A stretch of DNA of 64,000 nt from a virus. The stretch covers positions 301,300 through 365,299 of IMG/VR virus record IMGVR_UViG_3300038424_000251, one strand, 5' to 3'. Position 1 is the first letter of the stretch; every line of letters begins with the position of its first letter. The notes under the pieces are model-generated. The model was not told the DNA's origin, ran no database searches, and worked only from the letters and a program-made list of their open reading frames with translations. Made by a program: the position numbers and the translations under genes. Shown here piece after piece: positions 1-64,000 of this stretch.

Positions 1-1
1 T

Positions 2-778
2 AATAAACAAATATTTACATTAGATGCCATTAACCAAGGTTTGACATCAATGTATTATTATTGGACATTGAATAGCGTCACAGAATCAAATTTTTCAAAT
101 AATCCATTATCAATATTGAGTGGTGTACCTAATTCTTTAACTTCTCTATCATGTTCAAATTGCTCTTTGGCATCGTTTTACACATTCCAATCTTCATCGT
201 TAAGTACTCTAAGTTGTGATGGTAATTTCTTAACATCATTACCAAATTTTCCAACATCCATGTCGTATATAAATTGCTCAAATAACAATTTGACATCTTT
301 AAATTTACCATTAACATTATCATATTTGAATTGTTCTTTAAATCAACTGACTTCACTACCAAGTGTTCTTCCATCAGGGTCATATACATTTTTGGCTGAT
401 AATAATCAGATACAAGTTTTACCATCTGCCCTTCCAGATACCATAGTTACTATGTCAATGAATAATAATACTTCATTATTAAACTTTTCACTAACACCTT
501 TACCTGCTCAATTGGGTTATCTTTCTTTCAATAATTGTCCAAATATAGGTAGTTTACCGAGCATACCGACAGGAGTTTTATATTTATCTTTACAAAGTTG
601 TAGTCTTAATTCGACAGTTTTGGAGAATATTACAGCTAATTTAGCATCTAGTAGCTTATCTGCTAGTATGATTAGCGGAACAGTTGATATAAGAGGAAAT
701 GGCGCACCCGATAGTACAGCATTAAACAATTTACAGACGTTAATAAATAATGGATGGGTGGCATTATACGATATGTAA
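2..778 (+). CDS. Leucine-rich-repeat protein, 5' end outside window
   Basis: The frame is open from base 2, so the gene starts upstream; the internal TTG at 41 is probably not the true start. The visible 258 residues are tandem leucine-rich repeats of about 20 residues with the pattern L-T-S-L-P-x-x-P-x-S-L-x-Y-L-x-C-S-x-N-x-L, like bacterial LRR proteins. The last repeat runs into DIRGNGAPDS and a terminal helix-like segment ending GWVALYDM. LRR solenoids bind proteins or glycans. The next gene is a fibre-like protein, so a virion adhesin role is plausible, but that is inference. No signal peptide can be judged because the N-terminus is missing. Confidence 0.75.
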   Translation, partial: NKQIFTLDAINQGLTSMYYYWTLNSVTESNFSNNPLSILSGVPNSLTSLSCSNCSLASFYTFQSSSLSTLSCDGNFLTSLPNFPTSMSYINCSNNNLTSLNLPLTLSYLNCSLNQLTSLPSVLPSGSYTFLADNNQIQVLPSALPDTIVTMSMNNNTSLLNFSLTPLPAQLGYLSFNNCPNIGSLPSIPTGVLYLSLQSCSLNSTVLENITANLASSSLSASMISGTVDIRGNGAPDSTALNNLQTLINNGWVALYDM

Positions 779-806
779 TACTTATACTTAAAAGGAATAT
801 AAAAAT

Positions 807-1754
807 ATGTCATTACAAAGCATACCAATCAGTGGTTTAAATCCGGATAGTGTAGTTGTATCAAGTGATTTTATACCAATAGTTCAAAGTTCTTCTTTAA
901 CAACTTTTAGAGTACCATTGTCAGTGTTAGCGAATTGGATATCTTCGTCTGTTGATGCTAGTTCTTCATTTTCATCTGTATCAGCATCATATGCCTACTC
1001 AGGCAGTTGGGCTTTTATGAGTATTAGCTCCAGTTATTTAATTTATCCTAATTTATCTACTGCTTCATATGCAATAAGTTCAAGTTATGCAATAAGTTCA
1101 AGTTATACAATAAGTGCTTCGTGGGCATCATCGCCTGCTAGTTCTTCGTGGGCTTCTCGGTCTATTTGGTCGTTATCATCATCGTTTGCTTCTCGGTCTA
1201 TTTGGTCGTTATCATCATCGTGGGCTTCACAGTCAATAAGTTCATCGTGGAGTCCATTTATTCCATCAGTTAGTGCCTCATATGCTTTTAACTCATTGAG
1301 TTCAAGTTATTCAGCAACAGCAAGTTATACACCACCATCTGCTAATATGATACGTGCTTTTGGTACGATATTAATGGCGCAAGCAAACAAATATGATACT
1401 ATACTTATTTCATCAGCTTCATATAACATAAAATCTGCTGTATATTTAGGTAATAATAATGCAAGTAATATTCTACCAGATAATAATTGGTCTTCACCAT
1501 TAGGTGTAAATACATTACACACTCATTTACCCGGAAATGCCATTTGTATTACGTTTAATAATCCTATGCCAACAAAATATTATACGGTTGTAAATACCTA
1601 TAATGGATACGAACCTTATGGGTATGAGGGTATTAATACATATATCAGTCCAGTAGGTCAAACTATTAATGGATATACTATGTCATTTTCTGGTGGTGAT
1701 AATAGTAGTACTGAAGGAAAATTCTTAACTAATTTCATGGTTTTACATCCGTAA
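807..1754 (+). CDS. Tail-fibre-like protein with Ser/Ala/Tyr/Trp repeats
   Basis: This is a 315-residue protein. Residues 1-50 form a short head domain (SLQSIPISGLNPDSVVVSSD). Residues about 50-180 are low-complexity repeats built from SASYA, SSSYA and SSSWA units. Residues 180-315 form a compact C-terminal domain with no recognised family. The same repeats occur in at least four other fibre genes here (24918, 55671, 59335, 63841), which points to a trimeric fibre shaft with a tip domain. A Shine-Dalgarno-like AAAGGA lies about 13 nt upstream of the ATG, supporting the start. Function as a receptor-binding or baseplate-attached fibre is inferred from composition. Confidence 0.7.
   Translation: MSLQSIPISGLNPDSVVVSSDFIPIVQSSSLTTFRVPLSVLANWISSSVDASSSFSSVSASYAYSGSWAFMSISSSYLIYPNLSTASYAISSSYAISSSYTISASWASSPASSSWASRSIWSLSSSFASRSIWSLSSSWASQSISSSWSPFIPSVSASYAFNSLSSSYSATASYTPPSANMIRAFGTILMAQANKYDTILISSASYNIKSAVYLGNNNASNILPDNNWSSPLGVNTLHTHLPGNAICITFNNPMPTKYYTVVNTYNGYEPYGYEGINTYISPVGQTINGYTMSFSGGDNSSTEGKFLTNFMVLHP
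1152..1220 (+). repeat. Tandem 36-bp coding repeat in fibre shaft
   Basis: Two copies begin at 1152 and 1188. Their first 33 bases are identical, and they encode AS-R/Q-SIWSLSSS-type units. A third diverged copy follows at 1224. Such near-identical copies suggest recent slippage or recombination within the shaft. Confidence 0.8.
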
Positions 1755-1789
1755 AATAGTTATAATATATTACTACTGATGAATTCATA

Positions 1790-2791
1790 ATGAAAGACAA
1801 AAACTTACTAAAGTCTAAATTTTCATGGATATTAGGATGTTCAGCACTTTTTATAGCATTGTGTGCAGCATTTTTTAGTGTTTATGGTATTTCAACCCTT
1901 TTTGCAGGAGCATTTATTTCCGCTGTAATTATGGCGTCATCTCTTGAAATAGGTAAATTGGTTGGAGTTACATTTCTATATCGTTATTGGACAAAATGTA
2001 GGGGATTTTTAAAAGCATATTTAATAAGTGCTATTTTGGTATTAATGCTTATAACGTCATTAGGTATTTTTGGTTATTTATCGGCTGCTTATCAAAAATC
2101 TTCCTCAGAATTTAATGTGGCACAAGAAAAGATATCAAATGTACAGGACCAAAAAACCTATTACAAAGATAAAATAGATGTGGCTAAAAAGCGTATTGAT
2201 GACCTTACTAAACTTCGGGCTTCTCAAGAAACTACAATAAATAACGTGATAGAAAAGAAAGGTCTTTTTTCTTCAAAGTGGAATCAATCATCACAACAAC
2301 AAACGGTGGATTTAATCTCTGATACTGATAAGAGTATAAAAGAAGAAAATCAAAAAATACAAGAATCTATTGATACTATTCGTGGTATTGACAATCAAAT
2401 TAATCAGTTAAAATCAACAATAGTAGCAAGAAAAGATATTCAGACTTTTAAATTTGTTGCCGATGCATTAAAATTACCATTGGATACTGTAGCTAGATGG
2501 TTTATTTTATGTTTAATTTTTGTATTTGACCCATTGGCAATTTCTTTAGTTTTAGCATACAATGTAGCTGTTTATAGAAAAGAAGATGAATCCGTATATG
2601 ATAGAAATACAAATAATATTCCAGTATTGTTGAAAAGCGAACCAGAACCTTTGCCACCACCCATATCTCAACCAAAAATTGATTCAGAACCTTTGCCTAC
2701 TGTCAAAGAGGAACCAAAAGTAGAGAAAATAGAAGAAAAGAAACCTAAATATAATATGCCATTGTGGTATAAACAAATGTTTAAACTTTAA
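1790..2791 (+). CDS. Predicted membrane protein with central coiled coil
   Basis: This is a 333-residue protein. Hydrophobic segments at about residues 13-33, 37-60 and 75-100 are followed by a charged, Gln/Lys-rich helical region (about 105-225) with coiled-coil character. A further membrane segment lies at about 238-262 (WFILCLIFVFDPLAISLVLA). The tail is Pro/Glu-rich and ends KYNMPLWYKQMFKL. Proteins of this layout occur in T4-like marine phages without assigned function. An inner-membrane role during infection, such as at the envelope or in lysis control, is only a guess. It follows the fibre gene by 35 nt on the same strand. Confidence 0.6.
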   Translation: MKDKNLLKSKFSWILGCSALFIALCAAFFSVYGISTLFAGAFISAVIMASSLEIGKLVGVTFLYRYWTKCRGFLKAYLISAILVLMLITSLGIFGYLSAAYQKSSSEFNVAQEKISNVQDQKTYYKDKIDVAKKRIDDLTKLRASQETTINNVIEKKGLFSSKWNQSSQQQTVDLISDTDKSIKEENQKIQESIDTIRGIDNQINQLKSTIVARKDIQTFKFVADALKLPLDTVARWFILCLIFVFDPLAISLVLAYNVAVYRKEDESVYDRNTNNIPVLLKSEPEPLPPPISQPKIDSEPLPTVKEEPKVEKIEEKKPKYNMPLWYKQMFKL

Positions 2792-2896
2792 TACTTGCCA
2801 AAATGAATAACATATATTAAACTCAATTATATTAAAAATTTTGATATTTAATTAGTTATTCAACTATATATGACGCTGATAATCCTTATGTAATTA

Positions 2897-3034
2897 ATGA
2901 TGAATCAATCTGATATAAATTGTATAGTAGAACTATTAAGTAAAGCCATAAAACAAAATGATTGGGATGCCGTGGCAGAAGCTCTTGAATATATTCAAGA
3001 ATTTCAAGATGACCCCCAATATGAAGAAGAATAA
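2897..3034 (+). CDS. Small acidic hypothetical protein (45 aa)
   Basis: A short frame starting with tandem ATG codons encodes MMNQSDINCIVELLSKAIK followed by an amphipathic helix and the acidic tail QDDPQYEEE. It ends 3 nt before the next start, and the composition is that of a real helical protein. No family is recognised. A weak late-promoter-like TATTTAAT lies upstream near 2855, two mismatches from the window's consensus. Confidence 0.55.
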   Translation: MMNQSDINCIVELLSKAIKQNDWDAVAEALEYIQEFQDDPQYEEE

Positions 3035-3037
3035 CAT

Positions 3038-3331
3038 ATGTTAATTTCTTTAGTTATATTGTTGTTAATATTATTAATAGTATCTGTTGTTTTCAACTTT
3101 CTCCTTTTAAAAGCAGGTGAACGACAACTTGTAATAAATGAATTGTATATAAGCTGGATATCTGAATGGAGAATACAAGTTCTAAAGACTTGGGCACATA
3201 TGAAAATGCTTGATGATAAGCAAATGTTTGAAAAAGACGATGAAGTTGGCATTGTATTTCAAGATATGAAAGACCTTATACAGAATCTTAATAATAGAAC
3301 TGAAGAAACCATAGAAGAAGAAGGAGAATAA
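3038..3331 (+). CDS. Single-pass membrane-anchored small protein
   Basis: A 97-residue protein opens with a strongly hydrophobic segment at residues 2-26 (LISLVILLLILLIVSVVFNF). A charged helical domain and a Glu-rich end (EETIEEEGE) follow. It is probably anchored in the inner membrane with the C-terminal domain in the cytoplasm. It sits 3 nt after the 45-aa gene and 8 nt before the late sigma factor gene, whose Shine-Dalgarno-like GGAG lies in its last codons. No family is recognised. Confidence 0.55.
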   Translation: MLISLVILLLILLIVSVVFNFLLLKAGERQLVINELYISWISEWRIQVLKTWAHMKMLDDKQMFEKDDEVGIVFQDMKDLIQNLNNRTEETIEEEGE

Positions 3332-3339
3332 AATTTTCT

Positions 3340-4269
3340 ATGAAGAAGAAAAAAACCCTGAAGCATAGTCATGTCCATAAATTCAATAAGAAGAATAGAA
3401 AACTAAGAAAAAAAACTATTCATCGAAAAAAAAGAGTTGTTCGTCATTATAGAAGAAAGGTGATGCGCCGATATCATAAGAAAAGAGTTATAAAAAATCC
3501 TATAATATCATCTGTATCTCCCATTGTAGTAATTACACCACCAAAACGAGGTAAAAGAAGTAGTAACACCTCCATTAGTAAGATGTATTTTACTAAAGAT
3601 ACTGAGGATTCTATTATTAAATATAATAACACAACTGATTCTCAAATTAGAGAAGATATTTACAATACTAAAATTAAACATCCGTTTGAAAAATTAGTTG
3701 AGAATATTTTTAATACATTTAAATTTAGTTATTTTGAAATTGGTCCTTTGGATGTTCAAAAAGAAACTGTCGCTCATTTAGTATCAAACATACATAAATT
3801 TGAAGCTGGAAAGGGTAAAGCTTTTTCTTATTTTTCAATTATAGCAAAACATTATTTAATTGCGTTAAATAACTCAACTTATAAAAGACGTAACCAACAT
3901 GTCGAAATAAGTGAAGAGCATGATGAAAATACAGTTCAGCTTCAAACCGAAGATAAACATTATAAAGATGCAGAAATGCATGAATTCATGGAGTTGATGA
4001 TAAAATTTTGGGAAAATAATGTAGGAAAAATTTTTACCAAACAAAGGGATTTAGATATAGCTAATGCGGTTATTGAATTGTTTAGAAGTTCTGACCGAAT
4101 AGATGCATTCAATAAAAAAGCTTTATATCTCTATATCCGAGAAATTTCGTCTTGTAAAACCCAGCAAATTACTAAAGTAATCAACAAGATGAAACAATAT
4201 CAAAATAACATATCCCGTTCTTATCTTAACCAAGGTTCTATAAATACCGAAAATTACATAAAGGTTTAA
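3340..4269 (+). CDS. 55: Late-transcription sigma factor, T4 gp55-like
   Basis: A 309-residue protein. Residues 1-75 are an extreme Lys/Arg/His-rich tail. The sigma-like core follows from about 85. Residues about 110-190 (HPFEKLVENIFNTFKF, FEIGPLDVQKETVAHL, GKAFSYFSIIAKHYLIAL) match the region-2-like core of T4-type gp55, where the AFSYF segment is conserved. In T4, gp55 binds host RNA polymerase core and directs it to late promoters with the sliding clamp and gp33. The family assignment rests on this core; the basic N-terminal extension is unusual and may bind DNA. The octamers listed separately are its likely targets. Confidence 0.85.
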   Translation: MKKKKTLKHSHVHKFNKKNRKLRKKTIHRKKRVVRHYRRKVMRRYHKKRVIKNPIISSVSPIVVITPPKRGKRSSNTSISKMYFTKDTEDSIIKYNNTTDSQIREDIYNTKIKHPFEKLVENIFNTFKFSYFEIGPLDVQKETVAHLVSNIHKFEAGKGKAFSYFSIIAKHYLIALNNSTYKRRNQHVEISEEHDENTVQLQTEDKHYKDAEMHEFMELMIKFWENNVGKIFTKQRDLDIANAVIELFRSSDRIDAFNKKALYLYIREISSCKTQQITKVINKMKQYQNNISRSYLNQGSINTENYIKV

Positions 4270-4287
4270 TAAAATACCATACGCCTC

Positions 4288-4295
4288 TATTTATA
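4288..4295 (+). promoter_or_regulatory. Late promoter TATTTATA, 4 nt before start codon
   Basis: TATTTATA is followed by GGGT and then the ATG at 4300. No Shine-Dalgarno fits between them. If transcription starts 5-8 nt past the octamer, as at T4 late promoters, the mRNA has no leader. Confidence 0.65.
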
Positions 4296-4299
4296 GGGT

Positions 4300-4677
4300 A
4301 TGGAAACTGATTTTGAATTATTTGAAGGAAAATCCTTCAGGGATTTATGTAGAGATATTGTTACTAATCAAACTCATCGCAAAGAACAAATCGAAATTTT
4401 TATTGGAGATTTGCGTCCAATGATTAAAACGGTTAACGATGCTATGCAAGTTGTTCCTCTTATAAAACAATATATTGATGCAGGCATTTCTAATGACGAA
4501 CATCTTGTAAAATTGGCTCAAATTTGCCAAAGAATTATGGCTATTCAAGCTAATGTTGAAGCCGGTGGTGGTTCTTTTGGTCTTAGTGAAGAAGAAAAAA
4601 AAGAATTGATGACTACTATTGATGAGATTAAGAAATCAGATTCGGTTATTGTTAAAACTATTTCTCAAAAGGAATAA
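4300..4677 (+). CDS. Hypothetical protein, late operon lead gene
   Basis: A 125-residue, mostly helical protein (METDFELFEGKSFRDLCRDI, then helices through residue 90, a Gly-rich turn EAGGGSFGLSEEEKK and a final helix). No catalytic motif is visible. The gene sits directly after a late promoter and 3 nt before the gp5-like baseplate gene, so it is probably made late and may be structural or an assembly factor. Similar short proteins flank baseplate genes in other T4-like phages, but no function is known to me. Confidence 0.55.
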   Translation: METDFELFEGKSFRDLCRDIVTNQTHRKEQIEIFIGDLRPMIKTVNDAMQVVPLIKQYIDAGISNDEHLVKLAQICQRIMAIQANVEAGGGSFGLSEEEKKELMTTIDEIKKSDSVIVKTISQKE

Positions 4678-4680
4678 GTT

Positions 4681-6297
4681 ATGTCATATTGGAATAGACC
4701 TTTTAGTAACTTTGCTCCTTCGTTAGATACAGTATCTCTTTCTGCTGGTATGCGAAAGGGTAAGACTACTGCTGATGAATTTTATGAAATAGAACCTGCT
4801 ATAGTCTTAGATATAATATTAGACATAAATCATCCTTATTTTAAAGAAAAAAATTATAAATTGATTCCTGACCAATGGCCTGTCTGTATAAATGGAAAAC
4901 CGCCTCTAAATACCGACCAAGATTATACTTGGGTAGGTAGAGCGCAAGTCAGGCTTCTTTATAGTCAACGTAATGTAGCTAAAGAAGATTTGATATGGGC
5001 AATACCTTTGGAATCCAATATATCAGAATATCCTGTATTAAATGAAATTGTTGGTGTAGTATTTTATTTGGGTCAATATTATTATACAAGAAAAATTAAC
5101 ATCTTTAATACTCCTAACGCTGATGCTAATTTTAATATGGAATTAGCGTATGGTGGATTTAGAGATAATCCTCAATCTATAATTCAAGGAAATAGAGAAT
5201 TATTGGTTAATTCTACAGACCCAAAAATTCCGTATATTGGACCACCCTCTAAGTTAAACTCTTTAGGTAGTGTTGGATATGTAGGTGCATTAGGAAGATA
5301 TTTTTTTTATAATAATAGAATACGATGCCTTAAGAGAAGAGAAGGAGATTTGATTTTTGAAAGTCGTTTTGGGCAGTCTATTCGATTTGCTTCTTATGAT
5401 GACAACAGAAATAATGATAAAGGTTATAATTCTGATTTCAGTGGATATGCTGATTATAAAGGTAGTGGTATAACCAATCCATATTCTAAAACAGAAGCAG
5501 GTGGCGGCAATCCTATGCTTCTTATTCGCAATCGTCAACGACCATTAAATTCAACAAGTGATGATGAGAAAAATGTTGGTGGTTACATGCTAGAAGATAT
5601 TAATAATGATGGTTCTTCTATACATCTTACATCAGGTGTTACTTTAAGTGCATTTCAAACAACATGCTTAAAGAAAATGTGGGGAATGGGAGAAGAACAA
5701 TCTAAATTTAACGGTAATACTTTATTTGTATTTCCTAAATTATTAGGTGACCAGATAGTAATAAACAGTGATAGAATTGTTATTTCAGCTAAAAGAAACG
5801 AAATGTTTCAATATTCAAAAAAACGAATGGCATTTGTTACGGATGATGAATTTACAGTTGATGCTCAAAATCAAATAGTTATTAACACAAACAATAAAAC
5901 GGTATTAAATTCCCCGGCTATTTATTTAGGAGAATATAATCAGACTAATGAACCTGTTTTGCTTGGGCAAACATCGGTCAATTGGCTGTATAATTTGTGT
6001 AATTGGTTATTGGAACATACCCATTGGTATAAACACAATCATCCGGATGCACAGGGTGGAACAGTGGGTGGCCCAAATCCGGTTCAAACACAAGCATCGG
6101 TTCAGATAGCATCTTTGATTGTATTAAGAGATACTTTAAATTTATTAATGAGTAGAAGAGTATTTGTAGTGGGTGGCGGGCTAGCACCGGGTGTGAATGG
6201 TGGGACTATTCCAAACGGTGCATCACCTGTAACAATAACCACACCTTCTGGGACTGGAGTTCCGGGCGGATGGGGCGGGTCTAATTATAAAACATAA
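4681..6297 (+). CDS. 5: Baseplate hub/spike protein, gp5-like OB-fold
   Basis: A 538-residue protein. Residues 30-130 look like the gp5/VgrG-type OB-fold entry domain (EPAIVLDIILDINHPYF, YTWVGRAQVRLLYSQ). The segment EGDLIFESRFGQSIRFAS near residue 225 is the signature seen in T4-like marine-phage gp5 homologues. Residues 370-440 hold short beta repeats (DQIVINSDRIVISAK, NQIVINTNNKTVLNSPAIYL) typical of the strands before the spike. The C-terminus is Gly/Pro-rich. No lysozyme domain like that of T4 gp5 is evident. The gene precedes gp25 and gp6, which supports a baseplate role. Confidence 0.75.
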   Translation: MSYWNRPFSNFAPSLDTVSLSAGMRKGKTTADEFYEIEPAIVLDIILDINHPYFKEKNYKLIPDQWPVCINGKPPLNTDQDYTWVGRAQVRLLYSQRNVAKEDLIWAIPLESNISEYPVLNEIVGVVFYLGQYYYTRKINIFNTPNADANFNMELAYGGFRDNPQSIIQGNRELLVNSTDPKIPYIGPPSKLNSLGSVGYVGALGRYFFYNNRIRCLKRREGDLIFESRFGQSIRFASYDDNRNNDKGYNSDFSGYADYKGSGITNPYSKTEAGGGNPMLLIRNRQRPLNSTSDDEKNVGGYMLEDINNDGSSIHLTSGVTLSAFQTTCLKKMWGMGEEQSKFNGNTLFVFPKLLGDQIVINSDRIVISAKRNEMFQYSKKRMAFVTDDEFTVDAQNQIVINTNNKTVLNSPAIYLGEYNQTNEPVLLGQTSVNWLYNLCNWLLEHTHWYKHNHPDAQGGTVGGPNPVQTQASVQIASLIVLRDTLNLLMSRRVFVVGGGLAPGVNGGTIPNGASPVTITTPSGTGVPGGWGGSNYKT

Positions 6298-6305
6298 TAC
6301 ATAAT

Positions 6306-6860
6306 ATGAAAATAGATGAATTAAGAAAAGCTATTCGACACTTGGTAAGACAAGAAGTTAAAAAAACGGTAGCAGAAGAGGTCAGTAAAGCTATGGGTAA
6401 GGTGTTGGTGGAAATGGTAAAGGAAATTAAATCCAATAATCCTTCTAAGATAATTGAAGATGTTGAAGAAGTGCCAGAATCTACTGCTGCTATCATACAA
6501 ACAAAAAATCCAAAACTTAATTCTGTTTTGGCTGAAACTGCTCGTAATTTCAAACCATTACAGAAAACAACTGATGCATCTTTGATAGAATTGATTGGTG
6601 GCGGAATGGCAAAAATAGGTCAAGAGGAAAATATGGAATCAGAACAACCTGCTACTAAAATAGATTTCCTGAAACAAATAGTAGGACAGCCATCAGAAGT
6701 AAGTCAACCATCTGCTTTAGATGGCGGAGCTGAAGTTCCTGCTGCTTTAAAGAAGGTTTTCAAAAAGGACTTTAGAGCTATTATGAAAAGGATAGATGAA
6801 CAGAAAAAGGGAACAGCTAGTGGAGGATATATTGATACTACAAAACTTTTATCTGGATAA
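6306..6860 (+). CDS. Hypothetical protein with basic amphipathic N-terminus
   Basis: A 184-residue protein. Residues 1-30 (KIDELRKAIRHLVRQEVKKT) form an amphipathic helix loosely like the head-targeting motif described in the findings. A long polar, probably disordered middle follows, then helices and the end GGYIDTTKLLSG. It lies between the gp5-like and gp25 genes with 8 and 2 nt gaps, so it is co-transcribed with baseplate genes. No family is recognised. It may be a baseplate assembly protein. Confidence 0.5.
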   Translation: MKIDELRKAIRHLVRQEVKKTVAEEVSKAMGKVLVEMVKEIKSNNPSKIIEDVEEVPESTAAIIQTKNPKLNSVLAETARNFKPLQKTTDASLIELIGGGMAKIGQEENMESEQPATKIDFLKQIVGQPSEVSQPSALDGGAEVPAALKKVFKKDFRAIMKRIDEQKKGTASGGYIDTTKLLSG

Positions 6861-6862
6861 TT

Positions 6863-7297
6863 ATGGCAACTATAGTCACAAATCCTATATCAGCAGTTCC
6901 AATTGGATTAACTTTACCAATTCAAGATGGTAATAGTGGATATTTTGCACAATCGTTTGATACTTTAACACAAGTTAAAACCAATATTACTAATCTTTTA
7001 AATACTCGTCAGGGAGAAAAAAGATTTCAACCAACATTTGGAACAAGATTATGGAATTTGGTTTTTGAACAAAACGTAGATACGTTGAAAGACCAAGCAA
7101 TTAATATAGTGAGTGAAGATATATCATCATGGATACCAAATGTGACGGTTACTAATGTAACTGCTAATTTATTAACAAGTAATCAAATAATAGCAGAAAC
7201 AGATATTTATATGTTGGAAATTGCTGTGACTTTCATGGTAAATTTAACAAAACAAATTGACACGGTAATAGTAACAATTAATAATGCCTTACAGTAA
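6863..7297 (+). CDS. 25: Baseplate wedge protein gp25
   Basis: A 144-residue protein, close to the usual length of T4 gp25 (132). The family pattern is clear: LPIQDGNSGYFAQSFDTLTQ, then NITNLLNTRQGEKRFQPTFG and LWNLVFEQN, matching the GPW/gp25 domain (the T-R-x-G-E-R/K-x-x-x-P-x-F-G signature). In T4, gp25 joins the wedge core with gp6 and gp53 and helps nucleate the sheath. It is 3 nt upstream of gp6, the same order as in many T4-like phages. Confidence 0.9.
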   Translation: MATIVTNPISAVPIGLTLPIQDGNSGYFAQSFDTLTQVKTNITNLLNTRQGEKRFQPTFGTRLWNLVFEQNVDTLKDQAINIVSEDISSWIPNVTVTNVTANLLTSNQIIAETDIYMLEIAVTFMVNLTKQIDTVIVTINNALQ

Positions 7298-7300
7298 TTT

Positions 7301-9289
7301 ATGGCAACAACAACACAAAAAAGCTTTCAGCCAAATAGTAAAGAAGTAAGATATCTCAATAAGGATTTTTCTCAATTTCGCCAAAATCTTATTAATTTTG
7401 CCAAGTATTATTTTCCAAACACTTATGCTGATTTTAATGATGCAGCTCCGGGTATGATGTTTATTGAAATGGCATCTTATGTTGGAGATGTTTTATCTTA
7501 TTATACTGACTATGCTTTCAAAGAGGGTCTTCTTTATAATACAACAGAGAGAAAAAATATTATCGCTCTAGCAAAATATCTTGGTTATACAACTTCGCCG
7601 GCAAAAGGTGCCACCGGACAGATAAATGTATCTCAAATTTGTCCTACTACAGTTGATGAGAATGGAAATTATGTTCCTGATAATAATTATGCATTAAGTA
7701 TTCAGGAAAATATGCAAGTGTCTAATAATGCTGGTGCATATTTTTTGACTTCTGAAACCATAGATTTCACAGTTAATACCAACTTATCTCCGTTGACTTC
7801 ATCAGTTTATCAAAGAGATAATACAGGAGTTCCCACATTTTTCTTATTGCAAAAAACTTCTAATATTCGTTCAGGACAAATTGTAACTAAAACTTTTACA
7901 ATTAGTGCAATGCAACCATTTATAAATCTTTATCTTGATGAGGATAATGTTTTGGAAATCATAAGCGTGGTTGATTCTGATAATAATCAATGGCATCAAG
8001 TTGATTTCTTAGCTCAAGAAATGGTTCTTACTGATGTTCCAAATAATGAAGCATTTGAAGGAACGCTTTCCACTTATCAAGGTACTGTTCCTTATATTCT
8101 TGATTACTTGAAAACATCACGAAGATTTACAGTTAATGTAGATGAAAATAATAAAACATATTTGCAATTTGGAGCTGGAACGAGTGGATTTGCTGATGAA
8201 ATTATTAATTTAAGTTCACAACAAATTGGAGTTGGATTATCTAACATAAGTAATCTTAATTTACCAATAGACCCTTCTAATTTTCTTAATAATGACACTT
8301 ACGGATTAGCACCACAAAATACTACATTGACTGTAACATATACAATTGGTGGTGGTTTTGAGTCAAATTCACCATCAAATTCCATTATCAATGTCGATTC
8401 AGTTACTATAAACAATTCAACAGATGGACTTACACCTGAACAAACGTCACTTCTCAATACCGTTCAAAGTTCTTTAAAAGTTAACAACCCAGATGCTACC
8501 GTGGGCGGTGCTGGACCTGAAAGTAATGACAATATTCGGCAAAATGCTATTGCTGCTTTTGCAGCTCAGAATAGAGTAGTTACACAAAATGATTATTTGG
8601 CAAGAGTATATGCATTACCCCCAAAATATGGTTCAATTGCTAAAGCGCAGGTTATAACTTATAATAGTTTGGATGTATATCAAAATCAAATTTTAACAGG
8701 AACAGTTAGTCAAGACAATATTGCTATTGTTAATAATGCCAATACCCAAACTTATTTTAGGAATGTTGCTTTTGATAGAAGCAATCCTTTTGCTGTTAAC
8801 CTTTATATTTTGTCATTTGATGAAAATGGAAATCTTACTCAATCAAATGAAGCGTTGGTAACTAATTTGTTGACTTATTTGAGACGTTATAGAATGTTGA
8901 CTGATGGCATTAATGTTATTGATGGTTATATAATCAATATAGGAGTCCAATTTACAATCAGTGTTTTCAAAGGTTATAATAAGAAAGATGTATTAACAAA
9001 TGCTATTGCTGCTGTTCAAGCTTTTTTTGATATAGATAAATGGGAATTCTCACAACCTATTAATTTAAGTAGCTTAAGATTGGAAATTGCTAAAGTTGAA
9101 GGTGTTCAGACGGTTGTATCGTTAAATATTATCAATCTTACACCATTAACAACCAATGGTGGAAATTATTCTCCCGTAGCATACGATATTTCAGCTGCTA
9201 CTAAAAATGACATAATTTATCCTTCTTTGGACCCATCCATTTTTGAAGTAAAATATCCAAACAGTGATATACAAGGAACCACAATGTAA
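7301..9289 (+). CDS. 6: Baseplate wedge protein gp6
   Basis: A 662-residue protein, near T4 gp6 length (660). The N-terminus carries the diagnostic segments VRYLNKDFSQFRQNLINFAK, FNDAAPGMMFIEMASYVGDV, LSYYTDYAFKEGLL and ERKNIIALAKYLGY. The central and C-terminal parts hold the baseplate-J-like beta domain and the segment ending SLRLEIAKVEGVQTVVSLNI. gp6 dimers form the ring of the baseplate wedge. It directly follows gp25 with no overlap. Confidence 0.9.
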   Translation: MATTTQKSFQPNSKEVRYLNKDFSQFRQNLINFAKYYFPNTYADFNDAAPGMMFIEMASYVGDVLSYYTDYAFKEGLLYNTTERKNIIALAKYLGYTTSPAKGATGQINVSQICPTTVDENGNYVPDNNYALSIQENMQVSNNAGAYFLTSETIDFTVNTNLSPLTSSVYQRDNTGVPTFFLLQKTSNIRSGQIVTKTFTISAMQPFINLYLDEDNVLEIISVVDSDNNQWHQVDFLAQEMVLTDVPNNEAFEGTLSTYQGTVPYILDYLKTSRRFTVNVDENNKTYLQFGAGTSGFADEIINLSSQQIGVGLSNISNLNLPIDPSNFLNNDTYGLAPQNTTLTVTYTIGGGFESNSPSNSIINVDSVTINNSTDGLTPEQTSLLNTVQSSLKVNNPDATVGGAGPESNDNIRQNAIAAFAAQNRVVTQNDYLARVYALPPKYGSIAKAQVITYNSLDVYQNQILTGTVSQDNIAIVNNANTQTYFRNVAFDRSNPFAVNLYILSFDENGNLTQSNEALVTNLLTYLRRYRMLTDGINVIDGYIINIGVQFTISVFKGYNKKDVLTNAIAAVQAFFDIDKWEFSQPINLSSLRLEIAKVEGVQTVVSLNIINLTPLTTNGGNYSPVAYDISAATKNDIIYPSLDPSIFEVKYPNSDIQGTTM

Positions 9290-9309
9290 ATTAGGTAAGA
9301 TTAAACAAT

Positions 9310-11874
9310 ATGCATCATTTCATTTATCCATCACAAGACACATTCATAACCAACACTGTAGGACTTGAAGACCTAAATTTTGGATTGGATGAAATTTTGC
9401 GTGTAGGTACTGAAACGATTACTGTTAAAAGCACATCACCAACTACAACTATTCCTATCTTTGGAACGGTATTAAATTTATGTGTGTCAGGATTTTCAGG
9501 TTCTATTGTTAATTCTTCCATTTATGGGACAGCATCATTTGCATCGGGAGTGATTACAAGTAGTATTGATGCAAATGTAACTGCTTCTAATTTTAATGGA
9601 ATATTGACAGGTAGTTATCTTTCATCTTCTTTATTGAGTGGTTCAGCTTTTACAGGTTCATTGACAAATTTCAGTGGTAGTTTTACAGGTATTTTTAGTG
9701 GAAGTGTTTCTGGTTATCTTTGGACTGATTATTTACAGTACTTTAACGGTAATGTGATTGGGTTTACTGGTCAAATTATTTCAGGAAGTGTTAATGGAGC
9801 TGACATTTTACCACAACAAAATACAACCATTTCTGATATAATTTATGATAATAGAGCATTAGTTCAATTTGACATAACTGCTATTTCTCAGTCCATTGCT
9901 AGTAGGGATATTGTTAATCCAGAATTTAGACTAAAATTAAAGGTAGCAAGGGAATTTGAATTACCTATACAATATCATATTTATGCTTTTCCAATTTCTG
10001 AAAGTTGGGTAATGGGTAATGGATATGTATCTGATAACGGTTCATCACAGGGGGCTAACTGGATATATAGAGATTATGATGGAGGCACACCTTGGGCTAC
10101 TACAGGTTCATCTTATATTTCATCTTTATCTGTTACTCAGTCTTTTAATTATCAGGTTGGTGACATCAATGTGGATGTTACACCCATTGTCAATGCATGG
10201 GTAAGTGGAACAGTTCCTAATAATGGAATTGTTTTAATCAGCGGTGATGAATTTGCACCAACAAGTTCAGGTATGAGTTTGTATTTCTTTAGTAAGGATA
10301 CTAACACTATTTATGAACCTATTTTGGATGTTGGATGGAGTGATTTTTCTTGGTCAACGGGTAGTATAATCACTTCTAGTGCGAATATTTCTACAATTCC
10401 TGCAGGTATTTCTGGAAGTGTTAGTGATAGTGGTTCTATAAGTGGTTTCCTATTTGGTTGTTTCACAGGATTTGGTAATATGTCCTTTTCTTCTAGTATT
10501 GACCCTATTAGTGGCTCTAGTGGTTCTTTTATCACAAATTCTTATGCGAGTGGGATAATTCAAGCAACTGGACTTTCTGGGTTGATAACAAGTATGTCTA
10601 TCAATGGGGATTTTGTTGGTATGGTTAGTAGTTCTACAGTTTGTTTAATTTCTACTTGTAGTTCATGCATACCAAACTTTTATTCCAGAACTGGTGATAG
10701 TTGGGTTATTGATGGTCAATTTCCGTCAATGTATTCTCCATATCCTAATGTGCCGGGGTTTGTACAGGAAGGTCTAGCATATCTTAATCAAGGTCAAAAT
10801 CAATCACAATACGAAGGTCATGACATATATGGTTGGGGTGATAAGTTTAATGAATTTAACCAATATGACTGGACGAGTGACCACGTTTTTCAGGAGGAAT
10901 TTGGACCGGGTTCCATACCGTTTTTTGTAAATAAAGGATGTAATTGCAATCCTACTCAACAAGGAGCGATAGCATATTCCTATTCTAGTAGTCTATATAA
11001 CTGTGCAACTGGCGATCCATGTATTCAATCTGCAATTGATAATACAACATGTCTTGGTCCATGTAATCCTTCTTTATCTATTACAATATCATTAATTATG
11101 GGAACTTTTACAGATGGAATTTTTAGTGGAAGTGTTTTTACTTCAAGTTTCTGTGATGGATATCTTTTGGGTAGAGGGTTTTTGATTGGTAATTGGAATG
11201 AATCAATGATAGATGGTACTATCATAAGTTCATCATATCCATCATCATTTCCTTCTGGAATTGTAGTAACTTTTGATGGTAATTATTTCAGTGGGTCAGC
11301 ATTTGGGTCTGTAACGGAACTTCCATTGACTAATAGTTATTCCACTTCTAGTTATGGTATATTTAGTGGTGTATTTATTAATGGTCTTCTTGCCGGCTAT
11401 AAGATTTATGCGCCGTTTTCTGGAAGTATAATGAGCTCTAGTTACAGTTACACAAGTAGCCTCAATACAACTTCATCGGTTATCAATCCTGTTAATGTTA
11501 AAAGTTCATTTGCTACAGTAATTCAGAATGTTCCATCATCTGTAACTGCTGGTGATATAATTAAGGTAAATGTTTTTGCTAGACCAGAGTTTCCACTTAA
11601 AAATTTTGACAGACAAACCCAATTTACTCAATTTCTTATTCCACAATATTTGCCTACGTCATCATATTATGCAATTAAAGATAATGAAACCGAAGAAATG
11701 ATACTTGATTTTGACCAATATACACAATTAAGTTGTAATCTTAATGGTAATTATTTTATGCTAGATACCACAAGTTTTCCACAGGAAAGATATTTCAAAA
11801 TCTTAGTAAGAGTAGAACAAAGTGGAAGTGTTTATACTCTTGACCATAATAATATTTTTAAAATTGTTAGATAA
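9310..11874 (+). CDS. Large structural protein with split DNRLRE-like domain
   Basis: An 854-residue protein. The opening HHFIYPSQDTFITN, the segment LNFGLDEILRVG and the later region from about 180 to 345 (RALVQFDITAI, DINVDVTPIVNAWVSGTV, GIVLISGDEF) resemble a DNRLRE-type beta domain. It appears to be interrupted by a Gly/Ser-rich shaft at about 60-155 (repeats such as FSGSFTGIFSGSVSG). A second GS-rich stretch and a Cys-rich region (CSSCIPNF, CNCNP) follow. The C-terminal 130 residues look like an Ig-type fold. Its position after gp6 is where T4 encodes gp7 and gp8, so a peripheral baseplate or fibre-linker role is likely but not shown. Confidence 0.6.
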   Translation: MHHFIYPSQDTFITNTVGLEDLNFGLDEILRVGTETITVKSTSPTTTIPIFGTVLNLCVSGFSGSIVNSSIYGTASFASGVITSSIDANVTASNFNGILTGSYLSSSLLSGSAFTGSLTNFSGSFTGIFSGSVSGYLWTDYLQYFNGNVIGFTGQIISGSVNGADILPQQNTTISDIIYDNRALVQFDITAISQSIASRDIVNPEFRLKLKVAREFELPIQYHIYAFPISESWVMGNGYVSDNGSSQGANWIYRDYDGGTPWATTGSSYISSLSVTQSFNYQVGDINVDVTPIVNAWVSGTVPNNGIVLISGDEFAPTSSGMSLYFFSKDTNTIYEPILDVGWSDFSWSTGSIITSSANISTIPAGISGSVSDSGSISGFLFGCFTGFGNMSFSSSIDPISGSSGSFITNSYASGIIQATGLSGLITSMSINGDFVGMVSSSTVCLISTCSSCIPNFYSRTGDSWVIDGQFPSMYSPYPNVPGFVQEGLAYLNQGQNQSQYEGHDIYGWGDKFNEFNQYDWTSDHVFQEEFGPGSIPFFVNKGCNCNPTQQGAIAYSYSSSLYNCATGDPCIQSAIDNTTCLGPCNPSLSITISLIMGTFTDGIFSGSVFTSSFCDGYLLGRGFLIGNWNESMIDGTIISSSYPSSFPSGIVVTFDGNYFSGSAFGSVTELPLTNSYSTSSYGIFSGVFINGLLAGYKIYAPFSGSIMSSSYSYTSSLNTTSSVINPVNVKSSFATVIQNVPSSVTAGDIIKVNVFARPEFPLKNFDRQTQFTQFLIPQYLPTSSYYAIKDNETEEMILDFDQYTQLSCNLNGNYFMLDTTSFPQERYFKILVRVEQSGSVYTLDHNNIFKIVR

Positions 11875-11875
11875 T

Positions 11876-12367
11876 ATGACGGATTTCAGTCAACAAATAG
11901 CAAGTTTCATAAATTACGGGACATATAATTATCGATTTGATAGTATAGGTAACGAAATTTTAAATCAGTCTTCGTCTATTTTTCAACAAGTTTATTTTAA
12001 TCTTCCTCTGGGAAATTTTGTTTATAACAATTCTAAAGTATTATCTTTTTATAATCCAACATTTACGGAATTTGTTCCAGCTTCGCCAACAAGTTCAACA
12101 TCTGCATCATTGTCATCATCATTTCCACAAGCTGCTATTGACCAAATTAATGCAATTACATATCAAAATACTCAATTACAAAGCCAATTAAATTCTGTGG
12201 TTGCTAGTAGCTCAATAAATACAAGTTCTGCTGATATACAATCTATAGAAAATACGATTATTAATCTTAGAATTCAATTAGGGCAAGGTTCTGTTCCAAA
12301 TGATTTCCAAGATATATATCCATATCTTCCGATTCCACCAGAACAAAAAAATCCACCATCACAATAA
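11876..12367 (+). CDS. Hypothetical baseplate-cluster protein (163 aa)
   Basis: The start at 11876 (MTDFSQQIASFINYG) is chosen because it lies just after the stop of the upstream gene; an in-frame extension to 11822 would overlap that gene. The protein has a small N-terminal domain, a Ser-rich linker near residue 75, a coiled-coil-like stretch (QINAITYQNTQLQSQLNSVV) and a Pro-rich end. It lies 2 nt before the next giant structural gene. The coiled coil suggests an oligomeric connector. No family is recognised. Confidence 0.55.
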   Translation: MTDFSQQIASFINYGTYNYRFDSIGNEILNQSSSIFQQVYFNLPLGNFVYNNSKVLSFYNPTFTEFVPASPTSSTSASLSSSFPQAAIDQINAITYQNTQLQSQLNSVVASSSINTSSADIQSIENTIINLRIQLGQGSVPNDFQDIYPYLPIPPEQKNPPSQ

Positions 12368-12369
12368 AT

Positions 12370-15300
12370 ATGTCATTACCATATACAATTTTAGGTGAAT
12401 TCACAGGCAGTATTGAATCTGCTTCGGTTTTGAGTGTACAAGATACATCATTACTTTATGTTTCTCAAAGCTCAGATATTTGGTTCGGTCTTTCTACTAA
12501 TGATGCAATTGAAATAGGTGCATATTCTACAGACGATCAAACTCTTATAGCATGGGGAACTATTGGTCAAGATAAGACATTTCAAACAATTACATTAACA
12601 TATTTGAATAATCTTAACATGCCTGTAAGTTATTCATACAGCCAACTTATTAATCCATTTACACTTTATAAAAATAATTCAATATTATTTCAACCACCAT
12701 TTGATTTAAATGGAATAGGAATTACTAGTGGAAGTTATACTGTGTCTTATAATTTTGTAAGAGAAGTGGCAGGTAATTTATCATCATCTCTTACAATCAA
12801 GGATATTTCTCCATCAAGAACTGAAATAAAACTTATACCATCCAATACATTTGATATTGAATATAGTTCTTTCTGTATTAAAAAGTTTCCAATTAGAGAT
12901 GTGGCTCCTGTTTTGTTGTCAATTATTAAAAATTTTCCTTATGATACAATTTATGAGGAAATGAGTTCTTTAAGTCAATATCAAGATGGTATTTCTTTTT
13001 TGAAATTTGTTTTTTTTCTTACTGATGACGGTTCTGTTATAAATTTGTTAAAAAATTTATACGAAGATTACATAAAATATACTTTTGTAACTCCAACAAC
13101 AAATACTTTACAACAACCTGTAACTATAAAGAGAATTCAGGGTATAAGAACATATTATAGTAATTATTTATTACAAAGTTATAGACATATTGCTGATTTT
13201 AATGATATTAGACAACAGTATATCAATTTTGTAAATGCTCGATTAGATGAAAAATTCAGCCAACTTTTAAATTCACAAGACCAAGGATATAAAGATGCTA
13301 GACAGTTTTGTTATGATTTCTTTGTGACATATTTTTATGACAATGCTGTTAGTCCATTACAATCCAGTTACGAAGACAAATATTTTGGATATTTAAAAAA
13401 CGTACTAAATTTTGGAAATAATAAATATTTCTCAATATTAGATATAGGATATCTTGATGAAAGGACAATTCCTACAGACCCTCTGACTCTTATTGTAAAA
13501 TTATCATCGGCACTTTCTTCTGATATTTCAATAAAGGATACGTGCTGGGTATCTAATTTTGGTATGGTGCCTTATGTGTTTACTGCTATTTTACAAGCAC
13601 CGGTACAATATCAAACTATAACAATTTCTTCCCCAAATTTTGGACCACCGCAAAATCTTATTAATGTAGGGAATTCTAACATTTTATATTCAGCAGATGA
13701 CCTTTCTTATCCATCTACTATAGAAAATAGTATTAGAATTAACAAAAATATTGCTAAATTGAATACGGATTATACTGATTATAATAATTTTGTGGTATTC
13801 TCGTCTGCACAAAACAGGCTTAATATTTTTAAGAATAAGATGATTCAATGGACAGTTTTGAGTGCTTCGATAGTGGAACTTAATAATAGATATAATAGTT
13901 CATTATCATCTTCAATACCTTATCAATATTATTTTAATGAATTATCTAGTTTTAGTACACAAAGTAACCAAATAGTTGATTCATTCGATGGATTTGAGTC
14001 CTATTTATTTAATTCTGGTTTCTACCAATATAATTTGCAGTCTGGTTCATTTTATAGTGCGAGTTATATAAGTGATGCAGACTTTAGTGCAAGTCTATAT
14101 GACACAAATAATAGAGATAGTCTTTCATCAAATGTACCCCAATATATTATTGATGACGACAACTATTCAGAGTATTTGACCTTTTTGAATATGATAGGTC
14201 ATCATTTTGATGATATTTACACATATATTTCTGCTATGCCTATTGAAAGGCAGGTAAAAAATGAATTTACTTCTAGCCTTCCAACCAATACATTAAAAGA
14301 AATGTTGTATTCTTTTGGATGGGATGTCGATGATATTATTGGGTCGCTAGACCTTGACGAAGTATATCTGAACAGTATGAATTCAGCATCTTATAATGCT
14401 TTATCTTCCCAACAGAGACTTCAAATTATATGGAATCGCATTCTCATTAGTTTACCGGGCATCTATAAGACCAAGGGTACAGAACAATGTGTGGATTATT
14501 TGTTGTCATGTTATGGTTTACCTTCATCGATGCTTACGATAAGAGAATATGGTGGGACAGATTATGCTAGCGATATATCTCCTACATATGAACTAGATGA
14601 AAAAATGTATATGCTCCAATTCTCAGGCGTGAGTGATTACATTGAAGGACCAATACCATATTCAGTTATGACAACAGAATTCAAATTTTCCATTGGTTCT
14701 GACCCTAACAATACTTATTACCCAAATTTTAAATTTTTCCCATTATTTACAAGTATTCCATATCCATATTCAAGTTCTTATAATTTTAATTGGGCTTTAG
14801 GATTCTATAGAGTTCCGGGTCAATATACTGGAAAAGTTGTGTTTCAAATGGGTTCTGGTTCTTCAGGTATTAATATAACAAGTAGTGTATTGCCTATTTT
14901 CAATGGTGATATTTTTAGTGTGATGTTGAGAAGAAATTATCCAAATTCTTTATTTGACCCATCTACAGATTTAAATGATATTCCTACTGAATATGATTTA
15001 ACCGTTCAAAGGAATGAAAATGGAAGAAAAATTTTTTATTCTACATCCGATGCAATTTTTTATAATAATGACAATGATGTATTTTCTCAATTTGGTAAAT
15101 TTAGATTAAGTGATGGAACATTTAAAGGGGCATTGGATAAATTATTAATTTGGGATGTTCCTATTGATGATAACGATTTTGAAGAACACGTTGATGATTT
15201 AAATTCATATGGTTTTAGTGGTTCTGTTCCTTATCAACATTTATGGGTAAGATTAAATTGGGATTATCCACAAAACATGTATTATTATAGTGGTTCTGTG

Positions 15301-17232
15301 TGGGTTGATAATGAATCTCCATACTATGCTATTCCAAACTATTACACAGACCAAACTCTTACTACTGTTAATCCTACTTTATATTCTGCATCTTTGAGTA
15401 TTATTGAACAAAATTGGCAATCTTATTATCCGACAGGTTCAGTTGAAATTATTGCTCATAACTTTCCAGAAGCAATTGGAAATGCTTTTTCTGCTTCTTG
15501 GGTTGGTTATCCTACATGTCAATGGTTTTCTCAATCAGTTTATCCATATCAATTTCAAGAATTGACATACCAACAGAATATTGATGCATCTAAATTTGGA
15601 CCTAATAAATATAAAAATGTTAAAATCCGAACATTATCTTATAATCTCGATACTAGACTTGACCCATTTGACAGGTCAACCATTAATCCTGATATAACAG
15701 TTTCAGGTGAGTCTAATCAACTTGGATTTTTTATTGACCCACAGGATTCTAAAAATAAAGATATTTTGAGATATGTTGGTAAAAGCGGCATTATGGGGCT
15801 TATTGGTAATACATCTGACCTTTACAATGACAAATATGCAAATTTAGTTAATAAAAATTATGAATATAATACAAATGGTAATAAAAGAACATATTTTAAT
15901 GAATTATTGACAGTATATAAATTTTATTTTGATAAATCTATTTTTCAAGCTATACGAAATATTATACCAGCTAGAGCTAATTCTTATACAGGTGTGGTAA
16001 TTGAGCCAACACTTCTTGAAAGACCAAAATATCAAAATAGGCCAATAACAGCTAGTCTTGACATTTCATATAAAACTCCAACTGTAATAAAAAATATTTA
16101 TAATTTTGATGAATGTCTTTTTTGGACAGATTTTAATACTGACTGGACATTGGTAAACGGTGGTTTTCCACAATTACAACAGTCTATGGCAAACTCTATG
16201 CCTCCAAGTTATAGTGATATAATAGACTTAACATACATAGATGACCCTACAGAAGTAAAGCCTTCTAATATTGGAAGTGGATATTATACTGATTTCATGG
16301 ATAAAATTCAACATTCCTTCTATCCTGATTTTGAATTATTGCCTAGATTGTGGGAAACATCTTCATCAGGACCATTATCATCTAATTACACCATTCCTAT
16401 TTATGGTTCGGTAACTTCTCAAGATGAAGGTGGTAGATTTATAATTGGACCTGACCACGGTGTTAATTATCCAAATAAATTCTTTTCAGGTTCTAATCAA
16501 GGAAATCATCCAATTCTATACTATATGGTAAAAGTGTGGGATAAATATTATTATTATGCCAAAACAGGGGAATATATTCGTTCTGATAATCCATTAGATA
16601 ACACATATTCATCCTCGTCGCTATATCTTTATAGATACGTTATGCTTGATGAACATTATATGAGAAATCTAATATATTTTACGGATTTAGTATCATTGCC
16701 TGTATATGACTCATCAAGCTATTCTTATACATATGATTTTGTTGCAAATGCATATCTTCATAGAACTAACACGTTTCTTGGAACACCAGATCAAAAAGTA
16801 AGTAATATAAGTGCTTCTGCAAATATATTTACACCTATTACCAAAACCAACTTTAATTTAAATATAAGTCCTTTATCACAATATTTTGAATTGGTTTCTG
16901 GTTATCCAAGAAATCATTATTCTCATAAATTACAACAATTCTCAAAAATAAAATATGGAACCTATGGTAATAGAATTTTTATTAAAGGACAAGAAACATC
17001 AGATTCAACGATTAATAGTAATGGTATTAACGATGGAAGTTCTCCTGTTCAATCAACTAACGTCAGTAATGTTACTGTAATAAATGCTAGTAATGTTATT
17101 CAAACTGTTCCTTCTTCAACTACTGGTCAAATAGTTTTATCTGGTGGAGGTTCGGCTGGGCCAACCAGACGACCTAGTAAGGGTCCTCCCAGTAGGGGCG
17201 GTCCTCCCGGTAGTAGGGGCGGCTCCAGTTAA
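12370..17232 (+). CDS. Giant baseplate structural protein (1620 aa), gp7-like position
   Basis: The longest gene in the window. The region around residues 595-740 (YLTFLNMIGHHFDDIYTYIS, WNRILISLPGIYKTKGTEQC, LLSCYGLPSSMLTIREYGG) matches a conserved segment of giant baseplate proteins of large T4-like phages. Residues about 745-845 resemble a LamG/concanavalin-like sandwich (EFKFSIGSDPN, ALGFYRVPGQYTGKVVFQMG). The last 30 residues are a Gly/Pro/Arg/Ser-rich tail (RRPSKGPPSRGGPPGSRGG). T4 gp7 (1032 aa) is the large wedge protein, and this gene holds the equivalent place after gp25 and gp6. Identity with gp7 is inference. Confidence 0.6.
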   Translation: MSLPYTILGEFTGSIESASVLSVQDTSLLYVSQSSDIWFGLSTNDAIEIGAYSTDDQTLIAWGTIGQDKTFQTITLTYLNNLNMPVSYSYSQLINPFTLYKNNSILFQPPFDLNGIGITSGSYTVSYNFVREVAGNLSSSLTIKDISPSRTEIKLIPSNTFDIEYSSFCIKKFPIRDVAPVLLSIIKNFPYDTIYEEMSSLSQYQDGISFLKFVFFLTDDGSVINLLKNLYEDYIKYTFVTPTTNTLQQPVTIKRIQGIRTYYSNYLLQSYRHIADFNDIRQQYINFVNARLDEKFSQLLNSQDQGYKDARQFCYDFFVTYFYDNAVSPLQSSYEDKYFGYLKNVLNFGNNKYFSILDIGYLDERTIPTDPLTLIVKLSSALSSDISIKDTCWVSNFGMVPYVFTAILQAPVQYQTITISSPNFGPPQNLINVGNSNILYSADDLSYPSTIENSIRINKNIAKLNTDYTDYNNFVVFSSAQNRLNIFKNKMIQWTVLSASIVELNNRYNSSLSSSIPYQYYFNELSSFSTQSNQIVDSFDGFESYLFNSGFYQYNLQSGSFYSASYISDADFSASLYDTNNRDSLSSNVPQYIIDDDNYSEYLTFLNMIGHHFDDIYTYISAMPIERQVKNEFTSSLPTNTLKEMLYSFGWDVDDIIGSLDLDEVYLNSMNSASYNALSSQQRLQIIWNRILISLPGIYKTKGTEQCVDYLLSCYGLPSSMLTIREYGGTDYASDISPTYELDEKMYMLQFSGVSDYIEGPIPYSVMTTEFKFSIGSDPNNTYYPNFKFFPLFTSIPYPYSSSYNFNWALGFYRVPGQYTGKVVFQMGSGSSGINITSSVLPIFNGDIFSVMLRRNYPNSLFDPSTDLNDIPTEYDLTVQRNENGRKIFYSTSDAIFYNNDNDVFSQFGKFRLSDGTFKGALDKLLIWDVPIDDNDFEEHVDDLNSYGFSGSVPYQHLWVRLNWDYPQNMYYYSGSVWVDNESPYYAIPNYYTDQTLTTVNPTLYSASLSIIEQNWQSYYPTGSVEIIAHNFPEAIGNAFSASWVGYPTCQWFSQSVYPYQFQELTYQQNIDASKFGPNKYKNVKIRTLSYNLDTRLDPFDRSTINPDITVSGESNQLGFFIDPQDSKNKDILRYVGKSGIMGLIGNTSDLYNDKYANLVNKNYEYNTNGNKRTYFNELLTVYKFYFDKSIFQAIRNIIPARANSYTGVVIEPTLLERPKYQNRPITASLDISYKTPTVIKNIYNFDECLFWTDFNTDWTLVNGGFPQLQQSMANSMPPSYSDIIDLTYIDDPTEVKPSNIGSGYYTDFMDKIQHSFYPDFELLPRLWETSSSGPLSSNYTIPIYGSVTSQDEGGRFIIGPDHGVNYPNKFFSGSNQGNHPILYYMVKVWDKYYYYAKTGEYIRSDNPLDNTYSSSSLYLYRYVMLDEHYMRNLIYFTDLVSLPVYDSSSYSYTYDFVANAYLHRTNTFLGTPDQKVSNISASANIFTPITKTNFNLNISPLSQYFELVSGYPRNHYSHKLQQFSKIKYGTYGNRIFIKGQETSDSTINSNGINDGSSPVQSTNVSNVTVINASNVIQTVPSSTTGQIVLSGGGSAGPTRRPSKGPPSRGGPPGSRGGSS

Positions 17233-17295
17233 AATATGGAAAGATGGAAAAAAACACATTTAAGAGAATACTTATAAGAGAAAAGAGAAATTCAT

Positions 17296-17952
17296 ATGGG
17301 ATATATTGACAATCAAACAATAACTGTAGATGCTATTCTTACTAAAAAAGGACGCCAGCTTCTGGCGCAGAATGGAAATCTGAATATTACATCATTTGCT
17401 TTGGCAGACGATGAAATTGACTATACACTTTATCAACCAAATCATCCAAATGGTAGTGCTTTTTATGATATTGCTATAAGAAATACACCTGTTTTTGAAC
17501 CTGTTTCCGATGAAACTCAGGTCATGAAATATAAATTGGTAAGTCTTAATCAAGGCGTTACTTCTATTCCTGTTATCAGTATTGCACAGGATAAAATTTC
17601 GGTTGCTAGTAATTATACTGGTCAGATTACCATTGCTCCTTCAACCAATCCACCTTATAATCTTACTCTTGGTTATACAGCAATTCTTGGAAATAAGAAT
17701 GTTGGTGTTTTGATTGTTTCTCAAGCTAATTCAATTAATTCTGTTTCTAGTACAATACCAGCATTTGCTGGTGATATCAATACATCCAGTTCACAGGTTG
17801 TTGTAGGACAAACTTTTATCTTTCTTCCGAATAGTAGTTTAGGTCAAACAACTTCTACGACATTGACAATTATTGGTAATGAATCTGGAGGTAGTTTGAG
17901 TATTGAAGTTACAGTAACAGTCCCACTGACGACTACTAATATAACAACATAA
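17296..17952 (+). CDS. Conserved phage structural protein (218 aa)
   Basis: The N-terminal 100 residues follow a pattern recurrent in aquatic myoviruses: GYIDNQTITVDAILTKKGRQ, LNITSFALADDEIDYTLYQ, NHPNGSAFYDIAIRNTPVFE and MKYKLVSLNQG. The rest is a Thr/Ser-rich beta domain. It sits in the baseplate block, 63 nt after the giant protein and 10 nt before the next structural gene. The exact role in the virion is not known to me. Confidence 0.55.
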   Translation: MGYIDNQTITVDAILTKKGRQLLAQNGNLNITSFALADDEIDYTLYQPNHPNGSAFYDIAIRNTPVFEPVSDETQVMKYKLVSLNQGVTSIPVISIAQDKISVASNYTGQITIAPSTNPPYNLTLGYTAILGNKNVGVLIVSQANSINSVSSTIPAFAGDINTSSSQVVVGQTFIFLPNSSLGQTTSTTLTIIGNESGGSLSIEVTVTVPLTTTNITT

Positions 17953-17962
17953 ATATAATTAT

Positions 17963-19147
17963 ATGATATTCAATCAATTTGACCCCACTGATATAGTAGC
18001 TGGTAGAACGAGTACCGTTACAAGTGGATTTTGGCCCGAAGGAGTTACCTTCCTAACTCAAAGTTCTTTTCTTGATGACTTTTTTGCACTAACCCAATCA
18101 GCAACTACACCATCACCTTCGTTCGGAGCATCAATTTATGATATTCGTAGAACCATGTATTATATTAATATATTTCCAGATACCACAACTTATGGTAATA
18201 ATGACCCATATTTTTCAGTAGCTTATGGTAATTATTATGGTGAATTTGGAAGTGGTTCTTTTGATTTAGATACTGGAAGTATTTTAGCGTTTGCACCCAA
18301 AGCTATTTATACGCAATATCAAAATTTATTGTTGGGAGAAGGAGAAACTGGATTGTTTCAATTTTTATCTGGAAGTTCTGCTAATCCTCAAATGATTACT
18401 GGATATGATATATTTGTTATAAATTTTTCCTCTTATAAAATGAAAGACAAAGTTGATGAGGGTCTTTTTGAAATTACATTAACGGGGTCTAATGGTTCTA
18501 TAACTTTACGAGATGATTCACCATTCTTTTCTCAAGCTTCATCAGTTTATAATTTGATAATAGGGTCTATTAATGGTTCAACGACCACTTTGCCTTCATA
18601 TCAGGGTATTGGATTATTCTATCCAGAAGATGGTGTAGTTGTATTTAATGCTAAAATTATTGATCAACTCATAGGATTGAGTAATCTTTCAGGAACAGTT
18701 GGGCCGCCTAGTCCTAGTGGTGCTGGAACAGTATGTATGTCAAATTATAGTACTGGAAGTATTTCTGGTATACCTATTCTCGGCCAATTATCATTAGTCC
18801 CAACTACTGTAAATCATAAAGTATTCTTTTGGGCAATTCAGAATGCAAATAATACAATGAAAGTTCGTAAAACTGAATATGTTCCATCTCAGCATTATTT
18901 TGTGAGAGTTAAAAATCTTGATTTTAATTATTCTAATAATCCGACATATGTTTATGATGGTACAGACGGTATTCATGCTGCCGGAACTATATACAATTCT
19001 GATTTTATTACAAATCCAACAACATATATTACTACGATTGGTTTGTATGATGCTAGCAATGAACTGGTAGCAGTTGGTAAATTAAGTAGACCTGCTATAA
19101 AAACCTTTGACAATGAGCTTTTAATTAAGGTCAGATTGGATTTTTAA
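17963..19147 (+). CDS. Baseplate/tail structural protein with shared C-terminal module
   Basis: A 394-residue beta-rich protein. Near residues 290-330, TEYVPSQHYFVRVKNLDFNY is followed by SNNPTYV, a segment conserved in structural proteins of T4-like marine phages. The C-terminal 45 residues (TTIGLYDASNELVAVGKLSR, ending LLIKVRLDF) form a module that recurs at the end of the protein at 21327-24026. The shared end probably docks both proteins to the same partner in the baseplate. The start gives MIFNQFDPTDIVAGRTSTVT. Confidence 0.55.
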   Translation: MIFNQFDPTDIVAGRTSTVTSGFWPEGVTFLTQSSFLDDFFALTQSATTPSPSFGASIYDIRRTMYYINIFPDTTTYGNNDPYFSVAYGNYYGEFGSGSFDLDTGSILAFAPKAIYTQYQNLLLGEGETGLFQFLSGSSANPQMITGYDIFVINFSSYKMKDKVDEGLFEITLTGSNGSITLRDDSPFFSQASSVYNLIIGSINGSTTTLPSYQGIGLFYPEDGVVVFNAKIIDQLIGLSNLSGTVGPPSPSGAGTVCMSNYSTGSISGIPILGQLSLVPTTVNHKVFFWAIQNANNTMKVRKTEYVPSQHYFVRVKNLDFNYSNNPTYVYDGTDGIHAAGTIYNSDFITNPTTYITTIGLYDASNELVAVGKLSRPAIKTFDNELLIKVRLDF

Positions 19148-19156
19148 AATAATGAA

Positions 19157-20629
19157 ATGCTTAAATCACTTTATAAAGATGATACGCAAACCACACCTTT
19201 TGTTGCTACACAAAATTGGGAAGTATCCAATGTAATAAATGAGGATTTAATTCTCATGGAACATAGTGGAAGTGCTGGTCTACCTGTTGCTCTGGAGTAT
19301 ATTGATAATGAACTTTCTGGTCCTATAACTGCTAGTGCTTGTAATATTGCATTGGAACAACAAGAACTTGACTTAGCTTTGTTTAAAGATGGACTAAAAG
19401 TTACGGGAATTTTTTATCCTAACTCCGACCCTCAAAATCCAGATGGAACTTATCAACGGTGTGTTTATACACAAATTGCTGGTATGTTTTATAACAATTA
19501 TCGTGACCCTACAAAAATTTGGGGATTGGAAAACATTGATTTTGAAAATTCCAAAACAAAAAGATTTATAACTGATAAATTCAAAATGTTTGAAATTCCT
19601 CAAGCAGTTTTTGGAGAAAAAATGTTACCTAATACTATTGTGATGTATGATACTACAACAGATAATAATTATACTATTGTAGATGATGGTAATGGAAATT
19701 TGTTTGCTGGAACTAATTTATTTTCCCGTCAGCAAGAACTTGGTACATATCCAAATAATTTTGTAACTGCTAGTGATAGAGGTTGTGATTGGTATTGGGA
19801 ATCATTAACACCGAAGCCTTCCCTTTCTTTTATATTTGTTCCCCAAGATTGTATAGGAGCATATGGGTTTCGCTGTATAATAGATGTAAATGGTACACTC
19901 TATGGTACCGATGGTAGCAATTTCTTTTCTTCGCCTGATGGATACTATTGGACTTTTATAGGTGATGTCAATGATACAATTGTTAGTTTTATTTATGTAA
20001 ATTCTTTGTTTGTTGGTGTAGGGAATGATGGTGTAATATATACATCCTCAGATGCCATTGTCTGGTATCAACAAGTATCGCCCACACTATCCAATTTACA
20101 ATCAATAATTTATGCAAATGGACAATACGTTGCTGTAGGAACCGGCGGTACTACAATTCTTTCATTGAATGGAACTTTATGGACAAAACATGATTCTCCC
20201 GTAGGAAACGACCTGTATAGCGTAATTTACGCTCAAGGACAGTATGTCGCAGTTGGACGTGGTGGAATTGTTATCACGTCAACAAACGCTACTTTGTGGT
20301 CAGTCCAAATTTCTGGAGTAAGCAGTGAACTTCACCAAGTTATTTATGACGGCAATAACTTTGTTGCTGCAGGTTTTGGGGGTACTATTATAGTATCATC
20401 GAATGGAACTCTATGGAATATTCGAAGCAGCGATATCACAAATGACTTATATACTGTTCTATTTGATAATGGTGTGTATTACGTAGCAGGTTTAAATAAT
20501 ACTTTTTACCAGTCAACCGATACTATTGTATGGACGCCAGTTGTCCATGAACATTTTTCACCGGAAGTACGGGGACTTCTGGCCTATGGAAGTTCCATTA
20601 TAATTGGAAGACAATATACTACTGATTAA
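19157..20629 (+). CDS. Baseplate-associated adhesin: core domain plus beta-propeller
   Basis: Residues 1-205 are paralogous to the whole of the next gene: both contain GLKVTG/GLNVTG, TYQRCVYTQ/TYQRSIYYQ, WGLENIDFE/WGIENIDFE, and identical DDGNGNLFAGTNLFS. Residues about 210-490 are six repeats of about 39 residues with the pattern x-V-I-Y-x-x-G-x-Y-V-A-V-G-x-G-G-x-I-x-x-S-x-N-x-T-L-W plus a closing strand, a beta-propeller of the BNR/kelch-like type. Related YGNGKFVAV repeats occur in the giant fibre at 59335. A glycan or protein binding role at the tail tip is inferred. Confidence 0.6.
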   Translation: MLKSLYKDDTQTTPFVATQNWEVSNVINEDLILMEHSGSAGLPVALEYIDNELSGPITASACNIALEQQELDLALFKDGLKVTGIFYPNSDPQNPDGTYQRCVYTQIAGMFYNNYRDPTKIWGLENIDFENSKTKRFITDKFKMFEIPQAVFGEKMLPNTIVMYDTTTDNNYTIVDDGNGNLFAGTNLFSRQQELGTYPNNFVTASDRGCDWYWESLTPKPSLSFIFVPQDCIGAYGFRCIIDVNGTLYGTDGSNFFSSPDGYYWTFIGDVNDTIVSFIYVNSLFVGVGNDGVIYTSSDAIVWYQQVSPTLSNLQSIIYANGQYVAVGTGGTTILSLNGTLWTKHDSPVGNDLYSVIYAQGQYVAVGRGGIVITSTNATLWSVQISGVSSELHQVIYDGNNFVAAGFGGTIIVSSNGTLWNIRSSDITNDLYTVLFDNGVYYVAGLNNTFYQSTDTIVWTPVVHEHFSPEVRGLLAYGSSIIIGRQYTTD

Positions 20630-20631
20630 AT

Positions 20632-21291
20632 ATGATAAAATCACTTAAAAAGTATCAAGTTCAATCTACACCTTTTAGTGCAATAAAAGCATGGTCAGTT
20701 AACAACACTGATAATTCCGACTTGCTTTTACTGCCTATGGGTACGCAATCAGTTGTTACTCTTGCATTACAATTTCTTGATTATGGTAATGGAAGTTCTT
20801 CTCCAGTTTTAAATATTTCGTGTAGTTTAGCATTAAATCCGGCACCATATGATTTAGCTACAATAGAACAAGGTTTAAATGTTACAGGTTCATTTTATCC
20901 TGATTCTGACCCTGTGAATTTGGATGGAACATATCAGAGGTCCATTTATTATCAAGTTAAAACAGCGTTTTATAATACTTACTATGACCCAAGTAAAATG
21001 TGGGGTATTGAAAATATTGATTTTGAACTTTCTAAAACCAAACGATTTTTATCAAATGGATTTTGGCTGATTGATATTCCAAGATATTTATATGGAGATA
21101 AAATCTTACCGAATACAATTACGATGTATATTGATACTTATGATAATCCATACACTGTAATGGATGACGGTAATGGAAATTTGTTTGCTGGAACTAATTT
21201 ATTTTCTCACCAACAGGAAATAGGTTATTTTTCAAATACATTTAATGCAAATGCCAGTTCATCTGGATGTAATTGGTATTGGGGAGTATAA
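20632..21291 (+). CDS. Structural protein, paralogue of upstream N-terminal domain
   Basis: A 219-residue protein that is only the core domain shared with the preceding gene (MIKSLKKYQVQSTPFSAIKA against MLKSLYKDDTQTTPFVATQN at the starts). It ends at SGCNWYWGV, where the paralogue continues into its propeller from GCDWYWES. The pair most likely arose by tandem duplication followed by gain or loss of the propeller. The genes are 2 nt apart. Confidence 0.55.
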   Translation: MIKSLKKYQVQSTPFSAIKAWSVNNTDNSDLLLLPMGTQSVVTLALQFLDYGNGSSSPVLNISCSLALNPAPYDLATIEQGLNVTGSFYPDSDPVNLDGTYQRSIYYQVKTAFYNTYYDPSKMWGIENIDFELSKTKRFLSNGFWLIDIPRYLYGDKILPNTITMYIDTYDNPYTVMDDGNGNLFAGTNLFSHQQEIGYFSNTFNANASSSGCNWYWGV

Positions 21292-21326
21292 TTTGAAAAT
21301 TATTTTTTATATGGATAGTTATAGTT

Positions 21327-24026
21327 ATGATTGCAAATATTTATAACCAAAATTTTGGATGGTCTGTAGCATGCGATGGATATTGGGCAGCAGTGGGAAA
21401 TCCTAGTTTATTTCGTTATGACCCAATGACAAGTAGCCTTACCAGAACAGGTTCCGTAGAAGTTTATAAATATAATATAAATTCAGATATTCATGATTAT
21501 AAAACAACTCTTTTTCGCCCTTTAACTCCATCCGAATTGATTTTGTTAACAACAGAATATAATAATCCTTTTCCAACAGGTCCAACCGATTATATACAAA
21601 CAGAATATACAGGTTCCATCCCTTATACTGCAGACTTGGATTTGTCTGTTGATACGGGATTATATTATACAGCTTCGGAAGATGGATATGGATTATCATT
21701 AGATTTACGTAATACTTTATTAGCAATAGGAAATCCATACTTTACAAGTACATTTACATTTATAACGGAGTCTTTTGTTTTTACAGGGTCGGGATATGTT
21801 GACCTTTTTGATGTTTCAGTATTAGATATAGACCCTTATGCTAAGAGAATACCACCTACAATTACCAGTTATTTCTCTTCATCACTAAATGGGCCTGTGA
21901 CTGTTCAAGCAAATGTTCCATCAGTACAAAATTATTCATTTGTATTACTTCAATCATTGGATTTATTGACTCCGGGAGCTAATTGGATAAACGTGTCAAT
22001 AGCATCAACATCAAATAGTGGTGGTAATGTAAACATACAAACATTTTATACAAATACAGACCTTGTAAATTTAAGTCTAAGAACAGTTGGAATAGTTGGA
22101 ACAAATCCATACTTAACGACAATATATAATCCAAATCCTGTCATAACATCTTCCTTTGGGTATTCTGTTTCATTAAATGATGAATGGTTGGCTGTAGGTT
22201 CACCTCTTGAATCAGGAAGTATGGGAGCAGTATTCATGTTTAGAAAATTGGATGAAAATAATCTGAGTTGGTCGTTTTTTCAAACGTTACCACTACCTTC
22301 CGATATTGATGTAGATGATGATTTTGGTGCTAGTATTGGAATGAATAAAGCATCATCCTCTTTTAGTTGGAGTATGGTTGTTGGAAGTTTGAAATCAAGT
22401 GAATCTAGAGCTTATATTTATGAATTTGATGGAACTGAATGGAATAATACGTTTACTTTGTATCCTGATAGTGGTTCTATTTATCCACTTCCATTTTATC
22501 CTACTTTTCCTATAGTTTTAAATTATCCGAATGTTAATGATTCTTTTGGTCATTCTGTTTCGATGTATGGTAATACAGTAATGGTAGGAGCACCAACTGA
22601 CAGAACTATACAAGAATATGAAAATGACAGTTTATCATATACACAAGGTTCTGTTTATTTCTTTGAAAGATGTGCTAATGCAAACTATGGATATTATTTG
22701 GCTAGAAAATCATATGGTAATGAAAAGATTATCAACAATAATATGTTAGGTTGGTCGGTGAGTGTTTATGATCAATATGCTGTAGCAGGAGTTCCAAAAA
22801 TAAATGCTTTATCTTCTTCAATTTGTTATCTTCGAGGTTCTTTATTCCAAAAATGGTTTTGTGGAGATAGTCCTGATGCTCTTTTAAATGGGCAATTTAT
22901 TTTATATAACAAAAACACAGGTTCTATACCCGACACAACTAATATTGATTGGGATATATCCAATATTTATCAAGTTAAAAAACAGTTTTTGTCACCATAT
23001 CGTGTGTATGGGTGGGATGCAAATATTAGTAATCAATTCATCATAATAGGTTCTCCTATGTTGATATCAGGGTCAAACACTATCATGGATTTGAGTCCTT
23101 TTACGGGAAGCTTTACTGGTAGTGTGGATGTTATTGGCGACCTTAGTGGAAAATCTTACATTTATAATCTTAAAAATCTTCGCCCAAATTTTTATGTTGG
23201 TAATGTTTTTTATAGAAACGGTAAAATGGTTATTATGACTTCTGGTTCAAATTTTGAGGGATTACAACTCAGTAATACTGTTAATGAATATGATTATGAT
23301 ATAGAATTCACATCTTCTCAGACCATATTTGAAAAACAAGTTGTTTGTCCTGTTGATATAGGAGAATTTAACGTTAGTACCAATCCAACAGCAATTATAT
23401 TTCCAAATGCCGAATTTGATATAAATCAAAATGGCAAATTTGATTTTCAAGATGCAGATGTATTACTTAGGTATATGGCCTACAAGAATACTGAAGTAAC
23501 AGGACAACCAAATACTGATTGGAGTTCTTCAATTGTTGATACTACTACAAATGAAGAACCAGCTGTGTTTAAGATGTATTCATCTTTTTGGGTTGGAACA
23601 GATAATTTATTTGCCTCAAGTTATTCCACCATAAATAATACTATGTATGGAGATTTGGATTTTAACAATGATAATAAAATTGATAATAATGACATGTATA
23701 TTTTGTGGAAATACTTTATTTACAGATTAACACAGAAAAATTATAATCTTTATATTACTCCAAATTCACAGAACAAATTTTTGGCTAATATTCTTGATTA
23801 TATGAATAGTAAAACTCTTCGTGGTCAACCACCGATGATTAATCCTACCTTTTTAGAATATGAAAGTTTAGTCAAGCAGGACCCAACGGGTTCATATTTG
23901 GCACCTACAGTAACTTCAATTGGATTATATGATGGATGTGATTTAGTAGCCATAGCAAAATTGGGTTCGCCAATCAAAATTACCCCAGATTTTCCTATTA
24001 ATTTTGTGGTGAAAATAGATTTCTAA
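21327..24026 (+). CDS. FG-GAP propeller structural protein with dockerin-like loops
   Basis: An 899-residue protein with about seven FG-GAP-like repeats, starting near residues 5, 116, 275, 331, 404, 473 and 564 (for example SFGYSVSLNDEWLAVGSP and DSFGHSVSMYGNTVMVGAP). This is the integrin-alpha type of seven-bladed propeller. Two dockerin/EF-hand-like calcium loops follow at about 698-709 (DINQNGKFDFQD) and 778-789 (DFNNDNKIDNND). The last 40 residues repeat the C-terminal module of the gene at 17963 (TSIGLYDGCDLVAIAKLGSP, ending VVKIDF). A calcium-stabilised adhesin fixed to the baseplate is the best reading; its target is unknown. Confidence 0.65.
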   Translation: MIANIYNQNFGWSVACDGYWAAVGNPSLFRYDPMTSSLTRTGSVEVYKYNINSDIHDYKTTLFRPLTPSELILLTTEYNNPFPTGPTDYIQTEYTGSIPYTADLDLSVDTGLYYTASEDGYGLSLDLRNTLLAIGNPYFTSTFTFITESFVFTGSGYVDLFDVSVLDIDPYAKRIPPTITSYFSSSLNGPVTVQANVPSVQNYSFVLLQSLDLLTPGANWINVSIASTSNSGGNVNIQTFYTNTDLVNLSLRTVGIVGTNPYLTTIYNPNPVITSSFGYSVSLNDEWLAVGSPLESGSMGAVFMFRKLDENNLSWSFFQTLPLPSDIDVDDDFGASIGMNKASSSFSWSMVVGSLKSSESRAYIYEFDGTEWNNTFTLYPDSGSIYPLPFYPTFPIVLNYPNVNDSFGHSVSMYGNTVMVGAPTDRTIQEYENDSLSYTQGSVYFFERCANANYGYYLARKSYGNEKIINNNMLGWSVSVYDQYAVAGVPKINALSSSICYLRGSLFQKWFCGDSPDALLNGQFILYNKNTGSIPDTTNIDWDISNIYQVKKQFLSPYRVYGWDANISNQFIIIGSPMLISGSNTIMDLSPFTGSFTGSVDVIGDLSGKSYIYNLKNLRPNFYVGNVFYRNGKMVIMTSGSNFEGLQLSNTVNEYDYDIEFTSSQTIFEKQVVCPVDIGEFNVSTNPTAIIFPNAEFDINQNGKFDFQDADVLLRYMAYKNTEVTGQPNTDWSSSIVDTTTNEEPAVFKMYSSFWVGTDNLFASSYSTINNTMYGDLDFNNDNKIDNNDMYILWKYFIYRLTQKNYNLYITPNSQNKFLANILDYMNSKTLRGQPPMINPTFLEYESLVKQDPTGSYLAPTVTSIGLYDGCDLVAIAKLGSPIKITPDFPINFVVKIDF

Positions 24027-24029
24027 CTA

Positions 24030-24037
24030 TATTTATA
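24030..24037 (+). promoter_or_regulatory. Late promoter TATTTATA with leader and Shine-Dalgarno
   Basis: The octamer is followed by AACAACGGAGACATATTAT and the ATG at 24057. Unlike several other copies it leaves room for a GGAG ribosome binding site. Confidence 0.6.
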
Positions 24038-24056
24038 AACAACGGAGACATATTAT

Positions 24057-24329
24057 ATGCCAACACCAATTACAAGACCATCATTAACAACAACCCTAGC
24101 AGAGAGATATGAAACTCAACCTGTTGGTGGAGCATTTGATGCTAGAGATATTATTGAAAGCGGAGTAGATGCATTATTTGCAAGTATGCAGGGTGCAGAA
24201 TTTCAAGTAAAAAATGGATTTTTAACCAAAGAACAATTGGAAGTTTCTGATTTTATAAATGATGGAAATGGATTATCCATATATGTTCAGGGATTGGATA
24301 CTAAAAAATACGATTCAGCTATTGGTTAA
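24057..24329 (+). CDS. Small hypothetical late protein (90 aa)
   Basis: The 90-residue product starts MPTPITRPSLTTTLAERYET and has a polar N-terminus and a short alpha/beta body ending GLDTKKYDSAIG. It is a single-gene unit, with its own late promoter and GGAG ribosome binding site upstream and a perfect 13-bp hairpin 20 nt downstream. That isolation suggests it is made in quantity. No family is recognised. Confidence 0.55.
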   Translation: MPTPITRPSLTTTLAERYETQPVGGAFDARDIIESGVDALFASMQGAEFQVKNGFLTKEQLEVSDFINDGNGLSIYVQGLDTKKYDSAIG

Positions 24330-24348
24330 ATTTAATTAAAAGTTTTAT

Positions 24349-24381
24349 AAAATCCTATATATTATTGTTATATAGGATTTT
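24349..24381 (+). terminator. Perfect 13-bp hairpin between genes
   Basis: AAAATCCTATATA (24349-24361) pairs perfectly with TATATAGGATTTT (24369-24381) around a 7-nt loop. It ends 3 nt before the resolvase ATG. The stem is AT-rich and ends in T4, so it could stop transcription from the 90-aa gene or regulate the resolvase start. Confidence 0.55.
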
Positions 24382-24384
24382 ATT

Positions 24385-24897
24385 ATGTCCAATATTGTTT
24401 TAGGTCTTGATGCATCAACATCCATAGTTGGGTGGGGATTTGCACAAAGTGGTTCAGTAATGGATGCTGGTTTCCTTAATGTTTCAAAATTTGAAACTAA
24501 CAAGGAAAAAGGAAAATTTGTTATAGATTTTTTGTTAAAACATTCTTTAATCACTTCAGTTGACCATATTAATCTCGAAGCTGCATTGTCAGGATTTGGT
24601 GGTGGCCTTACTTCTCAACAAACTATTATTACTCTTTCAAGATGGAATTCTGTGTTTGAATATATGTTGTCTGAATATTTCAAATTTCCAATTGCTCTTT
24701 GTAATGTTAATACTATGAGAAAAAAAGTATTTGGTAAAGCAAGGATAAAAGGAATCAAACCCAAAGATTATGTTAAACAACAAATCCCTTTGATAGTACC
24801 TAATATATCCAAGTTTGAGAAATTAAATAAACGGGGTAAGTGGGATGCGCATAATAGTGATATGTATGATGCTATAGTTTGTGCTTTATTTGGCTAA
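24385..24897 (+). CDS. RuvC-like Holliday-junction resolvase
   Basis: A 170-residue RNase H-fold nuclease. The acidic residues expected of RuvC/RuvC-like resolvases are D9 in IVLGLDAST, E65 in HINLEAALSG, and the C-terminal cluster WDAHNSDMYDAI (D154, D159, D162). Length agrees with RuvC (about 170). It would resolve branched DNA before packaging, the job done in T4 by the unrelated endonuclease VII (gp49). It lies between two late-type genes, with only the hairpin upstream. Whether it is expressed with the late genes is not clear. Confidence 0.8.
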   Translation: MSNIVLGLDASTSIVGWGFAQSGSVMDAGFLNVSKFETNKEKGKFVIDFLLKHSLITSVDHINLEAALSGFGGGLTSQQTIITLSRWNSVFEYMLSEYFKFPIALCNVNTMRKKVFGKARIKGIKPKDYVKQQIPLIVPNISKFEKLNKRGKWDAHNSDMYDAIVCALFG

Positions 24898-24903
24898 TCA
24901 ATA

Positions 24904-24911
24904 TATTTATA
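24904..24911 (+). promoter_or_regulatory. Late promoter TATTTATA, 6 nt before start codon
   Basis: The octamer begins 6 nt after the resolvase stop codon and is followed by AACTAT and the ATG at 24918. It decides the start of the fibre gene. Confidence 0.65.
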
Positions 24912-24917
24912 AACTAT

Positions 24918-25664
24918 ATGCCAAATTACGACAAATACACTTTAGCAGGCAAACAACCTTGGCAAACATGGACCCAACTCGTTGAGTATGTTACAGAATC
25001 TTCGTCTTTTACGGATGGTTCGGGAAATGTATTGACTCAAAGTATAAATTTAACTGCAAGTAATGCAATTAGTTCTAGTTATACCATTACTTCTTCATTT
25101 GATTTTATATCAGTAATGTCAATTACTTCTTCATTTGCTACTCAGTCTATTAGCGCAAGTTATTTAAGTGGTTCTGCTACTGGTTCATTTACAGGGTCAT
25201 ATACTGGTTCATTTTATGGAACTGCTTCGTGGGTAATTAATGCTATTTCTTCAAGTTATTTGAGTGGTTCATCAACAGGCTCATTTATGGGGTCATTTAC
25301 AGGTTCATGCGTTGGGACTTCTAGTTGGGCAAATAATGCAATCACAGCATCTCAAGGTGCTTTTGCTTGGGCAAGTATGGTAACTTCTTTAACTTCATCT
25401 GCGATAAGCAAATCATATAATTGCTATCTTTCTCGTTCAAGTACTGGAATGTATTGTATTGGTTTTAACAATCCAGCAGCAAGTATTTATTATGCAGCAA
25501 TCTTTAATGGATGGAGTGGTAGTAGTTCTTCATCTGTAACTGCTTCGTTTGGAGTTCCTTTTAATATGAATCCGGAAGGATTTACAATGTCAACAGTTTT
25601 ACTTACCGCTTCAAATGCTATAGCTGATTTTGTTTCTGGAAGTTTAGTAGTGTTTAGTTATTAA
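24918..25664 (+). CDS. Fibre-like protein with SASYA and GSFTGS repeats
   Basis: The start at 24918 (MPNYDKYTLAGKQPWQTWTQ) is preferred over an in-frame ATG at 24879 because that one lies inside the resolvase gene and upstream of the promoter. The 248-residue product has a short head domain, a shaft of SSSYT, SASYLSGSATGSFTGS and TASW units (about residues 40-155), and a C-terminal domain of about 95 residues. It resembles the other fibre genes here in shaft only. It is probably a small virion fibre or fibre tip. Confidence 0.65.
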   Translation: MPNYDKYTLAGKQPWQTWTQLVEYVTESSSFTDGSGNVLTQSINLTASNAISSSYTITSSFDFISVMSITSSFATQSISASYLSGSATGSFTGSYTGSFYGTASWVINAISSSYLSGSSTGSFMGSFTGSCVGTSSWANNAITASQGAFAWASMVTSLTSSAISKSYNCYLSRSSTGMYCIGFNNPAASIYYAAIFNGWSGSSSSSVTASFGVPFNMNPEGFTMSTVLLTASNAIADFVSGSLVVFSY

Positions 25665-25670
25665 AAATAT

Positions 25671-25699
25671 TTGACTCTCAACTTTTTATAATTTAGCAT
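25671..25699 (+). promoter_or_regulatory. Sigma70-like promoter for primase
   Basis: TTGACT (25671-25676), a 17-nt spacer and TAGCAT (25694-25699) lie 7 nt before the primase ATG. An alternative -10, TATAAT at 25687-25692, lacks a -35 at the right distance. Either choice gives a leader of about 0-8 nt. Confidence 0.5.
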
Positions 25700-25706
25700 T
25701 TCTTAG

Positions 25707-26639
25707 ATGCTAAAGGAATCACAATTATTTTCTCTTCTTGATAAGGTATTGAACCAAATTTCTTATATCCGGAAGGGTGAAGAAGCAGTTTATTTCTGTC
25801 CATTTTGTTCACACTATAAAAGAAAATTGGAAGTCAATGTTAGAACTCAAGAATGGCATTGTTGGGTTTGTAACTCTTGTGGCAGGTCCATTAGTTCGCT
25901 TTTTTATAAACTTAAAGTCAAAGAAGCTTATTTTGATGAATTGTATAAAATTGTAGGGAAATCGTGGAAGCGAATTATAACAGAAGTAGAGCGACCAAAA
26001 AATTTATCTTTACCAAACGAATTTATACCTCTTTGGAAACCATCAAAATCGTTTGATTATGGACATGCTATAGAATATCTTGGAGATAGAAGAGTTACAA
26101 TGGATGATATTCTTCGTTATAATATTGGTTATTGTGAAGAGGGTATCTATAAACAAAGAATTCTAGTTCCATCCTATGATAAAGATGGTAATGTAAACTT
26201 TTTTGCAGCTAGAGCTTACCATGAAGGAAATTGGTATAAATATATGTTACCACCTTGGTCCAAAGATATTATTGGATTTGAGTTATTTGTGAATTGGCAT
26301 GAACCCATAACATTAGTGGAAGGCACGTTTGATGCAATGTCAGTTAGAAATAATGCAATACCTCTGTTCGGAACTACATTACCATTTTCCTTAAAACTGG
26401 CAGTTGTATCTAATAAAGTTAAGAGGGTTAATATTGTTTTGGATAATGATGCATTAAAACAAGCAGTGGATATTTTTGACAGAATTGAGGATTTACAAGT
26501 TAATCAAATTGATATTCATTTAATCAGATTGGGAGAAAAAGACCCATCTATTCTTGGATTTGAAGCAGTAAATGAATTGATTGAGAAGTCAAAAGCTTTT
26601 GATTTTTCGGACATAATTAAAGCAAGACTTGATAGATAA
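25707..26639 (+). CDS. 61: DNA primase, gp61/DnaG-like
   Basis: A 310-residue primase. The N-terminal zinc-binding domain has C31, C34, C52, C55 and C58 (YFCPFCSHYK, WHCWVCNSCGR). The Toprim core has E205 in LVEGTFDAMS and the DxD pair D246/D248 in NIVLDNDALK. T4 gp61 (342 aa) makes the pentaribonucleotide primers for lagging-strand synthesis with the gp41 helicase. No helicase is fused or adjacent here. The gene has a sigma70-like promoter, in keeping with early or middle expression. Confidence 0.85.
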   Translation: MLKESQLFSLLDKVLNQISYIRKGEEAVYFCPFCSHYKRKLEVNVRTQEWHCWVCNSCGRSISSLFYKLKVKEAYFDELYKIVGKSWKRIITEVERPKNLSLPNEFIPLWKPSKSFDYGHAIEYLGDRRVTMDDILRYNIGYCEEGIYKQRILVPSYDKDGNVNFFAARAYHEGNWYKYMLPPWSKDIIGFELFVNWHEPITLVEGTFDAMSVRNNAIPLFGTTLPFSLKLAVVSNKVKRVNIVLDNDALKQAVDIFDRIEDLQVNQIDIHLIRLGEKDPSILGFEAVNELIEKSKAFDFSDIIKARLDR

Positions 26640-26698
26640 AGATTATAGAAAATGTTATAAAATTTATTGATAACAATTTGGTTAAACCGTATATTGAA

Positions 26699-26842
26699 AT
26701 GAGAATGAATGGGAAATCGTGTAAAGAATTTAGTGAATATATTATGTCTGCTATGAATAAATTTAGTGTAAAAGAACAAGAAACATTACAACTTTTATTT
26801 ATGCTTAGAATTGCTCTTCTTACAATAAAATCATTGAAATGA
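26699..26842 (+). CDS. Small helical hypothetical protein
   Basis: The frame is open from 26636, and its upstream codons also read like protein (VIKFIDNNLVKPYIE), so the true start may be the TTG at 26678 or a rare ATT/ATA further up. From the first ATG it encodes 47 residues (MRMNGKSCKEFSEYIMSAMN, ending ALLTIKSLK). The stop overlaps the next ATG in the ATGA form, a sign of translational coupling. No family is recognised. Confidence 0.45.
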   Translation: MRMNGKSCKEFSEYIMSAMNKFSVKEQETLQLLFMLRIALLTIKSLK

Positions 26843-27342
26843 TGAAAAGTTTAGAACTAAATTGGATTCGTAGAAAGGTAGATAAAACCATCCCTTTCCC
26901 AGAAGTGTTGTTTTTTCCATTTACTAGTGGTAGAGCTGGTAGTTATTACAATCCATCCCCGAAGAATGAAATATATGATATTGATGGAAAGCCCCATTCT
27001 CTAAAATATGGTGCAATTGTTGTTAGCAGTAAATATGACAATAAAGTACAGAAAAATATTATTGCACATGAATGGCGTCACCATTGGCAATACTTCAAAG
27101 GTATAGAAAAAGAAACGCCAAAATGTAAAGCTACCCAAATAACAAAAGAAAATTATAATGATATAGCAAGATTGTATTTTACCACATCAAAAACTGAATT
27201 AGATGCTCTTCGATTCTCATATATTCATGCAGGGTTTCTTAGCAACTATGAACCTTGGGAAGAATTATTTTACGATTTAATAAAGGATTTAAGAGTAAAA
27301 CCTATTATAACTTATGGCAATCAAGCACTTAATAACAAATAA
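26839..27342 (+). CDS. Putative zinc metallopeptidase (HEWRH motif)
   Basis: A 167-residue protein containing IIAHEWRHHWQYF near residue 80, a match to the HExxH zinc-binding motif. A possible third ligand is the Glu in TSKTELDALRFS about 35 residues later, the gluzincin-like spacing. This resembles short SprT/ImmA-type phage proteins in size, but the family is uncertain. The gene overlaps the downstream recombination nuclease gene by 29 nt, so the two are co-translated. Its substrate is unknown. Confidence 0.55.
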   Translation: MMKSLELNWIRRKVDKTIPFPEVLFFPFTSGRAGSYYNPSPKNEIYDIDGKPHSLKYGAIVVSSKYDNKVQKNIIAHEWRHHWQYFKGIEKETPKCKATQITKENYNDIARLYFTTSKTELDALRFSYIHAGFLSNYEPWEELFYDLIKDLRVKPIITYGNQALNNK

Positions 27343-30300
27343 AAAATTCAGCCATATAGTTCATTTATCGGACATTCATATTCGGCTCACAAAAAGACAT
27401 GAAGAATATAAAGAAGTATTTTCAAGACTGTTTGATAAAATATTAAAAACGCCATTAACAACTGCAATCTTTGTTATTGGTGATGTAGTTAATAGTAAAA
27501 TTGATTTGAGTCCTGAATGTGTGGATTTAGCTGCTGATTTTTTGTTTGAGTTGGCCTCACTACGACCTACTGTTCTTGTTGCAGGTAATCATGATACAAA
27601 TCTGACAAATCGCAATAGAATGGATAGTTTAACTCCTATTGTGGATGCATTAAATCATCCATCTCTTTTCTATCTCAAGAAATCAGGTCTTTATGGATTA
27701 GGTAATATTTGTATAAATAACTATAGTGTATTCGATTCACCTGACAAATACATGGAGAAACGGTATATACCTGATATTTATAAAAACCAATATGAATATT
27801 TCATTGTTACATATCACGGACAAGTTGATGGAGCTAAAACAGACCTTGGGTTCACTCTAACCAATCCTTTAATTACTACTCATACATTTGATGGTCATGA
27901 TATCGTTTTATTGGGTGATATTCACAAAGAACAAACTCTTCAAATATATGACGAAGAAGAATCCAAACCTGCTATAAGATATGTGGGGTCACTTATTCAA
28001 CAAAAACACGATGAACCCATAAAGGGCCACGGTTATTCGTTTTGGAATTTAGGGCAAAGAGATTATATTCATTCAGACATTCCAAATGATTATGGGTTTT
28101 TAAGTGTTCTTCTTAATAATGGCGTCATTTCTACCTCTTTGAATAACCTTCCTAAGAAGGCTAGAGTTCGTTTTCAGCTAAAAAATACAATGCCTACCGA
28201 AGTCAAGGAAGCTCTGACTCACGTTAGGCAACTGACGGAAGTTGTTGAATCATGTTATCAAAAGTTGGATTCAGGAATTTCTTTAGCGAAGATTTCAACA
28301 GCTAATGGCAATGTGATTTTGGGTAATATTAACGATAAAAACTATCAAGTTGACCTTCTAAAAGAATTTCTGAAAACTAAACTTAAAATTATCGACCAAT
28401 CCTTTATTGATGGAATCATCAAGATAAATGATGAAATGAATGATTTGGTAAAGAAAGATGATTTTGCCAGAAATATTCGTTGGATTCCAATCAAATTTGA
28501 ATGGGAAAACATGTTTTCTTACGGTGAAAAGAATATTATTGATTTTACAAAAATGAGGGACCTTGTAGGTTTATTTGCAGCAAATACTTCTGGAAAGTCC
28601 AGTATATTTTCTGCAATGACATTTTGTTTATTTGATAAATGTGAAAGAGAATTTAAAGCAGCCAACATAATGAATGTTCATAAAACCAGTTTTAATTGTA
28701 AATTTGAATTTGAAATTGACGGTAAAAGATACTTCATTAAACGAGAAGGTAAAACTGATAAAAAAGATAAAGTCAAAGTTGATGTTCGTTTTTGGAAAAT
28801 TAAAAATGGCCAAGAAGTGGATTTGAATGGTGAACAAAGAAAAGATACAAATGAAATTATTAGAGAATATTTGGGGTCTTATGATGATTTTGTATTAACT
28901 TCCTTGAGTGTTCAGAGTGGTAAAAACAATGCTTCCATTATTGATATGGGTGATACAGACCGCAAAGATTTGTTTGCTCAGTTTATGGGATTAACAATAT
29001 TTGATAGACTTTACACAGAAGCTAATCAAAAGCTAAAAGAACAAATTGTAACTCTCAAAGCCTATAGAAATGATGATTATACGCAAAAATTGGTGAATTA
29101 TACCAATCTTCTTGGACAGGCTGAAGGTTTATATCATGATGAAACTGAAGTATTGGCTGAACTTGGAAAGATTAAGGAAAGAATTCAACAGAATATTTTA
29201 GACGAAACCCGAAAATTGATTAAAATTGATTATGAAATACCTCTTTTGTCAGCAAGTCAGTCCCATTTGGATAAAGCTAAATTGAATATAACCATTAAAA
29301 AATCGGACATTGTCGGTGTTGAAAAGAAAGTGGAAAAGTTGTCGGGACAACTGATAACAGTTGAAAATGAAATAAAGATATTGGAATTAAAAAAGATAGA
29401 TATCGTGTATGTAACTTATCAAAAACTTGTAGCTAGAAGACAAGACGTTGAGAACGCACGAGCAAGAATAAAATTGAATTATGAACATGACATTCAAATT
29501 TGTAAAAATGCTGAAATGCTTGAATATGACTCTGCTTGCTCATACTGTGTTAAAAATGCAGGTAAAGTAGCAACCGAAGCTGAAGAAGCTAAAAAACGAA
29601 TTGTTAAACTTAAAGAAGATGCAACCAATTTAAAAAAGGAAAATGAACTTATTGATGTACAAATTGGTGAATCTTCATGGGCTCATGGAGCTAATCTAAA
29701 ACATATGGGCCTTCTCAAAAAACGAAATGACTTAAAAGATACAAAGTTACAATTTACTAATCAACTTAATTTATTACATCAATCTTTGGCAAAAATTGAA
29801 GAAGAAGTTAAGCTTCATGAAAAAAATATAGAATTATACAATAAAAGTAGTGAATCAATATTGATTAATGAAAAAATTAACAAACAAATCAATGATTACA
29901 AACGAGTTTTAGAAGAAACAGAATATTCTTACAAAGAAAAAAATAAAAGTGTCATGGATATCAATAGTAAAATTTCTGTATGTAAGAATCAAATTTCAGA
30001 AATCAATCGTAAAATTGACCAAATTAAAATTGTAGAACAAAAATATAAACTTTATGAAGTGTATTGTCAAGCTGTCAGTAGAGATGGAATTCCGTTCGGT
30101 GTAATCACAGCCACCGTTCCAGAAATTCAAAATGAAGTTAATAATATTTTGAGTCAAGTTACTGATTTTACATCGATATTTGAAACTGATGGCAAAAATG
30201 TAGTTCCCTATATTGTTTATAATGACAAAAAATGGTTGATGAGTTTAACTAGTGGGTTTGAAAAATTTGCTTTATCTTTAGCCATCCGCATAGCTTTGAT

Positions 30301-30523
30301 AAATATTTCAAATTTACCAAGACCCAATTTTCTTATTATAGATGAAGGTTTTGGGGTATTGGATGCAGAGAATTTGGCCTCAATGCAAACGTTATTTTCT
30401 TATTTGAAGACTAATTTTGATTTTATCATAATAGTTTCGCATTTAGAATCTCTTCGTGATATAGTGGATAAACACATTGAAATAATTAAAGATAAGGGGT
30501 TTTCTAAAGTCAATTTCATTTAA
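27314..30523 (+). CDS. 46/47: Fused SbcD-SbcC (gp47-gp46) recombination nuclease
   Basis: A 1069-residue single chain joining two proteins that are separate in T4. Residues 1-390 are the Mre11/SbcD nuclease: D20 and H22 in HLSDIH, D57 in VIGDVV, N92-H93-D94 in AGNHDT, then YHGQ and GDIHKE. Residues 395-1069 are the Rad50/SbcC ATPase: P-loop ending G427-K428-S429 in AANTSGKSS, long coiled coils, zinc hook C742-x-x-C745 in ACSYCVKN, and Walker B D1010-E1011 in FLIIDEGFGVLD. It should resect DNA ends for recombination-dependent replication. The P-loop has Ala where most homologues have the first Gly. Confidence 0.88.
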   Translation: MAIKHLITNKKFSHIVHLSDIHIRLTKRHEEYKEVFSRLFDKILKTPLTTAIFVIGDVVNSKIDLSPECVDLAADFLFELASLRPTVLVAGNHDTNLTNRNRMDSLTPIVDALNHPSLFYLKKSGLYGLGNICINNYSVFDSPDKYMEKRYIPDIYKNQYEYFIVTYHGQVDGAKTDLGFTLTNPLITTHTFDGHDIVLLGDIHKEQTLQIYDEEESKPAIRYVGSLIQQKHDEPIKGHGYSFWNLGQRDYIHSDIPNDYGFLSVLLNNGVISTSLNNLPKKARVRFQLKNTMPTEVKEALTHVRQLTEVVESCYQKLDSGISLAKISTANGNVILGNINDKNYQVDLLKEFLKTKLKIIDQSFIDGIIKINDEMNDLVKKDDFARNIRWIPIKFEWENMFSYGEKNIIDFTKMRDLVGLFAANTSGKSSIFSAMTFCLFDKCEREFKAANIMNVHKTSFNCKFEFEIDGKRYFIKREGKTDKKDKVKVDVRFWKIKNGQEVDLNGEQRKDTNEIIREYLGSYDDFVLTSLSVQSGKNNASIIDMGDTDRKDLFAQFMGLTIFDRLYTEANQKLKEQIVTLKAYRNDDYTQKLVNYTNLLGQAEGLYHDETEVLAELGKIKERIQQNILDETRKLIKIDYEIPLLSASQSHLDKAKLNITIKKSDIVGVEKKVEKLSGQLITVENEIKILELKKIDIVYVTYQKLVARRQDVENARARIKLNYEHDIQICKNAEMLEYDSACSYCVKNAGKVATEAEEAKKRIVKLKEDATNLKKENELIDVQIGESSWAHGANLKHMGLLKKRNDLKDTKLQFTNQLNLLHQSLAKIEEEVKLHEKNIELYNKSSESILINEKINKQINDYKRVLEETEYSYKEKNKSVMDINSKISVCKNQISEINRKIDQIKIVEQKYKLYEVYCQAVSRDGIPFGVITATVPEIQNEVNNILSQVTDFTSIFETDGKNVVPYIVYNDKKWLMSLTSGFEKFALSLAIRIALINISNLPRPNFLIIDEGFGVLDAENLASMQTLFSYLKTNFDFIIIVSHLESLRDIVDKHIEIIKDKGFSKVNFI

Positions 30524-30529
30524 TGAGCC

Positions 30530-30537
30530 TATTTATA
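30530..30537 (+). promoter_or_regulatory. Late promoter TATTTATA, 3 nt before start codon
   Basis: TATTTATA is followed by GGC and the ATG at 30541. It lies inside the in-frame extension that would start at 30523, so the later ATG is the likely start. Confidence 0.65.
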
Positions 30538-30540
30538 GGC

Positions 30541-32757
30541 ATGGCATTAAATTTGTTAAATAGTTTTGGGGTTGGGGGAACGGATTATGGTCTATATACA
30601 ATGCAGGCAGATGTGATTGATACACAATATCTTTCACAGTTTTTTGTTATTTCTGAATTTAATCCACAATTTACCGCTGGTAAAAATTCTTTTTCTTTTA
30701 ATGGATCTACTTATCTTAAATCCGGTAGTCAAATTCTTATAGAATGTTTGGATTCTCAAGGCAATGCCCTTCATATTGAATTGGCACAATCTTCTAATGT
30801 TTCTTCTATAACTTATGCTTATAAGGAAGGAACATCCTATATTTTTTCTATATATGTTTTCGGTGATACATCAGATGGTGTTGGTAAAATAATTTTATAT
30901 GGAACATTAATTGATGGAAGAACGGTAAAATGGATACAAAATATTACCATCAATAAAACTTTAAAAAATATTTCAAGAGTAAGATTTTATCGAACACCTG
31001 TGTTAGAAGTTGCGTCTGCTGAAGTTCCTGTTTTAAATTCTAGTATATCTACGGGGTTGGTGAGTAATGAACTGTTTACAGGAACAGTTCAGGGTTTAGC
31101 AATAAGTCCTCCAAAAGATACTAATTTATCTACAATTAATAAACGCAATACGAATATAGATTATAGATTGACATTGTTATCTCCTATTGTTACGGATACT
31201 ACTCCTGACCCGAATGCTTTTAATTCGCAAATGGTGGGTGCTACCATCAATCTCAATATCAATACTATACAATCACCGTTATCTCAAACTAATATTCCCG
31301 TTTCTGCTACAGCATCTTACACTATTACCAGTGTTATAAACAATAGCACCATCCAAATTTCTACACCTTATTATTATAGTGACCAATATGGTAATAGTAC
31401 GATAACTAATATAGTAAATGCAAACTTTTCAATTCAATATCCATTTATAGCATATAATAATGCTACATCCAGTTATCAAACAACAATTATAGGTGGAATT
31501 CCATACATTGTTCAGCAATCATATGCTGATATAACTTATAGAAATATTAGGACATTTTCAGGTTATGTGGCTCGTCATAAAGTGTATAGAAAAAGTTTAT
31601 TATCTACTGCGGACTTTTCAATAGTTGCAGATGAACCTATTATTGCAAATGAATTACTAGAAGATGATATAACTCAAAATGCGTTTTATGATTTATTGGG
31701 TAAATTTTATAATGATGAACATATAGCTCGTTATTGGTTTACGAGTTCCAATAATATATCATTGATTCATTCTCCAAGTTTTGCTATTGATTCTATGTTT
31801 ATATCTTCTCCATCATATACCAGTTTGTCAGGGAGCGATTATTTCATGGTTAAAAGTGATTCTGTAACAACGGATAAAAATGCTATTTATGTTCCCTTTG
31901 ATATGAATCAGTTTTTGGAGGAATCGGGGTCTTCTTATGATTCAAATTTTATAGCTCTAAAAGCTAATGTTCAATATATTATAGAAGTTTCTGCAGTTGT
32001 AATAAAAAACCCATCAGAAACAACGGCTGGATTATCATTTTATTTTACCAGTTCAATTCCTACAGCTCAACAAGAACCTACTTATAATAATACTTTTGGT
32101 ATCAATATTGCCAATTTAGTGGCTAATATTACTTCTTCACAAGTCAATTTTGACAATGTAATTGCTTTTTATACACCTCAAAATGATTTATTTGGGACAT
32201 TGGTGATTGTACCAAGACTTTGCCAATCATATATTAAAAATATTTCATTTAGGGTTTATGGTGATGATGGATTTTCACCTGATGTGTTTGTTACACAGAT
32301 TCCTTGGCCTATTTCTGTAGCTAATGAATGCTTTGATATTAAAGCTGAACTATTTGATATCAATAATAGTTTAGTTTATTCAGATTTGGAGACATTGCAA
32401 AGTTTTGACCCATCAGGTAGCACATTGATACCATATATACCGGGGGGAGGGGGTTATCAAAATTTAGTTGTTACAGGAAGTTTGTTTGTACCAAACTTAC
32501 CAGCAAGACCCGGTGGTTCTGCTATAAGCCAAAGTAGAGTGTTATCGGTTAGAGCTGATGGTGCTATTGTTTTTGACCCGATTGTTGATATTACTTATGA
32601 TAATACATATTTGTATTTAACTTTAGATAATTCATCTAATAGACTGGATACATTACACATTTCTACAAAAAGGTCATTGGTTTCTGAATATGATTCATTA
32701 GCAGGGAGAAAAATTTATTGGTCAGGTAGTACTAAAATAATTGAAACCAGTCCATAA
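30541..32757 (+). CDS. Large structural protein upstream of terminase
   Basis: The start at 30541 (MALNLLNSFGVGGTDYGLYT) is chosen from the promoter position, giving 738 residues. The N-terminal segment (SEFNPQFTAGKNSFSFNGST, YLKSGSQILIECLDSQGNAL) is a pattern seen in structural proteins of large aquatic myoviruses. The middle is a Ser/Thr-rich beta region, and the C-terminus carries a Gly patch (PGGGGY) and a fibre-like end (SGSTKIIETSP). It is probably a virion protein, perhaps fibre or neck associated. It is the first gene of the packaging block. Confidence 0.55.
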   Translation: MALNLLNSFGVGGTDYGLYTMQADVIDTQYLSQFFVISEFNPQFTAGKNSFSFNGSTYLKSGSQILIECLDSQGNALHIELAQSSNVSSITYAYKEGTSYIFSIYVFGDTSDGVGKIILYGTLIDGRTVKWIQNITINKTLKNISRVRFYRTPVLEVASAEVPVLNSSISTGLVSNELFTGTVQGLAISPPKDTNLSTINKRNTNIDYRLTLLSPIVTDTTPDPNAFNSQMVGATINLNINTIQSPLSQTNIPVSATASYTITSVINNSTIQISTPYYYSDQYGNSTITNIVNANFSIQYPFIAYNNATSSYQTTIIGGIPYIVQQSYADITYRNIRTFSGYVARHKVYRKSLLSTADFSIVADEPIIANELLEDDITQNAFYDLLGKFYNDEHIARYWFTSSNNISLIHSPSFAIDSMFISSPSYTSLSGSDYFMVKSDSVTTDKNAIYVPFDMNQFLEESGSSYDSNFIALKANVQYIIEVSAVVIKNPSETTAGLSFYFTSSIPTAQQEPTYNNTFGINIANLVANITSSQVNFDNVIAFYTPQNDLFGTLVIVPRLCQSYIKNISFRVYGDDGFSPDVFVTQIPWPISVANECFDIKAELFDINNSLVYSDLETLQSFDPSGSTLIPYIPGGGGYQNLVVTGSLFVPNLPARPGGSAISQSRVLSVRADGAIVFDPIVDITYDNTYLYLTLDNSSNRLDTLHISTKRSLVSEYDSLAGRKIYWSGSTKIIETSP

Positions 32758-32763
32758 AGACTT

Positions 32764-32771
32764 TATTTATA
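32764..32771 (+). promoter_or_regulatory. Late promoter TATTTATA overlapping T4-type TATAAATA
   Basis: TATTTATAAATA contains both the local octamer and the exact T4 consensus TATAAATA (32768-32775). The ATG follows 49 nt later behind AAAGGA. Confidence 0.6.
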
Positions 32772-32820
32772 AATATTATGAAAATTTTTTGTAAACTATG
32801 TAATATAAAAGGAATATATT

Positions 32821-33435
32821 ATGGCTAGACGAAAATGGAATTATGAAACTATACAGCAAGTATTAGATGGTGAAAATCCATTTATTCAGGTTGGTTATGA
32901 ACCAAATATTTCTCAAAGAAAAGAAGGCGAGATATGGAAAGACTCCAGAGGAAATAAATGGCAAAAAAAGAATGGATATAAAGTTCAATTAAGTTCAACT
33001 GACACCCCAATACTTGACAAACTTAACGAATTATCTCGATGTTCTATTTGTGGCACAAATGTTAGAGCATATGGAGATAGGCTAGACCAGAAAGTATTTC
33101 CAAGAACAGGCAAATGTTATGATTGTCTTCAAATAGAAGAAATGGATTATCGTATCAATGGACAGTGGAAAAATTATGAAAAGATGAAATTGCTTAAGAA
33201 TAAACAAGGTGTGTTAGAAGATTTTAAAGAAAAAGTTATAGACTCAATCAACTTTCTTAAAAATGATTCAGGTAAAATGGGTGATGTTTTATCTAATGGT
33301 GAAATAATGACTTGGACAGGTAAATGTAATCCACAATGGTTGAAAGCCGCAGAGGAAGACTTGATAAAAGTCAACGGAGAATTAGAAAAAATGGAAAAAG
33401 AAATAACTACACTTGAATCTGAATTGAAAAAATAA
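32821..33435 (+). CDS. Zinc-ribbon protein directly upstream of TerL
   Basis: A 204-residue protein. The N-terminal 60 residues form a small basic domain (MARRKWNYETIQQVLDGENP), followed by a zinc ribbon (CSICGTN about residue 75, GKCYDC about residue 98). The last 80 residues are helical with a terminal coiled coil (NGELEKMEKEITTLESELKK). It has a good ribosome binding site and lies 1 nt upstream of TerL. The place is that of a small terminase subunit, and a coiled coil suits an oligomer, but T4 gp16 has no zinc ribbon, so the assignment is open. Confidence 0.5.
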   Translation: MARRKWNYETIQQVLDGENPFIQVGYEPNISQRKEGEIWKDSRGNKWQKKNGYKVQLSSTDTPILDKLNELSRCSICGTNVRAYGDRLDQKVFPRTGKCYDCLQIEEMDYRINGQWKNYEKMKLLKNKQGVLEDFKEKVIDSINFLKNDSGKMGDVLSNGEIMTWTGKCNPQWLKAAEEDLIKVNGELEKMEKEITTLESELKK

Positions 33436-33436
33436 T

Positions 33437-35050
33437 ATGGTAAATCAACCTACATTAAGAGATATAATAAAAGAAGAGACAAAGAAGTGCATGGAAGACC
33501 CTGCATATTTCATGCGAAAATATGTAAAAATACAGCATCCAACGAGAGGAACTATACTTTTTGATTTATATCCATTTCAAGAAGACACACTTAAGGAGTT
33601 TGATTTACACCGATATATTCTTATACTTAAATCAAGACAATTGGGTATCACCACTTTAATTGCAGCATATTCTTTATGGATGTCCATTTTTAATAGTGAT
33701 AAAAATATTTTAATTATTTCAATAAAACAGGAAGTTTCAAAGGAAATTATCACCAAAGTTCGTTTTGCTAATGAGCATTTGCCATCGTGGTTAAAAGTAA
33801 AGGAAACCACAAATAATTATATGTCTCTTAGATTTGCAAATGGTTCTCAGGTTGCAGCTACGTCATCAGCTAAGGATGCTGGTCGTTCAAAAGCATTGTC
33901 TCTTTTGATTATTGATGAAGCAGCTTTTATTGAAGAGAGTGAAACTATATGGGCATCATCTTATAATACCTTATCAACCGGTGGTAAAGCTATTGTTCTT
34001 TCAACCCCGAATGGTGTTGGTAATTGGTTTCATAAAATGTGGGTGGATGCCGAAAGGAAGAAAAACGATTTTAAAACATTGAGACTTTCGTGGAATCTTC
34101 ACCCAGAACGTGACCAAAAATGGAGAGATGAGCAAACCAAACAACTTGGTGCTAAACTTGCTAGTCAGGAATGTGATGGAGATTTTCTATCATCAGGAGC
34201 AAACGTTGTAGATTTAATAACACTTAAATGGTACGAAGAAAATCCAGAAATGGTAAGAGATAGGAAAGAAGCAAGAAGTGGAGAAGCTTTATGGATATTT
34301 GAAGAACCAATGCAAGGCAAAGATTATCTTGTATGTGCTGACGTAGCTCGTGGTGATGGGTCTGATTTTTCTGCAGCTCATGTGTTTGATATAGAAACCT
34401 TGGAACAAGTTGTAGAATTTCAAGACCAAATAGGTACAAGAGAATTTGGCAATATGTTAGTGTATCTAGCTACCGAATATAATGATGCACTTCTGATTGT
34501 TGAACGTGAAAATATTGGTTGGGCCGTTCTTCAACAAATTATTGACCGCCAATATAAAAATACATTTTATTCTAATACTAATGACCCGAAGATAGCAGAT
34601 GTCTATCATAATATGTCAAATAGATATAATCGTGATGAAGCTAAATTACTTCCGGGATTTTCTACAACAATTAAAACAAGACCATTATTAGTTTCAAAGA
34701 TAGAGGAATATTTTAGAGAAAAGTTGGTTATTATTCATTCTATCAGATTGATTAATGAATTAAAAACTTTTATTTGGGAAAATGGAAAGGCACAAGCAGC
34801 TCAAAATTATAATGATGATTTAGTTTTGGCATTGGGTATGGGATTGTGGGTAAGAGATACAGCTTTAAGACTTAGAAATGAAAAAATGGTTTTAACAAAA
34901 AATATGTTAGATAAAATACACATCAATAAAAATGAAGATAGAACTCCCATTTATACTGCTAAAGTCCAATCAACAGGTCGTGACCAATGGCAAATGAAAT
35001 TTGGTAAAAGACCGGGTGATGTTGAATCCTTAACTTGGTTATTACGATAA
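33437..35050 (+). CDS. 17: Terminase large subunit gp17
   Basis: A 537-residue packaging motor. The ATPase domain has a P-loop KSRQLGITT (65-73), Walker B LLIIDEAAF (D160, E161) and motif III VLSTPNGVG. The nuclease domain has D302 in VCADVARGDG, E356 in LIVERENIG and D460/D461 in YNDDLVLALG, the RuvC-type triad used for headful cutting. The usual P-loop Lys before TT is Ile here, with Lys at the start of the loop, as in some other large terminases. It is slightly shorter than T4 gp17 (610 aa). Confidence 0.92.
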   Translation: MVNQPTLRDIIKEETKKCMEDPAYFMRKYVKIQHPTRGTILFDLYPFQEDTLKEFDLHRYILILKSRQLGITTLIAAYSLWMSIFNSDKNILIISIKQEVSKEIITKVRFANEHLPSWLKVKETTNNYMSLRFANGSQVAATSSAKDAGRSKALSLLIIDEAAFIEESETIWASSYNTLSTGGKAIVLSTPNGVGNWFHKMWVDAERKKNDFKTLRLSWNLHPERDQKWRDEQTKQLGAKLASQECDGDFLSSGANVVDLITLKWYEENPEMVRDRKEARSGEALWIFEEPMQGKDYLVCADVARGDGSDFSAAHVFDIETLEQVVEFQDQIGTREFGNMLVYLATEYNDALLIVERENIGWAVLQQIIDRQYKNTFYSNTNDPKIADVYHNMSNRYNRDEAKLLPGFSTTIKTRPLLVSKIEEYFREKLVIIHSIRLINELKTFIWENGKAQAAQNYNDDLVLALGMGLWVRDTALRLRNEKMVLTKNMLDKIHINKNEDRTPIYTAKVQSTGRDQWQMKFGKRPGDVESLTWLLR

Positions 35051-35058
35051 ATTGAACA

Positions 35059-35066
35059 TATTTATG
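35059..35066 (+). promoter_or_regulatory. Late promoter variant TATTTATG, 4 nt before start
   Basis: This is one mismatch from the octamer. It is followed by TATT and the ATG at 35071, the same geometry as the exact copies. Confidence 0.4.
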
Positions 35067-35070
35067 TATT

Positions 35071-35274
35071 ATGACAAAAGATAACACGTTAGTATTGATA
35101 AGCCCATATTCTAAATCTAAAATCACTTTAGAATGTTTGGAAGATATTGAGAAATTTCACGGTAAAGATGCATTAAAAGATTCTTTATATGAATTATATC
35201 AATCTGTGATAAATCCTGAAAAATTTGGGATGACTTTAGAAGTTAAAAAAGAATTAAAAATTACATTGAAATAA
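35071..35274 (+). CDS. Small hypothetical protein between TerL and portal
   Basis: A 67-residue protein (MTKDNTLVLISPYSKSKITL, ending VKKELKITLK) of mixed alpha/beta composition. It occupies the place where T4 has the sheath and tube genes 18 and 19, but is far too short to be either. It may start at the variant late promoter. No family is recognised. Confidence 0.5.
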   Translation: MTKDNTLVLISPYSKSKITLECLEDIEKFHGKDALKDSLYELYQSVINPEKFGMTLEVKKELKITLK

Positions 35275-35286
35275 TAAAAGGATAAT

Positions 35287-37368
35287 ATGCCTGATTCACC
35301 TCTAAGACCAGAAGTAAGAGTAGATAATGACGAAGTTGACATAAAGCAAAAGTCTTTATTTGCGCGTTTAAAGAAGTTGTTTTCTTCAGGCGTTGTAGTT
35401 CGTAACGTTGGTGGTAAAAAACTTAAAGTAAAGGATACCAGCGATTTGATGTACGCAACTGATAGAAACAGTTTGCGTGACCGTTTTAATCGTGTTCGTT
35501 CTACAGCTTATAATGCTTACACTAGAGATTTTTCTCTAGCTTACCAAGCAGCTCGTATTGACCTTTTTAGAGATTATGATACGATGGATATGGACCCTAT
35601 TATCGCATCAGCTTTGGATATTTACGCAGATGAATCGTTAACTGTTAATGAATTGGGAAAAATTTTAGTTGTTCATGCTGAAGATGAAAATATAAAGGGT
35701 ATTCTTACTAATCTTTTTTATGATGTTCTAAATATTGAACATAATCTTTGGTCTTGGACAAGGAATATGGCTAAATATGGTGATTTTTACATGCGCTTAT
35801 ATATTTCGCCTGAATATGGTGTTTATCAGATTGAACCAATTTCTTCCTATAATGTTGAACGGCTTGAAAATACAGACCCACTTAATAAAAATTATGTAAA
35901 GTTTCAAATAAGACCAACCGATACGTCACAAGTTGAAACATTGGAATTTTTTGAGTGTGCTCATTTTAGATTACTTTCTGATTCAAACTTCCTTCCTTAT
36001 GGTAAAGCTATGATTGAAGGAGCACGCCGTGTTTGGAAGCAATTATCTTTAATGGAAGACGCTATGTTGATTAATCGTATTATGCGTGCTCCAGAAAGAC
36101 GTATTTTCAAGTTGGATGTAGGTAACATTCCTCCACAAGATATTGATTCTTTTATAGAAAAGCAGGTAACTAAGTTAAAGAGAGTTCCATATGTTGACCC
36201 TCAAACAGGAGATTATAATCTCAGATTTAATCTTCAAAATATGACGGAAGACTATATTTTGCCTGTTCGTGGTAGTGATAGTGGAACTTCTATTGAAACT
36301 TTGAGTGGTATAGAATGGACGGGTATTGATGATATTCAATATTTACGTAACAAATTAATGGCAGCATTAAAGATTCCTAAAGCTTTCTTAGGTTATGAAG
36401 AAGAACTTTCAGGTAAAGCTACATTAGCATCAGAAGATGTAAGATTTGCTAGAACTATTCAACGTATTCAAAGAGTTCTTATATCAGAACTTGAAAAAAT
36501 TGCTATTGTTCATTTGTATTCACAAGGATATCGTGATGAAAGTTTGGTAAATTTTAAACTTGAACTTACTAATCCATCAACGATTTTTGAGAAGGAAAAG
36601 ATTGAAGTTTGGGGAAATAAAACGGAATTGGCTAAAAATATGATGGAAGCTAAATTATTTTCTAAGCAATGGATTTACAAAAACGTCTTTAATTTGTCCA
36701 AAGATGATTCAGAAGAATTACTTGACCAGATTGTTGAGGATTCCAAACAGGTGTGGAGATTTAAATCCATTGAAGAAGAGGGTAATGACCCTGCTAAACC
36801 ATTTCAGAAAATTAATCCAAAAGCTGAAGGTCTTCCACCGGGTGGTGGAGGATTGCCTGAATTGGGCGGCGGCGGATTACCTGAACTAGGCGGAGCTGGT
36901 GTCGGTGGATTACCTGAACTGGGACCTCCAGTAGGAGGCGGTGGAGCTGGCGTATTACCACCGTTACAAGAAGCAAAGATTAAAGGAGATACTAATTATG
37001 CTAAATGGAATCAAATGGCTATCAATAATACTGGAAGTATAGAAGAGGAACATGGTGAACATGCTGAAGATTATGAAAGGCCGTCGCAAGAAGGGGAACA
37101 TGATGCTCGCAAACAACACCGTTTTGGAGAAGACCCCCTCGGTGATTTGGAAAATAAAAGAAAACCGAGAAAAAGTAGTAATTCTCTGACACCAAAATGG
37201 GCAAAGAATTCTCCATTCAGTCTTGAAACACTTCAAAGAAGTAGTTTGATTAAGAATCTTAACTCTTATTTGGATAAATCAAAAAGAGAAAAAAAGGAAT
37301 TAATTAAGGAAGCAACGACAACAGGAAGCAAGTCAATGCTTGATGAAGATAACATAATTGATGAATAA
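35287..37368 (+). CDS. 20: Portal protein gp20 with Gly/Pro-rich C-terminal extension
   Basis: A 693-residue protein. Residues 1-490 match T4-type portal proteins: DTMDMDPIIASALDIYADES, WSWTRNMAKYGDFYMRLYIS, SLMEDAMLINRIMRAPERR, VPYVDPQTGDYNLRFNLQN and PKAFLGYEEELSGKATLASE. T4 gp20 is 524 residues; here an extension follows with four Gly-rich LPEL repeats (about residues 515-555) and a charged tail (EEHGEHAEDYE) ending MLDEDNIIDE. The portal is the DNA-packaging and neck channel and nucleates the prohead. The extension is absent from T4 and may lie inside the capsid. The start has AAAAGGA upstream. Confidence 0.9.
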   Translation: MPDSPLRPEVRVDNDEVDIKQKSLFARLKKLFSSGVVVRNVGGKKLKVKDTSDLMYATDRNSLRDRFNRVRSTAYNAYTRDFSLAYQAARIDLFRDYDTMDMDPIIASALDIYADESLTVNELGKILVVHAEDENIKGILTNLFYDVLNIEHNLWSWTRNMAKYGDFYMRLYISPEYGVYQIEPISSYNVERLENTDPLNKNYVKFQIRPTDTSQVETLEFFECAHFRLLSDSNFLPYGKAMIEGARRVWKQLSLMEDAMLINRIMRAPERRIFKLDVGNIPPQDIDSFIEKQVTKLKRVPYVDPQTGDYNLRFNLQNMTEDYILPVRGSDSGTSIETLSGIEWTGIDDIQYLRNKLMAALKIPKAFLGYEEELSGKATLASEDVRFARTIQRIQRVLISELEKIAIVHLYSQGYRDESLVNFKLELTNPSTIFEKEKIEVWGNKTELAKNMMEAKLFSKQWIYKNVFNLSKDDSEELLDQIVEDSKQVWRFKSIEEEGNDPAKPFQKINPKAEGLPPGGGGLPELGGGGLPELGGAGVGGLPELGPPVGGGGAGVLPPLQEAKIKGDTNYAKWNQMAINNTGSIEEEHGEHAEDYERPSQEGEHDARKQHRFGEDPLGDLENKRKPRKSSNSLTPKWAKNSPFSLETLQRSSLIKNLNSYLDKSKREKKELIKEATTTGSKSMLDEDNIIDE

Positions 37369-37399
37369 TGAAATAATACATTTTCATATGTTCACATCA

Positions 37400-37407
37400 T
37401 ATTTATA
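37400..37407 (+). promoter_or_regulatory. Late promoter TATTTATA with TATAAATA overlap
   Basis: TATTTATAAATA is again a double motif. The ATG at 37430 follows after 22 nt, with AAAGG as ribosome binding site. Confidence 0.6.
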
Positions 37408-37429
37408 AATAAGTGTAAAGGTTGAATAT

Positions 37430-38302
37430 ATGCCTAAGAAAATGCGCCACTCAAAGTTTAGAAATACAGGTATTTTGTTTGAATTGTTGACACGACAAGT
37501 GACAGCAGATATTATTGCTGGTAAAGATGAGTCGGAAGCTAAAGATTTACTTTTTAAATACTTTAAAGAAAACACCGAATTGGGCCGAGAATGGCGTCTT
37601 TATAATTTTCTTTTGTCTGAAAAAATCAAGGATGAGCACCATGCGGATAGATTTTTGTCGGTTATTGTAGAACAACGAAAAAAACTTAGTAACGCTAAAT
37701 TAGCGAGGGAAAAATACGAATTAATTAAGGAAATTAAGGAACTTTATCCAATTAACGATTTTTTAAAAGCAAATATTAAAAATTATAGGACTTTAGCTTC
37801 CATATTCAAACTATTTGAAGATGATTCTTCCAAAGATTTGAAATTTGATGCAAAAGAAGTTTATCAAGCAAAAACGTGTATTATTGAAAACATTGTTGAT
37901 AGACCGAAGAAATCTGGTGAAGAGGATATTCTTAAGTTTTATGCACAACAAAATGAAGATGTTCGTCTTTTATCTTATCGTATATTGGTCGAAGGTATGA
38001 ATAAGAAATATAAAGATTTAGATGAAAATCAAAAGAATGTTCTTCGTGAATATATTAACAATATTTCCAATACTAATTCGCTTGGTGAATATATTGTAAA
38101 AGAAGTGGATAATGTAAAGAAACAATTGTGTGAATTATCATCAAAAATTAAGGATAATGATGTAATAAGAATAAAAATCAACGAAGTTGTTCGTCAACTG
38201 AATAAAGTAAAACCATTACCAAATAAAATAGTAAAGGATAATCAAGTTATGGTTGTTTTACTTTCTTATGAACTTTTGAAAGAAATTAAAAATCAACTTT
38301 AA
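37430..38302 (+). CDS. Conserved head-cluster protein (290 aa)
   Basis: An almost entirely helical, charged protein whose N-terminus RHSKFRNTGILFELLTRQVT is a conserved signature in large T4-like phages, where it lies between portal and protease genes. A scaffold or prohead-core role fits its helical make-up and position but is inference. It has its own late promoter and precedes the motif-bearing gene at 38308 by 5 nt. Confidence 0.55.
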   Translation: MPKKMRHSKFRNTGILFELLTRQVTADIIAGKDESEAKDLLFKYFKENTELGREWRLYNFLLSEKIKDEHHADRFLSVIVEQRKKLSNAKLAREKYELIKEIKELYPINDFLKANIKNYRTLASIFKLFEDDSSKDLKFDAKEVYQAKTCIIENIVDRPKKSGEEDILKFYAQQNEDVRLLSYRILVEGMNKKYKDLDENQKNVLREYINNISNTNSLGEYIVKEVDNVKKQLCELSSKIKDNDVIRIKINEVVRQLNKVKPLPNKIVKDNQVMVVLLSYELLKEIKNQL

Positions 38303-38307
38303 AAAAA

Positions 38308-40359
38308 GTGAAAAAATCTCAATTCCAATCATTGATTAAAAATGTGGTTGAAGAACAATTAGGACGATGGGTTTCTCCTAGTGAGTTAAATAAACAAACA
38401 CCACAACAGAAGGGAGTTGTGCAATATTTGGAAAAACTTAATTATCGTGTTACATCCACAATGCCTGCAGATACAACAGGTAAAACTGTAATAGTTATTA
38501 TGGATAAATCGGGTGGAAAATATGGCCATGAAGAAGCATTAGTAAATCCTAATGGTTCTGTGACTGGAAAGGCTGCATCTGATATTCCTATGAGCCTTAC
38601 GGGTGGAGGTTTAGATTTTTCTATTGTTGAAAAAAAATTACATCTTAAATTTCGGATTAAAAATATGGTAGAAAAAGCTATATTGAATGAGATACTTGGT
38701 GTTGGTCCAGATATTCATCAAGCTACAATAACTCAGAAACGAGCTATTAACACATTGAAAAAAATAGGATTTATTCTTAGAAATACTTATCCAACATCAG
38801 ATGGCGTAGGTATAATTCTCATAAGACATAAAGGGAAGCTTGGTAGTCCAGTAACAAGAGTTGCAAATATAAAACCAGATGGAAGTATTAATGAGCCACA
38901 TATAAATCTTAGTAAATATCTTAGTTTTGTTGGTGGTGGCGCTGGAGGTTCTGAACGTGGAGTTTCTTTACATGAATTGAGTAAACAAACATCATCACAA
39001 ACAAGAGCAGTTAATCATTTTGAAAGGAGAGGGTATCATATAAAATCTACGTCGCCTATAAGTGACAGAACTATAAATGTTATTATGACTAAATCGGGTG
39101 GTAGATTTGCCAGTGATGAAGTAATAATTGGACCAGATGGTTCTGTAAATGGAAAAGTATCTGCTACTCCTATTATTCATGAAAAAATGACTACGAGAGC
39201 CGACTTAGCAGCTGATGTGGGTCTTGGTGGCACAATGAAAGCTGTGAACGTTGCAGAAGAAAATGAGGAAAGAACATGCGACTGTGGTAGTGGATTACCT
39301 AGTAAATGGGAACGTGATGGTCAGGGTATTCCTTTGGTAAGAGCGTGTGATAAATGTAGAAAGCAGAAACTATCAAAATATCGTCCAGAAATTCTTAGAC
39401 CATATACTCAAGCAGATGTGGATGAACCGATTGAACCAGAAGATTATGAGGAACAAATGGGTGCAGTTGGTGGATATGCTACTCCATATGTGTTTAAAAA
39501 GAAAATAAGAGAAAAAATCGGTCCTGATGGAAAGTATCAAGATGATATGGAAAGTGGTGTTAGGTCAAAAAGAATTTCTGGTCTTTCTGAAATTGGTGTA
39601 GGTTTGACTACGGCTGCCGCAGTAGGGGGTATTGCTTTTATTTATATGTTATTAAACCGTATAATTAACCGTGGTTCTAACATTTACGCTGGTGGTGGTG
39701 AGTGGGAGAAAATAGAGATAACACAAGATAACATAAATATGATGCTTGATTTGATAAAAGCACATAATCCAAGACTAAAAGATGCAGATATTGAATTTGT
39801 TAAAAATCAAATTATGAATGAAATAAAGGGTGGTACAGTAAAAACCGTGGGAGATTTAAAAAAATATTTAAAAGCAAGAGAATTGGAATCGAGAAAAAAA
39901 TTAGAAGAAATACATAGGTCAGGACTCCATAGGTTAGGAATGGATTATTCTATAATTAAAAAAGTAAGAAATGCAGCTTCTAGATTTTTTAAGGTCCCTG
40001 TAGGAAATATTGAAAATATTAAAGTATTATATAAAATTACTCCTACTGATATTGTGTTTGAAATTATTTTGGGGCCACCAAGATGGGAAAGAAAATTTAT
40101 AAGATTTCATGGTATAAATAATCCTTTTGAAGTATGGGATGAAGAGCAAGAGAAATTTGTACCAACTCTTAAAACAGTTAGAAATTTTCCTCCAGAGGAA
40201 GAAGAAAATATTCAGGAAATGACAGCAACGGGTGCTATAGCTGGATATGCTACACCATTTGCATTTTCTAAAAAGAAAAGTGGTAGTCAAAGAGCATTAG
40301 ATGTAACTAAAAAGTTAGGATTTAAAGTAGTAGAAAGTATTTTAGAGAAGGTGAAGTAA
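38308..40359 (+). CDS. Modular head-internal candidate with tandem repeat domains
   Basis: A 683-residue protein beginning with GTG; the start is supported by the match of MKKSQFQSLIKNVVEEQL to MKKSQLKLIISEI in the gene at 42424. A related motif recurs at 102-120 (HLKFRIKNMVEKAILNEI, with an L-N-E site). A domain of about 65 residues is present three times (about 22-88, 139-199, 220-284; compare YLEKLNYRVTS, TLKKIGFILRN, HFERRGYHIKS) with a stub at 667-683. A four-Cys ribbon (C324, C326, C347, C350), two GYATP motifs (389, 646) and a hydrophobic segment (about 438-452) complete it. The function is unknown. Confidence 0.55.
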   Translation: MKKSQFQSLIKNVVEEQLGRWVSPSELNKQTPQQKGVVQYLEKLNYRVTSTMPADTTGKTVIVIMDKSGGKYGHEEALVNPNGSVTGKAASDIPMSLTGGGLDFSIVEKKLHLKFRIKNMVEKAILNEILGVGPDIHQATITQKRAINTLKKIGFILRNTYPTSDGVGIILIRHKGKLGSPVTRVANIKPDGSINEPHINLSKYLSFVGGGAGGSERGVSLHELSKQTSSQTRAVNHFERRGYHIKSTSPISDRTINVIMTKSGGRFASDEVIIGPDGSVNGKVSATPIIHEKMTTRADLAADVGLGGTMKAVNVAEENEERTCDCGSGLPSKWERDGQGIPLVRACDKCRKQKLSKYRPEILRPYTQADVDEPIEPEDYEEQMGAVGGYATPYVFKKKIREKIGPDGKYQDDMESGVRSKRISGLSEIGVGLTTAAAVGGIAFIYMLLNRIINRGSNIYAGGGEWEKIEITQDNINMMLDLIKAHNPRLKDADIEFVKNQIMNEIKGGTVKTVGDLKKYLKARELESRKKLEEIHRSGLHRLGMDYSIIKKVRNAASRFFKVPVGNIENIKVLYKITPTDIVFEIILGPPRWERKFIRFHGINNPFEVWDEEQEKFVPTLKTVRNFPPEEEENIQEMTATGAIAGYATPFAFSKKKSGSQRALDVTKKLGFKVVESILEKVK

Positions 40360-40360
40360 T

Positions 40361-41491
40361 ATGAGTAAGAAAATTAAATTAAGAAATTTGTTGAATTTAA
40401 CTGAACAGGCTCCACAGCCACCAATGGCAAGCCCGGCTACTCCTGTGCCTGCTCCTGTTCTTCCCGCAGGTATGAGCGCAGGCGGTGCTGCGGCAGAAGA
40501 GGTACCACCAACCCCTCCACCTGCAGAAACATCACCTGAACCGGAAGACCCATCGGAATATGATTTCACTCGTGATTTTAGGGCATTTGAGGATAAAAAG
40601 AACAAGGCTGAATCTGATGCTAAGAAGGTTCTTTTGGATAAAATGAACAAAAGACTTTTGAACAAAACTGTTGTTGCTAATGCTTCACGCGGTTATGGAC
40701 AACCAAAAACCGATTACACTATAGAAAATATTAAGAAAATTAGTGTAGAATTTTGGTATAAGGATTATGTGGTGATAGCAACCGACCAAAATGATAAGAA
40801 ATACTTTTTAACTCCGGGTATAAATATTAAAATTGAAAGTGAAGGTTCTCAACCTGCTCCGGGTGCAGAAGAAAAACCAATAGCAGGTCCAGAAGTTCCA
40901 CCACAAGAACAACCAGCGGAACAACCACCAAAAGCTGGTGATGAAGAAGAACCAAATGTAGCATCTCCATCAGCACCCTCACCAGAAGAACAACCACCAC
41001 AGGCTGTTCCAATGGTTCCTACTCAAGAGCCAGCACCAATGGCTCCACAACAAACGGTGCCAAAACAAGCACCAGCTCCAGCAGAGCCATCGCTGGCAGA
41101 ACCAGAACCGGAGATTCCACATCGTAAAAAGAAAAAGAAACTTCCACCTGTAGCTGAATGGATTCAAAAAGATTTAAATATATTTCTTGTAGAATTTATG
41201 TCTGATAGTATAAAAGATGAAAATGGAAAAGTTAATTTTCTTCCTTATATAAAGAAAACATCAAAAATATTAGCTGAAAATGTAAATACTACCAAAATCA
41301 AGTACCAGTTATTGATTCCTGAAAATCATATGATAAATAATATAGATAACAGAGATATAAAATTGGCTGCAATTGATGCTATGAGACGACAAACGTATTA
41401 TGGCCAATATTCGAAAGGTTCGGTTGATATAGTTAAAAATGGTAGATATTATCTCTTGGAATATGTTAAAGAGATAGGATGGAACGTTTAA
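40361..41491 (+). CDS. Pro/Ala-rich protein, head-internal candidate
   Basis: A 376-residue protein. The N-terminus KKIKLRNLLNLTEQ resembles a capsid-targeting peptide with an L-T-E cleavage site. Residues 18-70 and 165-245 are Pro/Ala/Glu/Gln-rich linkers. Two folded parts remain: about 70-160 (with FWYKDYVVIATDQNDKKYFL) and the C-terminal 110 residues (VAEWIQKDLNIFLVEFMSDS, ending LLEYVKEIGWNV). It lies 1 nt upstream of the prohead protease gene. No family is recognised. Confidence 0.5.
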   Translation: MSKKIKLRNLLNLTEQAPQPPMASPATPVPAPVLPAGMSAGGAAAEEVPPTPPPAETSPEPEDPSEYDFTRDFRAFEDKKNKAESDAKKVLLDKMNKRLLNKTVVANASRGYGQPKTDYTIENIKKISVEFWYKDYVVIATDQNDKKYFLTPGINIKIESEGSQPAPGAEEKPIAGPEVPPQEQPAEQPPKAGDEEEPNVASPSAPSPEEQPPQAVPMVPTQEPAPMAPQQTVPKQAPAPAEPSLAEPEPEIPHRKKKKKLPPVAEWIQKDLNIFLVEFMSDSIKDENGKVNFLPYIKKTSKILAENVNTTKIKYQLLIPENHMINNIDNRDIKLAAIDAMRRQTYYGQYSKGSVDIVKNGRYYLLEYVKEIGWNV

Positions 41492-41492
41492 T

Positions 41493-42122
41493 ATGAATAC
41501 TAAACAATTATTAGTTGATTGTATAACCTTTGAATTTATCAAAGATAATCTCTTTGAAGAAGCTATTCGTACTGATGGAAGACGATTGGTTGTCAAGGGT
41601 ATTTTACAACGAGCAAATATAAAAAATCAAAACGGTAGGCTATATAAGAAAGATGTACTTTTTCGTGAATCAAAAAAATATGAGGAAAACTTTGTAAAAG
41701 AAAGAAGAGCATTGGGAGAACTTGACCATCCAGAAAGCTCAGTTGTAAACTTACAAAATGTGTCTCATAATGTTGTAGAATTACATTGGGAAGGTGATGA
41801 CCTTATGGGAACTGTTGAAGTTTTACCTACTCCAAATGGAAATATTTTAAAGGAATTATTTAAAGCCAATATTCGACTTGGAATTTCCAGTCGTGGATTG
41901 GGAACAGTCAATAAAAGTATAAATGAAGATGCAGATGTGGTTCAAGATGATTTTGAACTTATAGCGTTTGATTTTGTATCAAATCCTAGTACAAGGGGCG
42001 CCTTCATGTTTCCATCGGGTACTCTTCAGGAAGGTGTTAAAACCACTATTCAAAATCCAATTACCCAAAAATGGGAAAGGGTTGAGAATATTGTAAGAGA
42101 TATTTTAACTGAAATTGAATAA
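41493..42122 (+). CDS. 21: Prohead core protease gp21
   Basis: A 209-residue serine protease matching T4 gp21 (212 aa). The catalytic His is H79 in LGELDHPESS and the nucleophile is within GISSRG (S132/S133). The downstream segment FELIAFDFVSNPSTRGAFM is also conserved. gp21 cuts scaffold, capsid and internal proteins after Glu in L/I-x-E sites during head maturation. Neighbouring products carry such sites near their N-termini. The portal, protease, scaffold, capsid order of T4 is kept, but with about 9 kb inserted between protease and scaffold. Confidence 0.88.
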   Translation: MNTKQLLVDCITFEFIKDNLFEEAIRTDGRRLVVKGILQRANIKNQNGRLYKKDVLFRESKKYEENFVKERRALGELDHPESSVVNLQNVSHNVVELHWEGDDLMGTVEVLPTPNGNILKELFKANIRLGISSRGLGTVNKSINEDADVVQDDFELIAFDFVSNPSTRGAFMFPSGTLQEGVKTTIQNPITQKWERVENIVRDILTEIE

Positions 42123-42126
42123 TTAT

Positions 42127-42417
42127 ATGAAAAATAAAATACATGAAATAATAGCAAAACCAACTAAGTCTAGTACTTCAGCGCCATTAGGATTTAAATC
42201 CACTGTTTCAGTACCGGGGAGAGCTAAAGAAACTATTCAAACTATTTTGGATAACATTGGCTATAATCCACGAACATTGTCACATCAAGATGCTATACGG
42301 TTGCTTGAAAAGATTAAAGTTATTTTACAAGACCTTATAACTACAAAAAACGTTGAAGAAGAATCAAAATATCCTATATTTGAAAATGTTAGTGGAAATA
42401 CTTTCAAATTAAAGTAA
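42127..42417 (+). CDS. Hypothetical protein after prohead protease (96 aa)
   Basis: The ATG at 42127 is preferred to an in-frame TTG at 42115 inside the protease gene. The product begins MKNKIHEIIAKPTKSSTSAP, then a small helical domain (AKETIQTILDNIGYNPRTLS, LLEKIKVILQDLITT). It is probably co-translated with the protease and may be a head or core component. No family is recognised. Confidence 0.5.
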   Translation: MKNKIHEIIAKPTKSSTSAPLGFKSTVSVPGRAKETIQTILDNIGYNPRTLSHQDAIRLLEKIKVILQDLITTKNVEEESKYPIFENVSGNTFKLK

Positions 42418-42423
42418 TAATAG

Positions 42424-43689
42424 ATGAAGAAATCACAATTAAAATTGATAATTTCAGAAATTATAAAGCAGGCAAAATTACTTGAAAATGGGTTATCTCG
42501 TAATTGTACTGCTAATGATATTACATGGAAAGGAAAAAAAGGATATCAATGTTTAAATTGTGGTGCATGGGCTGAACATTCTTGGGATATTAAACATAAA
42601 AAACAAAATCCATTAGAAAAACCAAAATTTTTTGAAAATGATTTGAATGAAGCAATATCTCCAAAAAGTGTTGCTACAATTGAAAAATGGCGAAAAGAAG
42701 TCGGAGATAGACAAACTGGTGTAAAATTAATAGATACCGTTTTAGAAAGAAGACTTGGATTATTATCAGCAGATTTAGCTGATACTGCTATATTTGCAAA
42801 TGGATTGGATGCAATAGAAGAAGTGTTAAAGGAGAATAATTATGAAGCTGCTATTCGTCAAGCTATAGAAACTGCTAGGGAAATGATAGAGGATGAAGGT
42901 GGGGCAGGAATATGGGAAGAATACAGAAAATTACAAGAAGCTCAAGGATGGGCAGGTGCAGATGATAGATGGATTTCACACCCTATAACAAAAAAGGAAC
43001 CAAAATATTATAAAGAATATGGTGTAACATATTGTCATATTGACCTAAAAAAAGAAAAGTGTCCTCCGGGTATGAAAATTTTCCCCTACACAGAAGAACA
43101 TGTTCCTACAAAGAAAAAATTTCCAAGACAAATATGTTGTTATAATGAAAATGATTTTCGCAAATTATTAGGGCATTGGAATACAGCAGTGTGGAAATAC
43201 GAACCAACTAGTTCAATGTTACAAGAGAAAGTAAATAGGTCAGAATTAAAATTTATTATTAAAGAAATTGTCAGAGAAATTTATTCTGAACAATTTCGAC
43301 AAGATGAAATTAGTAATAAATGGAAAGCATTAGCAAGCGCCGCTTTGGTTGGATATGCTGGATTGCATACTCCTTTTGGAACAAAAACCGCTCAACATTG
43401 GAGTCAAACACCTGCTGGACAACAAATTGTAATGACGGCTAGACAAATGTGGAATCAAGTACCACCAGCTCAACGAACAGCAGAAAAGGCTAAACAAATA
43501 TGGGGTCAAATAATAAAACCGGGTCATATTGATATGCCCAATCCAAACGAACCATTACCATCAGAAAAAGGTATGAGTCCTTGGGATTTAGCTGGTAAAT
43601 ATACTGCAAGAAATGTGGACCTTACTCAAAAATTACAACCGTTTGTTAAACGTTATCTACCTCCTGTTAGTTCAAAGAATCCTTCTTAA
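42424..43689 (+). CDS. Modular head-internal candidate with two targeting-like motifs
   Basis: A 421-residue protein. The N-terminal motif MKKSQLKLIISEIIKQAKLL is followed by E21, and a second copy lies at 272-290 (NRSELKFIIKEIVREIYSE). Between them are a zinc-ribbon-like segment (C43-x-x-C46 with H52 and H58), a helical domain and a Cys-containing domain (YCHIDLKKEKC, QICCYNEND). After the second motif comes AALVGYAGLHTPFG, reminiscent of the GYATP motif of the protein at 38308. If the prohead protease cuts after the motifs, it would release two separate domains. No enzymatic function is evident. Confidence 0.5.
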   Translation: MKKSQLKLIISEIIKQAKLLENGLSRNCTANDITWKGKKGYQCLNCGAWAEHSWDIKHKKQNPLEKPKFFENDLNEAISPKSVATIEKWRKEVGDRQTGVKLIDTVLERRLGLLSADLADTAIFANGLDAIEEVLKENNYEAAIRQAIETAREMIEDEGGAGIWEEYRKLQEAQGWAGADDRWISHPITKKEPKYYKEYGVTYCHIDLKKEKCPPGMKIFPYTEEHVPTKKKFPRQICCYNENDFRKLLGHWNTAVWKYEPTSSMLQEKVNRSELKFIIKEIVREIYSEQFRQDEISNKWKALASAALVGYAGLHTPFGTKTAQHWSQTPAGQQIVMTARQMWNQVPPAQRTAEKAKQIWGQIIKPGHIDMPNPNEPLPSEKGMSPWDLAGKYTARNVDLTQKLQPFVKRYLPPVSSKNPS

Positions 43690-43750
43690 TATATTCAAAA
43701 TATTCAGTTTAACATTAATTGCCGTTAAATGGATAAGATTTATCTTTTCA

Positions 43751-43779
43751 TTGACAATCCGCGAATTTTGTGGTATTAT
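43751..43779 (+). promoter_or_regulatory. Strong sigma70-like promoter for NADAR gene
   Basis: TTGACA (43751-43756), a 17-nt spacer and TATTAT (43774-43779): a consensus -35 and a near-consensus -10. The ATG follows 9 nt later, so the transcript should begin about 2-3 nt before it. Confidence 0.75.
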
Positions 43780-43788
43780 ATTTTTATT

Positions 43789-44253
43789 ATGAAAATTGAA
43801 TTCTATAGAATAGCAGAACCTTATGGAGATTTTTCCAATTTTTCAAGACATCCAATTGTTTTGAAAGGTAAAGTGTGGCCTACTACAGAGCATTATTTCC
43901 AATCACAGAAATTCGCTGGAACTGAACACGAAGAAGATGTAAGGCTTGCCAAAGGCCCGCGAGCGGCTGCTGAAATAGGACGTGACAGGAATCGTCCTTT
44001 AAGAGTTGATTGGGAACAAGTCAAAGAAAGCATTATGAAAGATGCTTTATTAGCTAAAATTGCACAATATCCTAAAATTAAGGAGCTTTTACTTTCTACT
44101 GGAGATGCAGAAATTGTTGAACATAGTTTCAAGGATAGATATTGGGCTGATGGTGGTGATGGTTCTGGAAAAAACAGATTGGGTATTCTTTGGATGGAAA
44201 TAAGAAAAGAGTTACAAGATGAAAAGAACCGAACGGCTCCGCAAGGAAGCTGA
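43789..44253 (+). CDS. NADAR-domain (YbiA-like) glycosidase
   Basis: The ATG at 43789 is chosen because an in-frame ATG at 43729 lies upstream of the promoter. The 154-residue protein shows the NADAR signatures FSNFSRHPIVLKGKVWPTTE with HYFQSQKF, then the C-terminal YWADGGDGSGKNRLGILWME. Members are N-glycosidases, some acting on riboflavin intermediates (YbiA) and some removing ADP-ribose from guanine in DNA as partners of DarT-like toxins. In a phage, reversal of host DNA ADP-ribosylation is an attractive role, but substrate choice cannot be read from sequence. Confidence 0.85.
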   Translation: MKIEFYRIAEPYGDFSNFSRHPIVLKGKVWPTTEHYFQSQKFAGTEHEEDVRLAKGPRAAAEIGRDRNRPLRVDWEQVKESIMKDALLAKIAQYPKIKELLLSTGDAEIVEHSFKDRYWADGGDGSGKNRLGILWMEIRKELQDEKNRTAPQGS

Positions 44254-44740
44254 AAAAACGATGGAAAAAATTCGCCTAATTGCGAGACATATTCGCAATG
44301 TGGAAGATAATTGCGTAATATTAGCAGAAAAATTATTGGCTTTGGGTGAAGTGGAATTAGCTAGAAATTTGGTTGCTAATGGAATGGTACACGATGCATC
44401 TAAATTTTTTGGTATAGAGTGGGAATATCTTTCTCTTGGAAATCCTGTAGAAGATGTTGCTAAATTGAAAATGAAATTGGCAATTCATCATCATAATTCT
44501 ACAAATAAACATCACCCCGAAGCTTGGCCGGGTGGCATTAAAGAAATGCCTGATGTATATTTGGCAGAATTTTGCTGTGATATTAAAGCAAGAAGTGAGG
44601 AATTTGGAACCGACTTACGAAATTGGATTGATGAAGTTGCAACCAAAAAATATTGCTTTACTAAAGAGGATGAAGTTTATAAAAAGGTAATGAAATTTGT
44701 TGATATGTTGTGTCCGCCGCCGTTTAAAGAAATTAAATAA
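44219..44740 (+). CDS. DUF5662-like protein with conserved His clusters
   Basis: A 173-residue protein with MVHDASKFFGIEWEYLS, LAIHHHNSTNKHHPEAW, GGIKEMPDVYLAEFCCDIKA and RSEEFGTDLRNWI, the pattern of DUF5662 proteins found in phages and bacteria. The spaced His and Asp residues recall HD-type metal phosphohydrolases, but no activity is known to me. The start shown overlaps the NADAR gene by 35 nt; an alternative ATG at 44261 would avoid this. It belongs to the NADAR transcription unit. Confidence 0.6.
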   Translation: MKRTERLRKEAEKTMEKIRLIARHIRNVEDNCVILAEKLLALGEVELARNLVANGMVHDASKFFGIEWEYLSLGNPVEDVAKLKMKLAIHHHNSTNKHHPEAWPGGIKEMPDVYLAEFCCDIKARSEEFGTDLRNWIDEVATKKYCFTKEDEVYKKVMKFVDMLCPPPFKEIK

Positions 44741-44769
44741 TTGACTTTTGTAATAAAGTGTGATATTTT
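44741..44769 (+). promoter_or_regulatory. Sigma70-like promoter, start codon 10 nt downstream
   Basis: TTGACT (44741-44746), a 17-nt spacer and TATTTT (44764-44769), then 10 nt to the ATG at 44780. The -35 begins immediately after the stop of the previous gene. Confidence 0.5.
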
Positions 44770-44779
44770 CTTTATAATT

Positions 44780-45184
44780 ATGACACCAAAATCAATAAAC
44801 ATAGCAGTGGCAGAACAAATTGAAAAATTCGGTTCTGATAAAGTAGTTAATACAGTTGTGGAGAAATTAGTTAATGCTGAAGTAATTAAACGAGCTGATG
44901 CTCTTGCTGCAGCCATTAAGTTATCGGAAGAAACTCTCCGTGAAGCTCGCAAGGCTTCTAAACCAGACCAAGTAGCTATAAACGCTGATGGTAGTAGAAA
45001 TGAAACATTTTCTCCAAAAGCATTTGAAGCCAAGAAGAAATTGGATGAAAAACTAACCAAGATTGAAAACACAGTAGTAAATGCTACTGAAAAAGGTGAA
45101 TGGGGTAAATTGTATGAATTGGTAAAGGGCGGCGCTCAGCCAACAGCAGAAACCAAACCTGATGACGCCTCAACAAATAATTAA
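44780..45184 (+). CDS. Helical hypothetical protein (134 aa)
   Basis: The ATG at 44780 (MTPKSINIAVAEQIEKFGSD) is chosen over an in-frame TTG at 44741, which lies within the -35 element. The protein is helical, with KVVNTVVEKLVNAEVIKRAD and a charged middle, and ends in a disordered Thr/Asp/Asn tail. It overlaps the next gene by 23 nt. No family is recognised. Its promoter suggests early expression. Confidence 0.5.
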   Translation: MTPKSINIAVAEQIEKFGSDKVVNTVVEKLVNAEVIKRADALAAAIKLSEETLREARKASKPDQVAINADGSRNETFSPKAFEAKKKLDEKLTKIENTVVNATEKGEWGKLYELVKGGAQPTAETKPDDASTNN

Positions 45185-45506
45185 TAGAATTCAAAAAGAA
45201 GCAGACGCTCGATTGGGTGATACCATCGAGCGTTTGTTTTTAATTTTACGAAATCGCCATACACACCAATGCTGGCGGAAGGAATGTGATTGTGAATATT
45301 GTCGGTTTATCAATGGTAAATATGTTCATGAAAAACTTGTATTACATGCATTGAAAAGACGAATTAGAGAACTTGATGATTATTGGAATGCATCTGATTA
45401 TGAATTACAGTTATTATGGCAATTACAAGCAGACCAATGGAAACAGAAAGCGAAAATTCGTTTATTGAAAAATCATAAAAAGGAATTACACGAAAATATT
45501 GTCTAA
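45162..45506 (+). CDS. Cys-cluster hypothetical protein (114 aa)
   Basis: A basic, mostly helical protein with a Cys cluster (CWRKECDCEYC, residues about 38-48) that could bind zinc. Long helices follow (EKLVLHALKRRIRELDDYWN). It overlaps its neighbours by 23 nt upstream and 1 nt downstream (TAATG), so translation is coupled. It could be a small DNA- or RNA-binding protein; this is a guess from charge and Cys content. Confidence 0.5.
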   Translation: MTPQQIINRIQKEADARLGDTIERLFLILRNRHTHQCWRKECDCEYCRFINGKYVHEKLVLHALKRRIRELDDYWNASDYELQLLWQLQADQWKQKAKIRLLKNHKKELHENIV

Positions 45507-45676
45507 TGGAAAAATATAATAAAATTTTTAAGAGAATGTTAAAATATCATTTTCATAGAGGATTGTGTTATCCATTGGATATAAACTGGTATGGAAATGA
45601 TGGTCATTATTTAAAAATAATTTTTTACATAGAACTCTTGGACAATCTTAGGGAAGTGATTCTTAAGAACGCTTGA
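45506..45676 (+). CDS. Small hypothetical protein (56 aa)
   Basis: The ATG overlaps the previous stop codon (TAATG). The 56-residue product begins MEKYNKIFKRMLKYHFHRGL and ends ELLDNLREVILKNA, a plausible small alpha/beta protein. Its last codons overlap the -35 element of the next promoter. No family is recognised. Confidence 0.5.
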   Translation: MEKYNKIFKRMLKYHFHRGLCYPLDINWYGNDGHYLKIIFYIELLDNLREVILKNA

Positions 45677-45700
45677 CATTTATGCTTTCTCTGATAAACT
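45673..45700 (+). promoter_or_regulatory. Sigma70-like promoter for RlaP-like gene
   Basis: TTGACA (45673-45678), a 16-nt spacer and TAAACT (45695-45700), then 6 nt to the ATG at 45707. The -35 is consensus and the -10 is weak. Confidence 0.5.
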
Positions 45701-45706
45701 ATCTAT

Positions 45707-46933
45707 ATGAATTTGAATTGGCTTGTTCCAAATACTATTTACATAACTCTCCACGGTTCACAGGCTTATGGCTTGAATAATGAATTGTCCGATGTTGATG
45801 TAAAAGGTATTGTAATTCCGCCTAAAGAAATAGAAAATAATCTATTTCATCGCTTTGAGCAGGCAGAAAATGATAAATCTATTGAATCATTTTTGGAGCA
45901 TTTGAAAAATCCAAAAAATCCAAAATTTGAGTCCACTCTTTACTCTTTGAAAAAGTTCATGATTTTGGCTGCTAATGTAAATCCCAATATTATTGAACTA
46001 TTGTGGACCGACCCCAGTAACCATTTTGTTTTTAAATCACCAATGGATGAATTGATGGATAGTAGAGATTTATTCTTGTCATCCAAAGCTAAATTTACAT
46101 TTTCGGGATATGCATATAGTCAATTAGCGAAAATTGAACGACACCGCAAATGGATTGTTCGTGGTGAATTGACAGAACCAAAAAGAAAAGATTTTGGTTT
46201 GCCCGAAGAACGCCCAAGACAAATGAGTGAAATCTTTGGTTTAATCAAATCCGAAGTTGAACGATGGAATCTATCACAGTTTCCATTAAGTGAAATGGAA
46301 CGCGACGAATTAAAGTCAACCATTTGGGAATTAATTCTTAATGTTTCAGAAGTGGACGTTAATGAAGGTAATTGGCCTCAAATGTATGAGGCTGGTGTCA
46401 TTGAACGTTTGTCCAAGGAATACAACTTGAAGGAAGAAGTAATTGATATTTTACAGAGAGAACGACTTTACAAAAAGGAAATAGAAGCCTACAATTCTTG
46501 GCTTAATTGGAGAAAGAATCGTAATCCAGCAAGACATGAACTTGAAGTTAAATCGGGTTACGATACCAAACATGCTTCACATCTTGTTAGGTTAATGCGA
46601 ATGGGTTTGGAAATCTTGAATGACCGCAAGGTTATTGTCAAACGTCCTGACCGTGAGGAAATCTTAGCTATTAAAAATGGTTCATGGTCTTATGAACAGG
46701 TTATTGAATTTGCAAATTCCATGCAAGTAAAATTAGATGAAGCTTATAAAACTACAACTCTTCCAAAGACTGTGAATTATGAAAAGATTAATGAACTTTA
46801 TCATAAATTGTATGAGGGGTATCATAATAAAAATTCAAATGTTATTTTTGTTCAACCTTCCTGTAATCCTGAACCTATCGGTGTAGGCAGGATATCAGAT
46901 GGACAACCTCTTGAAAATAAATTTTACATGTGA
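45707..46933 (+). CDS. RlaP-like nucleotidyltransferase
   Basis: A 408-residue protein with the DNA polymerase beta superfamily motif HGSQAYGLNNELSDVDVKGI (residues about 16-35). It contains the G-S and D-x-D elements that bind nucleotide and metal. The following GIVIPPKEIENNLFHRF fits the PF10127 (RlaP) family, named for association with RNA ligase operons in RNA repair. Later segments (ARHELEVKSGYDTKHASHLV, RLMRMGLEIL) are also family-typical. No RNA ligase lies in this window. T4 repairs tRNA cut by host nucleases, so an anti-defence RNA repair role is possible but unproven. Confidence 0.75.
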   Translation: MNLNWLVPNTIYITLHGSQAYGLNNELSDVDVKGIVIPPKEIENNLFHRFEQAENDKSIESFLEHLKNPKNPKFESTLYSLKKFMILAANVNPNIIELLWTDPSNHFVFKSPMDELMDSRDLFLSSKAKFTFSGYAYSQLAKIERHRKWIVRGELTEPKRKDFGLPEERPRQMSEIFGLIKSEVERWNLSQFPLSEMERDELKSTIWELILNVSEVDVNEGNWPQMYEAGVIERLSKEYNLKEEVIDILQRERLYKKEIEAYNSWLNWRKNRNPARHELEVKSGYDTKHASHLVRLMRMGLEILNDRKVIVKRPDREEILAIKNGSWSYEQVIEFANSMQVKLDEAYKTTTLPKTVNYEKINELYHKLYEGYHNKNSNVIFVQPSCNPEPIGVGRISDGQPLENKFYM

Positions 46934-46935
46934 TT

Positions 46936-47145
46936 ATGAAAATTACACCAAAACAAAGATTTACATTTCAAATAGCAGCTGAAAAAATTATTATAGATAT
47001 AACTTCTAAGAACGAACCTTGGTCGTCAAGAGTTTTAGCCGATGAAATTGTTAATATGGTTTTGAATACTTTGGAAAGAAAAAGAAAATCACCAAAAGGT
47101 AAAGAACTAAAACCTTGGTTAGCTTTTGGGTTTAAGTCAAAGTAA
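46936..47145 (+). CDS. Small hypothetical protein (69 aa)
   Basis: The ATG at 46936 is preferred over a GTG two codons upstream that overlaps the previous stop. The product starts MKITPKQRFTFQIAAEKIII, has a helical body, and ends in a basic stretch (ERKRKSPKGKELKPWLAFGF). It lies in the accessory cluster downstream of the nucleotidyltransferase. No family is recognised. Confidence 0.45.
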   Translation: MKITPKQRFTFQIAAEKIIIDITSKNEPWSSRVLADEIVNMVLNTLERKRKSPKGKELKPWLAFGFKSK

Positions 47146-47155
47146 TTATTAAAGT

Positions 47156-47380
47156 ATGGCAATTCCACTTAAAAAATTGATTGAAAATCCACACATATTG
47201 GATGAATTTTATGAAAAACATAGGGATTATTGTGCGTATTGCAAAGTTCCATTACAAGGTTTTATCACCGGTAGAAACAAATGCCCAAAGGGTGTTTGTT
47301 GTGATGATTGCTATTATGAAAAACTGGGAGAAGTTATAGAGCGCTACCCAATTTGTTCACCAAGAATTCGACGTGGATAA
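47156..47380 (+). CDS. Cys-rich zinc-binding hypothetical protein (74 aa)
   Basis: A 74-residue protein. CAYCKVPLQG followed about 20 residues later by CPKGVCCDDC gives two Cys pairs with the spacing of a zinc ribbon or treble-clef finger. The end is basic (CSPRIRRG). It may bind nucleic acid. It is in the same direction as its neighbours, with gaps of 10 and 3 nt. Confidence 0.5.
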   Translation: MAIPLKKLIENPHILDEFYEKHRDYCAYCKVPLQGFITGRNKCPKGVCCDDCYYEKLGEVIERYPICSPRIRRG

Positions 47381-47383
47381 ACT

Positions 47384-47686
47384 ATGACAAATAAGCGACT
47401 TGTATTACAGTGGGAAAATTTATCCATCAAATTTAAATCTGATAATTCCATGCGACCTTTAAAGGATATGTTTCTTGTCTGCTTGGGAGAACGTGAATGT
47501 AATATTAATGACAGGGGAAAAAAGGAGAGACTTGTGATTTTTGATGAAGGCGGTGGATGTGATGAAGGTGCCCCTATATTTTTTTGTAAATCAGATAATA
47601 AAGATAATTGTTGGATATTTGCATGGAATAGTAAAGAAGAAATTTTTATAAAAAGTAATATAGGAAAGTTTATAAAAAATGAATGA
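47384..47686 (+). CDS. Hypothetical beta-rich protein (100 aa)
   Basis: A 100-residue protein with alternating hydrophobic strands (MTNKRLVLQWENLSIKFKSD, FLVCLGERECNIND, NCWIFAWNSKEEIFIK). It ends in NIGKFIKNE and overlaps the next gene by 8 nt. It resembles a small beta-barrel by pattern only. No family is recognised. Confidence 0.45.
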   Translation: MTNKRLVLQWENLSIKFKSDNSMRPLKDMFLVCLGERECNINDRGKKERLVIFDEGGGCDEGAPIFFCKSDNKDNCWIFAWNSKEEIFIKSNIGKFIKNE

Positions 47687-48176
47687 TAGATTAAAATTAA
47701 GTCATCATTATCCGGGTGCTTATCATTTACCGAATGATTTGTGGACACCGGAAGAAATTGAAGAAGCGGGGTTTATTTTTGTAGAATATCCAACATTTAT
47801 TCATCAATTTGATGACCCCACCCATCCTATAATGAAATCGTATATTGATGGAACTGTTCCTAATGTATTACCAATGATTTGTAAAACAGCCAGATATTGT
47901 GGTGTAGGATACACAAAAACTTATGACCTTGATGCCGGCAGGTGGAGAGGTATTGAAAGTGTGTTTGATTATTTTAGTAAAAAAGATATTTTTAAACCTA
48001 TGATTTTAAAATGGATGAAAGATCAGAAATATCATTACGTTCATAGAATATCATTGGAAGATTCTCCGTTTATTTGGAAAGGAACCTTTGGAAGTTCAGA
48101 AATGTATTACCACAGACATGCCGTACATGTTAGAGGAACTAAATTGCCTATAAATCACAATTATGAAAAATGTTAA
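47679..48176 (+). CDS. Hypothetical protein (165 aa)
   Basis: A 165-residue protein rich in aromatic and His residues (KLSHHYPGAYHLPNDLWTPE, YHYVHRISLEDSPFIWKG, MYYHRHAVHVRGTKLP). No known motif is recognised. The overlaps with both neighbours (8 and 14 nt) place it in a tightly packed unit with other small accessory genes. Confidence 0.45.
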   Translation: MNDRLKLSHHYPGAYHLPNDLWTPEEIEEAGFIFVEYPTFIHQFDDPTHPIMKSYIDGTVPNVLPMICKTARYCGVGYTKTYDLDAGRWRGIESVFDYFSKKDIFKPMILKWMKDQKYHYVHRISLEDSPFIWKGTFGSSEMYYHRHAVHVRGTKLPINHNYEKC

Positions 48177-48429
48177 ATATGTTGATCCCAAAACAGTAAA
48201 ACTTATTGATTTGGTGAGAGATAATAAGGTTGTAAGATTTGTTTATTTCAGGGATAATGAATTTTGGTATCAACACCAAGATGGATTTTTATTTCCAATT
48301 TCTCTTCAAGAAGCCACTACAGGTCGTGCTACATTCCTTGCCGAAGATAAAGCAATCTATTTTATGCGTTGGATGAAACGTTATATTGAAGTGTGTAAAA
48401 CTGAGGATGTAAATAATACTACAAATTAA
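48163..48429 (+). CDS. Hypothetical protein (88 aa), last of accessory cluster
   Basis: An 88-residue protein (MKNVKYVDPKTVKLIDLVRD, FVYFRDNEFWYQHQDGFLFP) with a strand-rich body and a C-terminal helix (AIYFMRWMKRYIEVCK). It ends 7 nt before the convergent minus-strand block. No terminator hairpin is visible in that gap. No family is recognised. Confidence 0.45.
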   Translation: MKNVKYVDPKTVKLIDLVRDNKVVRFVYFRDNEFWYQHQDGFLFPISLQEATTGRATFLAEDKAIYFMRWMKRYIEVCKTEDVNNTTN

Positions 48430-48436
48430 GTAGATA

Positions 48437-48970
48437 TTATCCTTCTTTTGGTTTTTTAACAACCCAAGGTTTTATTATCTTGCTTAGAGGAACTGTTGGA
48501 ACAGGTGCAATTGGTGTAGGGCCTTGGCTAAGTTTAGATACATTATATTCATATTTGTAAGCGTTAAAAATTCTGTATGTAAGACTTTCAGTATAACGCT
48601 GAAGTAATATAAGTTTTTCTTGAGCTGTAAACAGGTCGTCTCCTATTTTATGGGGGTCTGTGGATTTTAATCTCCTTCTTTTTAAATCTACATTATTAAA
48701 TTCCAAGTAATCACCAAAAGTATAATCGTGTATGTTATCAGCGATATCTTTTACTGATTTAACAACTTTCATTTTATCTCTAAAATCATTATAATAGTAT
48801 GATGGAAGAAATTTTCCTTGAGGACCACTAACATTACTAATTGTTTTTGATACTGATACGAATGGAATTCCTCTTAAATGTCTAAAATTTGAGTCAAGAT
48901 ACATTGCGTAATTTTCCTTATTGCCATCTACGAAAACAATAACTGAGGGGGTGGGTAAACTTTCCAACAA
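48437..48970 (-). CDS. Hypothetical protein, probably reached by frameshift
   Basis: From the TTG at 48970 this encodes 177 residues (MLESLPTPSVIVFVDGNKEN, ending IIKPWVVKKPKEG). The frame is open back to 49072, and the extra codons read like protein (GETTRSGRTPLDVNHIVDLL), with no ATG or GTG. It overlaps the end of the upstream gene at an A9 run in the -1 frame. The product may therefore be the C-terminal part of a 49815-48437 fusion made by -1 frameshifting, or the two frames may be one gene split by a one-base assembly error. Its role is unknown. Confidence 0.45.
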   Translation of the reverse strand: MLESLPTPSVIVFVDGNKENYAMYLDSNFRHLRGIPFVSVSKTISNVSGPQGKFLPSYYYNDFRDKMKVVKSVKDIADNIHDYTFGDYLEFNNVDLKRRRLKSTDPHKIGDDLFTAQEKLILLQRYTESLTYRIFNAYKYEYNVSKLSQGPTPIAPVPTVPLSKIIKPWVVKKPKEG

Positions 48971-49032
48971 ATCTACAATATGATTGACATCTAATGGAGT
49001 TCTGCCGCTTCTTGTCGTTTCTCCAACTTCAT

Positions 49033-49815
49033 TTAATTTTTTTTTAAGTGTTGTTCGGTAAGACTTTCTTCTTCATCCGATACTTCACCTATTCTTGGAG
49101 CAGGTGCTGAAATTTCTTGTTGTGGAATTGCAGAAGCAATTTCGTCCAAGGATTGTATTTCAAAATATCTTTCCATTTTTCTACCCATATCTTCGTAAAG
49201 AGCATTTAATTGCTGAAGACCACCGTAACATTCTTTGGCTCGTTTTGAAAAATCTTTGGTAATCTTTTTTACTTCATTAAAATCTCTTTTGACAACTTCG
49301 GCTTGAAAATAATCACCAGATTCGGTCATAGCGTAAGATTCTGCCATTTGACCAATTTCAGAAAGATTTTTTGCCATTTCCATTAAAGCCGTTTCACATC
49401 GTAAAACTTTTCCATATTCGTTGAATTTGCTAACCTTCTCCATCAATTCTTTTTTTTGTTGTGGGGAAAGTTTTTTAACTTCATCACCAAATCTAGCACC
49501 ACCATCTCTGGGAATATTGGATAAATTTTCAACAATTTTCTTTAGACTAAACTCTTGTACTTCTAAATTTTCTTTCATAAGATTTTCGGTTTCTTCTTCT
49601 TTCCCAAACATTTTATCTTGACAGTTTTGGCAAAGACCACTAATTCTAAATTCTTTTCTACTTTGTTCATCACGAAATTTATTCACATCTACAGGTTTAT
49701 GACAGAAAGGACAAATTTTATCGATAATAGCTTTTTTTCTGTCAATGCCCGTTAATCTCTTGATATCAGTATCAAGTTGTGGATCTTTTTCAGCTGGGCT
49801 CCAATCGCCATTCAT
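49033..49815 (-). CDS. Zinc-ribbon helical protein, late minus-strand gene
   Basis: The ATG at 49815 (MNGDWSPAEKDPQLDTDIKR) is preferred over 49845, which lies upstream of the TATTTATA on this strand and overlaps the previous gene. The 260 residues contain a zinc ribbon (ICPFCHKPVD, then FRDEQSRKEFRISGLCQNCQ), a pattern seen in several phage proteins. A long helical domain and an acidic Pro/Ser/Glu tail ending EQHLKKN follow. It has no known function. Late expression and position beside scaffold and capsid genes suggest a head-related role. Confidence 0.55.
   Translation of the reverse strand: MNGDWSPAEKDPQLDTDIKRLTGIDRKKAIIDKICPFCHKPVDVNKFRDEQSRKEFRISGLCQNCQDKMFGKEEETENLMKENLEVQEFSLKKIVENLSNIPRDGGARFGDEVKKLSPQQKKELMEKVSKFNEYGKVLRCETALMEMAKNLSEIGQMAESYAMTESGDYFQAEVVKRDFNEVKKITKDFSKRAKECYGGLQQLNALYEDMGRKMERYFEIQSLDEIASAIPQQEISAPAPRIGEVSDEEESLTEQHLKKN
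49036..49048 (-). other. Candidate -1 frameshift site at A9 run
   Basis: On the minus strand the sequence reads C-TTA-AAA-AAA-AAT-TAA in the frame of the 260-aa gene. Slipping back one base at the A9 run avoids the TAA and joins the frame of the downstream gene. Confidence 0.4.
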
Positions 49816-49820
49816 ATGTC

Positions 49821-50123
49821 TTATAAATAGGGCCGGTTTTCCCATTTTTGCTTATAATTAGCAAAATATTCTTCAAGGTCTTTAAATTTTAGGAATGTTC
49901 GTTTTTCTTTTTTTGTTCTATCTTCAATAATAAAACCTGTGCCTTTTTTATGGCTTAATCTCATTTCTGGTCTTTTAAGAGCATAATAAAACATACCATC
50001 ATTTTTAAAACCCATATCTTCAAGATACATAGCATCGGTTGCTTTCCAATTATCAACCGGAGTTAATCCTTTATCACGTTCGTCGCTAACAATATGTTTT
50101 AATAATTCTGTAAGTTTAATCAT
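49821..50123 (-). CDS. Small head-internal candidate (100 aa)
   Basis: A 100-residue protein that begins MIKLTELLKHIVSDERDKGL, close to the targeting-like motif of the genes at 58046 and 56314. The rest is a basic alpha/beta domain (MYLEDMGFKNDGMFYYALKR, FIIEDRTKKEKRTFLKF). It lies 1 nt downstream of the 259-aa gene, so it is co-translated with it. No family is recognised. Confidence 0.5.
   Translation of the reverse strand: MIKLTELLKHIVSDERDKGLTPVDNWKATDAMYLEDMGFKNDGMFYYALKRPEMRLSHKKGTGFIIEDRTKKEKRTFLKFKDLEEYFANYKQKWENRPYL
49822..49829 (-). promoter_or_regulatory. Late promoter TATTTATA on minus strand
   Basis: The minus strand reads TATTTATA, AGACAT, then the ATG at 49815: a 6-nt gap and no Shine-Dalgarno, like several plus-strand copies. 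Confidence 0.6.
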
Positions 50124-50124
50124 A

Positions 50125-50904
50125 TTATAGGTCTAATTTTTTTAGAAATTCTACAAGAATAGCCGCGCCTTTAATATCATCTTTAAATAAAATAGATTTG
50201 GTAACGATGATATCTTCTTTTTCTTCTTCTTTTTCTTGTTGTTCAGGTTCAGCGGCTGGTGGAATTGGAGAACCCGGAGGAACTGCACCTTGAGGAAATG
50301 TTGGTGGTCCACCAAGACCGCCTGCGCTACCTAATCCAGCTTCAGTACCGCCAAGACCAGTAGCCATTTGTTTCTCTTGTTCTTTTTTCTTTTTTTCTTC
50401 GTCAGATATTGGTCTGTCATGTTTTTGAAAAGCTGTAAAAGAAAATTGACCACTATCTTTCATTTTCTTAATAACGGTAACATGACTGGTTCCAAATGGG
50501 TCTGTAGTTTTATACCATATTTCGGTTCTAGCAGTAGTGGTTGGTTTCTTTTCTTTGAAATTGTCCAATGCAGCTAATTCTCTTGGTGAAAAGGGTTGAC
50601 CGATGTAAGGTTTTATATATGTTGCCCATTCTTCTTTTACATGAAATGTGGTTGATACTGGGTCAATTGAAGTAGATTCTTCACCTACTTCATCAAGATA
50701 CATCGGTTCACGAATATCTTTAAGAATTGACAATACTGCTTTTTTGGTTTTTAATTCAGCTAAAGAATTAGCAAAATCATCAATATCAGAGTCACTCATT
50801 GAATTTGCTACTTTTCTAACATATGCACTTCCATAATCAGGGTCATGTTTTGCATGTCTTACTTTTTTAAAAAATTCTTGTTGGTTTAATGATTTGCTGG
50901 GCAT
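50125..50904 (-). CDS. Hypothetical protein with Gly/Pro linker (259 aa)
   Basis: Residues 1-165 are a helical and mixed domain (MPSKSLNQQEFFKKVRHAKH, VRKVANSMSDSDIDDFANSL). Residues 175-220 are a Gly/Ala/Pro-rich linker like that of the portal extension. A Glu-rich stretch and a short C-terminal helix ending LVEFLKKLDL follow. It is the first gene of the minus-strand block. The linker type is shared with the portal protein and the protein at 40361, suggesting that these proteins belong to the same structure. Confidence 0.5.
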   Translation of the reverse strand: MPSKSLNQQEFFKKVRHAKHDPDYGSAYVRKVANSMSDSDIDDFANSLAELKTKKAVLSILKDIREPMYLDEVGEESTSIDPVSTTFHVKEEWATYIKPYIGQPFSPRELAALDNFKEKKPTTTARTEIWYKTTDPFGTSHVTVIKKMKDSGQFSFTAFQKHDRPISDEEKKKKEQEKQMATGLGGTEAGLGSAGGLGGPPTFPQGAVPPGSPIPPAAEPEQQEKEEEKEDIIVTKSILFKDDIKGAAILVEFLKKLDL

Positions 50905-50905
50905 A

Positions 50906-50917
50906 CATAAATAAATA
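50906..50917 (-). promoter_or_regulatory. Late promoter variants TATTTATT/TATTTATG, minus strand
   Basis: The minus strand reads TATTTATTTATGTATG, giving two overlapping one-mismatch octamers (50917-50910 and 50913-50906) directly before the ATG at 50904. Confidence 0.4.
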
Positions 50918-50979
50918 TTACATAATTTTAGTTAAATATCAGTTTCTTTAAGGTAAGATATAGTTTCATTTCATAATAG

Positions 50980-51001
50980 AATTTTATTATTTAATAAAAT
51001 T
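50980..51001. repeat. AT-rich inverted repeat in divergent intergenic region
   Basis: AATTTTATTA (50980-50989) and TAATAAAATT (50992-51001) are perfect inverted arms with a 2-nt centre. They lie in the 227-nt gap between the divergent minus block and the scaffold gene. This could be an operator, a weak bidirectional terminator or chance in AT-rich DNA. The rest of the gap holds a late promoter and no gene. Confidence 0.35.
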
Positions 51002-51026
51002 TTTTGTATTTTAGAAAATATAATAC

Positions 51027-51034
51027 TATTTATA
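51027..51034 (+). promoter_or_regulatory. Late promoter TATTTATA for scaffold-capsid operon
   Basis: The octamer lies 97 nt before the scaffold ATG, leaving the longest leader in the set. Confidence 0.6.
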
Positions 51035-51131
51035 TTACAGAAATGCAGTAATTTCTATTTGCTGCCACGTATTCAAAAACGTAAACTTCATTGGAGTTCA
51101 AATAACTTCAGAAAACAAAGAAAACAATTTT

Positions 51132-52724
51132 ATGATTAATAGTGAACTATTGAAAGAAGCGATTGCTGATGCTAAGGCAGTAAGAGCCACTGCTCTCGCC
51201 AATGCTAAAGCCGCTCTTGAAGAAGCCTTCGCTCCCCGTTTTGAGGCAATGTTTGCCGACAAATTAAAAGAGGAATCCGAAGAAGAAGAAGACCAAGAAG
51301 AGGGACTACAGGAAGTAGAAGCTCCAAATCAGGTTCATGGAAGTGGTGGAGAAGCTAAGGGACCAGCAACCAAAGCCGTTTCTAAAGGTAATCCCAAAAC
51401 ACCAAAAGGTGGCGCCGGTGATGTGGATTTTAAAGCCGTTCAAGCTGGATTAGGCCCAACAGGCGTTCCTAAACTCGGTAAGAAAGTTAATGAAACTGCC
51501 GAAGAAGAAGAAGAGGAAGATGAAGGTAGGAAGAAAATGGATGAAACTGCCGAAGAGGAAGATGAAGGTAGAAGGGAAGAAGAGGGCGAGGAGGAAGATG
51601 AGGGTAGGGTTGAAGAAGCTGGTCTAACTTCGGAAGATTTAGATGAAATTATTGCAGAGTTGGAAAATGAAGTAGCAGAGGAAGAAGAAGGTAGAACGGA
51701 AGAAGAACCTGCTGCTCCAGAACTAACACCAGCACCAGAAGATAGTGGTGGAGTGTCATCGCCTGTTACTGGTGATGAAAGAGAACCCGTTACTGGTGAC
51801 GAAGAACCTGCTGCCAATATTGAAGCAGAACCGGGTAGTGAAGTTGATATTAATCTTGAACCGGAACCAGAAGCTGAACCGGGAGCTGATACAGTCCCCC
51901 CAACAGCTATGGATGCTGGTGGAGCAAGTAGGCGACCAGTTAGAGAACCTGCTGAAGAACCGGTTGAAGAACCTGTTGGAGCTGCAGAAGATGAAGAAAA
52001 TATCAATCTAGATGAATTACTCGCCGCTCTTAATGAAGAAGGCGAAGAAGAAGAGGAAGAAGAAGGGTATGAAGAAATGGATGAAGCCTTACAAAATCAA
52101 GGTCTTCCAACCAAAGAACTTGCTGGTCAGGACAAAACCGGTGGTGTAAAGGGTTATCCACCCGGTCCAGATGCTAGTAAGAGACAGCTACCGGGTAAAA
52201 ATCATAATATTCAAGGTAAAGGCAACATTGGTAGTGGGTCTGAAACAGGTAAACCAATGGCAGAAGCATCTCAATACAGGGTTGCTTTGAAAGAAGCCTA
52301 TAAAACCATTGAATTCCTCCGTGGACAAATTAATGAGGTCAATCTGTTGAATGCTAAACTACTTTACACGAACAAGTTGTTTAAAGAATTCGCAGGTGTT
52401 TTGGACGATTCATATCGTATGAAAATCGTTGAATCATTTGACCTAACAAAAAGTGTTCGTGAAGTCAAGCTGGCCTACGCCCTATTGGCGGAGTCCTTGA
52501 ATTTCGGTACGCAAATGACAAAAACCCACTCTGTAAAATCGGTTGTAAAACCGGTTTCGCAAAAGGGACAAGTTAAGCAAATTACCGAAGGATTCGCATC
52601 AAAGCCGGTGTCATCAACAAAACCTTCCAAGTTAATTACTGAAGGTAATGAGATGGCTCTTAGATTCAAGAAGCTCGCTGGAATCAAAGATACACCGAAG
52701 ACTACTACTCCTGAAAAGAAGTAA
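51132..52724 (+). CDS. 22: Prohead core scaffold protein, gp22-like
   Basis: A 530-residue protein. Residues 1-35 are an Ala/Lys helix (AIADAKAVRATALANAKAAL). Residues about 45-320 are very acidic with repeated ETAEEE, EPVTGDE and EPE units. The C-terminal part (YRVALKEAYKTIEFLRGQIN, LLNAKLLYTNKLFKEF, VREVKLAYALLAESL) is the helical scaffold region seen in T4-like marine phages. Sites such as QITEG and LITEG near the end fit cleavage by gp21. It directly precedes the major capsid gene, as gp22 does in T4, but is almost twice as long as T4 gp22 (269 aa). Confidence 0.8.
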   Translation: MINSELLKEAIADAKAVRATALANAKAALEEAFAPRFEAMFADKLKEESEEEEDQEEGLQEVEAPNQVHGSGGEAKGPATKAVSKGNPKTPKGGAGDVDFKAVQAGLGPTGVPKLGKKVNETAEEEEEEDEGRKKMDETAEEEDEGRREEEGEEEDEGRVEEAGLTSEDLDEIIAELENEVAEEEEGRTEEEPAAPELTPAPEDSGGVSSPVTGDEREPVTGDEEPAANIEAEPGSEVDINLEPEPEAEPGADTVPPTAMDAGGASRRPVREPAEEPVEEPVGAAEDEENINLDELLAALNEEGEEEEEEEGYEEMDEALQNQGLPTKELAGQDKTGGVKGYPPGPDASKRQLPGKNHNIQGKGNIGSGSETGKPMAEASQYRVALKEAYKTIEFLRGQINEVNLLNAKLLYTNKLFKEFAGVLDDSYRMKIVESFDLTKSVREVKLAYALLAESLNFGTQMTKTHSVKSVVKPVSQKGQVKQITEGFASKPVSSTKPSKLITEGNEMALRFKKLAGIKDTPKTTTPEKK

Positions 52725-52766
52725 TAATCTAGTGAGCAAAAAATAAAAATAGAGAAAAAACAATAT

Positions 52767-54614
52767 ATGGAAAATATTAAATCATTGTTAACAAACACTC
52801 TCAATCCTCAAGCTCGTTTGATGCAGGAAACCCGTGGTCTTGTGACCAAGTGGGATAAAACCGGTCTTCTTGATGGTATTAAGAGTGATATTGAGAAGTC
52901 CAATATGTCGGTCTTGCTCGAAAATCAGGCTAAACAACTGATTGAAGAAGCAACTGCTACTGGTACTTCCGCAAACTCTGAACAGTGGGCTGGCGTAGCT
53001 CTCCCGTTGGTCAGACGTGTATTTGCTGAATTTGCTGCGAAGGAATTCGTATCCGTTCAGCCTATGAACCTCCCATCTGGTCTTGTGTTCTACTTGGATT
53101 TCAAGTATGGCTCACCTCACGGTGGTAATCCTGCCGATACATCAGGTTCATATTATCAATCATTGTTCGGTGGTACTGGTGCTAAACTAGGTTCTACTGA
53201 TACATTCGGCGGTGGTCTATACGGCGCAGGCCGATATGGTTACACCATTAATCAAAAAGCTGCAACTGCAGTAACATTTAGTGCAGCTACATCAACATTG
53301 GAAGATATTGACTGGTTGGCTAATTATTATACTCAATATGCCTCATCTGGTTCAGTACAAGGAATTTTGAATAGTATTTCAGCATCGTTTAATAACAATC
53401 AGCTTATTACTTTTAAAACTTCAAATTTTTATAGTACTACGACTAGTCAAGGTAATCCGTTTGACCCATTAGCTGTTCGTTCATTCATGCCATATAGCAT
53501 TGTTACTGGATCTACAGCAGGGCTAACTGCTTCATTTCAATCAGGTAGTGCTGCCGGCTCCGGTCCTATGTATTTCCCACCATTTACAAAATTTGTAGTG
53601 GGTACTGGTATCGATGCTGGTGGTGCTCAGGTTGGTGAAATCCAGTTTGTCTTATCAGCTTCGGCTGGTGCTACTGGTTCCTTCACTGGTAATATTTATT
53701 ACACAGTTCAACCAAGCCCACAAGACCGTGGTGACTTCGAAGATAATCCAAACAATGCTAATGCTACTGGTACTGATACGGGATTTGTTTATGGAACAGG
53801 TAAGTCAACTACTGATACTGGTCTTAACAAGGATATCGGTATTCCAGAAGTAAACTTGCAACTTAACTCCGAACCAATCGTAGCTAAGACACGTAAGTTG
53901 AAAGCTGTCTGGACTCCTGAACTTGCTCAAGACTTGAATGCTTATCATAGCATTGACGCAGAAGCAGAATTGACTGCTCTGTTGTCTGAATATGTTTCAA
54001 TGGAAATTGACCTTGAAATTCTTGATATGTTGATTAACGCAGTATTACCTATCAATATTGAACGTTGGAGTGCAAGGCTTAATACGGAAATAGTTCCTAC
54101 TGGAACTGGTACTTACCAATTCGTTCAAACAACAACGGCAGGTACTGGTGGTTACTACACCAAGGCAACATGGTACCAAACTCTTGGTAACAAGATTCAA
54201 AAGGTATCCAACAGGATTCACCAATTGACGCTTCGTGGTGGTGCTAACTTCATGGTTATCTCCCCAACAGTGGCAACTGTTCTTGAATCTATTCCGGGAT
54301 TCGTAGTGAATACCGATGGCGACCAAGCAAAGTTTGCTATGGGCGTTTCAAGGGTTGGTTCATTTGCTTCAAGGTTCCAAGTTTACAAGAACCCATATAT
54401 GACTGATAATATCATTCTAATGGGCTTCCGTGGTAATAACTTCTTGGAAACTGGTGCAGTATATGCTCCATACATTCCATTGGTTCAGACACCGTTAGTG
54501 TATGACCCTGTGAACTTCACGCCAAGACGTGGTGTAATGACCCGTTACGCGAAGAAGATTGTTCGTCCTGAATTCTATGGCAAGATTTACATTGCCGATT
54601 TGGACACGGTATAA
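52767..54614 (+). CDS. 23: Major capsid protein gp23
   Basis: A 615-residue protein, compared with 521 in T4. The N-terminal 61 residues look like the T4 propeptide and end LLENQAKQLIEE before ATATG, so gp21 probably cuts after E61 (E65 in T4). Conserved parts include LPLVRRVFAEFAAKEFVSVQ, LKAVWTPELAQDLNAYHSID, NFMVISPTVATVLESIPGF and FYGKIYIADLD. The region at about 100-340 is a long Gly/Ser/Thr-rich insertion domain. The codons are noticeably richer in C and G than those of neighbours, as expected of a highly expressed gene. A strong terminator follows. Confidence 0.92.
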   Translation: MENIKSLLTNTLNPQARLMQETRGLVTKWDKTGLLDGIKSDIEKSNMSVLLENQAKQLIEEATATGTSANSEQWAGVALPLVRRVFAEFAAKEFVSVQPMNLPSGLVFYLDFKYGSPHGGNPADTSGSYYQSLFGGTGAKLGSTDTFGGGLYGAGRYGYTINQKAATAVTFSAATSTLEDIDWLANYYTQYASSGSVQGILNSISASFNNNQLITFKTSNFYSTTTSQGNPFDPLAVRSFMPYSIVTGSTAGLTASFQSGSAAGSGPMYFPPFTKFVVGTGIDAGGAQVGEIQFVLSASAGATGSFTGNIYYTVQPSPQDRGDFEDNPNNANATGTDTGFVYGTGKSTTDTGLNKDIGIPEVNLQLNSEPIVAKTRKLKAVWTPELAQDLNAYHSIDAEAELTALLSEYVSMEIDLEILDMLINAVLPINIERWSARLNTEIVPTGTGTYQFVQTTTAGTGGYYTKATWYQTLGNKIQKVSNRIHQLTLRGGANFMVISPTVATVLESIPGFVVNTDGDQAKFAMGVSRVGSFASRFQVYKNPYMTDNIILMGFRGNNFLETGAVYAPYIPLVQTPLVYDPVNFTPRRGVMTRYAKKIVRPEFYGKIYIADLDTV

Positions 54615-54640
54615 TCTTAACAGATAATCAATTAAACAAA

Positions 54641-54672
54641 AAAGGAGCCGTAGAAATACGGCTCTTTTCTTT
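54641..54672 (+). terminator. Rho-independent terminator after major capsid gene
   Basis: Stem GAGCCGT (54645-54651) and ACGGCTC (54658-54664), 6-nt loop AGAAAT, A-run before and TTTTCTTTT after. It ends the scaffold-capsid operon. Confidence 0.85.
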
Positions 54673-54686
54673 TGCATTTATTTAAT
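54641..54686 (+). repeat. Direct repeat copy 1 flanking FkbM-fibre cassette
   Basis: This 46-bp segment matches 56243-56288 at 39 positions. All but one of the differences fall in the hairpin centre. The two copies bracket the two genes between them. Confidence 0.8.
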
Positions 54687-54731
54687 TTTATTTCATTCTT
54701 GTTTAGATTTTATTGTAGAATTTTGATATCT

Positions 54732-55589
54732 ATGGAATATAAATCAAAAATTATGAAAATAGCGAATGTACATGGTGTAGAATGGAAAATGGACGATAAT
54801 ATTTATGAATGGCATAGACGGTATAAGTGTATTGAAGTGGGACCAGAATCTATCTGGAATTCAAACCCAGAAATAGTTTCTGAAATGACAGCTTTTAAAT
54901 TATATTGTATAGAAAATTCTCCGAGTGTTTTTATTGATATTGGAACATATTGTGGAATAGTTTCTTCGGTATATTGTTCTTTAGTAAAAGACCATCGATG
55001 TTATTCAATAGAACCTATTCGTTCTCATTGTGAGAGATTACAAAATACTGCTAAATTAAATAATTGGAATTTAAGTACACATCCAATTGGGTTAAATAAT
55101 TATGTTGGAAAATGTTATTATCACAATACTAATATGGCACGATTTACAAACGACCCAAACTTTAAAGTGTCTGATGCTGAGATTAATAGTAATCCTGAAA
55201 ATGCTAAAATACATGAAGTTAATATTGATACCTTAGATAATTTTGTTAAATCAAATAATATAAAACCAAATTTAATAAAAATAGATGTAGAGGGATACGA
55301 AGTACCAATACTTGAAAAAGCTCAAGAAACATTATCAAACGATGCTGTAGATTTATTTATTGAAACACATAGAAATGAATGTATAGAACTTGGTTGGAAT
55401 ATAGAAAAATTATGTGATTATATACCTCAAAAGGATTATATTTTTTATACTACAGGTCTTTTGTATGACCAAAATTCTCTTCCAAGTTATATTTTTAGGC
55501 AAAGAATTTTTACTGATTTAAAAGATTATATACTTAATCATAAAAGTACTATGAGATTTGTGGCTATAAATAAAAAAAATTTAGGTTAA
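54732..55589 (+). CDS. FkbM-family SAM-dependent methyltransferase
   Basis: The ATG at 54732 (MEYKSKIMKIANVHGVEWKM) is chosen because an upstream in-frame ATG at 54672 lies in the terminator tail. The 285-residue protein has SAM motif I VFIDIGTYCGIVS, an acidic strand end RCYSIEPIRSHCERL, and the FkbM signature LIKIDVEGYEVPILEKA. Members methylate hydroxyl groups on sugars or small molecules. Within a cassette shared with a fibre gene, modification of glycans on the virion or host surface is a reasonable guess. It has no clear promoter; the terminator upstream isolates it from the capsid operon. Confidence 0.85.
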   Translation: MEYKSKIMKIANVHGVEWKMDDNIYEWHRRYKCIEVGPESIWNSNPEIVSEMTAFKLYCIENSPSVFIDIGTYCGIVSSVYCSLVKDHRCYSIEPIRSHCERLQNTAKLNNWNLSTHPIGLNNYVGKCYYHNTNMARFTNDPNFKVSDAEINSNPENAKIHEVNIDTLDNFVKSNNIKPNLIKIDVEGYEVPILEKAQETLSNDAVDLFIETHRNECIELGWNIEKLCDYIPQKDYIFYTTGLLYDQNSLPSYIFRQRIFTDLKDYILNHKSTMRFVAINKKNLG

Positions 55590-55628
55590 AATAAAGAAAG
55601 AAATTTGAAATAATATTTTATTTTTAGA

Positions 55629-55636
55629 TATTTATA
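55629..55636 (+). promoter_or_regulatory. Late promoter TATTTATA before cassette fibre gene
   Basis: The octamer lies 34 nt before the ATG at 55671, in the 81-nt gap after the methyltransferase gene. Confidence 0.55.
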
Positions 55637-55670
55637 GTGCAATAAAGTTATATTTAACAGTTAAAATATT

Positions 55671-56225
55671 ATGACAAATCTATCTATCCATTTATGTGAT
55701 ACTTCAGCATCTTTAGTTTTAACATCTGCTTCATTTGCAGATCAATCAATTAGTTCAAGCTATGCTATAAGCTCATCTTGGACGTTATTAACACAACAAC
55801 AGATTTCATGTTCTTGGGCAAGTTCATCTATGTCATCATCTTGGGCACCACCAACCTCTGTTTTGAGATATACAACTACTGCGTCATTTGCAAGTGGACC
55901 ATATATGTACAATATTTCGTTACCGTTTATTCCTTTTAGAACAGGAGTAGGAATCTTGTGTATTAATAATGATGGGACTAGTGGTTATCAATCAGGGTCA
56001 TTGTTAGATATTAGCACTATTAATGGCGCAGCAACCGTGGGTGGTGCCAGTACTGGTCAAATCTTTTGGAATATTAATGAAAATATTGTTACTGTTAGGA
56101 CTACTAATCGTACTGTTGGTTATGAAGCTAGTTGGGCACTTTGGAAAGCTACTACTTATGGTGATAATCCTATAGGTGGGTTATCATCATGGAATAATTT
56201 TGTAATTCAAGTGAATGCAGAATAA
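55671..56225 (+). CDS. Small fibre/tip protein with SASYA repeats
   Basis: A 184-residue protein. Residues 1-65 carry LTSASFADQSISSSYAISSS and SWASSSMSSSWAPP units, the window's common shaft repeat. Residues 70-184 form a compact C-terminal domain (YNISLPFIPFRTGVGILCIN, GYEASWALWKATTYG) likely to be the receptor-facing tip. It has its own promoter and terminator. Its small size compared with the fibre at 59335 suggests an exchangeable tip or a decoration protein. Confidence 0.6.
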   Translation: MTNLSIHLCDTSASLVLTSASFADQSISSSYAISSSWTLLTQQQISCSWASSSMSSSWAPPTSVLRYTTTASFASGPYMYNISLPFIPFRTGVGILCINNDGTSGYQSGSLLDISTINGAATVGGASTGQIFWNINENIVTVRTTNRTVGYEASWALWKATTYGDNPIGGLSSWNNFVIQVNAE

Positions 56226-56242
56226 TTTTAATATTTGAATAC

Positions 56243-56276
56243 AAAGGAGCCGAATTTCTTCGGCTCTTTTCTTTTG
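56243..56276 (+). terminator. Rho-independent terminator after cassette fibre gene
   Basis: Stem GAGCCGAA (56247-56254) and TTCGGCTC (56259-56266), loop TTTC, followed by TTTTCTTTT. The hairpin is the reverse complement of the one at 54645-54664 apart from one swapped base pair. Confidence 0.85.
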
Positions 56277-56288
56277 CATTTATTCAAT
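56243..56288 (+). repeat. Direct repeat copy 2 flanking FkbM-fibre cassette
   Basis: This is the partner of 54641-54686. Ten bases before the loop and 26 of the 27 bases from the second CGGCTC onward are the same, including TTTTCTTTTGCATTTATT. Confidence 0.8.
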
Positions 56289-56298
56289 AAAAATTGAA

Positions 56299-56306
56299 TA
56301 TTTATA
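56299..56306 (+). promoter_or_regulatory. Late promoter TATTTATA, 7 nt before start codon
   Basis: The octamer is followed by TTAGAAT and the ATG at 56314. No Shine-Dalgarno is present. Confidence 0.6.
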
Positions 56307-56313
56307 TTAGAAT

Positions 56314-56703
56314 ATGAAGCAAAGTCAACTTAAACAACTTATTAAAGAGATTGTATATTGTATTTTTAAAGAACAGTTTGGTGAACCAACTCCACAAAAG
56401 TTAATACCTGATGATGAAGAAGAACTATGGAAAATAGTACAGAGTTTACCTATTGATTATTCAATTCAATTTTCAATTTTTCATCCAATATCAAAAGGGT
56501 TGTTGATTATACTTCATAGTAGTAAGGGAAATGTATTTGCAGCTACCAGTCTTGGTGGGTTAAAACATGCTGGTCCACCTGATGGAAAATGGCATGTACC
56601 GGGTGAGAAAATTTTAAGAATTTTAGTAAAGGATGTATATGATTATGGTGAAAATAATGATGTATATTATTCCATAGTTAAAACTACTCCAACTAACCTT
56701 TAA
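56314..56703 (+). CDS. Small head-internal candidate (129 aa)
   Basis: The N-terminus MKQSQLKQLIKEIVYCIFKE is the clearest copy of the targeting-like motif. After a short linker comes a domain of about 95 residues (EEELWKIVQSLPIDYSIQFS, GLLIILHSSKGNVFAATSLG, DGKWHVPGEKILRILVKDVY) with no known relatives. Its own late promoter suggests it is made with the virion proteins. If cleaved after the motif, the C-terminal domain would be a free protein inside the head. Confidence 0.5.
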   Translation: MKQSQLKQLIKEIVYCIFKEQFGEPTPQKLIPDDEEELWKIVQSLPIDYSIQFSIFHPISKGLLIILHSSKGNVFAATSLGGLKHAGPPDGKWHVPGEKILRILVKDVYDYGENNDVYYSIVKTTPTNL

Positions 56704-56711
56704 AATTTTTA

Positions 56712-56719
56712 TATTTATA
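56712..56719 (+). promoter_or_regulatory. Late promoter TATTTATA, 5 nt before start codon
   Basis: The octamer is followed by TCAAT and the ATG at 56725. It begins 9 nt after the previous stop codon. Confidence 0.65.
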
Positions 56720-56724
56720 TCAAT

Positions 56725-58053
56725 ATGACCGATTTTATTTTTAAGGAATCATATCATGATAATATGTCAGATGCTGAAAAAGAAGCATTGGCTCTCTCTT
56801 ATTGGTCAATAGGACAGTCAGATGAAGATGGTGAAGATATTTCGTGGAAAAATTGGTGTTGGATTTATAAAAATGACATATTGCGCTACAAAAAAGGACA
56901 AACGCATGGTATCAACTTTGGTATTGATAGAGAAAATTATTTTAGAGGTTGGTATGATGCTAAAAAGAATACAATATCTGTGGTTTTTCCTGCACATGAA
57001 CTTAGAAAATTTGGTAATAGAAGGCCATCAGAAGATGACATACCACAATTACTTTATCAAAAACTAATTAATACATTTGGCGCTGGGCGTCCAAAATTCA
57101 TTGTATTTGAGAATGCTACACTGATAAAAAGAAGTGAATTAAAATTGCTTCTAAAAGAAATTGTTCAACAAATTCTTCTAAACGAAAGAGAAGAGAATGA
57201 ATATTATTGGTTAGAACCAAATTTACAGTTTCAAAGAGTTCCGTGGGAAGGACATGCAAATTGGGCAAGAAATTATTTAGAGAATATGGGAAAAAAATTA
57301 TCTTATGGTGATTATGATGATGTGGGTGTTTATAATAGAATGTATGAATTGGGATTTGTTAGAGTTGTCAAAGTTGGTTATTTTGATGGTGATATTCTGA
57401 CATATAATTATAAAAAAGGATTTCCGCCTTCTCCACAAAAAATAAAAGCAATGAAGAATTTTGCAATAGAAAAGAATTGTGACACAATTAGAGATGATAC
57501 GAGTGGAAGAATTGAAAATTTGTTACAGGAAGGAATATTTCTTAAAGAAACAATGACTTATAAAGAACTTTTAGCTTTAACAACTCCTGAAAGAAAAGAA
57601 CGTGCAGCAAATGTAAGAGTTCGCTCTATTCCTGTTAGTATTGAAGAGGGATTAGAACAATGGAATTTCAGATATAAATCCAGTCCACAAACCACTGTAA
57701 CTGATGAACCATTTGAAGGTCATATTACATTCTTAAAAGGTAGAGTAGAACGAAGTGATGATGCTATGAATTTAGAGTGTAAAGTTGATTGTAGTTGTCC
57801 TGATTTCATGTATAGATTTGCTTATAATGATACTCAAAAAGGTGCAAGTGATATTGGACCTGACAGTTTAAGCGGTTGTATTAATAGAAAACCAAAACCA
57901 GCTTATGATTATGGTGAAGGCTTATGTAAACACTTGGCAGCATTGCGTAGATATTTACAAACAAAAATATTAGCGACTAGAAGAAGTAATTTATTTGAAG
58001 CAATCGGTGATGTGGCAAAACAAGGACCATTTAATATAACCTATTATGATTAA
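56725..58053 (+). CDS. SWIM zinc-finger protein with internal targeting-like motif
   Basis: A 442-residue protein. Residues 1-130 are an alpha/beta domain (ISWKNWCWIYKNDILRYKKG, HGINFGIDRENYFRGWYD). The motif IKRSELKLLLKEIVQQILLN lies at 134-153 with L-N-E following. Residues 160-280 form another domain (VPWEGHANWARNYLENMGKK). The last 130 hold a SWIM-type finger: C-x-C in KVDCSCPDFMYRF and C-x-H in GLCKHLAALRRYL. SWIM proteins of this kind are common in T4-like cyanophages. SWIM domains bind DNA or protein; the function here is unknown. It overlaps the next gene by 8 nt. Confidence 0.6.
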   Translation: MTDFIFKESYHDNMSDAEKEALALSYWSIGQSDEDGEDISWKNWCWIYKNDILRYKKGQTHGINFGIDRENYFRGWYDAKKNTISVVFPAHELRKFGNRRPSEDDIPQLLYQKLINTFGAGRPKFIVFENATLIKRSELKLLLKEIVQQILLNEREENEYYWLEPNLQFQRVPWEGHANWARNYLENMGKKLSYGDYDDVGVYNRMYELGFVRVVKVGYFDGDILTYNYKKGFPPSPQKIKAMKNFAIEKNCDTIRDDTSGRIENLLQEGIFLKETMTYKELLALTTPERKERAANVRVRSIPVSIEEGLEQWNFRYKSSPQTTVTDEPFEGHITFLKGRVERSDDAMNLECKVDCSCPDFMYRFAYNDTQKGASDIGPDSLSGCINRKPKPAYDYGEGLCKHLAALRRYLQTKILATRRSNLFEAIGDVAKQGPFNITYYD

Positions 58054-58327
58054 ACTTAAATCATTATTAACTGAATTTCAAGGTGAAAATTTAAAAGTGG
58101 GAGATTTTGTTCTTACAACTGGGAAGGGTCCATTAACAGGACCTAATTCTCCATTGGGGTTTGATAATCTTCCAGCAATAATTGTAGGTAAACGACAAAA
58201 TAAGTATCTTATTATGTTTAGAGGGTCAATCAGTCCATTAGAAGCCACAGATGAACAAATAATAAAAGTATCAAAACCTCATAGATTTCCTCTATCACCT
58301 TGGGTCAAAAAGTATCTTGGAAAATAA
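58046..58327 (+). CDS. Small head-internal candidate (93 aa)
   Basis: The N-terminus MIKLKSLLTEFQ closely resembles T4 internal-protein leaders, which end in an I-A-E or similar site; here L-T-E falls at residues 8-10. The rest is a small beta-rich domain (KVGDFVLTTGKGPLTGPNSP, LPAIIVGKRQNKYLIMFRG) ending SPWVKKYLGK. It overlaps the SWIM gene by 8 nt. No family is recognised. Confidence 0.5.
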   Translation: MIKLKSLLTEFQGENLKVGDFVLTTGKGPLTGPNSPLGFDNLPAIIVGKRQNKYLIMFRGSISPLEATDEQIIKVSKPHRFPLSPWVKKYLGK

Positions 58328-58360
58328 TATCTAATTTTAATGTATGATTAACGGATAATA

Positions 58361-58368
58361 TATTTATA
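58361..58368 (+). promoter_or_regulatory. Late promoter TATTTATA, 2 nt before start codon
   Basis: The octamer is followed by AT and the ATG at 58371, the shortest gap seen. Transcription from the usual distance would begin inside the first codons, so either the start site is shifted or a later ATG is used. Confidence 0.6.
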
Positions 58369-58370
58369 AT

Positions 58371-58718
58371 ATGAGCCAGATTTGTTATATATGGGGATTT
58401 ACAGACGTTTTATGGAAAAACGCCAATTGGGAATGGTCAGAATGTTTGTTGGTAGCTGAAATTTTAGCTGGCAATCCACTGGGAGTAGATGCAGCTACAT
58501 TGGTTCAGCCGTGGCTTGAAGAACCTTGGAGTCCGTATAGAGCTGGTGAAGACCAAGAAAAGCAAAATAAAAGAAGGCGGTTGATAAAACTTATTTGTAA
58601 AGTAAAAGGAGTTGAGTATAACGAAGAAAAAATGAAGAAAGATTTTAAGGTGACAGCTAATGATATTAAATTGGTTGTAAAAGCTGTTTCTGATATTGAT
58701 ATTAAATTAAAGGAATAA
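58371..58718 (+). CDS. Conserved late hypothetical protein (115 aa)
   Basis: A 115-residue protein with Trp-rich N-terminus (ICYIWGFTDVLWKNANWEWS), the segment GNPLGVDAATLVQPWLEEPW, and a basic helical end. The same layout occurs in other large T4-like phages beside fibre and head genes. No catalytic motif is seen. The gap to the next gene is 3 nt. Confidence 0.5.
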   Translation: MSQICYIWGFTDVLWKNANWEWSECLLVAEILAGNPLGVDAATLVQPWLEEPWSPYRAGEDQEKQNKRRRLIKLICKVKGVEYNEEKMKKDFKVTANDIKLVVKAVSDIDIKLKE

Positions 58719-58721
58719 AAA

Positions 58722-59321
58722 ATGTCATATAAATTATACACTGATAAAAATGAGAACTTTGAGTGTGAGATAGATGTTAAAAATGCCTCATTAAAAAATT
58801 CTATAACACGATTGATTGTGGAATCAACTACTGGACCAAACTTGATATTCAATGGTCAATTAAATGGTGATAAATGTATTATCCCTATTAAACGGTTAAA
58901 AGGAATATTAGATGAAAATACCCGTGGTAATATGCATCTTGAAGTGATTGTGGAAGATACTTATTTCAAGCCTTGGGAATCGGATTTTATAGTTGAAGAA
59001 CACACATCTGTAAAAGTTAAGGTCAATGAACAAAAACAATCTTTTAAACCTCTTGTTAAACTTAAAACACATCCAATTTTAAATTATGTAAAGGGAACCC
59101 CATCTGATATTATCTCACCATCAAAAAGAAAAGGCATTAATGTTTTTATTCCAAAAAAAGAAATAGCAATAATTTGTGAACAGTTTGGTATAAAAAAGAG
59201 AAATTTCCAAAAAAAGCAAAAAGAATTTATTCAAATCTTAAAGGAATATTTCAAGGCTAATCCAGAATATAATTATCATGCTAGGGTGATTTTAAAGGGA
59301 ATAGATAACTTCTTAAGATAA
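58722..59321 (+). CDS. Conserved phage protein (199 aa), possible head component
   Basis: Residues 1-100 form a beta domain with EVIVEDTYFKPWESDF and RLIVESTTGPNLIFNGQLNG, a pattern conserved in large T4-like phages. The C-terminal half is basic and helical (KKRNFQKKQKEFIQILKEYF, ARVILKGIDNFLR). It lies between a late gene and the giant fibre. A structural role is probable from context only. Confidence 0.5.
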   Translation: MSYKLYTDKNENFECEIDVKNASLKNSITRLIVESTTGPNLIFNGQLNGDKCIIPIKRLKGILDENTRGNMHLEVIVEDTYFKPWESDFIVEEHTSVKVKVNEQKQSFKPLVKLKTHPILNYVKGTPSDIISPSKRKGINVFIPKKEIAIICEQFGIKKRNFQKKQKEFIQILKEYFKANPEYNYHARVILKGIDNFLR

Positions 59322-59334
59322 TTATAGGTTATAT

Positions 59335-62300
59335 ATGCAATTTCCTAGTCGTGATTTTACCAATCAGTATATTTCTAAATCTTACCAAGATGTAGTCCAA
59401 CGATATGCTGATACAGGTTCTACCACTTATTTTTTAGATGGTCTTGGATATGTTATTGCGGGGATTCCGACATCTTCAATTGGTAATATCATTGTTACTC
59501 AAGATCAAACTGCTTCTTATTCTTTCTTTGCAATAACAGCTTCATACGCTGCTACTTCCTCAGTGACATATGTTACTTCTTCAATAACTTCTTCAGTAAC
59601 GTCAGCTATATCTGCATCATGGGCATCATCTTCGATTAGTGCGAGTTATTTTAGTGGTTCAATCGTATCAGCTTCTTTTATTAGTACTCCAAATATAGAT
59701 TCAAGTAACAGTTATCTTTATAGCAGTGGTAAATTTGTAGCAACCATAGAGGGTTCTCATACCGCAGTTTATAGCTTAAATGGTATTAACTGGAACGTTG
59801 TTACAATGCCCGGTGATTTTGGTTGGGATGGTTTAATTTATGGAAATGGTAAATATGTAGCCGTTGCATATTATAATACCAATGGTAGTGCATCAGCTTA
59901 TAGTTATGACGGTATTCATTGGTCATCATCTATCATGCCCGGTGGCTCTTCACTTTATTGGGCTAGTGTAGCTTATGGAAATGGTAAATATGTAGCTGTT
60001 GCAGATAATTTTGTTAATACTGCATCTTATAGTTCAGATGGAATAAATTGGTCAGCCTCTGTAATGCCTGATTCTCTTGAATGGTATTCTGTGTGTTATG
60101 GAAATGATAAATTTGTGGCAGTTACGTATGATGGGTCCAATACATCGAGTTATAGTTATGACGGAATTCATTGGACGGCTTCTGTAATGCCGGGAGTTCC
60201 ACCCATTTATTGGACTAATGTATGTTATGGAAATGGAAAATTTGTAGTAGTTCCAAACACTTCTAATACAGGAGCTTATAGTTATGACGGAATTCATTGG
60301 ACGGCTTCTGTAATGCCCGGAATATATTGTTGGAATAGTGTAATTTATGGGAATGGCAAATTTGTGACAGTTGAAGATAGTGGTGATATTGCAGCATATA
60401 GTTATGATGGAATTACTTGGTACTCTACTCCAATGCCTTTGTCTGGTTCTGGACTTTTCTGGATTGGTGTAGCTTATGGAAATGGAAAATTTGTAGCAAT
60501 TGCAGATACACCAGATACAGCTTATAGTTATGATGGTGTCAATTGGACTGCCTCCGTGATGCCTGTTAATTTGTCTGGTTGGTTTAATGTAGTTTATGGA
60601 AATAATGATGGTAATAACAATAGTAACAATATTTCTATTGATTGGCAAAATCAAATATTATCAGATGGTCTTTGGAAGGGTACAATTTTCAATGCTATAT
60701 CTTCCTCTTATGCAAATATTTCATCATTATCATTAGTTTCTGATGTAGCTTTGATAGCTGATACTGCTTCTTTTGCTGGTTTTACTACTGAACCTGTTAT
60801 ACATCTCTATGCATATCCACAGCCAATGTATTGTGTAGATATGAATGGAACTAGCAGTGGTTTCAAAATTTTTTCCGGTAGTGATTGTTCACCAATGATT
60901 CAAGCCGCTATTAATGACCCTATTAATTTTGCTAATATGGATTTGTTGAGTGGTAGTGTTCCAGTTGGGAGTAAATTAGTATTTGCTCCCGGTACATATA
61001 ATTGTAATAGCCCCATTTCTTTCTCTGTTCCAAATATTACTTTGCCAAATAGCACTAGAGGACCGGGTTATCCTGTTAATTACGTCATTGAAGGTGCTGG
61101 AAAATTTAATACTCAAATAATTTATACAGGTACAAATGCAATTAGTTCTAGTAATCCTAATACTGCTTCTGCTTTTATCACTATTGGAACTACGGGTCAA
61201 AATGATAATGCGTGGGTAAATTTTAGTGCATATGATATCGGATTCTGGTGTTGGGAACAACAATGTGCAGTTGTTTATGCTATTGGTTTTAATCAATGTG
61301 AATTTAATAATTGTGCATTTGGTAATTCTTATTCTTTACAAAATGGTCGTGTAGCTGGTTCTTCTATACAATTGGGTGTACCTGCTAATATTCCACCTTC
61401 TTTAATTTGTTTGTGGGCGGATGCAGGTGGAGATAATGCACTTATTGTGGAAAATCATTGTATTTTTTCAGGAGGTGCAATAGGATTATATTTGAATTGT
61501 GACCATGCTAGAATTGTTAATAGTGATTTTGGTGGATTTGGACAGTATAATACTGGTAGTGGTGGTGATATAGTTGGAACTTCATATTCACCATCAAGCA
61601 GTGTATTCAGTTTGGGTTCAGCAATATTGGATGCAGTTCGTCAAGAAATAGTTATTGAGGGATGCCATATGGTTAGTTGCGCAGGAGGTATTTATGCAAT
61701 TGCAAATCCTCAACGACCATATTATCAAGTTCCCTACCATCAATATTCATATAATTATAATGAATTTTGTAGTGGTTTTGATATTGGTATTCAAAATGAT
61801 TGGTTCTTATCAAGTGTAAAAAAAGCTCAGTTTAATGCTGAGCAAAATATGTTTTATAATCAAAATTATGGTTCCATATCTTCGGGGTCTGGATATTGGA
61901 CTGGTAGTAGTATTTTTCCGAGTTATCTTTCTTTACAATTTACTCAAGTAACCAATGCTGGAAATGGTCCTTCTGCATCTTTAAATCTTTGGGGTCTTAC
62001 TAATATACAAAATGGTGTTATAATAGGTTCTTTGACTGGAACTTCAAGTTGGTCAAACAATTCAACTTCAAGTAGTTATGCTATAACTGCTTCTTGGGCA
62101 CCAACACCAACAAATGTAACAAGTTGTAGTTATATATCTTCTTCAACTATAGATTCTGGTAATGGTTTACTTTGTTTAGCCACTAGTCAATCGATGTTTG
62201 TATCAGTTACAAATAGTACTTTTACATCTTCATATAGTTATGACGGTATAAATTGGACTGCTTCTATAATGCCCGCTCCGCTTATTTGGTCATATGCTGC

Positions 62301-63825
62301 ATATGGAAACAAAAAATTTGTAGCTGTATCAAATAGCAGCTCTACATCTTCATATAGTTATGACGGTATAAATTGGACTGCTTCTGCTATGCCTGCTTCT
62401 CTTCAATGGGATGGAATTACTTATGGAAATGGAACATTCGTAGCAGTTGCGTATAATTCTAATGTAGGAGCTTATAGTTATGATGGAATTAACTGGATAT
62501 CTTCTTCAATGCCTGCTACTCTTAATTGGCAGAGTGTGGCTTACGGAAATGGAGTATTTGTAACAGTCGCTGTAGGTTCTAATACGGGGTCTTATAGTTC
62601 TGATGGTATAAATTGGACTGCTTCTGCTATGCCTGCTTCTCTTAATTGGCAAAATATAACGTATGGAAATGGGAAATTTGTTATAGTTGCATACAATTCT
62701 ATTTCAGGAGCTTACAGTTATGACGGTATCAATTGGACATCTTCTACAATGCCTCTTTCACGTCTCTGGGAAAGTGTTACTTATGGTAATGGAACTTATG
62801 TAGCTGTTGCAAGAAATTCTCTAACTGCCTCTTATAGTTCCGATGGTATTAATTGGACATCTTCCAGAATGCCTGCTTCACTGTTTTGGAGTAGTGTTAC
62901 CTATGGAAATGGAAAATTTGTAGCTGTCACAATCAATACTGCAACCTCATCATATAGCTCAGATGGTATCAATTGGACATCTTCTAAATTGCCGGCTTCA
63001 CTTCAATGGATAAATGTAACGAATGGATTTGGTAAAACTTTCTATGTTCCATCAATAGATTGGCAAAATAATATGTTAGCAGATGGAATTTGGACTGGTA
63101 ATATCACCAATGCAAATCTAGCTACTTCATCAATTTCAAGTTTATTCGCTTCCCAATCTTTAAGTGCATCGTGGGCATCTTCATCTATTTCGTCAAGTTA
63201 TGCAATAACTGCTTCTTGGGCTCCGATGCCCGATGTAAGTAATTCGTCATCTTGGGCTTCTTCTTCTATTAGTTCAAGTTATGCTATAACTGCTTCTTAT
63301 GCTCCATTTACAGATAATCCAAATGCAACATCATCAAGTTGGGCAAGTTCATCTATTAGTTCATCTTGGTCAAATATATCAATTTCCTCAAGTTACGCTC
63401 TAAGTGCTTCGTGGGCTCCGGGTGGTGGTTCATCTGTAAGTGCTTCTTGGGCATCAAGTTCATTGGGAGATGTTCCTGTTGGTTGTGTAGTGGCTTGGTT
63501 GCAAAATTTGAGTGGAACACCTGCTTTACCAAGTAATTTTGTTCAATGTAATGGTCAAACAATTACCGACCCACAAAGTCCTTATAGTGGATCAACAATA
63601 TCAAACTTAAATGGTTCTGGTGCTCAAACCCAAAGATTTTTAAGAGGTTCAACAACTTCGGGTGGAACGGGTGGAAGTGATACCAATACACACTATCATA
63701 ATATAACATTTAATCAGAATGCCGCAGGGTCAAGTCCTTGCAGTGCAAACGGTTCAACAGATAATACAACCATAAGCATACTTCCATCTTATTATGAAGT
63801 TGTCTGGATAATTCGTATAAAATAA
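59335..63825 (+). CDS. Giant tail fibre: two propellers, beta-helix and collar domain
   Basis: A 1496-residue fibre. Order: N-terminal attachment domain (1-60); SASYA shaft; first propeller (about 122-427, seven units like YGNGKFVAVTYDGSNTSSYS then YDGIHWTASVMP); linker IDWQNQILSDGLWKG; right-handed beta-helix of the pectate-lyase type (about 482-860, with VNYVIEGAGKFNTQIIYTG and FNQCEFNNCAFGNS); shaft; second seven-unit propeller (about 940-1240); a second IDWQN linker; SASYA shaft (1265-1375); and a C-terminal tail-collar-like domain (VPVGCVVAWLQNLSGTPALP, ending LPSYYEVVWIIRIK). It probably binds and may cut a host surface polysaccharide; catalytic residues were not identified. Confidence 0.75.
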   Translation: MQFPSRDFTNQYISKSYQDVVQRYADTGSTTYFLDGLGYVIAGIPTSSIGNIIVTQDQTASYSFFAITASYAATSSVTYVTSSITSSVTSAISASWASSSISASYFSGSIVSASFISTPNIDSSNSYLYSSGKFVATIEGSHTAVYSLNGINWNVVTMPGDFGWDGLIYGNGKYVAVAYYNTNGSASAYSYDGIHWSSSIMPGGSSLYWASVAYGNGKYVAVADNFVNTASYSSDGINWSASVMPDSLEWYSVCYGNDKFVAVTYDGSNTSSYSYDGIHWTASVMPGVPPIYWTNVCYGNGKFVVVPNTSNTGAYSYDGIHWTASVMPGIYCWNSVIYGNGKFVTVEDSGDIAAYSYDGITWYSTPMPLSGSGLFWIGVAYGNGKFVAIADTPDTAYSYDGVNWTASVMPVNLSGWFNVVYGNNDGNNNSNNISIDWQNQILSDGLWKGTIFNAISSSYANISSLSLVSDVALIADTASFAGFTTEPVIHLYAYPQPMYCVDMNGTSSGFKIFSGSDCSPMIQAAINDPINFANMDLLSGSVPVGSKLVFAPGTYNCNSPISFSVPNITLPNSTRGPGYPVNYVIEGAGKFNTQIIYTGTNAISSSNPNTASAFITIGTTGQNDNAWVNFSAYDIGFWCWEQQCAVVYAIGFNQCEFNNCAFGNSYSLQNGRVAGSSIQLGVPANIPPSLICLWADAGGDNALIVENHCIFSGGAIGLYLNCDHARIVNSDFGGFGQYNTGSGGDIVGTSYSPSSSVFSLGSAILDAVRQEIVIEGCHMVSCAGGIYAIANPQRPYYQVPYHQYSYNYNEFCSGFDIGIQNDWFLSSVKKAQFNAEQNMFYNQNYGSISSGSGYWTGSSIFPSYLSLQFTQVTNAGNGPSASLNLWGLTNIQNGVIIGSLTGTSSWSNNSTSSSYAITASWAPTPTNVTSCSYISSSTIDSGNGLLCLATSQSMFVSVTNSTFTSSYSYDGINWTASIMPAPLIWSYAAYGNKKFVAVSNSSSTSSYSYDGINWTASAMPASLQWDGITYGNGTFVAVAYNSNVGAYSYDGINWISSSMPATLNWQSVAYGNGVFVTVAVGSNTGSYSSDGINWTASAMPASLNWQNITYGNGKFVIVAYNSISGAYSYDGINWTSSTMPLSRLWESVTYGNGTYVAVARNSLTASYSSDGINWTSSRMPASLFWSSVTYGNGKFVAVTINTATSSYSSDGINWTSSKLPASLQWINVTNGFGKTFYVPSIDWQNNMLADGIWTGNITNANLATSSISSLFASQSLSASWASSSISSSYAITASWAPMPDVSNSSSWASSSISSSYAITASYAPFTDNPNATSSSWASSSISSSWSNISISSSYALSASWAPGGGSSVSASWASSSLGDVPVGCVVAWLQNLSGTPALPSNFVQCNGQTITDPQSPYSGSTISNLNGSGAQTQRFLRGSTTSGGTGGSDTNTHYHNITFNQNAAGSSPCSANGSTDNTTISILPSYYEVVWIIRIK
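59701..60660 (+). repeat. Tandem propeller-blade repeats, block 1
   Basis: Seven in-frame units of about 120-135 bp encode the pattern Y-G-N-G-K-F/Y-V-A-V ... Y-S-Y-D-G-I-x-W ... M-P, followed by a closing strand. Nucleotide identity between units is high, with several 20-base stretches shared exactly. Confidence 0.8.
62155..63060 (+). repeat. Tandem propeller-blade repeats, block 2
   Basis: Seven units of about 120 bp with the same pattern as block 1, more regular in length (40 residues). A closing strand and the IDWQN linker follow. Neighbouring units share exact nucleotide stretches. Confidence 0.8.
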
Positions 63826-63840
63826 AAGGAAATAAATTTA

Positions 63841-64000
63841 TGGCTATAACATTAGATTGGCAAAAAAGAATTTTATCGGGGTCTTGGACAGGTTCAATAT
63901 CCAATGCAATTTCTGCGAGCTATGCAAGTTCATCAATTTCTTCAAGCTATGCTTTGACTTCAAGCTATTGGTCAAGTTCTATTCAGATTTCTAGTTCTTG
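63841..64000 (+). CDS. Tail-fibre-like protein, 3' end outside window
   Basis: The visible 53 codons begin MAITLDWQKRILSGSWTGSI and continue into SASYASSSISSSYALTSS shaft repeats. The opening matches the IDWQN linkers of the preceding giant fibre, so this gene begins where an internal module of that fibre begins. It has AAAGGA upstream and lies 15 nt after the giant fibre stop. The tip domain is outside the window. Confidence 0.65.

Follow-up and report, generated by a model that had tools for sequence, protein, structure and literature searches.

Head proteases and targeting peptides in known phages

In phage T4 the prohead protease gp21 cleaves after L/I-x-E, and the CTSs are short N-terminal propeptides carried by diverse proteins; Alt is an injected ADP-ribosyltransferase, and the core proteins undergo cleavage at multiple sites (PMC9026906). 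In phiKZ and SPN3US a protease related to gp21 cleaves many inner-head proteins after x-x-E, some of them at several sites (PMC5694885, PMC10052503). Their propeptides are mostly longer than 100 residues, are shared by paralogues only and have A-x-E or S-x-E, unlike the leaders described here.

The window, meaning the whole stretch of 64,000 nucleotides that was analysed, covers positions 301300-365299 (the terminal part) of a 365,299-base IMG/VR record from a T4-like phage. Like the CTSs of IPI, IPII, IPIII and Alt, its leader is a short N-terminal segment of unrelated proteins which ends at L/I-x-E and is accompanied by a gp21-family protease. It differs in being another and longer peptide (about 20 residues, KSEL type), in having many more passengers per genome and in occurring also inside proteins and in chains with several L-x-E joints. 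The first-pass annotation had suggested that proteins are packed into the head by the same route as in T4. This is supported by the comparison: the leader is separable, ends at L/I-x-E, occurs almost only in viral contigs, and the protease is usually present when the contig is long. The reading preferred here, with a probability of about 0.83, is that the motif is a cleavable prohead-targeting leader, the counterpart of the T4 CTS, processed by gp21, partly within polyproteins; packaging and cleavage are inferred. The principle is known from T4; what appears to be undescribed is this family of leaders, the scale on which it is used and the modular precursors. A literature search on the motif strings and on CTSs in environmental phages found no description in open-licence papers, and an earlier one elsewhere is possible.

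The head gene cluster of the window

A T4-type head cluster lies wholly on the plus strand. It comprises a gp17-type terminase large subunit (33437-35050; PF03237, E 4e-16), a gp20-type portal (35287-37368; PF07230, E 2e-67), a gp21-type prohead protease (41493-42122; PF03420, E 9e-27), a gp22-like acidic scaffold candidate (51132-52724) and a gp23-type major capsid protein (52767-54614; PF07068, E 9e-72). The T4 order 17, 20, 67, 68, 21, 22, 23 is matched, with the exception of genes inserted in the window between 21 and 22 and of the T4 tail genes 18 and 19. The scaffold candidate rests on position and composition, as Pfam and PHROG searches returned no family match for it; its N-terminus, MINSELLKE, was considered as a leader and rejected, L-x-E not being kept in relatives (LLKQ, LLKD, LLKN). 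Alignment of the protease with T4 gp21 leaves His79 and Ser132/Ser133 invariant. Glu61 of gp23, in LIEE/ATATG (the slash marks the presumed cut), aligns with the known cut sites of T4 gp23 and gp24, and inspection of the portal tail revealed a possible site, LIKE/ATTTG, with its Glu at 37309-37311. The context of both resembles that of the conserved last element of the 38308-type proteins discussed below.

Among isolates, the closest proteases belong to Microcystis phage Mel-JY01 and the Flavobacterium phages immuto, and megablast of the window against isolate phages gave nothing beyond a 34-base match. A similar head region is known from a set of freshwater Bacteroidetes phages (PMC9723584); membership of the window phage in that group has not been shown. 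Between gp21 and gp22, positions 43729-46933 encode a NADAR domain protein (43729), a DUF5662 protein (44219) and an RlaP-type nucleotidyltransferase (45707), possibly with functions in nucleotide or RNA repair. Tail or fibre-like proteins with many repeats such as SSSWASSSISSSYAITASWA were seen at 807-1754, 24879-25664 and 59335-63825.

Leader copies in the window

The leader profile matched residues 1-21 and 108-128 of the protein starting at 38308, 1-21 and 270-290 of that at 42424, 1-21 of that at 56314 and 134-154 of that at 56725. All six copies named by the first-pass annotation were thus recovered, the internal copy of 38308 lying at 108-128 and not at 102-120. When a strict pattern was applied to the six frames of the window, four matches were obtained, all in frame in long ORFs, with none in 100 residue shuffles. 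Two plus-strand proteins downstream of gp23 are the leader protein at 56314-56703 (MKQSQLKQLIKEIVYCIFKEQ at 56314-56376) and the protein at 56725-58053, whose leader is internal (IKRSELKLLLKEIVQQILLNE at 57124-57186). The bodies had been described as unrelated, and this holds for the window proteins because none of them has a mutual blastp match at 1e-4. The L-x-E said to follow the leader is patchy in the window (LLE, LNE, but also FKE and YSE) and far clearer in relatives. Further copies are found elsewhere in the record, e.g. at 284162, 29730 and 30194 on the plus strand and at 88369 on the minus strand.

Three shorter relatives had also been proposed. The plus-strand proteins at 58046-58327 (MIKLKSLLTE at 58046-58075) and 40361-41491 (KLRNLLNLTE; leader MSKKIKLRNLLNLTE at 40361-40405) remain plausible, their class being enriched at N-termini, and orthologues of the latter in loci L007, L015 and L020 keep L-x-E. 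The third, at 49821 (MIKLTELLKH, minus strand), was dropped because L-x-E is missing both in it and in its L007 and L020 orthologues.

The leader family and its boundary

The loci labelled L with a number are stretches around gp21 relatives together with viral contigs that have leader matches. Leader proteins are numerous around gp21 relatives, and in L031 an array of leader genes lies between gp21 and a gp22-like gene. A virus-wide scan of viral contigs with a degenerate DNA pattern for residues 1-14 (at least 120 stretches) yielded at least 148 leader proteins in at least 134 unrelated body clusters. Among 84,980 prokaryote genomes the pattern occurred in two small contigs of one bin, and the leader is therefore essentially virus-specific; the one of these contigs that was inspected seems phage-like, judging from its ORFs. 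A tblastn search with the 21-residue leader against isolate phages gave no matches, probably since the query is short and of low complexity. By pattern search, leaders are present in the isolate Flavobacterium phage vB_FspM_immuto (NC_055915), where candidate leader proteins besides gp072 are gp076 and gp077 (leaders ending in KILKE/NS and QLLKE/GS), gp082 (MRLLELLRE/AK) and gp231 (MIKLIDLLTE/S). A third leader type, FDLKKFLxENKLTxNSKLLxE, which also ends in L/I-x-E, was observed in immuto and is common to at least three proteins (L298:18632-18931, L298:17631-18632 and L296:1803-2318).

Because the search fixed residues 1-14, evidence on the leader is independent only beyond residue 14. Among the matches listed, 117 of 134 representatives have an [LIVMF]-x-E whose Glu falls at residues 17-24, mostly at 19 or 20, against a rate of 10-16% in 10-residue windows within bodies, and strict L-x-E is found in 86 of these 134 leaders, compared with 2 to 8 in any one body window. 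Positional information stays above 2.5 bits through residue 14, falls to about 1 bit at 15-20 and is about zero from residue 22 on. It could be argued that the leader is a docking helix which binds proteins, uncut, to the scaffold core or the inner shell, L-x-E being just the end of that helix. The leader of the one modelled protein is indeed a predicted helix (residues 3-20) before a folded domain, the mean helical moment of leaders is raised (0.35 vs 0.26 for shuffled ones), and 17 of the 134 leaders among the matches listed (13%) have no [LIVMF]-x-E at their end. L-x-E stands, however, exactly at the breaks in homology and conservation, including joints between modules where no leader is present, and it matches the consensus for the class of protease which these genomes encode, so that uncut docking is regarded as improbable.

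Short leaders and leader exchange

The short class, MIKLxxLLxE, is N-terminal in 2.5-7.2% of ORFs in the phages of these loci (long leaders partly included) versus 0.27% in the interior; random viral contigs have no such enrichment (0.34% vs 0.23%). The propeptide of T4 gp24 is removed by gp21. It is MAKINELLRE/S, close to the short class in length and pattern and the sole T4 match to the short pattern in the stretches examined; gp24 is a shell protein, whereas the short leader here sits on many unrelated small proteins. For the T4 CTS MKTYQEFIAE, inspection found no clear similarity to the long leader.

Up to ten body clusters carry both leader classes (loose class patterns, among the matches listed). 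In the clearest cases, namely L153 with L071 (46% identity over 237 residues) and L049 with L118, two proteins of different leader class become homologous at the residue that follows the Glu in each of them. At L031:15316-17368, three short-leader proteins have a second motif, KYSF(E/Q)R(S/E)FGEPLPT, directly behind the site of presumed cleavage; FGEP is likewise found after the leader of the window protein at 56314.

Such exchange could be aided by DNA similarity, and it might be proposed that what these genes share is in the main a nucleic-acid element, in DNA or mRNA (a recombination site or a start-region signal), and that the peptide is incidental. Its location at gene starts and the skewed serine-4 codon (TCA in 101 of 131 leaders among the matches listed vs 32% in bodies) would agree with this. 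The fixed residues are nevertheless encoded by five Leu, three Ile and six Ser codons, internal copies are in frame, and L-x-E is kept at the peptide level; the proposal is hardly tenable, and in its purely nucleic-acid form it was rejected on codon use. As far as comparison of sequences can establish it, the leader has been demonstrated to be a separable module which ends at L-x-E and is exchanged among unrelated bodies in genomes with a gp21-family protease.

Modular proteins and internal leaders

The plus-strand protein at 38308-40359, homologous to proteins of L007, L008, L018 and other loci, lies between portal and protease. It shares its gene position with T4 gp67 and gp68 and has several L-x-E sites, which recalls the multiple cuts in the T4 core proteins (gp67, gp68 and gp22); in contrast to these it holds inserted modules and an internal leader, and no sequence similarity to them was found (no Pfam or PHROG match). 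An N-terminal leader (MKKSQFQSLIKNVVEEQLGRW, 38308-38370), an internal leader (EKKLHLKFRIKNMVEKAILNE, 38629-38691) and a conserved last element (MTATGAIAGYATPFAF, 40219-40359), the latter preceded by the possible cut site NIQE, can be distinguished. In the orthologues of L007, L008 and L018 the stretch that aligns with this internal leader is the N-terminal leader, and it follows that the window protein has gained a unit ahead of it. No orthologue with a matching N-terminal leader was found for the internal leader of 42424 or for that of 56725. In L022, L024, L028, L029, L030 and immuto the leader is joined directly to M(T/S)xTGxVxGY (in immuto gp072, MKKSQIVKAVQEVLEE and then MSTTG), while in the window's group modules are inserted between the leader and this element, which mostly stands after L/I/V-x-E. 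By eye, 38308-40359 shows three stretches that resemble one another, each about 80 residues long (around 20-100, 130-205 and 220-290); blastp self-comparison at 1e-4 was negative.

The modular precursor at 42424-43689 (plus strand) opens with an N-terminal leader (MKKSQLKLIISEIIKQAKLLE, 42424-42486) and a zinc-ribbon-like part; the LNE joint at residue 76 leads to module B, after which LQE at residue 268 precedes an internal leader (VNRSELKFIIKEIVREIYSE, 43231-43293) and module C. Proteins of this type downstream of gp21 are mosaics: module B starts after DLNE, SLNE, KLNE, RVNE or NLNE with unrelated sequence upstream, and later modules begin after LKE or LRE. In the 42424 and 38308 types, 18 of 30 well-supported interior starts of homology fall on [LIV]-x-E against 5.5 expected; the p-value of this test is optimistic because the proteins are related to one another. 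One chain of L043 joins a short leader and three modules, with LQE and LKE between them, and two of these modules are found elsewhere as separate leader proteins. A single ORF of L101 joins two leader genes which are separate in L111, by which an internal leader is created; assembly error is not excluded.

What would be expected of polyproteins, namely independent modules that are joined at protease-consensus sites and exist elsewhere as separate proteins, is met here. The earlier proposal of polyproteins with internal leaders is accordingly upheld at the level of predicted proteins, in the form of putative modular chains with joints at L-x-E and, in 38308, an internal leader which corresponds to the N-terminal leaders of relatives.

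Passengers

The protein at 284162 of the record joins the leader to a complete YdeN/RBBP9-type hydrolase from residue 25. Tpt1/KptA and DarT are members of the ADP-ribosyltransferase superfamily. They were the closest structures to a model (mean pLDDT 74) of the L049/L118/L144-type passenger, whose family carries both leader classes (L049, L288, L118, L144, L123, L061) and has invariant YHxT, SxT and ExE; there was also a PF15633 match below the cut-off. As the best E is about 2e-3 and TM about 0.4, the predicted ADP-ribosyltransferase-like nature of this family, which would recall T4 Alt, is to be taken as a pointer that falls short of proof. When 116 passengers were scanned against Pfam, NCBIfam and PHROG, few could be named with confidence; most of the others have no assignable function.

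Association with the prohead protease

With leader contigs taken from the matches listed and control contigs drawn with a random 15-mer, PF03420 turned up in 14 of the 19 leader contigs that measure 60 kb or more, versus none of seven controls (Fisher p 0.001), and in 19 of 50 versus 2 of 36 at 19 kb or more (p 0.0007). For leader contigs of at least 100 kb the count was 10 of 13. It had been predicted that a profile search over related phages would place the motif next to the protease. The strand of gp21 is shared, by 64 of 65 leader copies in 13 records (the strand bias of all genes was not part of the comparison); the expected proximity was often absent, many leader genes lying tens of kb away. 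In the leader-bearing loci L087 (record G017) and L142 (record G049) the gp21 match (PF03420) contains 2 and 3 in-frame TGA codons respectively, which suggests, from sequence, that these phages may read TGA as an amino acid.

The scatter of leader genes across the genome would also suit a leader that has no relation to head maturation and sends proteins to some other place in the infected cell or to a different part of the virion (tail, membrane or replication site), as would three large leader contigs in which neither PF03420 nor Gp23 was found and which are possibly fragments without the head region. This is very improbable: in most relatives, as in immuto, the protein that occupies the gp67/gp68 position between portal and gp21 bears the leader, there is the association with PF03420, and the leader end is identical with the gp21 consensus.

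Proposed mechanism and significance

Against head targeting with cleavage it has to be said that there is no proteomics, that some leaders are without L-x-E and that leader genes are often far from gp21. Under that reading, leader-bearing proteins would be made late, together with the head proteins, and the leader helix of about 20 residues would bind the prohead core and bring its protein into the head as this grows. The gp21-family protease that the phage itself encodes would then cut after L/I-x-E at the leader end, and further cuts at L-x-E between modules would make some chains precursors of several small proteins. The freed domains would remain with the DNA and many of them might be injected; virion presence and injection, as the preceding steps, are inferred. 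Since a cultured leader-bearing phage exists (Flavobacterium phage immuto), the question is directly testable.

A wider proposal, judged probable with considerable reserve, is that a large unrecognised class of head cargo exists in environmental T4-like phages, made up of shuffled small proteins and true polyproteins with N-terminal and internal leaders, which are cut in the head before injection, most passengers being unknown host-takeover or counter-defence proteins. If the leader has the proposed role, a tag readable from sequence would tell which hypothetical proteins of uncultured phages ride in the head. Proteins that are probably injected could then be catalogued, the tag could serve generally to load cargo into phage heads, and the modular precursors would extend the role of the head protease from leader removal to the release of several proteins per chain.

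Follow-up and report, generated by a model that had tools for sequence, protein, structure and literature searches.

The head gene cluster studied here raises the question of what a protein of 683 aa, assembled from several apparently unrelated parts, does between the portal and prohead protease genes of a large phage. The stretch of DNA analysed (the window; 64,000 bases, i.e., bases 301300-365299 of the 365,299-base virus record of a 365-kb phage) holds a T4-type head cluster in the order large terminase (starting at 33437), portal (starting at 35287; Portal_T4 E 2e-67), a conserved 290-aa protein (P290; starting at 37430), the modular protein under study (Q683; 38308..40359, + strand, one open frame of 683 codons with a GTG start), a 376-aa protein (P376; starting at 40361) and, two genes downstream of Q683, a gp21-like S77 prohead protease (41493..42122, + strand; PF03420 E 9e-27), which is the presumed cutter; the major capsid protein gene lies at 52767. 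The T4 order is portal-67-68-21-22-23 and Q683, separated from the portal by P290, is therefore located where T4 encodes its prohead core proteins. Searches of Q683 against Pfam and PHROGs were negative, and PADLOC returned nothing significant. An earlier sequence-only reading of this DNA did not recognise the combination of parts in Q683 either and, indeed, no known single family in Pfam or PHROGs covers the region.

That reading had described Q683 as a mosaic with a triplicated domain, and the triplication is real. A unit of ca. 70 aa occurs three times, as R1 (residues 30-101; 38395..38610, + strand), R2 (residues 139-211; 38722..38940, + strand) and R3 (residues 227-295; 38986..39192, + strand), all supported by pairwise repeat comparison and profile and, for R2, also by a model from outside phages. 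The pairwise scores are 146 (z 26) for R1-R3, 82 (z 12) for R2-R3 and 58 (z 7) for R1-R2, and in each case 0 of 1000 shuffles reached the score. A model made exclusively from the R copies of other phages matches R2 (E 1e-6) and R1 (E 0.004) and did not find R3, which is counted as a repeat because it is similar to R1. Across the genome the R profile matches in Q683 alone. For R2 a helix-strand-strand-strand-helix fold is predicted (model pLDDT 77, pTM 0.63); since R2 is the sole repeat that was folded, the likeness of the three folds would follow from sequence only. The best VIA-align results for the model are Z 5.2 to 1whz (56 aligned, 3.2 A) and Z 5.1 to 6g26 (HicA), Foldseek returned nothing with an E below 0.001, and no structural match is convincing, so that a HicA/dsRBD-like layout of the model is only a lead. 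By sequence, the search of the R domain against the PDB yielded low-complexity matches to designed trefoils and nothing else. The C-terminal stub, which had been taken for a further repeat copy, reaches z values of just 1.9 to 4.1 and turned out to be the GY module that is common to the relatives (see below).

The two GYATP motifs, the four-Cys ribbon and the hydrophobic helix that had also been noticed are all present. The motifs occupy residues 389-393 and 646-650. The first GY module (residues 383-400; 39454..39507, + strand; profile A1 E 4e-5) is preceded by YEE|Q (the bar marking a predicted cut), which is without canonical P3, and has homologous copies in three related loci (L015, L016, and L026); the second, terminal GY module (residues 638-683; 40219..40356, + strand; profile A1 E 6e-24) is conserved across the corresponding proteins of relatives. 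Over the 365-kb record the GY profile has two matches in all, both within Q683, and the GYATP motifs form a signature that recurs in head proteins. As a query for the collection the GY alignment lacked any sufficiently conserved stretch. The CxC...CxxC ribbon module (residues 322-370; 39271..39417, + strand), the zinc ribbon of Q683, shares 50% identity with a free-standing protein of ca. 60 aa in Rhizobium phages and changes place among the relatives. Module M5 (residues 428-535; 39589..39912, + strand; supported by a model and by homologues) consists of the hydrophobic helix, at residues ca. 431-454, and a helical bundle, and is present twice in both L015 and L016. It is followed by M6, an alpha plus five-strand domain (residues 542-633; 39931..40206, + strand; supported by homology and a model) with 63-65% identity in L015 and L016. 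The joint M5-M6 model (pLDDT 78) shows a long hydrophobic helix, the bundle, and then a helix with five strands; its structure comparison gave a best Z of 6.0 and no convincing match.

Three features had gone unnoticed: an N-terminal leader, an internal leader at residues ca. 109-131, and a cleavage-like site before the second GYATP motif. Leader 1 is capsid-targeting-like (residues 1-21, MKKSQFQSLIKNVVEE; 38308..38370, + strand), ends in VVE/VEE, and is matched by profile A7 (E 7e-9) and by a leader model from which window sequences were kept out (E 9e-4). Internal leader 2 (residues 109-131, KKLHLKFRIKNMVEKAILNE; 38632..38700, + strand) matches the N-termini of the homologues in L015 and L016 (741 and 747 aa), with 0 of 2000 shuffles reaching this similarity, and Q683 therefore reads as a leader-R1 unit fused before leader-R2-R3-ribbon-GY-M5-M6-GY. 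The 421-aa protein starting at 42424 occupies what we call the second slot, the leader-tagged gene position after the protease. Its GYAGLHTPFG stretch had been proposed as a relative of GYATP, a proposal that fails because the GY profile matches Q683 alone in the 365-kb record; in L023 the stretch homologous to it is GTIGFNTPVVKG. The true link between the two proteins is the common N-terminal leader.

In the 421-aa protein this leader lies at 42424..42486 (+ strand; leader model E 2e-6), and an internal one follows at 43237..43281 (+ strand; leader model E 0.005, profile E 1e-3). Further leaders in the window are found in a 129-aa protein (56314..56376, + strand; leader model E 6e-6, profile E 1e-9) and internally in a 442-aa protein (56725-58053; leader at 57127..57186, + strand; leader model E 6e-4, profile E 2e-6). 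Near its C-terminus the latter protein also matches a SWIM zinc finger weakly (E 0.008). In the whole record the profile search found 11 leader matches, six of them outside the window. One belongs to a 316-aa protein (L129:1501-2451; G000:C1:284162 onward), in which the leader is followed by a YdeN/RBBP9-type serine hydrolase (residues 25-210; PDB 1uxo E 9e-24 over these residues, PF06821 E 1e-22); this hydrolase with a head leader is a candidate virion enzyme. A second short domain lies behind VNE in the same protein. A 448-aa protein (L145:850-2196, - strand, near G000:C1:50491) is built of repeated units of a leader-like helix plus a Cys/His zinc motif and is a candidate for another tandem-unit protein. 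Tagged proteins of this kind are what one would expect of a portable address tag. Only this clade has the exact leader type, which was matched in 3 of 10 related records; in other relatives the proteins at the gene position of Q683 carry amphipathic leaders of different wording, and internal leaders also occur in L052 and L053. Elsewhere in the window, Pfam unexpectedly matched a 1496-aa protein (59335-63825) to EPTP (E 2e-9) and, narrowly above the cut-off, to GFP (E 1e-4).

Scans with the protease and P290 yielded more than 100 loci, and the gene position after P290, the slot occupied by Q683, was recovered in 80 further loci through P290. The protein encoded there has in most loci an N-terminal basic amphipathic helix of ca. 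20 residues, and the consensus across dozens of metagenomic relatives consists of this leader, optional inserted modules, and then [LIV]-x-E|[MA]-[ST]-x-[ST]-G...GYxTPxAF. In most phages the leader is directly followed by the acidic junction and the GY module, as in Flavobacterium phage immuto, where the complete protein of 73 aa, MKKSQIVKAVQEVLEE|MSTTGAVGGYLTKNAFSKK, is leader plus GY module. The junction reads MKDLKPIIKKIVEELLAE|MTATGNVSGYSTPFAFSK in L030 and ...ALTE|MTTTGNVAGYQTPGAF in L036. The clade of the window retains both ends, with up to ca. 600 residues of modules in between, and the slot protein thus ranges from 73 aa (immuto) to 747 aa. Its variability is at odds with that of its neighbours: the phage of Q683 and L015 are 96% identical in the portal, 91% in P290, 90% in the protease and 75% in P376, whereas their slot proteins share merely 38-45% identity, in patches. 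A cargo domain in the first slot of L051 is 50-57% identical to a second-slot domain of L017, L020, and L023 (E down to 1e-36). In L030-L038 the leader and GY module are fused to a P376-like domain, indicating that gene fission and fusion are common at the slot, and in some other relatives they are joined to a conserved helical tail. The term mosaic was, consequently, right and can be put more strongly than it was, as the relatives reshuffle the modules.

Some other features of these loci deserve mention. Terminase, portal or protease genes in L026, L029, L037, L039, L040, L042, and L043 contain intein-sized in-frame inserts; the copies of these genes in the window are uninterrupted. A homing-endonuclease-like ORF (WNRNCPDCG...) lies immediately 3' of the modular gene in L017 (358-1035) and L023 (8163-8867). 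A second recurring N-terminal motif, M..LFENvnGNqFKL, heads otherwise different small proteins (L015:10632, L018:11575, L020:11850, L022:7070, and L136:1967) and is perhaps another sorting tag.

The putative prohead-protease site of Q683 (residues 635-640, IQE|MTA, P1 = E637; 40210..40227, + strand; strict motif) stands in the context IQE|MTATG, directly before the terminal GYATP module. The capsid protein gp23 of T4 is cleaved at LTE|AEIGG. With this site aligns IEE|ATATG (E61; 52947..52952, + strand), the predicted site of the major capsid protein in the window, and in the capsid proteins of the group (n = 10) the aligned stretch mostly reads [LI]xE|A[TS]xTG. Another site predicted by motif, IKE|A (E675; 37309..37314, + strand), is located near the C-terminus of the portal and is, among the portals compared, present in that of the window alone. 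The T4 protease gp21 cleaves after L/I-x-E (PMC9026906). Among the GY-type junctions, 64 of 78 distinct ones fit xxEx[ST]x[STA][GAS], 57 of these 64 with L/I/V/M at P3, and the residue after the predicted cut is mostly M or A. In the window the strict motif occurs six times (portal, Q683, capsid protein, and three others) against 0.58 expected from shuffles; a slightly looser form gave 35 matches in 41 distinct slot proteins against 1.1 expected, compared with 1 match in 34 terminases (TerL control) against 1.7 expected, all of these being counts over related sequences rather than independent events. Counts of plain [LIVM]xE were rejected as proof of many cuts. The neighbouring P290 is equally enriched in it, and we therefore restrict the confident claim to the junction before the GY module, which by analogy with the capsid protein and by its motif is a predicted prohead-protease site.

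We consider it probable that Q683, encoded by a jumbo phage of the T4 type, is a leader-targeted, protease-cut internal prohead protein that has grown into a modular, probably multi-cargo polyprotein. Working in the manner of the capsid targeting sequence of T4, the basic amphipathic leader would take Q683 into the prohead core, where the S77 protease would cut it during maturation; the site in front of the terminal GYATP module has the best support, and the ends of the leaders are likely further cut points. The mature GY peptide, and probably other modules too, would remain in the head. Targeting and cleavage are suggested by the leader and junction motifs; retention of the modules in the virion and delivery into the host are what we infer beyond this, with the T4 precedent pointing to host entry. 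The presumed ancestral form, which most relatives still have, would have been a leader with a GY module and an optional helical tail. In the clade of the window the R domains, zinc ribbon, hydrophobic-helix module and M6 would have been inserted and a second leader-R unit added in front, by which one gene would load several domains into the head. The earlier suggestion of a packed effector or a core protein was on a good track: gene position, the leader ending near [LIV]xE and the junction are each compatible with an internal prohead protein. More tentatively, and with some doubt on our part, the leader-tagged proteins could be cassette-like polyproteins, each gene holding repeated internal leaders and several unrelated cargoes that are separated by the head protease and move among at least two slots, with the hydrolase delivered along with the DNA.

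As the main alternative, Q683 could be a prohead core or scaffold protein, like T4 gp67 and gp68 or the SPN3US propeptides, with modules that serve assembly and are then degraded or expelled, so that at most the basic GY peptide stays. It is likely cut and lies in the same portal-gp21 protease interval as gp67 and gp68 (T4 20-67-68-21), the conserved part is the GY module, and the fusions of leader and GY module to the P376 domain or the helical tail fit as well; in SPN3US, long propeptides (111-254 residues) undergo several cuts and are for the most part removed (PMC10052503). Conservation would, however, be expected of core proteins, while the modules of Q683 differ among close relatives in which the head genes stay 75-96% identical. 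The inserted modules resemble folded, swappable domains, in contrast to the short core chains of T4, one cargo domain is found in two different slots, and a serine hydrolase bears the same leader. With gp67 and gp68, hhalign gave a probability of 0.1% for 46 short forms. All in all, we regard a purely structural role as unlikely.

Since leader-tagged genes also adjoin those for neck, tail tube and baseplate, a different role of the leader is conceivable. It could be a general sorting or interaction helix, for a membrane, an assembly site or a chaperone, and LxE|xTxTG an uncut, conserved binding motif; no sequence similarity was detected between the leader of Q683 and the T4 capsid targeting sequence. 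This seems quite improbable, given that the motif coincides with the capsid-protein position aligned to the gp23 cleavage site and that most junctions satisfy the L/I-x-E rule of gp21. The unusual length of Q683 and its internal leader might even point to an assembly artefact or a decayed gene fusion, which we find hardly credible: the ORF is intact in six IMG/VR contigs, the L005 version differing by one residue, and the 741- and 747-aa homologues in other phages have a related architecture.

The internal prohead protein that we favour has its closest functional parallel in T4. Its internal proteins IPI, IPII, and IPIII were reportedly described with their capsid targeting sequence by Mullaney and Black in 1996. 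They have since been reviewed (PMC9026906, PMC3012670); a conserved targeting sequence precedes diverse proteins, and IPI*, in this resembling the predicted R domain, is a small beta-sheet domain with flanking helices (PMC3012670). Like them, Q683 has a putative targeting propeptide, short, N-terminal and ending in [LI]xE, and a conserved leader in front of hypervariable cargo; the S77 protease family and T4-type head genes are further common features. A propeptide of this type (10-20 residues, ending in [LI]xE) is recognised by sequence pattern alone in 57 of 64 slot junctions. The leader of Q683 has, however, roughly double the length and an unrelated sequence, the chain holds several domains and internal leaders, and the gene sits within the portal-protease cluster. 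The leader model, the R model and hhalign gave no match to IPI, IPII or IPIII; Q683 most likely works like a T4 internal protein, by analogy, though it has no detectable homologue among them. The SPN3US ejection proteins gp53 and gp54 are likewise sizeable internal proteins of the head, cut at several short motifs that end in E (PMC10052503), but their motif is A-x-E instead of the L/I-x-E|xTxTG of the Q683 group, and the modules of Q683 are shuffled between relatives. Polyvalent proteins also combine several domains and are presumed to enter the phage head with packaging and to be delivered (PMC5512222). They often have their own embedded peptidase domains, whereas the cut in Q683 would be made in trans, by the head protease; no polyvalent conflict or peptidase domains were found in Q683 with Pfam, PHROGs and PADLOC. 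In the literature we found neither a report of a prohead protease cutting a phage polyprotein nor virion proteomics for an immuto-type phage, the phage of Q683 or its relatives.

The scheme of Q683 is, therefore, probably a modular, multi-leader and probably multi-cargo version of the T4 principle of targeting and cutting, and by such leader tags and protease cuts the virus group may load variable extra proteins together with its DNA. If so, the leader and junction motif would provide a sequence handle on the head-carried proteins of a large, mostly uncultivated T4-type group, which could be listed from genomes alone, since the hydrolase was found in that way. It would also offer a natural precedent for one tag packing several proteins, which T4 engineering does by hand, and a way to test hypervariable internal proteins beyond the T-even phages as first-entry weapons against host defence.
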